Of a DNA stretch of 64,000 nucleotides, positions 1 to 64,000 are shown piece after piece. A program made the position numbers and the translations under genes. This stretch comes from Pegea sp. RAD2-039 (lineage: Eukaryota > Chordata > Thaliacea > Salpida > Salpidae): the NCBI GenBank assembly GCA_034620365.1, contig JAQGEQ010000061.1:186001-250000 (forward strand). The letters run 5' to 3'. Every line of letters begins with the position of its first letter. Position 1 is the first letter of the stretch. The notes beneath the pieces are model-generated. The model was given only the letters and a program-made list of their open reading frames with translations, ran no database searches and was not told the origin of the DNA.

Positions 1-2064
1 CTTTATTAAAGAATAACTAAAACTAAATCTTCCCAAATTCAATAGTACTTTAAATAGCAATTATATTATCAGATTTTTAATATTTCTTGAATGTCTCACT
101 CCATTCTCTTATATTTTTCTTACTACAAATCTATGTTTAGTGATTGTAGTTTGGTTTAATCATACTTAGTTTGTTTATTCTGACGATGCTAGAAATACAA
201 ATAAAAGAAATACAAAAAAAAATAAAATCAACTAACCAAAAAACCTTATCAAAAAATGTTCATACACACATGCCCTGACGACAGCACTGGTTAATTAATA
301 ACACATGGACCAGTCACAAATATTAAATCTGAAATTAGAAACATGTAAAGACTTTTATGGCTTTTTTTGAAACTTTTTTTGAGCTGAACTTTTTTTTGAG
401 TTTTTTAGTAACTAAAAAGTAGTCTTCCATTAGTACTAAAACTTTTTACTTTTACTAATGTGGGACAAAACACTTCATTAAGCTCAAGATAAAATAGTAA
501 AGCTTTTTACAGAGATGTAATCATCGCTTAATTATCTTTATTGAAATATCCATAAACTTTAATTGCCAACTCATAGCATAATTATGTATAATTATAGTTC
601 TAGAAAATACCATTTGGTTATAAAACATCTTAAAGTTTAAAAAAATTATCTACGTGTTTCATCAGTGAATAAATTCAAGCTTATTTTGAAAAAAAGTTAT
701 AAGTTGAAGTAAAATAAAATTACAGGGTACAAGTTAGCAGGTTCAATATTTAAACTGTGATAAATAAAGATTATATAGTTTGATAAGTACCTTATAGCTT
801 TAAATATGTTTCAAAATAATAATACATTTCAATTTGATTAGACAAAATAATAACCAATTTATTTGTCATTCATTGTTTGCTCAAGCTTGGCAAGTACATG
901 TAAATGTAAATATATACAAATCAACATAAAATATAAACTTACTTCATTATCAGTAAATTTTATTTTAATGCAAGATTTTTTTATTTCGTTTGCATCATCT
1001 AATGAGTGAATTTAAGTCTCAAATTTAAATTTAGACTCTTAAATAATTATTTATTTATGATTTCTCTTATCTTGACTTTAATACTTTCTTTAAAGAAATC
1101 TTTTACAAGTCCTCCGAGATTTTTTGCTAGATATTGAATATATATAACCCTAACCCATTCAAAAAGTTGATAATACCAAGTAGAATAAGGATACCACGGT
1201 TACCAGGGTTTGAATTTTCTTCCCGACTTCATCGCTAAGTCAAAGTATTACCTTTCTTATAAATTATTTTAAAAATAGGAGTTCCATCATTTTGTGATAT
1301 ATACAGACCTTTTCATTATCTTTCTGCAGTCATATTATTATTTTTTCGCTATAAGAGCCATATAACTTATTATCTGTAAGAATAAAACAAATAAATTAAT
1401 TATTTGTTAAATAGATAAAAAAAGTATTTTTGATAGAATTATGAGCCTTAAAATATTAAGTTTTTGTTCTTTTTGTATAATTATAGTCTTTTGTTTAAAT
1501 TTAACTTACTTTATTTACATGTCCTTAGTAAAGTCTTCTAAACAAATTTGAATTTATCTTGATTAAGGCAAAATACTAAAAGTTAAAAATTGGAAAGTAT
1601 GCTCAACAATTATTCATAGGGTAGTATTTCATAACATTCAAAGAAATTTTTATTCAATATTTAACTATTTTAGTTTCTTTCAACTTTTTAACAAAAAATA
1701 GTTCAATAGAAACTTTTAAGACTATTAGTTACTTTTAAGTAATAAGCCATATTGTTGATTAAAAAAACGACAAATATTGGCATGATGCGTGATAACAATA
1801 ACATCATAAGGTGATTTGTAAATATATTGCAAATTTTAAAGTCGATAGAGCTAATTATCATACAAATTATTTTTGAATACTGTTTTACGATTGATAATTT
1901 TATGATAATGAAAGAATGAGAAACATTTTATTTAAATAAAATTGTTAGTTAGTTTATAGCAGTTTTATAATATCAATACAGTTGTACACAAAATGTAAAT
2001 TGTTATTTATGATGAATTCTATATTAATCTTATAGAATATTGAAGTTATAAAGCTCTTTTCTAA
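1..2064. other. AT-rich intergenic DNA, no gene recognised
   Basis: Low-complexity AT-rich sequence with frequent stops in every frame. I saw no conserved peptide, RNA or repeat. The last few hundred bases presumably hold the 5' UTR and promoter of the ACAD11-like gene that starts at 2065, but no specific element can be named. Confidence 0.6.
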
Positions 2065-5000
2065 ATGGATATCGACGTCAAAAAATTAATATTTTATATT
2101 AAAAAAGTTCTGCCAAATTATCTTTCTCCTGAAACTCCTGAGAGTTCAGTTTTATTGGAGAAATTCAGGTAAATTATTTGATAAAAAGTGAAAAAAAATA
2201 ATTATAAAAATAGATCAGAAGATACTTTTAGATTAAATCAGTATTTTCAAACTAATTTATTAAAATTTTTCTTAAATGATTCATTAAACAATTTTGTTGT
2301 TGGTTATTTAGTGATGGCCAGTCAAACCCGACTTATCGTTTGATAGTCGACAAAGAAACCAAACTTGTATTAAGAAGAAAGCCATTTGGTGAATTGCTGA
2401 AAGGTGCTCATCAAGTATGTAAACATAAAACATATAGAAGAATGAGTTGAGATTAATTATCATAAAAAATAAGTTAATAATTGTTTATAAGTATTTCAAT
2501 ATAAATTAAAGTAATAAAATCAACTAAATGTTATTAGTTCATCAAAATGTTAAAACTTTTTTAATAGTTTTTCAAAACTATCTTTCATTTGTTGAAAACT
2601 TAACATCCAATAAAACTACAGGTTTTTAAACCCTGGGTTAATGACTTGCACCTAAAGATTCTTTTATAAAATGTTATTTGTGAAAAATTGATTTCTAAGT
2701 TTGAACCAGTCTACAAGCTTCTTACTATTTTGTGCTTATATCAAAAGATCATGGCATCTCTTTCTACCTAAATAAAAGTTTTTAATTATACCTCTACCAT
2801 CAGATTCTAACTTCTTAAAATCCTGTTTTTAAGGAGTTTTTAAAATGTTTTTTGTCTTCAATATTTAACTTTACAGATTCAAAGAGAATATAAGATCATG
2901 AAAGCTTTGCTTTCAATCAATTTTCCAGTTCCAAAGATGTTACATTTCTGTGATGATCAGCAAGTTATTGGTTCTCATTTCTATCTCATGGAATATATGA
3001 AGGTGTCAAAAGTCTTTAAAAAATAACTTTATTAAGATAAGTTTATTATTTGGAAGGGTAGTGTAATTGGACACTCTATGAAAAATGTTGCCAAATCAAG
3101 CAGACAAAAATGTATTTTTCAAGCGATAGATATTTTGGCTCAATTGCATTCTTCAGACATCAAACAATTAGGCTTAAGTGGATTTGGGAAGCATTCTGAT
3201 TATTGTAAAAGAGTTGTAAGTATAAAGTCAAGTTATAACTAATTTTCAAAAGGTTTTGTTACAAATTAAAACTTTTTTAAACCATTTAGTCTTATATCTA
3301 AAATTGAATGAAAAGTTTATTTGTTAAATTTTTATTTTTTGAATAAATTGTAGATAAGAACTTGGACGAAACAATATCAATCAGCAGCTACATTCGACAA
3401 TTTAGAAATAAAAATGAAAAATTTGATCAAATTACTGGAAGATAAAGTTGAAGAAATTGAAGATAAAGCATCAATCATACATGGAGATTACTCACTTCTC
3501 AACATCTTATATGATGAAGATCAGGTTTACAACTCTACTTGTTAACTGATTTCAAACTGAAATTTTAATCTTCATCAAGATGAAGATCACTTCAATCTTG
3601 GATTGGGAACTTTCAACTATAGGACATCCTTTTGCTGATCTTGCTTACTTTTGCATGATGTATCATGCTCCTGTAGAATTCTTCATGATTTCTGATCCTA
3701 GTGGAACTTTTAGGTTCAAATAATTTGAGAAATTTTTATTTTGTGAAAATATTTATTTTTTAGAGAAATTTTTGATGAAATTCCAACAGAGAATGAAGTG
3801 ATATTCAGATATTGCCAATTGACTGCAACCAGCTTCCCTATCAAAAATTGGAACTTCTTTTTAGCTTTAAACTTCTTCAAACTTGCTTCTATCATTCAGG
3901 TCTTTATTTTGTTAAACATTTTTAGACATCTTCATCTTCTAAATCTTAGGGAGTTTATTCTCGATACCTGCAAGGAAACTCAAGTAGTGAGCGAGCAAGA
4001 GAGGTTGAAAGTTTTGTCGAACCTCTAGTTCAAACTGCTCTTGATTTGATGAGGAGGTTTTGTGAATAAATCATTTCTTAATTCATTAATCATTGACTAA
4101 AATTTGAACTTTTTAGTGAACAATTTGAACAAATTGAAAAAATGATTTTATCACCAAGTCAGAAAGGTGAACAAGTTTTACAAAAAGTAAAAAAGTTCCT
4201 CACCACAAATGTAGATCCACACGAGAAGCAGTTTACTGTTAGTTTGTTTTCTATTTTTTATTTCTTATTTTTTAACCTGATTTTTATTTGTAGCAACATT
4301 TGGAAAATGAACAAACAGTTTACAAATCGATTGATTTGATAGAAAAGTGGAGGGTTGGTTGATATTCAACTTGAAATTCAGTCACAGATAATCAGCTGTT
4401 TGTGATTTACAGAAGCAAGCAAGGTCTGAAGGTTTATGGAACCTTTTTTTACCTGATGTAAGTGGCTTATCCAATGTCGATTATGCGCATATAGCCGAAT
4501 ATCTAGGACGTTCTGCCCCATATTCATCTGTCTTCAATTGCAACGCACCAGGTAAGGTCCTCAGCCTCACCTGTCCCACACTAACCGACTAACCGACTAA
4601 CCACTTATGTAGACACTGGCAATATGGAAGTCTTGCATTTGTACGGAAGCGAGTATCAGAAGAAGACTTGGCTTCAACCTCTTTTGGATGGAGAAATTAA
4701 CTCAGCTTTCTGCATGACTGGTAAGTGGTCTGTTGCTAAGCAACCGATGCTCAAGGTTTGTTTGAATAGAACCACAGGTAGCTTCTAGTGATGCTACTAA
4801 TATGGAGCTAACCATCACTAGAGATGGTGACCACTATCTGGTCCATGGTCGCAAATGGTGGTCCACGGGGGCTGGAAACCCGACCTGTGCCTTTGGTATC
4901 GTCATGGGTAGGACAGTTGACAACGAAAAGCCTCGTGCACCCCATTTACGTCATAGCATGATCGTGGTCCCCTTCGATACTCCCGGAGTGAAGATCGTTC

Positions 5001-5736
5001 GAATGTTGAGCGTGTTTGGTTACCATGGTGAGTTTGGATATTTTACTTGTCCCAGTAACCACCTCTACGACCCGCAGACCGTCCTCATGGCCATGGAGAA
5101 ATTCACTTTAACCAGGTCCGAGTCCCGGTCCGCAACTTGATCCTAGGCGAAGGCCGAGGATTCGAGATTTCTCAAGGACGGCTTGGGCCAGGACGTGTCC
5201 ACCACTGCATGCGGTCCATAGGTAAGTAGAATAGTCCGGAGGTTTGAGATCTGATAGCATTGTATCTAGGACTTGCTGAAAGAGCTTTGGAGCTATTTGT
5301 GAGTAGAGCACGGGACCGGAAGACTTTTGGCAAACTTCTTCTAGATCACGTGAGTCGATGACCTCATTAGATGACGTCATACATGACTGCAGTGATTCTA
5401 CAGCAAGTGGTACGTCACAAGTTGGCTGAATGCCGAATCGCGATTCATCAATGTCGATTAATGACGTTGCATTGTGCTTACGTCATCGATGAGAAAGGAA
5501 CACGGGTTGCTAGGAAACAGATTGCTATGATTAAAGTTGCGGTTCCCCGAATGCTGTGTGACGTCATCGATAACACGATCCAGGTACACGGTGGGGCGGG
5601 AGTGAGTCAGGACTTTCCACTTGCTCAATGGTATGCTGCAGCCAGGACACTACGACTAGCAGATGGACCAGATGAAGTTCATCTGGACACAGTAGCTAAG
5701 TTAGAGTTACGTCATCAAATAAAGGCTAAGATCTGA
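2065..5736 (+). CDS. ACAD11: ACAD11-like protein: phosphotransferase-fold domain fused to acyl-CoA dehydrogenase
   Basis: ACAD10/11-type enzymes combine an aminoglycoside-phosphotransferase-like kinase domain with a FAD-dependent acyl-CoA dehydrogenase and act in fatty-acid catabolism, including 4-hydroxy acids. The first ATG is at 2065. The kinase half reads [20 protein letters not shown], then the Brenner-type loop HGDYSLLN near 3482 and [18 protein letters not shown] near 3600. A linker with [10 protein letters not shown] leads into the dehydrogenase half: [11 protein letters not shown] near 4850, [19 protein letters not shown] (5070-5150), [27 protein letters not shown] and [10 protein letters not shown], ending KIKAKI-stop at 5736. 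There are more than a dozen exons. The intron at 5350-5403 is needed to restore the family sequence around [19 protein letters not shown]. Exons before about 4400 are AT-rich with longer introns; later exons are GC-richer with ~50-nt introns. ACAD11 is favoured over ACAD10 because no HAD hydrolase domain is seen upstream. Confidence in the family is high; individual junctions are hand-phased. Confidence 0.92.
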
Positions 5737-5770
5737 TCCAAGATCTTGGTCCACGATGAATAATTAATGC

Positions 5771-5776
5771 AATAAA
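5771..5776 (+). terminator. Poly(A) signal AATAAA of the ACAD11-like gene
   Basis: An AATAAA hexamer lies 35 nt after the stop codon and is followed by a T-rich stretch. Confidence 0.6.
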
Positions 5777-5949
5777 AATTTTTTCTCGATAATTTGCTGC
5801 AATTTTTCGTTTGTTGAATAAAATTTGATTGGCTTCTATGATTTACAACTTTGACTACTGTGGACTCAATTGGAGCTTGTCAGAATGACAATGAGTTATT
5901 CTCATGATGAGTCCATTTTTTTATTTCCAAACCAATAATAATACTAGAG

Positions 5950-6240
5950 ACATGCTTCGGCCGAGATTGCGTGTGCGGGATGTGCTTCGAGTGACAATGT
6001 TAGAAATAAAGCAAAACACAGAGATGTAAAAAAAGAGTCCTTCGAGTTTCTTTGAAGCTGTTTTTTCTTCTCTATCCTTCAATTGTTTGCAGAGTAGAGA
6101 GCGCCATTCGGAGCGATCTGATGCGATATCTTCCAAATTATTTTCAAACCAATACATAGCAATTAATGAAGAAGCTCGCAGCCTCATTAGAGTCTTAAAA
6201 TAAAGAAAGTAATTTATGGAATGATTATTTATTGAACTTG
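5950..6240 (-). mobile_element. Degenerate LINE-type reverse transcriptase tail
   Basis: On the minus strand an open stretch reads NNLEDIASDRSEWRSL followed by CKQLKDREEKTASKKLE. This resembles the extreme C-terminus of non-LTR retrotransposon polyproteins, where a '...DR..WR.L' block follows the reverse transcriptase. Only this tail is recognisable. No RT catalytic motif or endonuclease is present, so it is a dead 5'-truncated copy. SINE copy 1 begins immediately to its right on the other strand. The call rests on one short motif and could be wrong. Confidence 0.35.
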
Positions 6241-6242
6241 TT

Positions 6243-6545
6243 TGTCTCCGTAGTGTAGCGTGTCTCCATATTTGCGACAAGAAAAAGTATATAAAGAACC
6301 CAGGTAGAAAAGTCTTGTTAGTCTGGTTAATGAAAACACTTCAGAGACACAAAACTCCGAATTTAAAGCCAGAGTTGGAGTCTCATAGGTAGTTTGTCGC
6401 TGTACTCAGCTTCTTTCTATGAGCTCATGAGACGCCAGCTGGGCGTAGCTACATCAGTCCGTCTGTTCCGCTACATATCCTGGCTGGCGTGGAGAGTTAG
6501 TTAATAGCATTAGTCTTCAGCTGAAGCGGGCCATTCTTGTTGAAA
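6243..6545 (+). mobile_element. SINE copy 1 (tRNA-derived head partly deleted)
   Basis: This copy aligns by eye with 38066-38334 and 49175-49520. It keeps the start of the tRNA-like head (TCCGTAGTGTAGCG, A-box-like), lacks the B-box part, and continues with the shared spacer (CGACAAGAAAAAG) and body (AAAACTCCGAATTTA, then GACGCCAGCTGG, then CATCAGTCCGTCTGTTC, then CTGGCTGGCGTGGAGAG). The ACGCCAGC and GCTGGCGT blocks are perfect reverse complements about 50 nt apart and could form a hairpin. It ends near GAAGCGGGCC. Confidence 0.75.
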
Positions 6546-9209
6546 TAGATGCCTATTTGTTGGAAGATCTTTTTCAGATCTTCTTAGTTTAATTTTAGTA
6601 AACATTTTCTGACTTTCAAATCTTTATTTTATTAAAAGTCTTTCAAGGTTTTCGTTCCACAGTCATCTTCAAGACCAACTGCATGACTTAACTTTCAGAG
6701 TTTGTTTTATGCCTTTTCGAGAATGTGAGTTGTAAGCAAGAGTGTATTGATAATTGCAGTTGATAAAGTTGTTCTTCTAAAAGATAATCAAATTAACAAA
6801 AAGTTGTTTTTTGTTTCTTCTCATTTTCACTAAACAGTCAACGAAGAAAATGTGTAACCTGAATAAACTCAGTAATCTGTCTGATACACTTGTCTAGAAA
6901 TGTAAATGTCTGATGCATATGTCTTTAAAGTTCATTTAGTGATAATGATAATTAGTTTGTAAGAATTTTTGTAATCTTCTAATACTGATTAAATAATTTT
7001 CTTTTATTTTTGTTTTAAAGAAGAACCCATGAAAGCGAGTCTCACAATTTATTTCACTCTAATTAAAACAAACTCGTGTTTAGATTGAACTCGAATTTTA
7101 AGAAAAATTCAAAAAAAATGATTTTGTTTAAAAACATTTTTTTTAAATCAATTTTCTAAATTTGATTTTAGTGCAAACTTACTTTAGTTTTTACATCAAG
7201 AAGTTTTATTATTCTCTCTTTATAAGTAAGATAATATTAATCAGTCATATAGCTAATATTGTATCCAAACCTTGTCAAGTCGCTAAAACAAAGATAAGAA
7301 GACACATTTGAAAGACGTGATTTTATGTAGTTTAGTAAAAAAGCAAAAACAATGAAAACACACATCAATCTTGTGATAATCACATGACCGCGAAGATTTA
7401 GCGCTTGTAATCAAAGTTACCAAATTTCCATGACAATGAATTTGATGCAATCAGAAAAACTCCAACTAATTTGTTTTTAAATTTCAGTTTGCTGTAAATA
7501 TCCAAATTTGTACTGATTGTCAGATATAATCAATTTTAATTAACAAATTAATAGAAATGATAAGTTGAAAAACACTTTAACTGTTTTTAACACCAATATA
7601 ACTATTAAATTTTATAAGAAGAACTTTATTTATAAAAAAATTGATTAATTAGCAAAATTTGTCTCATGTACAATTAAGAGATTTTTAATTATACTTACGA
7701 CTACTTAAAGTTATTTTTGGTTGTATGATTTAAGTCAAAGTCAAACTTTGGCACACAAAATTGTTCTTAAAAAGAAATTTTTGTTAAACGTAATCACGAT
7801 ATTTATGAAATGAAATAGAAAATCTATATTTTCAAACAACGTTTTATTTGCAACTTTTTTGTTAAAATAAATTATTCAATCTCTCATTTTCTCTATTGTT
7901 AAGCTATATTCAAAATATTCTTTAAGTCATAAAACTACAAAAAAATTATAGAAATGATAAAAATAAAGCTTTATAGACAAAAAAATTGAGGTAGAAGGTA
8001 AAACGGCTGCTAGTAACATGAAACTAGTCTCAAACACCAAACACTTCGATCATATTACAAGATATCTACTTACACTTTTGCAATTTTGTAACTTGATATC
8101 TTCTTTCATTCTTGAAAATGTTTGATTGTATAAACTTATTTTATAACAACATTTACCTAAAATTATGTTCTAAAAGGTAAAAATCGTTCTTTTTTATCAG
8201 CTTGTAAACTGACATTAAGATCAGATTTTTTAGGCTTCATTTTAATCATTTCATCTGAATTCCAAATTTGATTTTCTAATGAGCAGATCATGGGGCAGAG
8301 TTTTATCTTTTGGGCATCAATACGATAATGACAAATCATTATTTGAACGAAACCTAATGGTTTGTTGTTCAACAGATTGTTCACTGAAGCAAAAAAACTT
8401 GAAAGAAGTAATCAATTAAAATGAAAAGAGTTTCTATTACAAGACAGATTTTCTACGCCCTAAATCTTATTTCAAATAGACCGAAGAAATATGATATTTT
8501 ACCAGCACAGAAATGAAACTTGATCAAATGAGAGAGAATATAAGCTTACTTACAAAAACTGTTTGGATTTCAAATTTTCATTTCAAAAATGGGACATTTT
8601 TTATTCCCTTTCTTTAAATCTGTATAAACAATTTGATAAAACATGAACTTGTTTTTATTATAAAATTATAAATTTCAATCATGTTATGAAATTAAACTAA
8701 TGTGAAAAATGATAACAGAAAAAGATCTTATTCATCATCTTTTAAGTCCACACTAATCAAGTTTTTATTTTGAACTTTTTATTTCTAAAAAGTAAAATTA
8801 ATTAGAATAATTTGAAAGGAATCTTTAGATCTTTATGTCATAAACAAATAATTCAATTTGAGTTAATTTTAAAAATTGTTAAAACAAAACTTAACGTAAA
8901 TGAAAAAGTTTTTATGAATTATTCATTTTCTGTATTTCAGATTTGTATAAAATAAGTTTTAAAAGAAGACCCTGTCATTTGAGACGAAATCCGATCTCTT
9001 AATCATTTTAAAAGAAAGATAATTTCAGAATAAAGAAAAAATAAATACTGCCTCTCATGTTTCACGAAACATTATTGAAACAAACTCTAGCAGTTCAAAA
9101 GCTTTTTGTTTATTCAATTCTTATTAAAAATGAAAAACAAAACATCAAGAAACAAAGAAAATTATTCAAGATTTTAATAAAATTGAAAGTAGAAGAAGAT
9201 TTTTAAGGA
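6546..9209. other. AT-rich intergenic DNA
   Basis: No gene recognised. It contains the ~82-bp dispersed repeat near 7347. A minus-strand open frame at 8163-8384 has no recognisable domain and typical desert composition, so I do not call it. An AATAAA on the minus strand at 9109-9114 probably belongs to the zinc-finger gene ending at 9210. Confidence 0.5.
7347..7432 (+). repeat. Dispersed ~82-bp repeat, copy X
   Basis: This segment (core TTGTGATAATCACATG, then CGCGAAGATTTAGCGCTTG) reappears in reverse orientation at about 47677-47757 with only a handful of differences. The flanks do not match. The core is an imperfect palindrome. The nature of the element is unknown: a MITE or SINE fragment, a small RNA or a conserved regulatory element are all possible. 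Confidence 0.7.
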
Positions 9210-10978
9210 TTAGTTTTTACTTTTCGATAAATCAAGAACAGATGATTGAAAATATGGAGATGGACACATATAGGGTTTGACTGATGTTGCTGATGGACTT
9301 GAAAACTTGTCAGGTAACATCAACGGTTTAAAAGTATTTTTTGCCAGAATATCTTCAGCTACTTTAATGATCAGACGGAGCTCATAAAGTGAGAAGCGAC
9401 TGAGAAGTGGGAAAATCATTCTCTGACAAAAGTCATCTTCATTTGCAAATCCAGGAGCTTCATTGGTTTGCTTTGAAGACGTCACGTGAGTATTACGAGA
9501 GATTTCTTTAGTTTCTCGTCTCCTCACCATTTGATGAGACTTCTTTTTCCCTCCATAAATAGAAGAACTTGGTTCAGTTCTCTTTCTGCTGTTGGATTCT
9601 ATATTTTTTGAGGATGTAGAAACTTGGTTTGATTCTTCCTGCTGAGAAACCGACATTTACACCATAGTCTACTTCACGATATAATCACTCACTAACCTGC
9701 TTCTTACGATATTGAATCCTTCGATGTTTTTCAAAACATTTATCGAGACACAAATAGAAGAGGATTTCTTGAGTCTTCTCATCTCTAACAGGAAAGTAGC
9801 TTTCACATTTTTCCTGGCACCAATCACAAACACGGGTTCGATTGTATCTACCTGAAATTAGAATTTCAAGATTGAGTGATTAATTTTTATCGAATTAAAT
9901 TACATCGATGAACAAATCAGTGTTTCCGAAAAAAAAAATTGAAACTCAAAAATATTTATCAAACTGACTTTTAGTGAAATTAATTAAATATATTTTATAA
10001 AATTGAGTATAAATAAATAAAGAGATTCATAAGAAAATTACTCAAAAGTTATTTTGATGTTTACTTTGTAAATAATTAAGAATAATCAGAAATATTATTA
10101 CTAAATTTAAGTTAGGACGAGAAATTGTTTAAAAGTTAAAATAATATGGTTATTAATTTCGAAAAATCAATCAGCGATATTAAAATTATTCTTTAAAATA
10201 AAATTTGGTTTACTTTTATCTCAAGGTTAATTAGCTGTAATAAAATTCTGCAAATATAAAGTGAAATAAAGATGAAGTATTGGTGTTATTATTGGAGAAA
10301 TATTTACAGAATCTTTACGCATCAGTGTTTATAATCATTTAAAAGCTTACCACAACAATTAGGTTTCTCTCTTAACAACTTTACTGTAAAAACTTCCTTA
10401 TATCTATTTAATCTTTCATTATTGACAGCAGAGTACTTTTATTACAAAGAAGTCAATGAGGACAACTAATGAAGCAGTAACTTGTATAAGATTCTGTATT
10501 ACCTAAATATTATTTCATCTCACAAAAACGTCACTTTTTTGATTACTTTAAAAGCTAGAATTACGAAGTTTGATGATTCAGAGTTTATCCTTTATGAATT
10601 GTTATTTTGTTATTTTAATCTTTGGTTGTTTATTTATGGTTTAATACAAGCTTGTGACTGTCTCACCGTGAAAACTGAATATCAAAATGACTTAATAAAT
10701 AATACTTTATAATTAAGTTTCTATATATAGTACCTGGATGCTGGTTTGTGTTGAAGAGATTAGACGATGAAGGTTGGTAGGAGCTAATTGGGTTTGCCGG
10801 GATGCAAGATGTGTTTAGTCCAAAACACTGCATGAGAACTTTTTGAAGATTTACCTGATCGAAATACTTCATTCTATTTTCATCTCATAACTAATTGTTA
10901 TAAACTTACCATTTGTTCAGGCGGCAAGCTTTGTTCAGAAGAAGTTTGTAGAAGTTGTAGCAATTGCTGTACTTCCAT
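9210..10978 (-). CDS. Small FCS-type zinc-finger protein with CtBP-binding-like tail (unidentified family)
   Basis: Four exons in consistent phase give 258 residues: 10910-10978 (ATG at 10978), 10734-10854, 9697-9851 and 9210-9641. Exon 3 carries CDWCQEKC then YLCLDKCFEKHRR. This is a Cys-x2-Cys ... Cys-x3-Cys arrangement typical of FCS/MYM-type zinc fingers, which occur in chromatin and transcription cofactors. A basic patch (SRKRTEPSS, KKKSHQMVRRR) suggests nuclear localisation. A hydrophobic helix-like stretch (FPLLSRFSLYELRLIIKVAE) follows, and the C-terminus has VLDLSKSK, close to the PxDLS motif bound by CtBP corepressors. A minus-strand AATAAA lies at 9109-9114. I could not assign a named family. 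SOBP-like proteins share the finger type, but the match is weak. Confidence 0.7.
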
Positions 10979-12071
10979 TTTAGTTGCAGGTAAATTAACA
11001 ATTAAGATAAATTTTTATATTCAAAACCTAAAATTTAAACATTTAAAAGAACAAATAATTAAATAGTAAAATTCTAAATAGTTTTAAATTAAAATGTAAA
11101 CTAATCTTTTACAGCACAATAAATACAATCTTAAAAATAAATATCATTGTATATTTTCTAAAAATAATCTTATAAGACTTTACAAATCACAGCTTTTGAA
11201 CAAACTTGTAAAAGTGGGTCTTACTGAAAAGCGAACAGCTTTAATCTCAACCTAAATTTGTTTTTTGCCTATATATCACCACCTAGCGGACCTATTTATT
11301 GAATTATGATAGATGACTGTAAGGAAGTACACTAACATATTTATAAGTTTAATGCAGAATACAAAAAATCTGTTATAAACAATTTTTAATAAATATAAAA
11401 TTGGTTGTAAAACACGGAATACTTTTTGAAGCAAGAAATTAAAAAATAATAATTTTAAGTTGTAGGGTAAATAACAAAGTACTACAAGCATATAAAGTTA
11501 TAAAACTAAATGAACTGAGGACATAACAATCAGTAACATCACTAATCTAGTATATTAAGAACGTTATAAAATGTCTAACAGAAATATAAGGGCCAAACTT
11601 TTGCTAAAATTAAACATATATAATATTTCCAAATTATCTAAAGCTTGTTTTATTATTAAAGTTTATTTGTAAAGCAAAATTTAAATCATCTGTTTTTTAA
11701 TGAACATATCCTAATAGCTGTATATATAAATCACCATTTAATTACATTTAAAAACTTATTAATGTTTTTACATTAGGCTTATGTGATTTATGAGTTTATA
11801 TTTCTGTATAAAGATTATATCTTTTCAAATTCATATAAAAAAATTTGTTGAAAAAAATTCTTTTATAAAAAAATAATCAAAAATTATTTTATTCAAATTT
11901 GGCAAATGTATTTGATGCTGCATAAAAATCAACTCAATTTACAAATGCTTACAAAGACTTCAATTATAATTAATCATTTTACTGTAATATTTACAACATA
12001 AATAAAAATCATAACACGTTGCATGCTTTCAAATAACATTTGGTAACAATAAAAATCTCCATTTTCATATT
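10979..12071. other. AT-rich intergenic DNA
   Basis: No gene, RNA or repeat recognised. The right part holds the likely 3' UTR of the G-alpha gene (minus strand), with a minus-strand AATAAA at 11888-11893 for the distal last exon. The left part would contain the promoter of the zinc-finger gene. Confidence 0.5.
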
Positions 12072-12268
12072 TTACGATTCGATATTCATGTAGTAAGCCA
12101 GATTTGAACGAAATAATGTGTGCTGAACAACAGCAAATATAAGTCGTATGTTTTCTGTATCAGTTGCACAAGTGAAATGTGGAAATATATCTCGTTGGTT
12201 GTTGACATTTGCTTCAAGGAAAAGACTACAAATGAATTGTTGGGCTGCTTCAACGTCTGTTATCTCAC
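12072..12268 (-). other. G-alpha alternative terminal exon B
   Basis: Acceptor TTTTAG before GTGAGATAAC, in the same phase as exon A. It encodes [14 protein letters not shown], then [19 protein letters not shown], and ends [11 protein letters not shown]-stop, about three residues longer than usual. It is clearly homologous to exon A but diverged, and the reading frame is intact over 66 codons. The conserved [10 protein letters not shown] block argues against decay. Confidence 0.82.
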
Positions 12269-14797
12269 CTAAAATGTTGATTAACCATTTTATACTTTAA
12301 TTAAAATTATTTTATAATGTTTTTATATAATTAATTGAGATCAAAATAAAATTGTACGTTCAAATTCAATTTAGATGAAATTTTTTAGATTTTTTGTTCA
12401 AAATCATTGAAGCGTTACGTTGAAGAAAATCTTCTTTTATACTCGTTGAAATTTTGACTTCAGCTTACAAAAGAATGAAAATGAGATTCTATTTGATAAA
12501 TACTTTGATAGTTAGTTTAAAAACTTTTCATTTCAAAAGGTTTTTTGTTTGTCATTTTCATACAAACGTTTGTCTGCTTTAACAGTTGATCTAAAGTAAT
12601 CATGCTAGATGTGATTAAAAACAAAATCGTTTAATGACTGATTGTATTAATGTATCATTTAACGAGCTAAATAACAGAAAAATATGTTGATAAAGCAAGG
12701 CATTACAAAATGATAAAAAAAATTGAAAGCATCAAGAGTATGGCTGAAAAACGAAAGTTTAACTGAAATAAAAGTGATTTACATTAAATAAAAACTAAAA
12801 ATATTCAATTTGTACAAGTTGATGATATAGAGTATTTAATGGATTGAAAACAGTGAAAATACTTCATACTGAGATGTAATAAGTTAAAAAAGGCTAAGCA
12901 AGGCAGATACTTTTATGAAATTATCAATAAACTTTTTAGGATTTTACATTACATAGCAAAAATGCGTTTTATATAAAACATTTCATAAAATAATAATTAA
13001 ATAATTTCAAAATTCGATGAAATGAAAATCATGAAGATGTTGGAATTAATTAAGTTTGAAAGCATCAATGGCATTTGATATCAATGTGTCTCTAACAGCT
13101 TCAAAGACAACTCGGATATTTTCTGTGTCAGTTGCACATGTGAAATGGTGATATGAGTTTTTTTTCTGGATATCATCAGTAAAAATCCGCAGCAAAAACT
13201 GTTCAGCTTCTTCGACGTTGTTAGCTGGTCCTGTAGGTTGTAAATTGATGATGAAAAAAAGTTGATCATTTTTTTATTTCGTAAAAAAAATAATGATTTT
13301 CTTGAAAAGAAATTTTAAAAATTACAAATTTTGATTCAAGATTTCGAATTTGGTTTGATGTTTAGAAAATAAATGTTTGAAACACAATTGAGAGCAAGGC
13401 AATGATTAATTACAAAGTATTGATTTATAGATGTAGAATAAATTGGAGAATATGACATGACACAGAGAAACAGGCATGCTATTACTCACATTTGCTAATG
13501 AATTTATCAAATGTATCAACTAGTAGAAAAAATCCCTTTTTAAGATAAAGAAAATAGATACAACTAATCTAAGAAAATGTAATTTAAGTACTAACTACAA
13601 GAATAAAATTTAATTAAAAAAAGGTTTAAATTTGACCTTCATAATCAGGAAAAAATTCAACTAGATTTGATGTCCTAATTTTCTCTTCAAAAAGATCTTT
13701 TTTGTTTAAGAAGAGAATAACAGAAGAGCTTGTAAACCATGGAGAGTCGATAATAGTTTTGAAAAGAGCTTGACTCTCTCGCATACGATTCTACAAATCA
13801 TTAACCAATCAAATCGAAGAATTGTTTGATGTAGAAAAACTTACAACTGAATCAGATTCTGCAAGGACTTGATCGTATTCACTAAGAGCAGCAAGAAATA
13901 GAATTGAAGTGACATTTTCAAAACAATGGATCCATTTCCTCCTCTCTGAACGTTGACCTCCTACATCAACCATTCTGTAATCAACCAGATAAATCATTAA
14001 GTAGTCAAAATCAGCGGATGAAGATGACCTAAAGATGACTTTTTTGATCTTAAACACGTATTCGTGGATCCCAGTAGTCGGGACTCTCACACGGAGGATA
14101 TCTTGAAGAGTTGGAAGATAGTTTTCATCCTCTATTCGGGATAATGCTTCTAAATAACTGAAGATAAGAAGATGAAAAAAGGAAAATAAAAGAAGTAGAA
14201 AGGACTTACTAATTAGTAGAATCAGATAATTGAAACTCATTCCTGCGGTTGAAACATTTTTGAATACCTGGATCATTCCATAGACTTCTGATAAAAGGTA
14301 AGATTTGTACAAAGTGATCATATGAAGATATATTGTTTATATCAACTTCTTCAATTTCTTCTGCTGCTTCCTACCAATATCAATCTTTTCAATTGAAATA
14401 CAGAAGATTCGAAAACTCACAGAATTCTTTTCATCTTCATATTTGATTCTTAAAGTTTTCATAGCTTTTGTGAGATGTTTAATTGATGTAATAATATTTT
14501 GATAAATTAGATGTTTATAATCTCTTCTTTGTTCCTCACTATATCCTTTTCCATTAATGATCCTCATCTGTTTGATAAAAGTACTCTTTCCACTTTCACC
14601 AGTTCCTATAAGTAGAAGATTTGAAGACTTTTGGGAGTGGATCTTCAACAAGACTCACCCAGTAACAATAGTTTCAATTGATTCTTCGAATATCTTTTCT
14701 CTTCATCTAAACCTTTTTGAATAGCAGCATTAATCTCTGCTGCTGCTCGATCATTATCAGACATGAAGCAACAACCTAACTGACCAAATATAGTCAT
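12072..14797 (-). CDS. Heterotrimeric G-protein alpha subunit, Gq-type, with two alternative last exons
   Basis: GTP-binding transducer on the inner plasma membrane that couples 7TM receptors to effectors, typically phospholipase C-beta for the Gq class. Common exons: 14659-14797, 14421-14605, 14210-14370, 14029-14157, 13845-13974 and 13637-13790. The last exon is either 13046-13230 (360 aa) or 12072-12268 (364 aa). N-terminus [11 protein letters not shown] has the two palmitoylatable cysteines at 9-10 seen in Gq. The P-loop is [17 protein letters not shown]. The switch I arginine lies in RVRVPTTGI, switch II is [19 protein letters not shown], the NKKD guanine motif is in [13 protein letters not shown], and TCATDTEN is in the last exon. 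Class: the [10 protein letters not shown] and SDSTNYYLEAL regions match Gq better than Gi, Gs or G12. All junction phases close, so the gene looks intact. Confidence 0.95.
13046..13230 (-). other. G-alpha alternative terminal exon A
   Basis: Phase-1 acceptor (CCTACAG before GACCAGC). It encodes [14 protein letters not shown], then [19 protein letters not shown], ending AIDAFKLN-stop. The C-terminal length matches canonical Gq (NLKEYNLV at the same place). A stop codon inside this exon means exon B can only be used if A is skipped. Confidence 0.85.
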
Positions 14798-17700
14798 CTT
14801 TACAAGATCAGCAAATCTTTAAATAAAAACTTCCTTAAATGATTTTTTAATGATATAGTTGTATATATAAAGTTAGAAACAGATCTTTAATTTGATTTTG
14901 AACGAATTTCGATGACGCAAAAAGTCAAACCACGTTCAATTTACTGATACCAGATAACTTGTTAACAGAAATTCATTTAAAATTTAATGAATTATTAAAA
15001 CTATTTTGACATCATGAGCAAGACTATTATGATAAATCGTCTATTACAAACTTGTATTTGTAATTAAACAATATGATATATTTTAATATAAATATTTTTA
15101 TATATTTTACTGTATATATATGAATATTATATTCAATTATGTATACACAAATTAGTATTAATAACTATTTCATAAATTATTTTGGAAAGTATATTACCAA
15201 ACATTTCGACATATTTTAAAATAGATTTTATAAACTAAAATTATTCTTTTAAAACTAATTAATAAATTAAATACAAGTTTTGATATAACATCAAAGCATA
15301 AAAATCAAGTTAACTTTATTAGCTTAATTAGATAAATAAAATAAAACTACAAATATAAAATTTTTGTAAAAAAAAGGAAAATAAATAGTAAGAAAAATAA
15401 ACAAAATGTTGAGTGCTGAATATTGAATTAACTACAACTTGCTACAATTACAACAATTTCAAACATCTTATTAAAGCATTTTTGAACGCTAGGTGACGCT
15501 ACAGTACTTCTATTTCATGTGTATACTTATTAGAGCGTGCCAAGTTAACCATTAATTAAGTTTAAATCAAAATTTGTTAAAAAGATTAATAATTATGTGT
15601 TAAATTCATTGTAGCAAATTGTAATTGCCATTTGTCAGATTATTTTAGAAACTATTATGTTAAGATGTTTTAAGAAGTATTAGTTGCATTTATTGTAAAT
15701 TTCTTTCAATAATCTACTAATTTATAAATTAATTTTAACATACTTACATTTGCATTCTATTTGTATTTGTAATGAAATTTAATTGAGATTAAATCTTTTT
15801 AGTTTGAAGTTTTTAAGTTTATTTTCAGCAATGTATAAAAATATAGAAAACCAAAATCATCTTATAATTTAGTTAAATTAATTGCTGTAAAGAATTATTA
15901 TTGAAGAGCACCTTAATGGATCACTTAGAAAATGTTTATATTGTCGTTATCTAGCTTGAAAAGATGAACAAGTACAAAATATTTTATTTAAGAATGATTT
16001 TAAAAAGAAAAATTGAAACCAATGTTGGCTAATACAACTAGTAATGATAGATATATCTGTTTTAGTTAAACTTAAAATACAAATTTTATTTAAAAATTCA
16101 AAAGAAATAGATTTTAATTACATTGAAACAATAAAAAAACTTTCATGAATATCCTTTTGCAGAAGGGTTAATAAAGTGTTTAGAATTCACATTTTCAAAA
16201 ATAGTTTACCTTTTATAAGAATTCAACAAAATAAACAGATGAGAAAAGACCGTAATAGATTTGAAGGCAAAAAAATTTGGAAATTTTGTTAAATTAGTAA
16301 ATGTTCTTAAAAAGACAGTAAAACATAAAACAACAAAATTGAAAGAGATGTCCTCTTAGAGTTAATTCAGTTTAAAAGAAACGATTGTGTCTCGGAAAAA
16401 GTATGATGTGACTAAAATTGATGTATATATTATTTAAAGTAAGTTTTTTTTGAAGATTGAACAAATTTAAAAACAATTATTTATTACTTTAAACTGTTTA
16501 TTTTTTTCAACCTTAAACTATTTATTTTGGTAAATTATTTTCGTTATATCAATTTAATTTTTTCGTTGTTTCAATCAAACATACCCGGAAAGTAGGACAA
16601 AGTTTTAGAACCACAAATTGTTATTCGATTTATGATATTGGTGTTGTTACTGTAATTTGCACATGTACAGAACAAGAGATCTACTAAATATTCACCTATT
16701 AATTTTGATATATTTTTCTCTCTCTATTTTACGTTTTTTGTAAAAATAAACTCTATTCAATTTGAAAATTAATAGTATACAAAGCATTCGTGATTAAAAT
16801 TAAATGTAATAAAAATTTTTATTACTTAAATATTTATTACTTAACCATAATCAAACATTAAACTTTATTGTTTTACTCCTAGAAGAGCTTTCTTTTATTC
16901 CAAAAACAGTTTTGTGGTAAAACAGAATAGCTTTCATTAAGCACTTACTAATAAGAAATGCCGAAATAGGAAGTGACGAGGCTTAGTTCCGAGCAAGACA
17001 AATAATCAATTTTTTTCTGCGTTTTTCTTTTTTCAGATCTAATTATATGTATTTATTTTTAATATGATCATGATAGTATTTTGTTTGGGTAGGAAATTTT
17101 TTGCAAGCAGAAAATGTTTTTGCTGATTGGTAAAAACACAAAAATTGTAGTGTAAGGAATAAATATTTGATAATAAAAACTTAAAGAGGTGCTGTTAGGA
17201 TAGTTTGATATCTATCTTAAACAAAAAGTTGTTTATTTGAAATTAATGTTAGTAGACAAATTTTTTAGTTTGAAGTTTAATTGAAATTTTACCTAAACCA
17301 AAACAAATTAAATCTTTAATTGTTAGATTTTAAAGTTGAAAAAATTAGATTGTGTAATTATTCCACCTTATAACTGTTATATTGATTACCTTAATCACTT
17401 AAAGTAGATTAATTAATTGGAGTAAATCCTTAAACTACAACAAAAAAAACTTTTCTAAAACACTTTATAGTAGATTAAAGTTTTAGTTGCTCTTTTAACA
17501 TAATTTTTCTTATTCTAATAAGATAACTGAATGTATTATAAACTTTCATAGTGTTGATTAGGCAAATTAACTTATTTGTTTTAATTTTAAGCTTTTGTTT
17601 ATAAGCTATTAGCTTAGTAGTATGCTTGATTAATTAATTCTTATCAATATGTTTTTAATTATACTGATTTCAAGCAACTTTGTTAATTCAATAGTTTTGT

Positions 17701-18004
17701 TTTTATTAGCTCATAACATTTGAAGTTGTTATCAAAACACTCTTTATTATTTAAAAATTAAGCTTGTGCAAGCTGGATATTTTCTTTTGGTATACTTGTT
17801 TAATAAATGAAACTTTATAAATTATATTTTAAACATATAAAATTCATTTTTATCAATATAATAGTTTTTAATTAATAGTATTATCAAGTTATTTAAGTTG
17901 ATTTGATATTTTTAATAATTTATTTAAAAGTTGATTTTAATGTTTATTTTAGTTTCTGCAATTAATGATTCGTTATTTTTAGGTGATTTTTTGAAAGTTT
18001 TTCG
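14798..18004. other. AT-rich intergenic DNA between divergent genes
   Basis: This separates the G-alpha start (minus) from the PPP1R16 start (plus), so it holds both promoters. It is highly AT-rich, with homopolymer runs and no CpG-rich island. I recognised no coding segment or RNA gene. Confidence 0.5.
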
Positions 18005-20316
<2,312 letters not shown>

Positions 20317-23242
20317 GCTCCAAGACATCGTAAAACATGTACAAAATGTTTTTGCACTGTGCAATTAAATCAAGAACTTTTTTCACTTTGTAATTATTTC
20401 TTTTTCTTATTTATTTATCTTTCAAAGTCTTTTCTATTTTCTGTCACTGATTTTGATCTGATAACTTCCAACATGTCATATGTTTCAATGTAGCTGCTTA
20501 TTGTTGGTTGTTGTACTTTATCATTTCAGTATTTATCATTGATTTCAGCAATTTCTGTTCTGTGCTTTTGTAATTGATTTTTGTACAAATAAATGATGTG
20601 AAAGAAAATTAATTTCAGAAATGTTTTGTTTTTAATCTATTCAGCTATTCATCAACTAAATACGAATAAGGATGATCAATTAATTGACTTTTATTTTTAT
20701 TCAATTTATTTACAGACTATTTTTTAGGTTATTTTTTTCACTTCAAATTTATATTTTATTAAAAGATTGCAAAACCTTTATTCAGTGGGAGGCTTCATTG
20801 GGATTATCCTCTAATCTCATAAAATGATTTATTATCTTGCAGATTTCAAATTCGTTGAAGAAACTTTTTAAATAATTGTTTTATTCAAACTATTTCACAA
20901 AAAGCAAAAAAACTCGATTTTATGTTTTTCACTTTTGAAACAATAAAAGTTGTTTTTTATTTTAGAGTTTTTATTTAGAAATTTCAGTTTATACTTTAAT
21001 CACAATTACAAAAATATTTCAACATTCACTTGAAATAGCATCTCAGTTGGAAATTTGTTCTAATTTCAATTAATTTTGAGTATAGAGCGAGACAAAATTA
21101 GTCTCACACAAAAACAGAAAAAATAAATCTTCTATTTATGAAAAAAATATGGAAACACAGTACATGATAATAATTCAAATATATATGTTCAAAGTTTAAA
21201 TTTTTCTGATTAAAAACATATCAAAATAAGTAAAAAAATACTTTCAAAGAAGAAATTAATGAATTCTTGAAAACAAAACAGGAGTCAGTTTAAATTCTGC
21301 TTTTTCAATGTGATAGAGTTTTTTAGTCAATATGTAAATACAATTAGTTATTAAATTAATTGAATATCTACTTAAAATGCTGAATTTTAAACTGTTTGAA
21401 AAATTAACTGATTTCAGCATCTTACTAATATTTATTTTAAGAAATTTTGATAATCGATATTTTGATTATAGACTTATAAGAAAATTGATGAACTGAATTT
21501 TTTCATAAAGTTTGAAAGTTTTTTATTTTAGTTGAATACTACTACTAATTGAAATATCTTGTACATCAATTAATCGATTTTATTAAAATTAAAAAATTTA
21601 ACGTTTAAATGGAAAATTCAATGACGTCATCTTTTCTGCTCACAGTATTCTAGTTAGTGAACAAAAGGAAAATTAAAAAAATTAATTAAAACATTTGCTA
21701 GGGTCATTAAGGCAAATGGTTTCATTAAACTAATTAGCAAGTTATTTGTTTTCTGCTTAAATCTATATTTTCATAAATTCATTTTTCTGGTAAAATTAAA
21801 TAATGTTATTGATTTTTTTAATAATCGGAATAACGACAATCAAAACTTACAATAACAATTAATGTTGTGACTCAATCAACACTTATCAAAACCTATTGAT
21901 AAACTCTATTCTACTTAGTTGTTAATTCTACATTTTATCCATCACTACAGTGACGTTAGCAAATAGAATGATTTTAAAACTTATTTTCTTAATCAAATTT
22001 TCTTACTATAGCAAAAAAACCTCATAAAACGACTAATCATTATTCACATAAGATTTTTATTTATTTTCATCAAATTTGAAGTTGAATTTTGTGTGTTTCG
22101 AATATAAGATTGCTGTTTGTATACTTCAACATCCTCTTCTTCAACAAATTTCCAAAATAAGTTCTCTTTACCCCTCAAAAATTCGACCTGATTTTCGCTG
22201 CCAACTTGCGCGATGTCGTCTTCTTCCACTCCTTCCGTGATGGAAGTTTGACATTGGGTAATATTTTATGATCAAAGACTTTTATGGTTACTCATTACAA
22301 CCTCTTATCACCTTCAAGGACTTTCTAGAAATGTTTGAAAACATCTGGGGCTTGAAATCAAGTCGAGCCACTTTTATTTGAGATTACTTCTCGAGCTTCT
22401 ATGGAGTCAAATGAGATATATTAGGATGTAATTGTCAAGTTTTGTATCTCTATAGCAACACTAGGGATAATAACGTCTTGAAAATTGTAATTTGATTTTT
22501 GACGACCGTTTTTATAAAAGTCAGAATTGGTTACAATTAATATAGCGTTTTTTTATTGTAAGTATTGGATAGTCTTGCTATTGTTATCTGGGAAAACGAG
22601 ATATACAAAAGCATTTACAATTTATTCTCGATCTTGCAAAGATTTTAATAAAATTTACTAATAGTTTAAATTTCTTCGTAGTAGCCACCTTAATTTTTTT
22701 TAGTTTATTATTTTCTACAATAATTTTTTAGTATCAAGCAAACAAAAATGTCTAAAAATTACTTTTCTTTTAAGTAGAGTTTAAAAAACCCATTTTGTTT
22801 GTTCATGTTTCAAGCTGTTTTTGAATGTTTATAACGATAGTCGTTCAAATTTTCAAATAAATTTGAAATGAAAAAAATTCAAATTTTTTTGCTCAACTTT
22901 TAATATTTCTTCAAAAAAAAATTCTGTCAAAAATTAAAATTATTTTCTTTTTAAATAATTATTTATTTACAACTTTTTAAATGTTGGAAATAAAGTATTT
23001 TATTATTTGTTTAATTTCTAGTTAACTTAATCAAATAAATACTTTATTCATTTTTACTGTTTATAATTCTACTATAAAAAAGACAAATTTATTAAATCTG
23101 TTTTAGAAAAGGAATAAATAATTTGAATTTTGTAATGAATAATTGATGTGTTAAGAAAGGAAATATTCTAAATGACATTTTTTAATAAAAACTTTTAGAT
23201 TGAAATTTATTTTTACAAAAATTGATTTCGTCATTTATTAAG
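20317..23242. other. AT-rich intergenic DNA
   Basis: Includes the PPP1R16 3' UTR (AATAAA at 20588-20593). A less AT-rich patch near 22050-22480 has a minus-strand open frame (GTG start at 22229, EEDDIAQVGSENQ) with no recognisable family; I do not call it a gene. The rest is unremarkable desert sequence upstream of the coiled-coil gene. Confidence 0.45.
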
Positions 23243-26160
23243 ATGGAAGAGGAATATGACGAACAGATTAAAGAGCTTCTATCGGCTGGAAGAAGGCTTG
23301 GAACAGATCCTATTTCATTGAGCTCAATTTTTTATGATCAATCTGAAGTAAAAAGTAAGATATTCAAATTATTTACATTTTCACTTAAAATTTTTGACTT
23401 TTGAAGATGAACTGATGGAAAAGTTTCAACTGAATCATTTAGCTTCAACTTCTTCAATAGATCATTCACTTGATCTGTCTCTTGATGCTTCTACAGCAAA
23501 AAATACAATTGCTAATAAATGTGTTGATACAAATGTTGACAAGTATTTGGTGAGTTAATCAATCAATCAATTGAATCGAGGAGTTTTTCATTTAGATAAC
23601 TTCACAGAAAGAAATTGAATATTTGAAGAATAAATTAGAAAATAAAGAAGAAACAGAAGTGGAAGAAAAAAAGGAATTTCGATCAGTTGTGGAAGGATTA
23701 CAAACGAAATTATTTGAAGCTGTCGTGTCTAAAAGAAGATTGATGGATGATCATAAAGAAGAAATAGAAGAGCAAGAAGTGATTCTGAACAATCTACACG
23801 TGAGTTTTTCCACTTGATATTTCAAGATGAAGATTTGATGATTCATAGGAGGCAGTGGATGAGTTAGTTGCGACAAATGAGAAGCAGGAAGCTTCACTAA
23901 TTGAAGCTTGTGGACAAATTGAATTTGTTGTTGATGAGAAAAGCAAATTAGAAAAATATTTAGATGAAATTCGATTAATTGTTCTATCTGAGTTAGACTT
24001 GGACGGGTATATTTAATTGAACTTAACATCATTTAATTTTATTTGATTGTAGCAAAAAAGTGATCACTTTAGACGAAATGATTAAATTATTAGGAAACTA
24101 TCTAGCAGATGTCAAAAGTAAACTCTTGTTGCTTCAACAAAATTATTTGGAATTAAAAGATATCGAAAAAGTAAATTTATCTTATTCAATTCTAAATAGA
24201 AATCTAACAGCGACATCTAGCGACGGAAATTAATAGTTTGTTTTCTCAGAAACGGTCTTTAGATGAAGAGAAGACGGATGAAGTGACAAAGAAGGTCTGA
24301 AGATGAACTAAGATTACAAATTTCAATTTTTTTTTTATTTAGTTGAAAATTTTGGAGCAGCAAAAAGATGATTTCGAAAAACGGATGCTAGAAGAGGAAA
24401 AGATGAGGAGACAGATTGAAGAAGAAGATTGCAGATTGAAAGAAGTAGAGATCAACATCCAAAAAGATATTTTACATAAATATGTTCTTAGAGACTTCAT
24501 CACATTATGGAAGAGCTTGAAGAAGCAAAAAAAGAGATGAAGATCAAAAATGAGATGTTTGAGGAACTAAAGATTGAAAAGATCAAGTGAGTCTTGATTG
24601 ATAAGATCTGATCTTAAATAAGATGTCACATGATTAGATTACAAGAAGAATTAGTGAGGCGTGAAGGAAGGTTCTATACGCAGCGAGATGTCGACAAGAA
24701 AAGCAGTGAAGTGGAACAGATCGTGAGAGCGGAAGTGATGACATCATCAGTTGGTGATGACGTCATTTAAACTTTTCAATGTTCAGAACGCAGAAGAAGT
24801 AAAAAAGATGAAAGATCAGCTGAATGAGATGAAGGATCAAATGGAAGAGACACGGAAGAATGAAGAAAATCGAGAAGCGCGATTTCGTCGACTTCTTGAT
24901 GACGTGAGTGATGACGTCATCATTGCATCGTCATTGATTTGATCGACGCAGAAAGAGCAAATTGAAGAAGAAAAAGAACAGATAATGAGAAATCTCAAAT
25001 CGTGTCTTAAGGATGTAGAGGAGCTTAAGATGAAAGATCAGAAGAGCATCCAGGAGTTGAAGATAGTAAAAGATGATTTGGAAGAATTTGAAAAGAAGAT
25101 GAAATTTGTGGAAGATGAAAAGAATAATTTAAAAATTCAATTGGAAACACTGATAAAGACTTCAGAGCAAGATAGAAAGATGTTGAAAGAGTCACGTGAC
25201 CAGGAAGAGCAAGAAAGATTGAAAGTGATGAAATCATCAGCGGAAGTTGAGAAGAGTTTGATTGAAGCAAGATCACAAGTAAGACACAAATTGATTTTTA
25301 TCTGATCTTGATCTGATCCTTCAAAGATTGGATACTTGATTAAAGAACGCAGCAACATTGAATATCAATTGAAGGAAAATAAAGAAGATTTCGAGAAATA
25401 TATTTCATGTTTGATGTTAGAGCATAAACAGAGATATAAAGAGATGCGATCCGTGAAGGTTTTAATCTACATCCAGGGACATTTTTATTGAAATTTTGCT
25501 GTTTAGGAGATCGTGGAACAATTAGGACGAAATGAGGGAGGACTGTGTGAGGTCGCTGCTTCCATCCAACAACAGATCACGACACAGAGGACTGAGAAAG
25601 ATTTGATGGAAGGAAAGATACAAAAAGCAAAAGAAAAGTAAGATGTGAGTTGATTGATGTGATGTTGAAAGATCCTACATCTTAGGATCGCATCTCTGAC
25701 CAAAGAAAAGAAGAAGATCAGAAAGAACTTCTTCAAACTTTTATCGAAATTCGAAGAGCTGGAAGAAGAGTTGAAACAAACTAAACGGAAGTTAGAAGAT
25801 GAAGTAAAGAGTAGCCGGAAGTAAGAGATGAACTAGCTGAGACTTGATTGGTTGATGATTTGGTGATGTAGACATCAACAGACATCTGATCGTTTGAGAT
25901 GTGGATTGGAACAAGCGATCTTACGTCACAATCAAGCTACATGTTTATTTGAACAATTCTCAGGAATCAATGAAACAAGCCGGAAGTTGATCTTGTTAAA
26001 TCAACAAAGATCTTCAGAATGTTTACAGGTGTCTTACATCCTCCTTTTCTACATTTCTATCTAATCTCATCTTCTTCAGATTCTTCCAAAAAATACCTCA
26101 CCCGCTCAACTACTGATGATGACGTCACACACGCAACGCGACGCGTCACTTAACGAATGA
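23243..26160 (+). CDS. Long coiled-coil protein of unknown function
   Basis: ATG at 23243 (MEEEYDEQIKELLSAGRRLG). About 16 exons, mostly split by ~45-60-nt introns, give roughly 680 residues. A short acidic, serine-rich N-terminal region (DHSLDLSLDASTAKN) is followed by almost continuous Glu/Lys-rich heptads, for example NKLENKEETEVEEKK, EKRMLEEEKMRRQIEEED and MRNLKSCLKDVEELKMKD. There is a short non-coil tail (SPAQLLMMTSHTQRDASLNE-stop). No motor, CH, kinase or membrane segment was seen. The stretch IEFVVDEKSKLEKYLDEIR with ITLDEMIKLLGNYLADVKSK faintly recalls CCDC158-type proteins; I do not rely on it. A 46-nt intron at 24445-24491 is required to keep the coil in frame. The last exon contains a coding TGACGTCA. 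The gene converges on URB1, with 47 bp between stop codons. Confidence 0.8.
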
Positions 26161-26167
26161 ATCGATT

Positions 26168-26173
26168 TTTATT
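26168..26173 (-). terminator. Poly(A) signal of URB1 (minus strand)
   Basis: TTTATT on the plus strand, i.e. AATAAA on the minus strand, 35 nt past the URB1 stop and only 8 nt past the stop codon of the opposing gene. Confidence 0.6.
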
Positions 26174-26191
26174 TTTTGTGAATTTTTCAAA

Positions 26192-26197
26192 AATAAA
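26192..26197 (+). terminator. Poly(A) signal of the coiled-coil gene
   Basis: AATAAA 32 nt past the stop at 26160. Together with the minus-strand signal at 26168 it makes the two 3' UTRs overlap in antisense. Confidence 0.6.
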
Positions 26198-26207
26198 ACG
26201 AACATAT

Positions 26208-29200
26208 TTATGACGTCATTAGCATCATCTCCACAGCCTCATTAGCTTCCATATCCTCATCATCTGTAAAAATGTCCCAATCAAAAGCAGCATGTCAAGA
26301 TAAACCAATCAACATACCTAAATCGTTTCCACTTCCAAATAAGCTTCGAAGGATTGCGTAGAGGATCTGGAAGCAAGCTGAGAGCAGTTCTTTAGTGATG
26401 AAGATCTTTTTCGATTGTTTACTCACATTTTTTTGTGCTCATCTTCATCTGGCTCGTATTTATGACGCAATAAATCGATTCAAGTCGGCTTTTGATTGTC
26501 GGCTTCGCGATGCTGATGACGTCACAACGTGCTAACAACCACTTCAGCATCTTTTCTGCTGTTTCTTCGTCACGCTCCAATTGACAGTCAAAAACAGCGC
26601 CAATGACGTCATTGACAAGAACGGTGTCGTCAAATCTGCGAAAGAAAGTAGATGAGCGGTTGGTAGGGAAGAAGGGTCGTGTGGGGCACCTTGAAGGGGT
26701 CCAACAGATGAGAAAACGCGCAAAAAGTCGCTGATGTTCACTTGACTCGTTTAGAAGTTGCAAGCAACAACGCACGCGTTCTGACGTCATCAACGGCTCT
26801 TCTGAAATCTTTAAAATCATTTGAATGTTGGAAGACATCGAGATCAGATCTTCAGACTCAGAGCAGTGAGGCAACAACTCAAACACAACTGCCACTAGGT
26901 GGTTCCACATACGAAACGACTGTGGTGACGGTTGCGTAGTAACGCGCGATGCAAGTGACTCGCAAATAGTGGTGATGACGTCACACATGTCAGTGGCGCA
27001 TTCGCGTCGCTTGCTCGAATCGACCCGACAGTCGTATGTGACGTCATAACCATGACGAATAACTTCACGCATCCAGACAAGCAATCCTCCTTTGTTAATG
27101 AGCTCTGAAAGAGCATGAGGAATCGTACAGACTTTTGCGAGCACCTGAGGAGCATGTGGGGTGAAAATGGGGCGTTATAGTCAAGGGCACCTACTTGTAG
27201 AACTTGTGCACGTGATGTGTTGTCGCTTAGCAACGAGTCGTAGAAACACATTAAAGTGCTAACCACTTGGCGGCGCTCGATCACATGGAAGTCGCGCGTG
27301 TCGCAAACACCGCGTTGTAATAAATTGAGCATCCAAGATCGATGAGACTTGAATTGAAGAGAAGAATTGAAAAAGAAGATGAAAAACTCCGGAAGATTTT
27401 CAACATCCAATTTCGGTTTAACCAACAAAAATTTACTAATTTGTCGAAAGATGACGTCATACTTCATCTGTAAGTTCTGACGTCATTACACTGACGTCAT
27501 CATCTCATATGCCCTCACCTGTGATATCATATGGATGTAGCAAGCAAGGAATGACGTCACAACGCCGGGAAGACTGTGAAGTCCTCCGGAGTAAGATGAT
27601 TTGGTGATTGAGTCTCGAATTAGTTCGATGACGTAACACAGAAGCTCTTTCTCAGAGAAGCGCGCGGTTTCCAGGTGTTCCTTGTAGCCCCAAAGACAGA
27701 GGGCCGCATATGATCGGATTTGTGGGCAATGTGAAGATAAAGAAGCCACTAATAAAGTGACCAGACCACTTCGAAGCACCAATCGACAATCAATCAGATG
27801 ATCAGGATTGAAAAGAGGAAGTAAAACCGGAAGTAGAAACGTCGGGTCGTACCTCGTACCATCTATGACGTCATCATCGTAACGTCGCGCCACTATTACA
27901 TCATTACTCTCTCACCTGACTCAATGACGTCATCATCCATTTTGCGGCGGATCGGGAAGTTGTTTAAAGTCTCTTCGAGGATAGTTGAGTCGAAGCAAGC
28001 TGTGAATGGGGCGTGAAAGGGGGCGCGAAAAAACAGGGGAACCTACCGATAATGTTGCCCATTCCAGCTTCTTTATAAACTGTTGACTTCAAACTGCTGT
28101 TGCTCAGTTCAATTGAGGAGTTTCCCCATAGAAACGGTCGAAACGTCGAGAAGTCAATGACGTCACTAGCTTCATATAAACGGATAATCTGTAAAGAGGA
28201 AGATCATATTGGGAAGCGAGAAGAGGTGACGTCACTTGCTTTTAACATCAACTGATCATTGTGTGATAAAGTTGCTGAATAAGATGGAAGTAGAAACTTC
28301 AAGTCGGAGGTTTGGAGTTGATTACATCTCGGAATAATCCGCAGAAGAAGATCTAGCATAGAGGATTTGATCTTGGGATCATCACTGTTCAACATCAGAG
28401 GTAGAAAAACTGAATGTGTCTTGATCATCTCATAGAAGATATCAGGAGATAAAAGATCAGATGAATCAGGGATGTAGAGAAATCGAAACATCTCATCAAG
28501 AAGATCAAGAACCTCCACAACATCCAATCCAATCCTAAAACAATCATCAATTAGATCACAAACTCATCAACCAATCACAGCGCTTCTACTTCAGCAGTTT
28601 TCGCGCCAAAACGTTCCAATCAGATGATAGAGTTTTATGTAAATTGCTTTCAAATTCATCTGGAATCAATTTGTTCATCTGTAGTGACGTCATCATCAAC
28701 ATCTCGCGACTAGTGACGTTGTCATTCGATATCCTCAACACCAGTGACGTCAGTTGTTTGATCAATTGAATTCTACAAACAACCATTAGCCGGTCGTTAC
28801 CATGACAAACCACTAACCTGAGCCGATCACGTGATTGGTCGTCAGCCAAGCGCGTCCACAACTTCTCGCAATTTTCAAATCGATGACGTAGAACGATGAC
28901 GTCATCAGTTATATGCGCAATCGAATCGATGAGAAGTGACGCAAAGTCGGAAAGCTCCTTACCGCTCTTTGCTTCCACCATGCGATCGACAACTGAAGCA
29001 AATGTGACGTCATCGACCGACCGGTTTGCTTGGCTGTTAGTCACCTGTTCTGATGACGTCATCATCGACAGAAGTCTTGATTTTGTTTAGGCAAAAATCC
29101 CAAAAGAAATCTTGAATGAGAGAGGATTGAAGCGGATGTGAATGGGACACAAGTCGGAGGAATCGAAACTTGGTGACGTCATCAGTGACGGAAGTGACTT

Positions 29201-32200
29201 CATCACGGGAAGTAAGATTGCGTAAAAAGATGGAAGACATTCTAGCACTTGATTGTAGAAGAGTCTGAAAGATAACGGATGTAATTGCAGGTGATGAATC
29301 TAAGGAGTTCAAACTTGAAGAAGTGTTTCGACATCTTTGTTATCCAGATGATCAAGACACCATTTAATGAGATGTGTGTCTTCATAGAACGTTACAGAAG
29401 GATTCCACCTCACTAAATCGAGATGTATCTTTACTAGATCATGTGACTTTTGATTCCATTGAATGAGAAGACGAGAAAGTTGATGAATCAGTTTCGGTTG
29501 GATTTGATTATCCTTCATCTTCACCAGAATTTCACTACATCTGAAGAAGATCAACAAATTGATCTCTAATCTTATCTTTTATCCAAGACTCACTTCTTTG
29601 CAATCTTCATCCATTTTTTGTTCGATCCCAACTTCGACAAACTCCATTTTAGCAACTGCAAGAAAAGATTAAGCTCCCGGATATTTCAAATCAAAGATTA
29701 AAAACCTCTTGAAGATTCTGCGCATCCAGATGATCTTTAAAACTCTCAATGATCTTTTCAACCTCCTTCGGATCTTTTTCATTTTTATTTACTAAGAACT
29801 TTTCAAAAGCTTCGCGATCTTCTTTTAACATTTGCGAAATCTTCACATCAAACTGAGGAATGTCGCCGAAGAAAAGCGCTCGAAGAGTCGGAAGAGCGCG
29901 TGGCGAAGGAGAACCAATTTTCGCCACTAGGTGGCCAACCGTCGCGAGCAATTTATCAACCAACTCATCCTCCTGATGACGCTCACACAAACGCGCGATC
30001 ATCCACAACCGGAAGTAGATGTTTCGTTGCACGCGATGCCACTTCCATCCCAGCGCTTCCACCGCCGATGACGTCGTTTTGATGACGTCATCAATAAACT
30101 TCTTGCTGTCAGGCGAGCTTTCAAGGAGCTGATGAAAAAGTTGGGGACTTTCCGCTGGATCCAAAGATGATTGGAAGAGTTTGAAGACATCAGAGAAGCG
30201 AGCGAGCTTCTTGATCTGCAACAAGGAGATGAAAATAGCGAGAATTGGGGCGTGAAGGGCACCTACTTGTTTGTGAGAGGCGATCAAGGGTTTTAAGATC
30301 GACACAAATTGCTTCTCTTTGTTCGAAACAACGCGAAGTTTAAAAAACTCGGAGATGACGTCACAGAGGAATCTGCAGAAAATTGATGTGACCTCACGAG
30401 TTGGTTACGTCATCATCTTACTTGTCGATGGAGATGATGACGTCATTTGTGACGTCATCACAAGCGAGATGATTGGAAATTTGATGAAGAATAGCACAAA
30501 GAAGAAGCGGAAAGCTGGAAACTGACCACTTGATGTCGTTGTCAAGCGCTGATAACTCGTCACTGAAGCTGTAATGATGACGTCATAGCGCAAGAAGCAG
30601 AGGTGATTTAAATACAAACAAGTATCCTCTCTTAGCCACATCAGTCACTGCTGACTGCAACAACTTCATCTTCAAGTCGGATTGATCTCCTACAGACACA
30701 CTCTCCATCCAAATCCACATCTCTTCATCTTCTACGTCACTGATGACGTCATTGAAGCTACAAGCCTGATGACAATTTCAGTGAAAGTCATTTTGGATGT
30801 TTTGTTTTTAGTTTTTTATGAACCTTCGTCAACAGTTTCATGTATTTGGAAGTGATGACGTCATCATAGCTGAATCGCGACACTAGGATCTTCAGAAGAT
30901 AATGGAAGGAAGTCTCTCCATCGTTCATCTAAAGACACAAATGATGATAAAGATGCAAAAGAGGAAGATTGGGACCTTTTTGAACCAACGGAATTTGTGG
31001 AGTGAAGGGAAGATAATGTCGGATGTGATCTCAAGTTGATCTTCTGATCCTTTTTTAGAGATCTTCTGCAGAAGATGAGTATAATCGTATCCACATTTCC
31101 CAAAATTATTTGGCGAGATCTGAAAGAGAAGAGGTGGAACCAAAGATTTTGTGTCTTAGAACATCCAACCTTCTGATAAAGATGAAGGATTCGAAGAAGA
31201 CTCGAAAGACATTCTCCTTCTTTAGAAGCCCAAATTGATAAGAAGAACTGGATCCTGGGAACAGTCTAATGATGAAGAAAAAGATGAAAAATCTTCCGAA
31301 AAGAGTCTTAGATCTTCCACCTCAAAGTAAGAGTCTTGAAGAAGTTCATAAATCTCTTCTCGGTCGGATTTTGTGTAGATGCTCTTCGACCAGGTGACGT
31401 CATCAGCGACGAATTGAAGAACAGAATCAATCTTCTCCAACATGAGTTGAAGCAAGTGAAGAGAAGATGAGATTCTTTGATCATCTTCACTCTGCAAATC
31501 TCACAAGTGATCTCTGATCTTCATCTTAATCTTCACTTACATTGATGGAGCTGTGCAAGCTGATCTTAGGGATACAGACCGTTTGTAGGACACAAGTTTT
31601 TACAATTTTCTTCAATTGCTCTTTACTTTTCGTGGACTTGCTGGTGGACGAGAGGATGTAGGGAACTTTAGGGAGCTGAGAGAGGATTTTTTCAGCGAAT
31701 TTGACGCTTTGAAGCCATCTGAGACCAACATCAATCAATCAATCAATCGACCAATCAGCAACAAGTATCTCAAACCTCTCTTTTTCAGCAGGATCAAATT
31801 TCAAAAAGATATTTGTGGAAGAGAAGAAAGGTCTAGTGAGGTTGGGACTCACACGCAACACGTCACACACAAGTGATGACGTCATAAGACATGATGTGAT
31901 GTCGGGTAAATTGTGGATGAAGTCAAGAAGATGTTGATTTGATGATCTGTGAATATTGGAAGTTGATAAAGATGAAAAAGAAGGATTATGAATGACTTTT
32001 CAGTAGAGAATCCCTGTTCACGACAGACGATCCCAAATTTAAAGGAGCAGCAGATCTGTGTCAAGATCTTTAAAGCCATCTGATGGATGTGATCTTTCAC
32101 TTGCTGATCGTTCTCAGCTTCCGAAGATTCCTAAGGACACAAATTGAAGGTTTTCGATGAAAATGCGTGATTTACTCACGTCATCAATCACTACATCACA

Positions 32201-33318
32201 AGTTGCATCCCAACGGAAAAGAGAAGCGATTCTTTTGAGGAGACTAGGTCCGAAGAAGTTGATTTTATCGGTTTTAGAAATAGAGGAATTTGAGATGACT
32301 TTATCGAGAAGATTCTCAAGGAAGGGAGAGATCAAGGAAGCATCATCATTAATGATCCCTGGGAAGATGGATGCAAGAAATCCTCTTGGCTCCATCAATT
32401 GTTTGATAGTGAAGATATTTCCATAGATGAGGAAACATCGAGCCAGCTGGATGTAGTGGAAACGCGCGCGCTTCCATTTTTCAACTGTTTCAACAAGATG
32501 ATGAATTGGAAAGATTAAGATGTGATCTGAAACCTGGCTTCGAGTTGATTATCGATGAAAAGATCCGACCTCCAAGATCTAATCTCATTGCGACTTCATT
32601 AGCACACGTTCCTCCCTTATTAACATCTAATCATCAATAAATAGCGACATTTAGTGGTCACTTACCTGCATCACCATTGTTGAAAGCATCTTCAAGCAAC
32701 AAGACACAAATGACGGGTTGTTTTTGATGTTGAGCATTCCATGGACTTCCCGGATGTAGTTCTGGAGAAGAAAAGATGATTTTGAAATTATAAAAATGAA
32801 ATCAGATAATTTACTTGAAGGATTTTGGTAGAAATAGTGAATCCTGTTGAGTAAAAGTTATCTGAAAGATCAGAAGCTGTACGGATCAGGATCATTGTGA
32901 TTGCTTGAAACACAACTTTGATCTGAGAAGAAAATAATTAAATGAGATGAAAAATTAATATGAAAGTCATCACCTGGGGGCGCTGTTGTTTAGATTTATC
33001 GAGAAATCGGAAAAAGTCTTCACAATCAGGTGAAAGTGAGATGTAGGCTTTGACGAGATCATTTTTTACTTTTTTACCCTTTGCTAATTGTGAAAACTTC
33101 CTGAGCGCTTCATATTGTGTCTGCGTGTCTGAAAGATCTTTCTGAAATTCTGAGATTGAATATTCAGCTTTTTTTGGCTTCTTCATCTTCTTGGCTGGCT
33201 CTTTTTCACCGTTTTGAGACTCCTTCATCTTCTCAGCTGGCTCTTTTTCACCGTTTTGAGACTCCTTCATCTTCTTAGATGGCTCTTTTTCAGTCTTTTC
33301 AGGTTTCCGTTTTACCAT
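26208..33318 (-). CDS. URB1: URB1 (Npa1) nucleolar pre-ribosome assembly factor
   Basis: Large helical-repeat nucleolar protein needed early in 60S ribosomal-subunit biogenesis. ATG at 33318-33316. The N-terminus is a basic Lys/Glu tail with a repeated 14-residue unit, then SISEFQKDLSDTQTQYEALR, matching the N-terminal region of URB1. Further family matches: ISKTDKINFFGPSLLKRIAS with FRWDATCD near 32220, the ICCSFKFGIVC block near 32040, YDPTFLLPVLLPLFNPDHLIDC and LCLWGYKEHLETARFSEKE near 27700-27840, and SHRSWMLNLLQRGVCDTRDF near 27310. The C-terminus ends NEAVEMMLMTS-stop at 26208. There are about 25 exons with introns near 50 nt, so the protein is probably somewhat under 2,000 residues (human about 2,270). 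TGACGTCA is extraordinarily dense here, about 28 copies, in exons and introns alike. I did not phase every junction. Confidence 0.93.
33186..33290 (-). repeat. 42-bp tandem repeat in the URB1 N-terminus
   Basis: Two near-identical 42-bp units plus partial flanking units encode KMKESQNGEKEPA-type repeats of the charged N-terminal tail. Confidence 0.75.
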
Positions 33319-35707
33319 TTTTCTAGTCTTAACTATAAAAAGCTTTTATAGTTTTCAATTAATTAATTCTATTTATTCAATGAGAAAAATTAGAATAAAA
33401 ATAAAACAATTTTGTTGAAAATAAGAATTATATTTTTATGGTTATTTCTAGAAACTTTTGAGATACAAATTCAACATTCAAATATTTTTAAACAATTTAT
33501 AAATATACAAAAAATCTTTTCTAATGAAATGATAATAAAATAACATCTAAACTTTATATTTAACCACCTTAACCGAATTATTATATTATTCAAATGTCCT
33601 AAAGTTATATCAATAACTTTTTTTTAATATATCTAGAATGTTACAGTAAATCTTATAAATTCTTTTGGTATAAATCTTAGAAATGATTTTTTGAATATTT
33701 ACAAAATATATGGATTTGTTTCATTATTTATTATAATTGACAAAAATCATAAAATTTACTATTTTCAAAATTACAACTGATATCATAGAGGAATAAATTT
33801 TTATTTTTCATTTCAAAATGTTATTTCAAAGCATAATAATTAAAAATCAGTAAAATGAAACTTGATAATAAAATTATCTGAAGTTGCTAATGAATTAATC
33901 ACGCAATAACCATTTTTCTACACTATTTCTATAATACTGTGCTACTTGGGACCTTTTCATTAATATTATTCAGTCCTAATGTTTTTTCTTCACTATAATT
34001 TGTCCTCTGCACTCTTTTATTGAATAAAATAAATAAACTAAATTTTTCAGAATGGAAAAATTAATAAATATTCTAAATAAAATAATACAACGCCTCAGTC
34101 TATCAAGACAATAAAATGTCATTAACTTTTTATTTAGTTTCAAAAATAAATATGCCATTGTAACTGTTGCATTTTAATTTTTAAAACAAACTATTTATAT
34201 TTTACATAATATTATCGAATATAATTAGAAATAATAAAGACAAACTGACTATCAGTAAACTTGTTAAAATTTAACTTTACAAGTTGAATAACTGGAGAAA
34301 CTTTTACAAGCCTACCACATGTTGGGGAATAAAATGGCTTTAAATAATATTTTCTTTAAGTATTTGATTTCAATTTACAGAAATTCAAATGTAAAGAATT
34401 TTTTTAATAACAACTAATAGTAGACTTAAATTAAGATAACTTCTAAGTTTTTTTTATTTTTTTTCATAAATATGTTCTGTTCCTGGTTTTTACGACTGTT
34501 TTCAATAAATGCTAAACATTTTCAATAAAAAGGCAAAAGTTCACTTTAGATACGTTTCTTATCTCAGGCATATAAACCAAAAAAGAGAAGTTAGTGATTC
34601 ATAAGCTTGAACTACTTCATTTCCAATGATTTCTTTACCTATTGTACAGTCAACCATCATATATTTACAACTTATTATTTTATTATTTAGTAAAATCATT
34701 TGATAAATCTCTTTTTTTTTTAAACGAGAGAGAGCTTTAATAAAGGAAAGACAACAATTGTGAAAAGAGGCGATATATGTGCATACATTTTGCACAATTG
34801 AAAAGTTCATATCTTATTTAAAATAAGTTTGGTTTTATTCTGGTAACACTTTGTGTTTAACACAATTAACATTTGGCATAACTAAGTTAGCTGCTTCGCT
34901 GTATATTGCCAGATGCACGTGACGAAGCCAATATTTTTAATGATCTTTAGTGTTCTACTTATAACTTGAGATAGCGTCGCCGGTCCTTCTAATCAGAACT
35001 AAACCGTGTTGCTTGGTATGGATCGATAACAATGAAAACTATTCAGCAAGATTTATTATATTTTGAGTTTCATCAAAGTTAAAGAAAAATTGAAGCCTCT
35101 TGCAATGTTTTATTTGCTAATTTCGTAAATCTAACTTTTTTGAAAGAACTTTTACTTGTATAGAATTAATAAACTGTTTTTGTTGCTGAATCGAGTTTGC
35201 AAGCCTTTTAGAACGATCCCCAGATGTTTGCAACAAACTAAGAGGATGATTTTTATGCCGAAATAACTCCAAATACGCAGTTGCTTTTCAGTAGATCATA
35301 AAAACATTTTTCGGTTGAATATTGTTCAAATTAAGTTCACCAATGTTTGATAAAGCTTGGAAATATTCTATCAAGCTAATATCAACTAATAAAAAACACT
35401 TAGGCATCTTTTAATTAGTACATAATTCTAATATATGATCTAAAATATTTATTATCTTAGATTATCTTAGAATACTGTTTGAATTCATCTGAGCTTCCCC
35501 GAAAAGTAAAAAAAAATTGTTATTTACTTGTAACCTTCAGATCGACTTGTCTAGTTTACAAATTAAAGTTCTGATCATTCAACTAAACGAAGCAGATGAT
35601 AACTGAACAATTTAGCTTTATTCATCATTTTATATCAAACAAAATATACAAATATTTTAAAGACATCAAATATGCAAATTTACACTGAAAACGTCACCAA
35701 CAAGCAT
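33319..35707. other. AT-rich intergenic DNA
   Basis: No gene recognised. A small less AT-rich patch at 34880-35030 contains GCTTCG and CGAAGC about 30 nt apart, with no convincing identity. A minus-strand AATAAA at 35617-35622 probably serves the lectin-receptor gene. Confidence 0.5.
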
Positions 35708-37231
35708 CTAGTGAAAAGTTTTTCTCTCACAGATGAATGAACAAACTTGCTGTCTAATCCCTGAACACGTGGTTGGTTGCCAAACACCAGCTCTAATAGA
35801 AGCACAATCTTGTAAAGGAGAAGTAACTCCTTGTTGTTTTCTCCTCCAGTTGCTCCAACCATCAGTTTCAGCTTTACCATCAATCCATTTCCATTTACCA
35901 TCAACTTCCATATCCGTCAAACCGATCCATACACACAAGATACGCGCGCGCGATAGAACCGTGCTCCACAAGAACCTGCATCAAAACCTCATTACCACCC
36001 TTCAACAGCAACTTCCTGCATCATCACAGACCTGTACACAACTACATCACGCATTCCAATGTGAGCAAGATCACCTCCACGATACTGACAATAGCGACGC
36101 GATCGCGAGAATGAATCAGATCGAAAAGCGTTTGTCGACAAGTGGTATTGGTAACCGTTAGGTGCGTTGTACCAACCCTCTGAGCTGATATCTGCACAAG
36201 AAGAATTGAAATAATGGTTGCAAGGCAGTAACTGTTGCTAGGTAACACACGCGTAAATTTCTCGTTGATAAGTTCGATTGAGTTTCGCGCGCTTTTCAGC
36301 AACAATAAGTTCTTGTTCACATCTTCCTTCAATTTGTCGAGATCATTTGACACCAGCTGTGTTGTCATAGCGATCGTTGCTTGAGTAGTTGTTGTGATTG
36401 GTGGGGTTGGTAACGTCACTGCTGGCGTCATTTGACAATCACAACCTCTACTGGAGGTTGAATTGAGCTGTTGGAATCCTGTATCCAATAAATCAAGAGA
36501 CTCTTCGAGATTAGAGAAGTTTCCCATGAGAGATTGACCCGAAGCAATAAGCGCAAAGACATCGACTTCTATGCGAGCGATGCGTCGATCCATTGCACGT
36601 CTTTCTGCTCCAGCAAGCGCCGATAGTCGACCCTGGTTTTCGTACGCCATCACCGAGCGCCCAACCCATGCGTTCAACGATCGATTAAGATAAGAAATCT
36701 TATCGAGGATTTGTTGATCGTCGGCGGTATTTGGCAAGCTAAGTTCCCCGAGATACTCCATTTGATGCTCAATCATATCACTGTTCTGATTGACGAGTAC
36801 TCCAACTCGATTCACTTTATCTGCCAAATCGTTCATGTAAAGGAGCGTGTTCGTCATGTCCTCCGTCATCACTTCTACTACATCATTAAGTTGCAGGATT
36901 CCACATGACACCAGCGTCATACGATCTGTGACGCCATCACTAATCGCGCTCACATTCTGAATGTCAAATTCGGAACAATCGATTTGTTCAAGAGGAAGAT
37001 CTGAGAGAAAGAATGTGATTTTTGCAGTGAAGCGTAACAAAAATACCTCGACGCTCGCGACTCAATCCCAGCGATTCCGTGTTCTGCTCAACAAACAATT
37101 AAGTTGTCATGGCAACACTTAAAATTACGACTAACTTGTCGTTGATTGGTGATGATATAAAGATTGAAAATAGAAAGAAGAAGAGAGAAAAGGGCGAGTA
37201 ATTGAAAGAACTTTTCGCGATCGCTATTCAT
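35708..37231 (-). CDS. Type II membrane receptor with helical stalk and C-terminal C-type lectin domain
   Basis: ATG at 37231 (MNSDREKFFQLLALF). A single hydrophobic segment follows at once (about residues 9-28), with no cleavage-type signal peptide, so a type II orientation is inferred. Next is a long helical stalk of over 200 residues, interrupted by CDCQ and a threonine-rich linker (TPPITTTTQATIAMTTQ). After a ~58-nt intron at about 36190 the lectin domain reads EGWYNAPNGYQYHLS, RRYCQYRGGDLAHIG, LCVWIGLTDMEVDGKWKWID, LQDCASIRAGVW and VCSFICER. Splicing out 56 nt (35976-36031) joins VVVY to FLWSTVL and restores the family spacing. Canonical Ca2+ ligands are not evident: no EPN/QPD triplet, and WQPTTC stands where WND is usual. 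Sugar binding may therefore be calcium-independent or lost. Role: cell-surface recognition, ligand unknown. Confidence 0.85.
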
Positions 37232-40200
37232 CGTCGCTAAAATTGAAAACTGCTAAAAAATGAAATTTGAAGCCTCGAAAAAAACTTTTCTAAAACTTGA
37301 TGAAGATCACCTCGAATGAGTCTGTAAAATGCTTCATCAACTTCTACATTTGTGAAGTTATGCTGCTCTGAAAACCAGTCAAGCGTAACATCACACTTCA
37401 GTGATTACACTTTAAAAATAACTTCTGCAAAAGCTTGCCAACAATTTGCAATTAACAAAAAAATAATCATTTTAGTTTGTCTAAAAGATTTGGTGAAAAA
37501 TCATTTTTATTGAAATTACTTCAAAACTATTTTCAGGTAAACGACTTTTTAACTAACTTTCAGTGAAAATAAAATTTTTTAGAAATATTTATCAAAAAAA
37601 AGTTTACATCTTTTGAAAAGCATTTGATCTAATCCATAAATTTTAATATAGCTATTTTAATAAGCATTCTTATAAATGCTACAAAAGTTTTTGCAAAAAG
37701 CTAACCAATATTAAAAAAAGAAAAGTAACTAGTCAACAACAAAACTGGCTTTAAACCAAAATGTCCTTAGCTCTTTTGAATCAGAAAATTTTAAATAGAA
37801 ATAAAAAAGGTCATTAGTCCACTCTTTAAATAAATGGTTTATGAAAATATGAAATTGTAATTTATTCATTTAATATTTAATAACTAAAATATTTTAAGTA
37901 AATGATATGTACAAGTTGTAGAAAAGCGGAATTTGTTTTGATTTCTGTTCTTATATTGCTTGTTACAACTTTTATGGCAATTATCAAGATTGGCTTATAA
38001 TATTTTTGTCGTCTTTATCTTCTTAATCTGTTAATTTTATTCAATTTTTTACTGTTATTTATCTAATATAACCCGGGTAGAAGGCCCCATGAGTCTGGTA
38101 AAATGACAACACTTCTAGAAGATGCAAAACTCCAAATTTAAAGCCAGAGTTGGAACTTCGTTGGCAGCTCATCACTATACTAAGTGTCGTTCTGGCGGCT
38201 CCTGCGACGCCAGCTGGACGTAGCTGCATCAGTCCGTTTATTCTGCTGCATAGCCTGGCTGGCGTGGAGAACAGCTGGATATCCATGACTTCTATCCTGG
38301 TACATATATGGTCATTAGCGGCCTAAGCAGGCCAAAAAAGCTGAACCTAAATTATATCAAGTATTTTTTAATACCTACTCAACATTTTTCTGCTTAAAAT
38401 GAAATACTTCTAAATGGATTTTTTCGGTTAAACATTTTGCTTTACTTTACTTGTTCAAATGTTTTTCAAAAGTTATAATAAATCAAATTAACTGTATAAT
38501 GAGTTATTTGAAAGAATAATTAATCGATGCTTAAAATGTTATAATTTTTAAAAATTTGATCTGATTACTAAATAATTTTCGAACCTTATTACGTAAAAGC
38601 CTTAATATATTTCTACACATTAAATTTAAAGTTTTATAATAGGGGATTTTACAACCTCCTTAGGTTATTTTGTATGTAAATTATAAATAATCTATTTTTT
38701 AATTTGTGGTTTTTAATGTGATTTAAATTTGGTTCTTTTTGACTATAAATAATTAAAGATTATTGTACTAATATTTTTTCAAATGTTTTTAAAGTTCTTT
38801 TATTATTTTTTATATAAAAATTTCTTAGTTGTGCAAGTTTTCATAAAACTATCCAAAAAAGTTATAATCAAAGAATTTAAATAAGTTTTTATCTATAGAA
38901 GAAAATATATTTAGTTAAAGCATGGCTGAGATTCACAAATTTTTGTAACAAAGTTCTGTTTCTTGAATGAGTTTTGAGAAGTTTACATTAAGTAAAAATT
39001 TATATTTTTTAAATTAAAATAGATTTAGGATATATTATCAGGGTTTTTGATTATAATCAAATAAACATATAATGAAATATATCACTAATTCAATCATTTT
39101 TATTAACTTACTTTTTTAGGTGAATTCTAAGTAATATTTCGTCTTATAAATTTCTGCTATTTTAAGTCTAATCTTAAATTTAAAATATAGTTAGATATAG
39201 ATTTATCCAGCATTAATGACTTTCAATTTCTTTTTTTTCTTGCTAATCTCAAATCTTTTCTTTAAATTCTTTTCTAGAATTTACTTTTTTAAACTTTTTA
39301 GAGAAATTTATATTTTTAACCCTAATGCTATTTTATGAAACAGAACAGTTTTTAGCACAAATCAATTATCTAAGTTGACTAGCTCTAGATTTATTCAGAT
39401 TAACTTTATTTGAAAGTAATAGGTGATGAGACGGGTGAGTTGTTCAGTTGATTGACTACACATCTATTGTTAATTGATTTGGTGGATTTGATCTGGCTGT
39501 TAAAGATATCATGATATATTATGCTACTTATCAAACGAAGAAATAATCTTTCTAATTTATAGTTGATTATTACTACTACCTTATAGCTGCTTTAGTAGAA
39601 CAGAAGTTTATGTGACTAACCCCAGACAGAAACAATTAGTTGACTTTGATGTCACTGTATCATCTCACTAGATAGTGTCACTGAATGAATGATCTGAAAG
39701 TGGTGGGTGATGCATCAGCACACACAACTGTCCACTAAATTCAAGTCCTGTCCACAAAAACTATAGCTGTCAACTACTTTTCATCTACTGTTTAGGTTTA
39801 TAAGGCTCAGCTAAAAAGTCCCAAAACTTATCATCAAATTATTTGCATAATTAGCTGTAATTGTAGTTAGAATATTTTTTGAAATTTTTCATCAACTTTG
39901 TAGTGAACGAAGAGTTTCTTTCTATAATAAGGTGCTATAGTTGGTTTCAAATAATTCTATCAGTTTATGAAAGTAGTAATAGATTTTTAAAATCCTTAAA
40001 TGTTTTATGAATAATATTTACAGATTAGATGAGTTTTAACTATTAAGCAAGATGTGGTTATATTAATATTAAGTTTTATAGACTAAAATGTGAACTAACT
40101 ATTCCTGTGTTTTTATCAAATCTCTAAATAAGTTTTCATGAAGATATTTGCATCAGCTGAATAATTATCAAATCTTTAAGTATCAAATGTTATGTAGTTT

Positions 40201-40374
40201 AGAATTAATAATAAATAAATGAGTTATAAATTACTTTTCATCAACTTCATGTTTTTGGTTTCATCCACTTTTTTCAACAACTTTTTTTTTACTGAATTTT
40301 GTAGTGATATAAAAATCGAAACAAATTTTTCAGTCAACAAACTTCTTATATAAGATATCTTAAATTGAATTAAA
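37232..40374. other. AT-rich intergenic DNA with SINE copy 2
   Basis: Lies between the divergent starts of the lectin receptor and ARMT1. Apart from the SINE at 38066-38334 I recognise no gene or RNA. Two short patches (39420-39480 and 39640-39760) are less AT-rich but not coding-like. Confidence 0.5.
38066..38334 (+). mobile_element. SINE copy 2 (head missing)
   Basis: Same family as 6243-6545. It starts at ACCCGGGTAGAAGG with no tRNA-like head, so it is 5'-truncated. The body includes AGATGCAAAACTCCAAATTT, GCGACGCCAGCTGG, CATCAGTCCGTTT and CCTGGCTGGCGTGGAGA. The 8-bp hairpin arms ACGCCAGC/GCTGGCGT are intact. It ends near CTAAGCAGGCC. Confidence 0.8.
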
Positions 40375-41964
40375 ATGGAATTCTTAAATCTTCCTGATCC
40401 TTTATCTGCAAAAGATTGCAAGTAAGATGATGAAGTATTTCTCATCCACTAATCTTTAATCTTTTCAGTTCATTTGCGTTTTCCACAATCTCTAGGCGTC
40501 TTCCTCAAATTTTGGCAGTAGCTGTTGACAGTTGTCATCGAAAAATTACAAGTTTGCAGCAACAACATCAAGAGGTGAATGATAAGGATTTAATAAGATT
40601 TATCAAAAGATGAAGATTTAATGTATAGGCAGGAAGACAGGATGGTTTGAAGGTTGTGAGCAGATTATCTCGATTACGAAATAGAGTGATGACTGATAAA
40701 GAGCTGGAACCGTTTGAAGATGATTTTGTTGATATGGAAAGTTGGAAGTTGTTACTCAAACAAAACACGTTTGTAATCATTTTCTTCTTTCCCGCCAAAT
40801 CTAACCAGTCAAATGTTTATAGCACACCTCAAAACAAAGCCACGTGGTTTCGATCGGATTGGTTGTTGGTTGAATGTTACATGTATCGCTACATCCAACA
40901 TTGTCTTCTTCAAAGGTCTCAAACTCTTCCTCATCTTCTCGATGTTGATTTTGTATCTTGCAGCAAGTTTTGTCGAGATTTCGATCTTTTTGCTCAAGTA
41001 AAAGAAGAATCGATGCTGAAGTCACGTGATCGCCTTTCCAATCTTGCTGCTAATTTTCTGCATCCTGATGACGTCACTTCGGTGAAGAAGCGCTTTGTCA
41101 CATTTTTTAAGGTGCTCCTCGATACGCTATATTTTTTCTCGTTTTAATTTCACCACCAGATGTCGCTGTGGGCCAACCGCGCTGATCTTTCGCTCTCTGC
41201 TGCCTCCAGTGGATCTTTGAGTAAAATTTTGGAAGAGTCTTTAGATGAAAATCTTCTTGTGGATGATACTGAGCTTATCTGGAATCATCTCAACCAACTA
41301 CGGGATTCAGGAACAAAGGTGTCCCTGAAAATCTCCTTTTGCCCCAAATTACTCTTTAAACTTTTAGGTGAAATTGGGAGTGATCTTGGACAACTTTGGA
41401 GCAGAATTCTTCTCGGATCTGATCTTATGTGACTTTCTCCTTTCACAAGGATTTGCTCATTCTATTCATCTATTCCCAAAATGCTTCCCGTGGTTTGTGA
41501 GTGACGTCACTACGCGAGATTTCACAAAAATGCTTGAGATGCTGGCTGAGAGCGGATGTAAGGATCTGAAGGATTGTGGGATGAGATGGGAGCAGTTGAT
41601 GAAGACAGGGACTCTTCTATTTGAGCAAGATCCTTCAAGACTTAAATTCTTCACTACAGCACATCCTTATTACGTCATCAATCAATCAGATGCAGATCTT
41701 GCTCATCACTTATCATCTTTTGATCTTCTGATCTTTAAAGGTGATCTCAACTACCGTAAGCTGGTTGCTGACCTCAACTGGGCACCAGAAGTCCCTTTCA
41801 GGGATGCCCTGTTGGGTTTTAAGCCCGCCCCGTTTTGCACATTGAGGACATTAAAAGCAGATGTGGTTGTTGGTCTAAAGCTGGGTCAGGCCCAGACTGT
41901 CCAACAACAAGATAATGATTGGATGGTCACGGGCAAGTATGCAGTCATTCAATCGCTCATATGA
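40375..41964 (+). CDS. ARMT1: ARMT1-type damage-control phosphatase (DUF89 family)
   Basis: DUF89-family metal-dependent phosphatase acting on damaged sugar phosphates such as fructose-1-phosphate; the family member ARMT1 was also reported as a protein carboxyl methyltransferase. ATG at 40375 (MEFLNLPDPLSAKDC). Seven exons read on through NKATWFRSDWLLVECYMYRY, SLWANRADLSLS, then the active-site block LDNFGAEFFSDLILCDFLL near 41390, PWFVSDVTTRDF, LLIFKGDLNYRKLVADLNW near 41740, PAPFCTLRTLKADVVVGL and WMVTGKYAVIQSLI-stop. The Asp-Asn pair, the FSD aspartate and the KGDLNYRK motif are all kept, so it should be active. Introns are about 50 nt. AATAAA at 42019-42024. It converges on ELAPOR. Confidence 0.95.
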
Positions 41965-42018
41965 CGTCATCGCCTATGTGACGTCATCGCTTGATTTGCT
42001 GTGTGATTTTGAAAAGTG

Positions 42019-42024
42019 AATAAA
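42019..42024 (+). terminator. Poly(A) signal of ARMT1
   Basis: AATAAA 55 nt after the ARMT1 stop codon. Confidence 0.55.
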
Positions 42025-42096
42025 AATCGAAATCGTAAAAATGTATTTTGTGCAAATCACGTGACTACAAAAGATGAAGACAGCTGGATAAGAATG

Positions 42097-42179
42097 ATCG
42101 ACGACGACGACGACAACAACATGAATCTCATTGAAGCGGAACAAAATTAGTGAAGCGGAACAAAATTAGTGAAGCGGAA
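42097..42179. repeat. GAC microsatellite and 19-bp tandem repeat between ARMT1 and ELAPOR
   Basis: A short CGA/GAC run (about 42099-42115) is followed by two full copies and one partial copy of TGAAGCGGAACAAAATTAG starting at 42132. They lie in the gap between the convergent genes. Confidence 0.8.
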
Positions 42180-42210
42180 CGTATACAGGAATGAAATTAG
42201 TTAGACATCA

Positions 42211-45200
42211 TCAGTGATTAGATTTTGATTTGATGAAGATTTGTTCTGAAAAAAAAAAGTTATAAATTTGATTTTCTTCTTTGGTCATCATGATCACCTT
42301 GTTCCTTGATCTTTGAAAGATCACTTTATCTTCATCTTCAGATTGCTCTGAATCTGAATCTTGAATAGCACAGCTACCAGCAGAAGGCGCCAACTGACCT
42401 GATTTCATCATCAACTTTTGATATTTATATTCCAATCTGCAACCACGTGATTAGCTCAACGGGAAAGTCCCTCAAAAGAGAAAAACGACTTTTTAGTTCG
42501 TTTGTAGAAAAAGCACGCGATCAAGATGAAGATCGGGACACAGATCACTGAGATAATGACGATAAGACGCACAACATCAACACATCCTTCTAATTGATCT
42601 TCCGGAAGTTTCACGCCTCCATAGCAACGTGATGGATACTGTTTCCATAGAAACCGCTTTCGGCGTACTCCGCTCAAGCATGATGATGTCACAACATCGT
42701 AATCAGCGTCCGAGCAAAGTGGACAGGCCTCCCTACCCTCCCATAACAGATGATAAGTGCATCCATCACATGTGCTGTACACGCACTGCCTGTCGCGCAG
42801 TTATGACGTCATGTTGACTAGTAAACATCATTAGTGATGACGTACTGTGGAGATAAGAGAGATCCGATCTTATTATTGGGATCACACCGAAGATGCAAGA
42901 AGACGCTTCTTCCTGATGAGCACCATCTCAACAAGTTTGTGTTGTTGTATCTGAAATTTCATCGTGACGTCATCAACCGATTGCATGACGTCATCATGAT
43001 CTCACCGTAAATGGATGATGACGTCATCATCGCTGATATTTGCCTTACTGAACGGGTTGGTGGGTAAGTGTTGGTTGTCATGGTGATAGATACCGACCAA
43101 TTGATCCGCAAGTAGTGTGGGTTGTGACGTCATCACATCCTGTCCAGTCTGGATTAGTAAGGAACGACAAACCATCCCGCTGATGACGTCATCATCGCGA
43201 ATTGTCGTCATGTTGTTGAAACATTGCGAAGTCGGCTGAAAGTAAAAACCGCTAGAAACTCTTTGATCCTTCAACTGATCCCACCTCACCTGATCTCCAC
43301 ACAAACTGATGTTGAAGATAAACTTCAATTCGTTCTTATGATCGCGTGTTACTTTGTTAGTAACCGTTGCTACGAGGTTTGAGCCTAAACCGCGAAAGTC
43401 GAACACCTGTTGTGTCTGGATTACGTCATCAATTAGAGTTTACATCAGTGATGACGTCACAACTGACCGCGGGTGATCGGTAAGTACAGTTAGTGACACA
43501 TCGAGTGTGTTGAGGGTTGCTGGTTGTTCCTGGTCCACATCGTTCACACTGGTTGCCATGGAGATAAGTGTTGTCAGGACAACTTACGCAACTCGCTGTT
43601 TGTGGGTCGTTAAAGTGACCAGGTGGACAGGGCAAGCAATGATGGTCAAATACGTCACCATGGTTACGACACGAGTGACAACTATCAGCGACTCCACCAA
43701 TCACATTCGTCGCTTTGACGTAATAAATGCGAGCGACATCAAGTGGATGCTGTTAATGAAGTGATGACGTCACTACCGCGATATTTGTTAAAATCTCACG
43801 CTTTTTTGAAAGATCCATGAGAAAGCTCCTTCCATCGCGTTAGTCGTGACGTCATAGACATAAGCTTGTTTTGGTTGTGGACCTGTCCAACTGTTGATGA
43901 CCCGTTCCATGCCATCAAAGTTCTGACGTCATAAGTGATTAGTGAAATTTAGTGACATCCAATCTTAAGTAGATACTTGTGTGATGAAGAGCTGACAGTC
44001 TTCTTCACATTCAGTTTCAAATTGAAATGAGATTGTTCCAAAGATGTCCTTGCCTTCCTCTAATCCGTAAAATCCTTTTTTGAGTTGTAAGGTAAGAATC
44101 AATAAGTCTTCAGCTGTTCCACTGAAAATTGTGTGGATATGATCGGTAGTTGGAAGCCAAGTCTGCGGAAATCAAAGCCTAAAAAGCTGGTCAAAGTTGG
44201 TAAAAATTGCCGACCTTGTTGAAACAGTTAGTAGTGAAACACGAAGTGGTGAAAATATCGGGAAGTCGATTCCAAGATTGGATCCAGTAGCCAATGTTGG
44301 GTTCAGTGTTAGCTGGACACTTCTGGCAAGCTGAGAGAAGTTGATTGGATTGTTAGAAGATCATTTACTAACCATTAGTTCCATTTGAGAAGCTATTTTC
44401 AGGGCATCTTCTGCATCGACTATCAGATTCTTGTTGAAATCCTGGATTACAAGGAAGACATCGGATATTAATTGATGGAAGAGGAAGTTTAACGGATTTT
44501 GGATGCAAAAGAAGACACCTAATTGGTTGAATCCATTCATAAGATGCGTTCATCTTCCATTTTAAGAAGATTAGGAGATGATTAAAGGAACAACAAATGA
44601 TCTCACCAAATTATTGACATCACAAATTGAATGAAGGACCAAAAAATCATGTTTCGTGCAAGGAGGTCTTTCAATACAGATCTCTGATCCACGAAGTGAA
44701 TAATGTGTGTCTTTATCACATCTTTTACAATAATTTGATCCAGCAGAGCTCCATGTATCAGCCGGACATGTCAAACAAGAGCTCTGTTTTTCATCAGGGT
44801 TGAAAAATCCTCCTTTACAAGGTCTACATCTTTGATGAAGATCAGATTCTACTCCTGATGTAAATCATCTAATCAATATGAATCTTGTTGCTTAGCAACT
44901 AATAATCACCATCAATTTGAATAACCGAGATTTTGACAGGACTCAACTTCTTGCTATTTTCCAAAAGAAGTCCATTGACACTCCAAAAGAATCTGTAAGA
45001 ACCTTTACTCAGCGCCACCTGGTGACAAATTAATAAAGAAATGAGGACAAAAGAGCAGCTTACCTTCCATTCATTCCAATGAGCTCCCGTTGTATTGAGG
45101 AAGACATAACTGTTATCAGTTTGTAATCTTCTACATTGATCATCTTCAATCTACATCAGTTAAAATGAGGATCAAAATGAGAATCTTAGAGATCAACTTA

Positions 45201-45844
45201 CATAGAAATGGAAGAGTAGATCATTATCAGTATGTCTGTATGTAAATGAGATGCTACCATCTATCTGAAGAAGAGCTGAATACATCAAGCGACTCGCACA
45301 ATCATCACTATTTGATTGGATGTAGCTCCCAACTGGTTTCCAAGTTGATTCAGAACAGTTTGTTACTTTAGTCTCATATCCAAAGTCAGAAAGAGTAATT
45401 GTTTCAACAGAGTAACTGAATCCAGTTGGAAGATGATTCCATTCATCAAATCGAATCCCAGATCCAATAGAAAAAGATCCTGGAGGACAACTCTTGCAGT
45501 TTCCATCTTCTAAATCCCAAAACTCTCCTGGCTGACATCTAAATCCTAAAGAAGAGTAATTAAGATCTCAATTTGATCATAATATGAAGATCTTACCACA
45601 TGCAGGCGCTGTTTCACCTACTTGAGCCACTGAAACTTGACATCCAACAATCTTTGGGACCTTAAACTTCCATCTAGAACCATTTGGATCACATTCTGTC
45701 AATGTCATCCTAGTCTCATTCTAAAACAAATCTTGTTTAATATCAAAATAGAATTGAGCAGCTGCGTACTTTTTCACATTCCCGGGTGCATCTGCTTCCA
45801 TCAAATAGATGAATCAGAAGAAGAAGGAAATAAACTTTCTTCAT
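42211..45844 (-). CDS. ELAPOR: ELAPOR (EIG121/KIAA1324-type) endosome-lysosome transmembrane protein
   Basis: Type I membrane glycoprotein of endosomes and lysosomes linked to autophagy and trafficking. ATG at 45844 with a signal peptide (MKKVYFLLLLIHLFDGSRC). The ectodomain matches the family in order: NGSRWKFKVP, GEFWDLEDGNCKSCPPGSFS, GIRFDEWNHLPTGF, DDCASRLMY, then cysteine-rich GCC2/GCC3-like modules (CPADTWSSAGSNYCKRC, CLPCNPGFQQESDSRCRRC, CSRNHGDVF-type region, CERCGPGTTSNPQHTRC). Near the membrane is TCDGCTYHLLWEGREACPLC. A TM segment (VVRLIVIISVICVPIFILIA) precedes a short cytoplasmic tail with LEYKYQKLM, as in the vertebrate proteins. The gene is intact. Introns are about 50-100 nt. 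The C-terminal half is GC-richer and full of TGACGTCA; the N-terminal half is AT-rich and has none. Confidence 0.93.
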
Positions 45845-47676
45845 CTTCTTGTTTGGAGTTGATGACTTCTTGATAATTGTGATTTTAAATGAATATCTTA
45901 TTTTTTAGCAAAATCTACAATTATTTTTGATTAGTCTAGATATAGTTTAAGCAGAAATTTGTCTTTTTTTGATATTTATTATTTGTTTAGAATAAATTCT
46001 CACTGAAAAGTCTTCAAATAAATTTACTTTTGATTCAGAAAACTTTTCTTTTTCATTTGTCTTACATGATTAACATCATTTTTTATTTAAACTTTCACTA
46101 AAAGAAGAAAAGCTCTATATATCTAACATCAGTAAATTTCAAATACTCTTTCTGATATATTTTGATTTTTATGTTTTTATATTTCATTAAAAGCTAACTG
46201 CAAATTGAAAATCGAAAAAAGATAGGTAAAAAAATTCAAAACTAAATTATCGTTTATCTAACAGTAGACACAAGTTTACACTGACTAAATAAAATATATT
46301 TATCAACCGATCAAAATTCAATAAATACTTTTCAAATTAATTTTCTGAGGAAAATTATGAATTAAAATAATAAAGTTATTTCATAAAGCTGCCGAAACAA
46401 ATACATTTCAAGAAAGTGAAGAAAATTTTATTTTTTTTAGTAGTTAGCGAGGAAACAGGATATTGGCTTGAAAGGCTGTTGTTATAAGATATTCAAAATC
46501 GATTTTTTATCGTGATAAAAAAGCCTTAATAAAGAAAAAATAGATATCAAATTAATTTGATTTTCTTTTTCCTTAAAAAATCAGTTAATGTTTATTTTGA
46601 TCGGTATAGGGATTTACCCATGGTTCATTATAATCAACCAAAGTAAAGAAAACCGTTGGAAAAAAGCGCATCCGATCATCAAATGATGAGTTTAAGAAAT
46701 ACTTTCGAATTTATTATAGGATTAATGTTGTTGGTTTTCTGATAAATACTTTTTCTACTCAATAAGGTTGATTTTGCCATTAATGGTTTTCACTAATCCT
46801 GCAAAGAAATGTTGAATAATCTAAAGATTAAGAACTTGTTTAGAACTGATTAAGACAAAATCTTTAAAAATAAATCTTTGATAAGCAAGTTTTTATTTAC
46901 AAATATTCCGAAAATAATTTTGTCATTTGTTTTTTGAAGACTCTTCAAGCTTGTTATTGATTGGTTTATCATTACTACAAACAATTTGAGAAAATAACTT
47001 TTTATAATTCGTGATAGTATTCAGGATTCCAAATTTTCTGCATTAATTATCGTAGAAGAGTTTATTTTCCAAATATTTCATCGGTGGCCGTTCATATGAG
47101 TCTACCGAAGTTCTAAGTAAGTCATAAGCAGTTTACCCGATGCTCTTAAGCCCCCTTTTGTAAAAATGCTTTCTAAGTAACAAGCTTTTAATAAAGAAAC
47201 TCATTTTTCATAAATATATCAATTGAGTCTGCAAACTTTTTGGTAAGCTCACAACGGTCCAGGAACCCAAAAGCATAACTGATTTTATTTGGCAGAAATC
47301 AACTTAAACCTGTCCAATTTCGGCTTTTAACTAAAGAATCTAAAACTAGATCGAACTTTGCAATATTTACTAATGTTATCATTCATAAAAACATTTTTCG
47401 TTTTTGATGATGACTTTCAATGACTTGAATTTTGTGGCATCATATCAGACAAAACTTTCAAGATTGAAAATATACTATTACCTGAATAACACAAAAGCAT
47501 TTCAAATTAGGAAATTTCATTTTTAAAGGTGTTATCTTTTATAAAAGATGTTTTTTTTCACTTTTTTCTGCCTATTTCAACTAAAGAATAATCAAAGTTA
47601 AGGGGATCGGTTTACCAAGAAGTCTAGACAGATAAAAGTTCTTCTTATTTAGCAATGTATTTATTGTTATTTGTAA

Positions 47677-47757
47677 CTTTGATTACAAGCGCTGAATCTT
47701 CGCGATCATGTGATTATCACAAGGTTGATGTGTTTTTCATTGTTTTCACTTTTCCAT
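47677..47757 (-). repeat. Dispersed ~82-bp repeat, copy Y (inverted relative to copy X)
   Basis: The reverse complement matches 7347-7432 over its whole length with about 6-7 differences and one gap. Shared blocks include CTTGTGATAATCACATGA and AGCGCTTGTAATCAAAGTTA. Flanks on both sides are unrelated. Confidence 0.7.
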
Positions 47758-47989
47758 TTTTAAGCAATTCCGACTTTTAAATGGTATAAGAAGATTTTAC
47801 AAATACTTTTTCAAGCTTTTCTGTGAAGATTTGAAAAACTGGTGTTTAGGATAGACATATTTTGCTAAAGATTTAAAACTTGATAAATCCGTAACTTCTA
47901 GTATATTAACAATGTATCTATAGCTCTCTGTAACTTTGTATTTCTCGTTTTAAAATCTATTTATTTGGTGTAACAAGTGTTAACCGTAC

Positions 47990-48720
47990 TTGTAAGTATA
48001 ATCATGTCTCAGGCTTCCAGACCATCTTCCACCACTATGGGACTGTTGAAGGGCATTCATGCTACCCTCACACATGCGCATTGGCTTTAATAATAGTGGA
48101 GATAAGCGCGCGCTGAACTACTCTAACCCATTAAGTTTGTTGCTAGGTGACGCAGCCCATTGACCCAGGAAAGTAACATCGAGGTCCATCGATCGTAGAT
48201 TTACTGGTCTCGGTTTATTCTCATACTTTTGGTTCTACCGAAGAAGCTACAATGTAGTGGAACTATTCCCCGATAGTTAAAGAAGAAACTGCCTGTGTTT
48301 GATGGTAACGTAATAGAGCCCGGTAACCGTGTCTTTGAAGAAGGTGGAATTCGAACACCTAAAAATCAAAGTGAGTATGCTGGTTTACTTGCTGGTTTAC
48401 TTGCTGGTTCACTTGCTGGTTCACTTGCTGGTTTACTTGCTGGTTTACTTGCTGGTTTACTTGCTGGTTCACTTGCTGGTTTTCTGGGTACTTACAGTTA
48501 TTCATTGTCACTTACTGTTGTTGTTGGGCGCATTTTACATTATAACAAAGTTCTCTATCAAATATCATTACAATTAGCTGCTAAGTGACACTGCTCAGTG
48601 ACCTGTTACCCAGAAAGTAACCAGGGTAGCAACACTACACCCATACTCCGAACAGATACGTTCAGCGCAATAAAAGTGGCGTTATACAAACGAGACGTCA
48701 CCAAGTTTGAAAATATTATT
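47990..48720. other. CpG-containing island of unknown nature in the desert
   Basis: Composition here is clearly less AT-rich than the surroundings, with GCGCGCGC near 48108 and many CpGs. No coding frame beyond the tandem array is convincing. It includes GGTGGAATTCGAACACCT (about 48343-48360), which read in reverse resembles a pol III B box, but no A box or tRNA fold goes with it. It may be an unrecognised transposon or a distal regulatory element. Confidence 0.4.
48379..48482 (+). repeat. 12-bp tandem array, about 8.6 units
   Basis: Unit GCTGGTTTACTT, alternating with the variant GCTGGTTCACTT. The 12-bp period keeps every reading frame open (AGLL/AGSL or LVYL-type repeats), but nothing around it looks like a gene. 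Confidence 0.9.
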
Positions 48721-49174
48721 TGGAAATATTAAAAATAATAAATAAATTATAATAAATGAACAAATTATTAGCAAATTTTATAAAAATCAGTTACTTGTAT
48801 TTCTAGTCGTAAATTAAGTTCAAAAGTGAAAGGGATTTAGGTATGAAAAAAGAAGATTACTCTGCTGCATTCGTAGATTTAAGTCGGTGGTAATATGTAT
48901 CGTGTAATCATAAAAACGGAAGTACTTTTGATAAGAGCGACTTTTTGTAACAAAATAAGTTCTTCAGTTCTAGTTGCTGTTTGTGTTTCTGTGTAACTTA
49001 TAACACAACAATTTACTACTGTTAAGCCGTTTCTATTTATTGTGTTATACTATTCGCTTGTTTTAGAATTGTTTTGTTTATTATTAGTTGATTATTTATT
49101 AGCTTCAGTAACAGTAGAAAGTTTTTGGATATGGGAAATATTTTTACATACACCAAAATAATACGCATTAGTTC

Positions 49175-49520
49175 GTCTCTTTAGTGTAGCGGTTATCGCG
49201 CCCGCCTGATACGCGGAAGGTCTCAGGTTTGAGCTCAGTCGGACACATACTAGCGATAAGAAAAAGTCCCTTGAAAAGCCTGAGTAGAAGGGTCCTATCA
49301 GTATGGCTGATGACAACATTTCTAGAAGACGCAAAACTCCGAATTTAGAGCGGAAACCTAGTAGGCAGTTCTTAACTTTACTCGATGCCGTTCTGGCAGC
49401 TCCTGCGTCGCCAGCCGGGTGTAACCTCATTAGTCCGTCTGTTCCCCTGCATGACCTTGTTAGCGTGGAGAGTGGAATCCTACTGCACTGGGTTTCCATA
49501 ATTTCTGTCCTGGCTCAATG
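49175..49520 (+). mobile_element. SINE copy 3 with complete tRNA-like head
   Basis: The first ~72 nt (49175-49246) look like a degenerate tRNA gene: an A-box-like TTAGTGTAGCGGTTATC, an anticodon-arm-like CCCGCCTGATACGCGGA, and the B-box-like GGTTTGAGCTC. Acceptor pairing is poor (about 4 of 7), so it is a SINE promoter rather than a functional tRNA. The spacer CGATAAGAAAAAG and body follow (GCAAAACTCCGAATTTA, GTCGCCAGCCGGG, CATTAGTCCGTCTGTTCCC, TAGCGTGGAGAGTGG). One hairpin arm has mutated in this copy. Confidence 0.8.
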
Positions 49521-51975
49521 AGTTTTGTTGTTGTTGCTTGTCATCTGTTAAGTATTCGAAAGCAATAACCAACTCATAGGTTAAAAGATACTCGGTAAAC
49601 TTTGCTGTATCTAGCCAAGAATTACAAACTTAGAAATCAAATAACAACCATAAAAAGAATGGACATGACAAGGAGTTTGTTTATAAATGGAATTTGTGCG
49701 TTATTAAAACGGTTGTTAGAAGATGAAACTCATCAAACGGTGACAGAAGATAATACTCAACAGAACTACAGAATTTCACTCAAATCTTTATAATCGCTCA
49801 GTAACGTCTAAATAATATAATTAATTGTTTGAAAACCTTAACACTAATCCTTGAATTAAGTTTATTGAGGATCTTTCCAACCAATTCTCACTAAAATTTA
49901 TTTCGAGTGTACTAGTTGCTAATTTATGTTTGTTAGCTGGACATCTCTTTAAAATTCACAAATATTCCAAATGTTTCTAATTCTAGAATTAAAAACTTCG
50001 TTCCGACGAGCGACCAATATTCGGTTAGATTCAAGACATATCTGCTTAATATCAGAAATGCTCAAAATGACGAAAAGTTTCTTTAATTATAAAATTTGAC
50101 TTCTCACGTAGTTTGTGCAAACATCAGGAGTATGGGTACCTGTCCGTGCTTATCTCTAATTGATCTTATAATTTAGTAAAAGAGGAATGTAGGAGAAAGG
50201 TTGAAGTGAAACTTCAGAACTAGGCAGAAGACAAAAGTAGGAAGGAACCTTCAGCTTAATATTATCTTTTAGTGAGTTACAATCTTTCAAAGTGAGAGCT
50301 TAATCTTGCACCTAAATGAAGATTTGTTTCAATAAAACCGATTTAAAAGAAGAGTTTCTGTAAAAACTTTGAACTGATAAATTGGCAGCAACGAAACTAC
50401 AACAGAAGTTCTTGAAAGAAACTTGCTTCTATCCACATTAAACTTAATTTTTACTTTTGACACAGAAGCAAGTATTTATGAGATTTATCACTAAGCTGAT
50501 GCAAAGTGCCCCATGAACCGAGTCAGGAACGAGGAATTTTATTTTACTTAAGTTTGTAAAAGGTAAGATCACAAGAACTGGTTTAATAAAGGAATGAAAA
50601 ATAAGTTTTAGTATGTTCCTTTGAAAGTTATTTTGATCAAAGATCTATCTATTTACAAAATCTGTGATATTCACAATCTTTCTAAAGAAAAATTTCATTA
50701 AGTTATTCAAAAGTACTTTTGATGTTATCTGATAAATGTTATTCTCTTTCCAGAAGAAAACTAGTTTCTTGTGACAATAATCTATTCAAAAGAATTTCAA
50801 AATAAGCTGAAACTGAAGGCAATCAATTATTATTTCTCTAAATATTGGTATAAGACGAAACAGCTGTTGATAAGATTGCAACAGTTTTATAAAAGATTCT
50901 TAATTGAAATTATATTTCAAGAAAGATCTGTATTTGTCTCTGTCTTGTTTCAAGGCCAGCAAAATTGTGTCTGTGTTTATAGTGCAAAGATCAGAAAATC
51001 ACTTTCTCTTTAAATTGATGTCAGATATTTTGAACAACTTTTGTCTCATCTTAAAAACCTCCATAATATATTTCAAGCGTAAGGTCTTTCTGAATCGTCT
51101 GATATCTTTAAATGTTTTCCTTGTTCTTATTCTAACGATAAATTAAAATTATTTACAACTTTTTTTTTTATTTCAAATTTATTAATTGCAAGTTTCACAA
51201 CAATTAAATGGTGATTTTTTCACAGTAATTTTCACTTCTACCGCTAGAAATTACTCATTAAATACGTAGTTGCTTACGTAAACATCAAACATAAAAGCCA
51301 CAGATGTCAAAAGGAACAAAAATCTATCAAAAAACATTTGTCACCAAAATTAACAGATTCAGCAACCATTTCCATCATCTTTCAAATTAGAATAATTAAT
51401 ACGAGGCATGAAGTTTTCATGTTACAAAAAGGCAGTTAAAACAAACAAGAGAAAAAAACTGACTGATTATAAAATCAAGTATTCGGCTGTTAAGATGGAT
51501 ATCAACAAATTCATTCGACTACACACCCTGGTAGAGAATTTTCATAATAATTGTTAAATTTGTTGCGACACTAAATCAAGATAATCAAAGGGTTATGTTT
51601 AAACTGACATCGCACCAAAGCTTAAATCAAACAAAAAAGAAATCAAAGAATTTGTTTTCCTCAAATTGGGGTAGAAAATTTCTGCTTTATAAAAGTGCAT
51701 AGTGAAAATATTTACAGAAAATTGTATTTAAAAGGATTAAAGCAAAAAACACTAAGCTGATTTCTTGATGATTTAAAGAGATGAATTAGTTGAAGAAAAA
51801 CTTTGCAAAATGTGATTGGTTGATATTTACTGATGAATATTCAAACAAATTTAATTAAGAAGAATTTATTTCCTAAATTAGAAACAAAAGTATACAGCAA
51901 AATTCTCAAATTTGGTAAGAAGTTTTAAAACAATCATTTTGGTTATGTGAGCAGCATATTATCTATAAATAAAAA

Positions 51976-54900
51976 TTAGATTAAAAAAAGTTTTAAAAAG
52001 TAAAAAATCTCACTTGAAATAGAAGAGTTTCCAACCTGAGTGCTCTGTGATGCTCCAGAACTTGTGCTTGATCTTGGAATGGTTATCAAGTTATCCTAAA
52101 AAAGGGTTTCAACTAAAACACTAACTTATCAGAAGCAAGAAAATTACTGACATTAATTTGTGGAGTATTTGAATGTGGAATATAAGCTTGATTGTAAGAT
52201 GTGGCATAAGTTTCCGGCTTCAAAGCTTGCTGGTAATCATATGGCGGCAAGTAAGAATCTGCAGTATCAATATTTGGTTTAATAATTAAGCCAAAGTTGT
52301 GATTTTTGGCAAAATATTTGCTCAAATCTGATAAAAGTGCAAAGTGTTTTCAACTTATTGTCGTTGAACTAAATTGTTTATTTTGTTTCTAAAACCCAAA
52401 GCAAAAAAAAATTCAGTTTGTTAAACAACAAACTCACTTCCTTGTAAAACTAATTGCTGCTCGGGAGTAAGATGCGGATGAGATTCAGCCTGATGACTCG
52501 ATACATGATGACGTAATGATGTAAGTGACGTGAACACTGGAACTTGCTGTGAACTCGTCTGTGAGGCTGCTGTCAAATAGAATGTTAAGGGAGTTAAAAA
52601 AGAGGGTTAAATAAGGGTACCTCTTGGTAAGAGTCCGGCAAAGAATAGGTTATCCGATCTTTCAGGTGGATTAGGATGTTTGAAATGATGTAGAGTGTTG
52701 AGATTTGGCGAAAGTGTATTTACAGAGGGCAAGACAGCGCAGTTAGGGGCCTGTCGTGAAGAAAGTTAGTTGAGATTGGTGGAGTGGAAGAAACAGTTAC
52801 TTTGTTGGATTGAATGACGTTGCTGTAAGTTGTAAATGAGTATCTTTGAAGATGTTGATCTAGTTCATCTGTAACACATCACAAATTTACACAAAAGAAT
52901 GTATTCATCAAGACTTACTGTTCTTGATGCAGATCAAGTCGTTGTTATGCACGGGATTAGTGAGTGATGTGGCCACGGTGATTGCATTGTCAGACTTGTG
53001 AAGAAGCTTGTCGGAATCGATGTAGGTGTAAGTCGAATGCTTATCGTTGATTGGCTGAGTTGTCTTCATCTGATAATCTTCATCTTCCACCTCAACTTTC
53101 GTCGAAGTCTCAAATTCATCTGCCGCTAAATCAACTTTACTAAACACCAACTTCACCACTAGAGGTCTCACTTTTACTGAACGAATCTGCTGAAGTCTCA
53201 TCAAGAATCCTCATCTTAGTCGGAGGAAGATACTGAGTGGAGTCTGGGGACATCTGTTCCACTTGAACTTGGTTATCAGGATCTTGAGCGATTTTGTGCT
53301 TAAATGCGTCCTCTTTTCTTCGATTTGCAAACCAATTGTAGACCCGCACCTATTCAGTTGTGACATGGTCATCAACTAGTGACACTGTGAAGTCATTTCT
53401 AACCTCAGTGACTAGATTAGATCCGAGTCCACTGGCATGTGAGGGGGAAACCCCGCGCTGTCGGCATTCAGCACGATTGCATCTTTCGACGAGGACTTCC
53501 CGATCATCTTTGGTTGGATTTCGTTGACTCTTGTAAGCCTCATATAAGATTTTCTATCAGATCAAAGATAAGAGAAAATAATGATGGATGCTAAAAGATG
53601 TAAACCTGAGAAGCTGGACCCCATTTGAAGCGATTACGACGTGTTGTTGCCATGCCAGCTGAATCTTCCACCTGTTCCCCTCTCATCACGCTCGAAGCAT
53701 TTTTGAACTCTGTAAAAAATCAAACAGGCTGTCACGTGGTTAATTAATTTGTCACGTGGTTAATTAATTTATTAGTTTTGTTTTTAGAGATTATTATGAA
53801 AGCTAATCAAGATGGATTTTGACTTTCTGTTAATAGTTTATTAAAAGTCTTCCTGTCTTACAATCTGCAGTTATTATGAGATTCTTGCACGTGACTCGGT
53901 CTTATCAAATCAGTTCTATGTGAAGTTTGTGTAAATGTAAACCAGTTGATTTATGATTTCTATCTTTGTAGTATTAAAACAAACTAAATTCTTTTAAACA
54001 TTAACTAAACTTCAACCAGCTACTTACGATTATTAATGACTTCTTTCTTTTTTACCCACCAAGCATAGAGTAGACCTCTCTTCTGATTCTTCATCGGCGT
54101 TCCTTTGTTCAAGTGTTGCGATAAATGACTTTGGTTGAGACCTTCAAAAATTCGTTTCATTCTACCTTCGATATTCTTCAAATTCGAAAATTGTTTCACA
54201 AAATTTTAATTTCAAAGATACCAATAGAGTTGTACCAGTTGAATCGACAATCTCCCTCTGAGGTATGTTGTGTTGAGCCATATAATTCTTGATGGACTTT
54301 GCTACTTTCCACGGGTCAGATCTGAAAAAGACCAAAATTGACGTTTTTGTCAAAACATCTCAAAACTGAAATGATTGATTTAACTTTTCACTCTCAAAAC
54401 TTCTCTTCTTTCGAAATTTTCTTTTGAGAAAATATTAGATAAGAATGAGAAACGTTTTGTAAAAAAGAAAGGTGGTTATGTTGTCAGCTTGTAGCAGATA
54501 AGATATTAAAAAAAAAAGCTTTTAAAAGGGTCGATGGCTTCGAAATTTCGTTTGTTAAGCAAATAGCAGCACTCTAGGCAGCTATTCACTCACGGATACA
54601 ATCTGCTCTTATTCCAACTCACGAGTAAATATAATAGCAAAGCAAATATTTGATATTATGAGCGAGGCTGGTTGCTATTAAAATATTGGTTTATGGCTTT
54701 ATGCTTCTAGTAGTTGGGCTTAAACTATAATTTTTTTCACAGCATCATTTTAACAGGCTAATTGTCATTCTTTCTTATTTGTAAACTAATTGGAAATAAA
54801 GTTGATCAAAGCCCACAGTCTGGTACTGTTCAAACATTCTAGCTTGATATTCAAACAGTTTTATTACATTTTCCCAAAGACTGAACTTTATAAATGATTT

Positions 54901-57234
54901 TTAGTTTGTTGTAACTTGTAAACACACATATAAGCTAAAATAAAGTTGTTATCTAAGTTTTTTTCAAACAGTCAAGTGATGTTACTTTTATGGAAATAAA
55001 AAATTTCAATTTGAAAAGACAACTTCCATAAACTTTATTCACCATCATCATGAACTTATATGAGTTTGAAGAAATTCAGCTGGCTTGTATATAATTCATC
55101 CAAAGTCAACTTTTTATCATTATTACATTTTACTGTTTATATTTACAAACATTTCGACGTAAACAATCAAATAAACAAACTTATCAAGTTCGAATTATCT
55201 ACAATAGATCGAATGTTGAAATGTAGTAACCTAAAGTTTGCAAACTATCAAATAAATTAATGAAAATAAATCTAATCTTCTAAGAAAGAGCTAAAATAGA
55301 AATTGAATGAAACTAACTGACTGATACTACAATCATCGAATGAATAAAAAGTTCTCTACTGAACTAACGAAGTTATTCAGTTATTTATTAATATACTTCA
55401 ATCTATTGTTCAATGCCTACCGAAGATGTGAGTGGAAAAGTTAATCTTTAGCAAAGTTGGTTCTTTGTGTTATCGACTGAGCAAGTAGTCAGTATTAACC
55501 CACAGTAAGATATTTCAACTTACTCGTTAATGCTTAACAAGTTGACAAAAGACGACTGAAAGTAAGAGACAAGGTGAACAACGTGTGTGAGATTTTAGTC
55601 AAAGATTTACAAATAGAGGTAATGATCTACTAGGGTTGAGTGAAAGCAGAAACATATTTAATAAAGATGTTGTCGTTAGCTACAAGTCTCAAGTGATGAA
55701 GTTAGTCACTGGTGTTGAAAGAAACAATTTTCTCAATTTCATTTCTTTCATTTTGATTTTTAGATTTTTTCAGTTTAAATTTTAGATTTAGTTAAATAAA
55801 TAGTTGCAAAAAAGCAAGATGTAATGACGTAATAAACGCTGCGATGACGTACTTGAGCATGTTGTCGATTTCTTGCTTTCGATGTTCGTTGCCAGGTGTG
55901 CACTTTAAAATGTCGTCTATCGCTTTATCGGGCGCTGGAAAGCTTTGATCGTAACTTTCCTGGTCACTCGACGATTCAAGTTGCGTCTCTCGACTACTAG
56001 AGTCGCGTTTTGCCGCCAAACGCGGACAAATCCGCGTAAAAGGTTGAGCTGAAAAAGTTTCCATTTCTGTCTTCGTATGCAAATGAGCAGCTTCGTGGTT
56101 GCTATGCGACCCTGCGCTCATATCAACATTGGGATCAGGATGATAAGTGAATCCGTCCCGAACATTGGACTCGTATACGTGTATGGGATACTGCATTTGA
56201 GAATTGGAGTTCTGTTGGGCTTCAACCGAAGCAGATGTGGTAGGAGCACATTCAGATTCAGACTCTTGTAAAGTTTGTGGAATCATCTGCTGGTTGCTAT
56301 AGTGATCACCCAAACTTCCCAACTGATAGGGGTGGTGGTGGACAGTGATCTGCGTCTGACTGAGGTCCAATAACGCTTGACCCCCTGTGACGTCATTGGG
56401 GTAGTGACTGATGAAGGCTTGGGAAGGAGTTTGGGGTGCATCGGTGGTCTGGGGCGTTTTGTCCAGGTTCTGAGCCGTTTGTAATTGACAGTAATTCTTT
56501 ACAGCGTAGCTACCGTCACTTCCGGTCGCTAGGTATTGATCGTTGTTGATATGGTTACCAAGTGAACGCTGATTAGTCAATTGAACAGCGGTCATGTATC
56601 CAGAACAATCGAGCATCGATTTCGAATCGAAATATTTATCTAAATTGGATTGGGGTGGGTCTTCTAGGGAACCTCGAAGCACTTCCAGACTTCCTTCCCC
56701 CTTTTCGTCTTCTTTCTTCTCTTCACTTTTGCCAAGATACATCTGTGGATCTTCTTCTTCTTCATCTTCATCATCATTCATCCTGATCTGTTCTGTGAGG
56801 AAAATTGCTCCGAGATTGAAGCTGTCTTTTTCTTCTTTCACTTCACAATCGAGTTTCGAATCGGGCGTTGATGACGTCACGTGCTCATCAACTTCTTTAG
56901 TGTCTTCATTGCTGCAAGAAAGATAAATTTAGTTGTGACGTGGCTAGGGGCGCGAGGGACACCTGAGTATAGTTTGTGTTGAAACTGTTTTGAAGATGAA
57001 ATCTTCTGTCTGGGTGCTAACATCACGCCTCAAATCTTCTTCAAACTCTTCACCACCTTCTAACAACACAACAAGATTTTTTTTCGAGATTCCTGACGTC
57101 AGCAACTTCTTGATGTGTTCCATCTGATCTTTATTCAGATCTTTCATTGTTTTCATCTTAAATGAGCTTTCACTGCCATTATTCGAGTAATCCACCGCAT
57201 CTGGGTCATTCTTCATTATTTTTATATCTGTCAT
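51976..57234 (-). CDS. HNF1: HNF1-type POU-homeobox transcription factor
   Basis: DNA-binding activator of the HNF1 class. The first exon (56963-57234) starts [12 protein letters not shown] and carries a dimerisation-like helix pair ([19 protein letters not shown]). Exon 2 (55853-56911) encodes a ~350-residue linker rich in Gln, Ser and acidic residues. The atypical POU-specific domain is in 54236-54321 ([20 protein letters not shown]) and 54028-54141 ([18 protein letters not shown]). The homeodomain is in 53606-53709 ([12 protein letters not shown]), 53404-53553 ([17 protein letters not shown], the extra loop unique to HNF1) and 53183-53349 ([20 protein letters not shown]). Five or six further exons encode a low-complexity activation region. 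I place the stop near 51976, but the last exon is the least certain. A ~1.5-kb AT-rich intron precedes the POU exons. Phases of exons 1-7 all close. A minus-strand AATAAA lies at 51865-51870. Confidence 0.93.
53731..53770. repeat. Exact 20-bp tandem duplication with E-box and HNF1-like half-site
   Basis: GTCACGTGGTTAATTAATTT occurs twice with no spacer, in the intron between the POU-specific and homeodomain exons of HNF1. Each unit holds the E-box CACGTG and GTTAAT, the half-site of the HNF1 consensus. Autoregulatory use is inference. Confidence 0.6.
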
Positions 57235-57289
57235 TTCAACTAATCATTTAAATCTGAAAAACAAATTTCAACTCAAACTGCTTCTGACG

Positions 57290-57530
57290 ATAAAACACAT
57301 CTACTACTGCAGCTTCTACTAGTAGTAAAGTGGCCGCACTACCAAAGTCGTTTTCTTTTGACTTTAGTCTGTCTCACTGCCGCTCTTGTTTGCTTCTGTG
57401 TTAGCGTTTACGGCCTGTTTGCTGAGGGCAAACACAACCGCTTACTTGCTAGCGAAAAGCTCGTTCATAGCTCTATGAAAAGCTCTCTGCAATTCCAAGC
57501 GGTCATTTTGTAGATCAGTATTTTACGACA
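57290..57530 (-). promoter_or_regulatory. Less AT-rich upstream region of HNF1, candidate promoter or 5' UTR
   Basis: About 240 bp just upstream of the HNF1 start. It is GC-richer than its surroundings and contains CTTCTACTAGTAGTAAAG and repeated GCTCTATGAAAAGCTCTC-like words. There is no open frame. No TATA box or known site set can be asserted. Confidence 0.3.
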
Positions 57531-57758
57531 ACTTCTATTTTAATCATTATTTTATTACCCTTTTTGTCCGAATATTATCATCATTAAACTTTTTTCATTC
57601 TTAAATATTTGGAATTTTCAGGTAAGCCATTAAGTTGTTATCAACTTTGTAAAGTTTTTACAAAAACATCTCATGACAAAAGTATGCTGAAAATCTTCCT
57701 CCAGGCTTTTATAATTAAAACAAAATGTTCTAAAATGTTTGTAGCTGTATTTGTATTT

Positions 57759-57764
57759 TTTATT
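57759..57764 (-). terminator. Candidate poly(A) signal of the receptor kinase gene
   Basis: TTTATT on the plus strand about 260 nt beyond the receptor-kinase stop codon. It is plausible but not unique in this AT-rich DNA. Confidence 0.3.
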
Positions 57765-58024
57765 CAAACTTTAAAATACTTCAAAGAAAGAAGAACAACA
57801 TTTGAAACAAATGAAATTTACAATTGAAAAGTAGACATCACATAATTTCAATCCAAATAAACAACACAGTGGAAAACACAAAGCACTAAGCGAGGTGGGT
57901 GACAAGACCCATCTACATATGATTTGCATCTTAAATACGAGTTGCAGTCGCGACTTGATGACGTCATATGTGACTAGTTCAATATAAGAAAGATTAGAGA
58001 AGTTTGGTTGCCAAGTAATAATCT

Positions 58025-61000
58025 TCAATTGACATTTGGTTCGAGTTTAACAATAAGATCATTTTTGACGTCACTTCCTGGATCTCTTTCATAGAACGCT
58101 TTCTGGGATCCCAGATGAACTTCTCCTGATTCATTAAAAGTTGATTCCTGCTTCATTGGAAGTAGATCACGCGTCAAAGTGACGTCATTAGAACTGCTGT
58201 CGACTTCTCTAAGAAGCTGTTGGATCTTTTGGAAGCTTGGACGTTCATGTGCTTCCCACTGCCAGCATCGGATCATAATTGAGTATCTGTTGGAAGTATT
58301 CAGCTTCAAAAGAAGTTGTTAAGATCTTCAGAAATACTAGAAGTCTACAGAAGACCAGTAATGTTTCAATTTGTCATCTTCTAACTTTTAGGACATACAA
58401 ATTCAAGAAGATATCTTAAAAGTATGTCCTGGATAACTTACAGATGATCGGAGCAGGATGTTGGCTGCTTCATCCGGATTCCTTCTTTGAGCATCTTGAA
58501 GATCGCAAAACTCTCTACTGATGGATAAGGAGTGGATCCCAACGTCACCATCTCATATAAAAGGATTCCAAAAGACCATCTACAAAGTGATGACGTCATT
58601 TGATGTAATTGATGACGTCACTTACTGATCGCTCTTTAACGTAATCGGGACTTCTCCTCCTCTCATTCGCTCAGGACTGATCCATCTGAAGGGAACTCGC
58701 CTCTCAGTAGCTCCGCGGATCACTCCATACCGATAAACATCATTTGCGAGTCCGAAGTCACAGATCTTACAACTCAATCCCTAAACATATCAGCTGATGA
58801 GGTCACAATCGCTTTTCAGCGACAGTACCTCGCCGACAAGGATGTTTCTGGCAGCAACGTCACCGTGGATGATTTTCCATGACGATAGAAACTCCAAGCC
58901 GCGCGCAACTTGACTTCCAACGTTATAAACACTTTGTTCAGTGAAATTGAAGACATCTTCAGACTTTCTCATCTCTGGCTGCAAACGAAGATCAATTAAA
59001 GCAATATTTGGCCACCAGAGGGCGATTTACAGACGTCACGTGCGTTCCACAAGACGTGTAAGAGATCACCGAAGCGCATGAACTGAGTAATGAGAAGGGG
59101 GGCAAGTTGAGAATCGTGCTGGGAACAGATTCCAATAACCCCGAGAATATGATCGTGTTTTCCGATTGAAATCATCAAATTAATTTCAGCAATAAAATCA
59201 CTTCGATAAATTGCCGAATAAGCTCCAGTCAGTGACTTGACAGCGACTGTGACGTCATTTCCGTCATCATGTTTTAACGTCGCTTTTTGAACGATTCCAA
59301 AGTTTCCTCTTCCGATAATATCATCTAAAAAAAAGTTCAATTTTTGTCAGTTTTTGGCCAGTTGTCCAGATTCAAACCTGAAATATCTAAATGGTCCGAT
59401 TTGATTTCCCATTTCTGACCCAAGGCCGCGACCACCTCTAATTTCTTTGTAGGTTGGGACGGAGGGCCATATTCAGTGAGTTGAGGGTCGGGCTTGCTCG
59501 GAAAGAATTTCGAAAACTTCAAATCCAACTTTCTATGAAAAAAATAAATATGAAAAAAGAAGTCATGAGAGGTTGCCGAACCTTTCTCGGAGCTGTCGAT
59601 ACTTCCAGATGATGTAAATGACGACACAGGATGCGATGATGCCCACCGGAACCGCTACTGCAATCGAGACCACCAAACTTTGGTCTCTACAACCTGTTCC
59701 TGTCACGTAACCATCACCTGTGTAACCCTCCCTAGCAACAATCAAATTGGTAGTGCACCACTAGTTGCTAGGCAACAAGTAACTCACGGACATGAACAGT
59801 TGAAGCCGTTACTTGGAGGTGAGAAGTCGGTACAGATGGCAGATGATGTACAAACGCCCTGAGCTTCAGTCAAGCATGAATTGAAATCAGTACATCCTGT
59901 TCCTCCAACTAAATCGAGGCGGATGCCGTTGCCATGGAAACCAGAAGAGCAGTTGCAAATGGCTGCAGTAGCGTCATCGGGCTGTAGATCGAAGCACGTG
60001 ATGTTGTCGACGCAGAAGTCTGTCTCGCAAGCGTTGATATCTAAAGTCACGTGAGTAATTAAGACTAATTACTTGTGAGATAAAGAAAACGTGACGACGT
60101 TATCAGCAAGTCGTCACGTGATGATATTCAGAGAAAGTTTAGCAATTAAAGATTTTATCGAAAATTTAATTGAGTGAAATTGTCCAACCTTCAATGTAAA
60201 TACTCAAATTAGTTTGAGTTCCATACTGCTCACAATTCATCCAATTACGACACTTCTCGCCCTGCCTCGAAACATATGACGTCACTTGTATGACGTACTC
60301 CTCGCCATATCTTAAATGATCCATTTGTAGTCTATAAAATGGATCTTTTTCCTCTTCTAAAGAAGATTTTCCTACCTATCAATAAAGAGATGTCTGTGTG
60401 GTCCGCAACCAGTGGCAGGTGGTCCACTTACCACAATCGATGAATGAAGTTTCGCTTTTCTACTCATCTCCTTAACCAGGAATCGCGTCACCGATTTATT
60501 AGCTACTACGTCATAAGGCGACTTCCATTTTATCACCGCCGATATCTCATTGTTGATTAAATCTGGTTTCAACTGGTCCAAAACAAGACTGCTTGCTGGA
60601 CCAGCAGAAATAGACAAATCTGTGACGTCATCAGGATCAAACCACCGTAACCACATGACGTCATACTCACCACTAATTTCTTGAACTATGTCACAAAATT
60701 TGAGAGCTTTTGATTGGTCGAAACCGAGATTCTCGATTAAATGATGTCCGCAGAAGACACTTACTCCACCCAGAGACACTTCTGTCGATTTATCGGCGCT
60801 CAAAGCTCGATAAGCGACGATTCGAAACTCGTAATGACGCCCGAAGCTTGCTGCTAGCTTTACACTTCGTTCTTCCTGGTGTACATGTGTTATGACGTCA
60901 TGGTCATAGTGACGTGGCGATTACCTTAGGTAGCGGTTTGAAGCTGTCATAGATGTATCTGCAGATAGATGATGAGTCACAGACGCCGTATTCGTGTACA

Positions 61001-62113
61001 CATGGCAACTGGCAGCGATCAGTCGTTCCGTTGATGGTGCTGATGTAGATTTCGACGTCATCATCGCACCTATGACGACATAAATCTCTTCTCAACCACG
61101 TGACTCACAACGTGTTGGTTTTGGGGGGTGAAGGGTTGAAACATTGATTTACTTCGAAACATTTTATCAAATAATTAAGAAACATTTCGAGAAGTTTAGT
61201 GGTGCTGATGACGTCATCACTTACAGTTGCGTTGAAGTGTTGAAACCATCTTCAAGCGAAAAGTCCGGTTTCCCTGACAACAAATAAAGTTTGAGAATCA
61301 GAGATGAAAAATCAGATCTTACCAATCTTCATCTTGTTCATGTTGATGATTGACACTTCGTCTGTGTCTTGTAATCGATACAAGAAGCCATCTACTTCTG
61401 GTGACGTCATAGGCTCGACTTCCCACTCATAAGTGACCAGCAGTTGATGTTGGGACAGGTCGGGCAAATGGTCGAAGGTAAAACTCGTGGACAGGTTGCT
61501 TATCCTTACATCCAAGCTTTCTGAAACCAAACAACTTTTTAAACTTTCCGCCAAACCACTTGTGCTGATTGCTACGTCATCACTGGCTACATCAGCAGCA
61601 GCGTGATAGTTTATTTCCGGTGAATGAAACTGATTAAAAGATGAACAGCGCGAATGTGACGTCACGCCTGCGACGCTTACGGCTATTTACAGCTGAAACT
61701 TTGATATGAAATAAATCTTCACCAAATAAAAATCTCAGAAATCAAATCTCGAGAAAAACTTCTGATCTTAGAATCATCAAATCTCATCAACTGACTCTTC
61801 TGTCCTATCAAGCAACTAAACAGTCCATTTACTAAGTTGTCCACTGAATAACCTATCAACTGAATCATTTATCTACTAATTGAGGGTCAACTAACAAACG
61901 TGTTCAACAACAAACCTGTTTAACAACTATAAATTGATCAAATAATCAGATAATTTGTCTGTAAGATTTTACAGCTGATAAAAATCGTCTCTTACCTGAA
62001 TTATTTCCACATTTTGGATAAATTTGAGGCTTTGTTGATTTGATAATAACAAGAAAAATCGAAAAAAATAAAAAAGAAAAAAATTGGTAATAGCATCTAT
62101 CAAGTGTTCTCAT
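58025..62113 (-). CDS. Receptor tyrosine kinase with FN3-like and EGF-like ectodomain
   Basis: Single-pass receptor kinase. ATG at 62113 with a signal peptide (FFSFLFFSIFLVIIKSTKP). The ectodomain begins with a serine-rich segment and a region with FTFDHLPDLS and LLVTYEWEVEP. Fibronectin-III-like stretches (HYEFRIVAYRALS, YGEEYVIQVTSYVS) and cysteine-rich EGF-like repeats (DINACETDFCVDNITC, ICNCSSGFHGNG) follow. TM segment: SLVVSIAVAVPVGIIASCVV. Kinase: glycine loop GRGNFGIVQKA, VAVKSL lysine, catalytic loop HGDVAARN, KICDFGLA, VPFRWISPERMRGGEVP, SDQWSFGILLYEMVTLG, and RCWQWEAHERPSF. The C-terminal tail ends KLEPNVN-stop at 58025. The usual HRD arginine is glycine, while the catalytic aspartate, DFG and lysine remain, so activity is likely but activation may differ. 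The ligand and vertebrate orthologue are not identifiable. Introns are about 45-60 nt with a few longer. Confidence 0.9.
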
Positions 62114-62367
62114 TTCTTTAAACTTGATCACTTTCAGCTCTACTTGTGATAGTGAAATACATTTGAGCAACAACCGCTAATTACCAGACAGATATTTGCT
62201 ACATGAAACTATAAATTAGCCGCCTGAAGAAAAACTTCTCAAAGCAACTTGTCAGTAAGCAACTAGTAAATTGCCTTTTTCATCAAAATACTTTTCTGGC
62301 GTTTCGCCATTTTGACTTCAACTATTTTGTCTTTTTCAAAGAATCACGAAATTTTCAGCTGATGGCT

Positions 62368-62373
62368 TTTATT
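62368..62373 (-). terminator. Poly(A) signal of the BTBD17-like gene
   Basis: AATAAA on the minus strand, 24 nt beyond the stop codon at 62397, and about 255 bp upstream of the next gene's start on the same strand. Confidence 0.5.
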
Positions 62374-62396
62374 AGTGCTGTTTCTTAGCAACCAGT

Positions 62397-63937
62397 TCAC
62401 TTTTCCACATTTACTGACCAGGTCCGAATAATGACCCCAAGCTTAAGACCAGCTGGACCAGCTTGACTGACAGCGACCTGAAAATCTGCGTCGCTTATGA
62501 TATTATCGATGGCATAATACTCCTGTCCATTATGCGGTCCATGTAGCTTAGTTGTGGGACCATGAGGTGGTCGATGGTGGCTTGTAGGGTCCTTTACTGA
62601 CCTATTCATATCTCAAATCGTAATTTCACGCTTGAAAGATTTCACAAAGTCACCTCTGATTGTTGATTGGTGACGTCACTCCACCAACAAGCGAATTTGA
62701 CCTTACCGACGCTTCAAGCGCGCGAAGTAGGCAAGCCTTGCGTCGAAGTCGAAGCTGAACTCCTCCGCCTCGTTTGTAGATCAGAATCGAGACATAGACC
62801 TTCAAATCGTTGTCGAGTGGCTTCTACGTCATCAACTCACTCATTATTGCCCTCTAGTGGTCAAAAATAAACCTTGAGGATGATGACGATGTTGAGGGTC
62901 TCGTAGTAGCGACGCGGTTGAATCTCCCATCTTCCTTCGTCGAAGTAGGCCGACGGGGCGGGTTTCTTCTGTTTTGATGGGTTGTAACTGATCTGGGCAC
63001 AGTATTGTTTGCTCGTGTAATCACGAGGTAAGTAGCTGTTGTCAGCGAAACTGCGGTTTTCCTTCGATAAGATCTGATATCTGATTGGATGATGAGAAGT
63101 GAAAGATGAGTGGTTGTCATGGTTACCGGTAAGCATCGCTCAAGAAGCTTGTGATTGCAGATTTGAAGGTTCGAGCTAAAGCTGATTCCTCGACAGCTAG
63201 TAATTGAGATCCTAACATCTGTGAGAAGCGGATCTTCTGAAGACACTGAAAAAAGATGAAGATCAGGTTATAATCAGAGGAGATCAGATGAGGATCAGAT
63301 TAGGATCAAACAAAGATCAGATTAAGATAAGATGAAATTCAGAACAAAAGATCAGAAAAGATGATGTTTTACCGATTTTAGTTTTTCTTCTAAATCTTCA
63401 TCATCTTCTTCGGACTCTTTTCTTTGAACCATAAACCATCTTTGGAGAGCTTCAAACAAATAGAACTCATCGGGAACCAACAGGCAAGAACTTGTAAGAA
63501 TTGCTTCAATACAATCTACAGGGAGTAAGATCCAATCATTTGAATCCACTAATTCACTCATATAATCAGAGATCGCTCCATCAACACATTTCCCGGTCAA
63601 GTCCTTCGAATATAAGCAAAGAATCACAACTACCGACCCATGACCACCGAAACACAACCCCTGACACACAACCAACAAGTGACCACCAACTTACATGCAG
63701 ATGAAACCTGGTGGCGTACTTCAACCATTTAATTGAGTTTTTCAAATCTCCATCTTCAATTAAATTTGTGATGTAAGAATCACACGCGGTTCGAAGAGCT
63801 CCTACTTGATACTTGGAAGCAAGAACAAGTAAAGGGAGCGCAGAATCGCTGTTAAACGCGATTCGACCACAATAAAAGAAGCGCAAGAAGTCAGCAAAAA
63901 ACATCTCACAATCTTTCGTCTCTTGTAATTCCATTTC
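62397..63937 (-). CDS. BTB/BACK-domain protein, BTBD17-like (5' end outside the window)
   Basis: The first visible exon starts at an acceptor (63937), so the N-terminus lies beyond the window. It carries the end of a BTB domain (FFADFLRFFYCGRIAFNSDS, LLVLASKYQVGALR). Next is a BACK-like region (DSNDWILLPVDCIEAIL, FYLFEALQRWFMVQRKE, QLLAVEESALARTF), then YQILSKENRSFADNSYLPRD, which parallels the post-BACK segment of BTBD17. A later exon reads KPLDNDLKVYVSILIYKRGG. The last part (YYAIDNIISDADFQ, LKLGVIIRTWSVNVEK-stop) is in frame, but its junction near 62610-62700 could not be phased cleanly. BTBD17-type proteins resemble galectin-3-binding protein and lack Kelch repeats, as here. The family role is poorly known. 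The receptor kinase gene starts 284 bp downstream on the same strand. Confidence 0.72.
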
Positions 63938-64000
63938 CTGGTAATTAGTTGAAAGAAAAACTTTGTAAAAAAATGGTTTAAAATCGAATTTTTATAGTTA

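What the first reader, a model, noticed from the sequence alone, without database searches (positions are those of the whole stretch)
5372..62680. TGACGTCA palindrome enriched over 100-fold across the window
Reading by eye I count about 70 copies of TGACGTCA in 64 kb. At roughly one-third GC, independent bases predict about 0.6. The flanks extend the palindrome: GATGACGTCATC is the commonest form. Copies lie in exons in different reading frames, in short introns and in UTRs, so coding constraint alone cannot explain them. It is the optimal CREB/ATF bZIP site, but the numbers look more like a genome-wide signature such as HIP1 in cyanobacteria. Possible causes are a DNA-modification or repair target, biased gene conversion toward the palindrome, a nuclear-organisation signal, or selection for bZIP binding within gene bodies.
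Basis: partly seen in the sequence, partly recalled or inferred. Interest (0 to 1): 0.82.

Follow-up and report, generated by a model that had tools for sequence, protein, structure and literature searches.

The report
CREB-type palindrome flooding an animal genome
In this animal genome one exact eight-letter palindrome, the best-known binding site of CREB/ATF proteins, occurs tens of times more often than chance, mostly inside gene bodies away from gene starts, so something has written it into exons and introns alike.

Summary
The window has 70 TGACGTCA; shuffles give 0.72. The 105.7-Mb assembly has 27,792, against 969 for the reversed word. It is not a repeat: flank preference ends about three bases out. 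Introns of ~50 bp that carry copies are hardly longer than others, so copies arose by substitution. The half-site is TGATGACG; the halves vary independently and ignore gene strand, pointing to a DNA-binding dimer. Copies sit in exons (both stop-free frames) and introns, concentrate in 1-7 kb islands, are scarce in and before the first kilobase of genes and denser further in, where exons are not CpG-depleted. Promoter CREs, coding constraint and mobile elements do not explain this. Best reading: a bZIP (CREB/ATF-type) site kept by weak per-site selection, or a drive of similar strength (scaled coefficient about 3-4), in downstream gene bodies that seem less methylated in the germ line. Mechanism and species are unproven; no methylation, binding or relatives' data were available. 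Nearest analogue: HIP1 of cyanobacteria. My searches for the word in animals listed no such report (capped lists).

The parts
5372..5566 (.). 2 copies of TGACGTCA near the 3' end of an acyl-CoA dehydrogenase gene model (+)
   Evidence: Pfam Acyl-CoA_dh_1 8.1e-26; models; positions
19342..21629 (.). 5 copies; 4 in the 3' half of an ankyrin-repeat gene model (18005-20316, +), 1 downstream
   Evidence: Pfam ankyrin
24758..31884 (.). group of 32 copies across a coiled-coil gene model (+) and the convergent URB1/Npa1-like gene (-)
41069..43931 (.). island of 14 copies at the convergent 3' ends of ARMT1-like (+) and ELAPOR1-like (-) genes
   Evidence: Pfam
56388..62678 (.). island of 17 copies in a gene without Pfam match (-) and a tyrosine-kinase gene, receptor-like by eye (-)
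   Evidence: Pfam PK_Tyr_Ser-Thr 3.5e-17
26208..33318 (-). URB1 (Npa1) gene model, 25 exons; 29 copies, none in its first 1.4 kb
   Evidence: own gene finder; Pfam Npa1 3.8e-16; positions
42456..45708 (-). ELAPOR1-like gene model; 10 copies, all in the downstream half of the model; true 5' end uncertain
   Evidence: Pfam ELAPOR1 domains
40375..41964 (+). ARMT1-like gene model with 2 copies in CDS and 1 across the end of its CDS
58025..62844 (-). tyrosine-kinase gene model, 13 copies
58580..58625 (-). 46-bp intron holding two copies: copies present without a lengthened intron

Best explanation
TGACGTCA, in the context TGATGACGTCATCA, is the DNA site of a symmetric dimer, most likely a CREB/ATF-type bZIP protein, that binds gene bodies in the germ line or early embryo. 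Each copy gives a small advantage (scaled coefficient about 3 to 4). Copies arise by point substitution and are kept wherever the DNA is open and little methylated, which in this animal seems to mean the parts of genes more than about 1 kb from the start. Binding probably helps keep those stretches open and unmethylated. Methylation of the central CpG is known to block CREB-type binding (recalled), so sites and hypomethylation would reinforce each other and form islands. Shown: the enrichment, sharpness, symmetry, substitution origin and placement. Inferred: the identity of the binder, germline binding, hypomethylation, and selection rather than drive.
For: Genome counts 27,792 vs 969 and 3,824 vs 4. 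The exact word is far more enriched than its near-misses: exact-to-one-mismatch ratio 21 times that of the reversed control, 51 times by a second-order model in the sample, i.e. ln 3.1 and 3.9. The most frequent near-miss, TTACGTCA/TGACGTAA (19 vs 3.5 expected), is itself a bZIP-type site (recalled). Half-site flanks are independent (68 of 126 complementary at -1 vs 64.4 expected; 42 vs 43.3; 51 vs 50.5) and equal on both gene strands (65/63, 44/49, 59/59 of 99): a DNA-level dimer, not RNA. Introns of up to 80 bp with copies have median 52 bp (n=11), without 51 bp (n=53). Island exon/intron density ratio 0.68, near the 2/3 expected if only the stop frame is barred. Per kb, over the 17 of 21 models with a reliable start: 0.24 upstream, 0.35 and 0.24 in the first two half-kilobases, then 1.13, 1.68, 5.81. 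CpG o/e along 8 site-bearing genes goes from 0.72 to 1.04, and stays 0.62-0.72 in 9 site-free genes, motif removed; island exons 0.96, others 0.61. CREB-, JUN- and FOS-like and other bZIP exons (by eye) and DNMT1-type genes are encoded. 466 pairs at 20 bp against 251 at 25 bp, tandem arrays included.
Against: No binding, methylation, expression or polymorphism data. The word is about 30-fold over expectation outside islands too (24 copies vs 0.8 in 170.5 kb), so islands are a concentration, not the whole effect. A second palindrome, TCACGTGA, is over-represented (4,614 vs 237) in and out of islands, so the cause may be wider than one bZIP. Island introns have the same CpG o/e as others (0.72 each, motif masked), which weakens the methylation link. 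The 5' depletion rests on few genes: of 12 with copies 11 lean 3' (Wilcoxon p 0.009), but of the 7 with both ends reliable 6 do (p 0.16); copies within a gene are not independent. GC3 and intron GC are higher in islands, so biased conversion could contribute. Some near-misses are also above chance (CGACGTCA 5 vs 0.6, TGACGACA 9 vs 2.1).
Confidence: 0.42

Rival explanations
1. A conversion or repair drive favours the motif without benefit: heteroduplex repair is biased toward the palindrome, as suggested for HIP1 and for DNA-uptake words. The dimer (or a repair enzyme) at the motif protects that allele and makes it the donor.
For: A scaled strength of 3-4 is in a range a conversion bias could reach (recalled); copies ignore amino-acid content apart from stops; GC3 0.443 vs 0.369 and intron GC 0.372 vs 0.338 in islands.
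Against: Why the drive should spare gene starts is unexplained; the flank matches a bZIP specificity (recalled) rather than a repair enzyme; no such bias is known to me in animals.
Confidence: 0.22
2. Islands are meiotic recombination hotspots set by an ATF/CREB protein, like M26/Atf1-Pcr1 in fission yeast, with GC-biased conversion raising GC.
For: M26 is a CRE-like site bound by Atf1 (PMC2677671, abstract start in listing; PMC9775316, passages); islands are somewhat GC-richer.
Against: Breaks are repaired with the homologue as donor (PMC9775316, abstract passage), so a hotspot word should be lost rather than accumulate (inference); the same review reports a CRE in ade6 that Atf1-Pcr1 does not bind.
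Confidence: 0.1
3. The palindrome is the target of a DNA methyltransferase or methylation-directed mismatch repair, as proposed for HIP1.
For: Several intronless methylase genes exist; two of them scanned have BAH and methylase domains; HIP1 model seen in passages.
Against: These look DNMT1-type, expected to read CpG only (recalled), not eight bases; bins with copies have undepleted CpG, the opposite of heavy methylation.
Confidence: 0.08
4. Ordinary cAMP-response promoters or enhancers: each copy is a classical regulatory CRE.
For: Same word; a CREB-like exon is present.
Against: Scarce upstream of start codons (4 in 16.7 kb; by position three of these lie at the kinase gene's 3' end and one in a neighbouring model) and in the first kb (5 in 17.0 kb) versus 68 in 32.9 kb further in; 29 copies in one gene body.
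Confidence: 0.12
5. A short mobile or amplified repeat, or a coding/codon artefact.
For: Some 20-bp and 25-bp tandem arrays carry the word.
Against: No shared sequence beyond about three flanking bases; short introns not lengthened; introns as dense as exons.
Confidence: 0.02

Closest known systems
HIP1 (GCGATCGC) of cyanobacteria
   Same: An exact palindromic octamer, hugely over-represented genome-wide, function unsettled (abstract and passages of PMC4390886).
   Different: Animal genome; the word is a CRE; concentrated in islands away from gene starts; no cognate sequence-specific methyltransferase identified.
cAMP-response element bound by CREB/ATF bZIP dimers
   Same: Identical octamer and, from recall, the same flank preference as JDP2/ATF7-type motifs (GATGACGTCATC).
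   Different: Known CREs are few and promoter-proximal (recalled); here they crowd gene bodies.
M26/CRE meiotic hotspots of Schizosaccharomyces pombe
   Same: CRE-like DNA word acting inside a coding sequence, read by an ATF/CREB dimer.
   Different: No recombination evidence here; hotspot logic predicts loss of the word.
DNA uptake sequences of Neisseriaceae and Pasteurellaceae
   Same: Short word over-represented in the genome (PMC1939737, abstract start in listing).
   Different: Those serve natural transformation; no counterpart known to me in an animal germ line.

Membership tests
Highly iterated palindrome (HIP-like) | Palindromic octamer far above expectation across the whole genome | tested here: met
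   27,792 vs 969
Highly iterated palindrome (HIP-like) | Exact word far more enriched than near-misses | tested here: met
   exact 28.7-fold, near-misses 37,125 vs 27,699, 1.34-fold
Highly iterated palindrome (HIP-like) | Companion methyltransferase reading the core | tested here: inconclusive
   PF00145 search: 11 matches, DNMT1-like where looked at; no specificity data
Highly iterated palindrome (HIP-like) | Cyanobacterial genome | tested here: not met
   Animal: Wnt matches on eight contigs, spliced genes
Canonical CREB promoter element | Octamer TGACGTCA | tested here: met
Canonical CREB promoter element | Close upstream of transcription starts | tested here: not met
   0.24 per kb in the 1 kb upstream of start codons vs 5.81 per kb beyond 4 kb into genes; true transcription starts unknown
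Canonical CREB promoter element | Bound by CREB/ATF | not testable with these tools
   bZIP exons present; no binding data
M26-type recombination hotspot | CRE-like word bound by ATF/CREB dimer | not testable with these tools
   word present; binding unknown
M26-type recombination hotspot | Raised meiotic recombination | not testable with these tools
   no map
Mobile or interspersed repeat | Shared sequence beyond the core, or insertion length | tested here: not met
CpG island | CpG o/e near 1, GC-rich, at promoters | tested here: not met
   CpG o/e 1.0 and GC 0.41 in bins with three or more copies, but downstream in genes

The most novel reading that the evidence does not exclude
An animal uses a transcription-factor palindrome as a density mark of downstream gene bodies: tens of thousands of weakly selected CREs, written into exons and introns, together keep the far parts of genes open and unmethylated. 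It would be an animal counterpart of HIP1, read by a bZIP dimer.
Probability: 0.35. Interest if true: 0.9.

Novelty: new variant of a known kind. Interest (0 to 1): 0.74.

Why it matters
If the copies are selected, thousands of protein-coding positions are dictated by a DNA-level signal: 27 of 52 Asp-Val pairs in the window's island exons come from this word. If they are driven, an animal has a sequence-specific conversion bias not known to me. Either way it gives a clean test case, with exact sites and near-miss controls, for how DNA words shape genes and gene-body methylation.

Tried and rejected
Rejected: (1) Amplified repeat: 68 distinct 16-base contexts among 70 copies. (2) Insertion of a short element: lengths of introns up to 80 bp hardly differ (medians 52 and 51, means 54.6 and 52.7; the five copies in longer model introns were left out). 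(3) A palindrome-forming process such as hairpin correction: flank pairs at -1 to -3 are complementary no more than independence predicts; the largest departure is further out, 41 vs 32.7 at -7. (4) RNA-level signal: no difference between the two halves relative to gene strand. (5) An E-box partner confined to islands: TCACGTGA is over-represented inside and outside (9 copies vs 1.3 expected in 23.5 kb of islands, 12 vs 0.9 in 170.5 kb outside, half of the two-strand counts; genome), although per kb it is denser in islands. (6) Convergent gene ends as the defining place: true for two groups in the window, but the genes of the kinase island run in tandem; neighbours in L005 and L006 were not worked out.

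Led nowhere: COX1 search for the mitochondrial genome (none); literature searches to name the species by assembly size or contig count (9 listed, 15 of 744 listed). For the word itself: with placozoa and with Trichoplax none; with sponge 15 of 15 listed; with metazoan, CpG and motif 5 of 5; with overrepresented, exons, invertebrate 25 of 290: no listed title describes this signature, and I opened none of these papers. Chromatin loops in early animals: none. DNA search for a diverged duplicate of an island found a dispersed repeat and one 343-bp, 99% copy of an ARMT1 exon stretch (L024), too young to show gain or loss. Gene length against copy density in the window: Spearman 0.48, p 0.11, n=12, not significant. 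A strict 10-bp periodicity of spacing was not established.

Caveats on counts: L005-L007 were chosen because listings showed copies there; the other ten loci were chosen by contig number and hold 13 copies in 100 kb, 7 of 10 with at least one. Islands are defined by the motif itself. Frame 0 being empty follows partly from the gene finder, which bars stops. Gene models are my own; the second finder split URB1 in two and called a gene over ARMT1 on the other strand, and I kept the first models there; the spans used mix both runs (starts of the ACAD and coiled-coil genes).
Full report
WHAT IS THERE. The window holds exactly 70 TGACGTCA. Independent bases predict 0.61, Markov order 2 predicts 0.92, and 100 dinucleotide shuffles give 0.72 with a maximum of 4. 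It is the most frequent 8-mer of any kind in the window. Among 2,520 words of the same composition the best that are not simple shifts of it have 10. The window is G000:C259:186001-250000 of a 105.7-Mb assembly in 387 contigs. Genome-wide the word occurs 27,792 times and its reversal 969 times; the 12-mer GATGACGTCATC occurs 3,824 times and its reversal 4 times.

WHOSE GENOME. It is an animal: Wnt matches on eight contigs and spliced genes with introns mostly near 50 bp. PF00145 gives cytosine methylases; two of them scanned carry BAH and methylase domains. CpG is depleted in 1-kb bins without a copy (o/e 0.63), which suggests a methylated genome. The gene style made me think of a sponge or another non-bilaterian, but nothing here proves the phylum. 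No related genome was available.

SHARPNESS. With up to one mismatch the genome has 64,917 matches, against 28,668 for the reversed word. So near-misses number 37,125 against 27,699, a ratio of 1.34, while the exact word stands at 28.7. If gain and loss are at balance, the exact-to-near-miss ratio relative to control, 21, implies a scaled coefficient of about 3.1; a local second-order background gives 51, or about 3.9. This is an inference from a simple model. Near-misses above chance in the sample include TTACGTCA/TGACGTAA (19 vs 3.5), TAACGTCA/TGACGTTA (10 vs 3.7), TGACGACA/TGTCGTCA (9 vs 2.1), CGACGTCA/TGACGTCG (5 vs 0.6) and the CpG-decay products TGACATCA/TGATGTCA (18 vs 9.7); in all 90 against 41.6 expected.

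SHAPE OF THE SITE. Over 126 sites the flank prefers A/G at -1, G at -2 and T at -3 and has no clear preference further out. The two flanks of a site are complementary no more often than independent halves would be (68 vs 64.4, 42 vs 43.3, 51 vs 50.5). Relative to the direction of the gene the halves are equal (65/63, 44/49 and 59/59 of 99 sites). This is what a symmetric dimer reading DNA would leave, and not what an RNA signal or a palindrome-making mutation process would leave. The 12-mer is, from recall, the preferred site of JDP2/ATF7-type bZIP proteins and contains the CREB site. The genome has 12 bZIP_1 matches; by eye they include CREB-, JUN-, FOS-, C/EBP-, XBP1- and ATF6-like basic regions.

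SUBSTITUTION, NOT INSERTION. I built gene models with a small dynamic-programming finder, supported by Pfam hits for Npa1 (URB1), ARMT1, ELAPOR1, acyl-CoA dehydrogenase and a tyrosine kinase. Of the 70 copies 42 lie in CDS (14 in frame 1, 28 in frame 2; frame 0 would be a stop and is barred by the finder), 19 in introns, 2 across exon edges and 7 outside models. Among introns of up to 80 bp those with copies have median 52 bp (n=11), those without 51 bp (n=53); introns of 46, 51 and 55 bp hold two copies each. In islands introns carry 4.82 copies per kb (19 in 3,938 bp) and exons 3.26 (39 in 11,947 bp), a ratio of 0.68 with a Poisson interval of 0.40-1.25: compatible with exclusion of the stop frame alone. 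Of 52 Asp-Val pairs in island exons 27 are the motif.

PLACE. Copies concentrate in islands. Over 194 one-kilobase bins of the sample (window plus thirteen 10-kb loci), the 18 bins with three or more copies have GC 0.41 and CpG o/e 1.0 (motif removed); the 150 bins with none have 0.28 and 0.63. Six islands hold 93 copies in 23.5 kb; outside them 24 copies lie in 170.5 kb, still about 30 times expectation. Island edges fall inside genes: URB1 has no copy in its first 1.4 kb and 29 after; the ELAPOR1-like model has all 10 in its downstream half. Over the 17 of 21 gene models with a reliable start, density per kb is 0.24 in the kilobase upstream of the start codon, 0.35 and 0.24 in the first two half-kilobases, then 1.13 (1-2 kb), 1.68 (2-4 kb) and 5.81 (beyond 4 kb). 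In those genes 5 copies lie in 17.0 kb of first kilobases and 68 in the remaining 32.9 kb; window genes alone, 5 in 11.0 kb and 51 in 20.2 kb. Of 12 genes with copies 11 have a mean position past the midpoint (Wilcoxon p 0.009); of the 7 with both ends reliable 6 do (p 0.16). CpG o/e along the 8 site-bearing genes goes 0.72, 0.67, 0.78, 0.95, 1.04 and is 0.62-0.72 in the 9 genes without copies. Island exons have CpG o/e 0.96 against 0.61 outside, but island introns equal other introns (0.72 each; motif masked).

SPACING. 5,606 matches have two copies 10 to 40 bp apart, start to start. Distance 20 has 466 and distance 25 has 251; a flat share would be 181. Both contain tandem arrays: 13 of the 50 forward places listed for 20 bp and 20 of the 50 for 25 bp. 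So 20 bp, two helical turns, looks preferred, but a periodicity is not proven.

HOW IT MIGHT WORK. The simplest account is a bZIP dimer that binds gene bodies in the germ line or early embryo, each site giving a slight benefit, in stretches that are unmethylated. Since CpG methylation is known to weaken CREB-type binding (recalled), sites can only work where the DNA is unmethylated, and bound protein may keep it so; that feedback would make islands. A conversion or repair drive of equal strength would leave the same counts; polymorphism and recombination data would part the two. A fission-yeast M26-like hotspot is attractive by its DNA word, but repair with the homologue as donor should erase hotspot words (PMC9775316, passages; inference). 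A methylation-dependent mismatch-repair model was proposed for HIP1 (PMC4390886, passages); here the methylases seen look DNMT1-type.

AGAINST MY READING. TCACGTGA, an E-box palindrome, is also over-represented (4,614 vs 237), in and out of islands, so a more general tendency toward certain factor sites may exist. No functional data were available. Three of the thirteen fetched 10-kb loci were chosen because they held copies; the other ten hold 13 copies in 100 kb.

NOVELTY. The searches of the open-access library that bear on the word listed no title describing it as an iterated genome signature in an animal; one search showed 25 of 290 papers, none of these papers was opened, and subscription papers and preprints were not searched. 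I rate it a new variant of a known kind: a HIP1-like iterated palindrome, but in an animal, made of a bZIP site, and laid out along gene bodies.

Noticed in passing
G000:C57, C249, C32, C52 (L018-L021 fetched): Seven long open frames (832-873 aa, no stops) with a cytosine-methylase match, probably intronless retrocopies of a DNMT1-like gene; two lie about 4 kb apart in opposite orientation on C57. Two scanned have BAH plus methylase domains. The four fetched loci hold no TGACGTCA.
   Followed up: partly
whole genome G000; window 5346, 9482, 18617, 19703, 25192, 28827, 41022, 42057, 60047, 60114: A second palindrome, TCACGTGA (E-box), occurs 4,614 times against 237 for its reversal; over-represented in and out of islands.
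   Followed up: partly
G000:C8:368056-368223 and C14:874420-875054: 20-bp and 25-bp tandem arrays in which most successive units carry TGACGTCA.
   Followed up: no
window 38070-38270: Dispersed repeat of about 200 bp: 40 further matches at 74-85% identity on many contigs, a lower bound (791 candidates, 39 scored).
   Followed up: no
window 41334-41676 and G000:C134:215673-216015 (L024): A 343-bp, 99% identical copy of an ARMT1-like exon stretch on another contig; L024 holds one TGACGTCA at the matching place.
   Followed up: partly
sampled loci L005-L017 and window: Overlapping words of GGATCAAGAATGATGAGGATC stand out among the enriched 8-mers of the sample, probably a tandem repeat.
   Followed up: no
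window 48378-48482: 12-bp tandem repeat (8.8 copies) of TGCTGGTTTACT.
   Followed up: no
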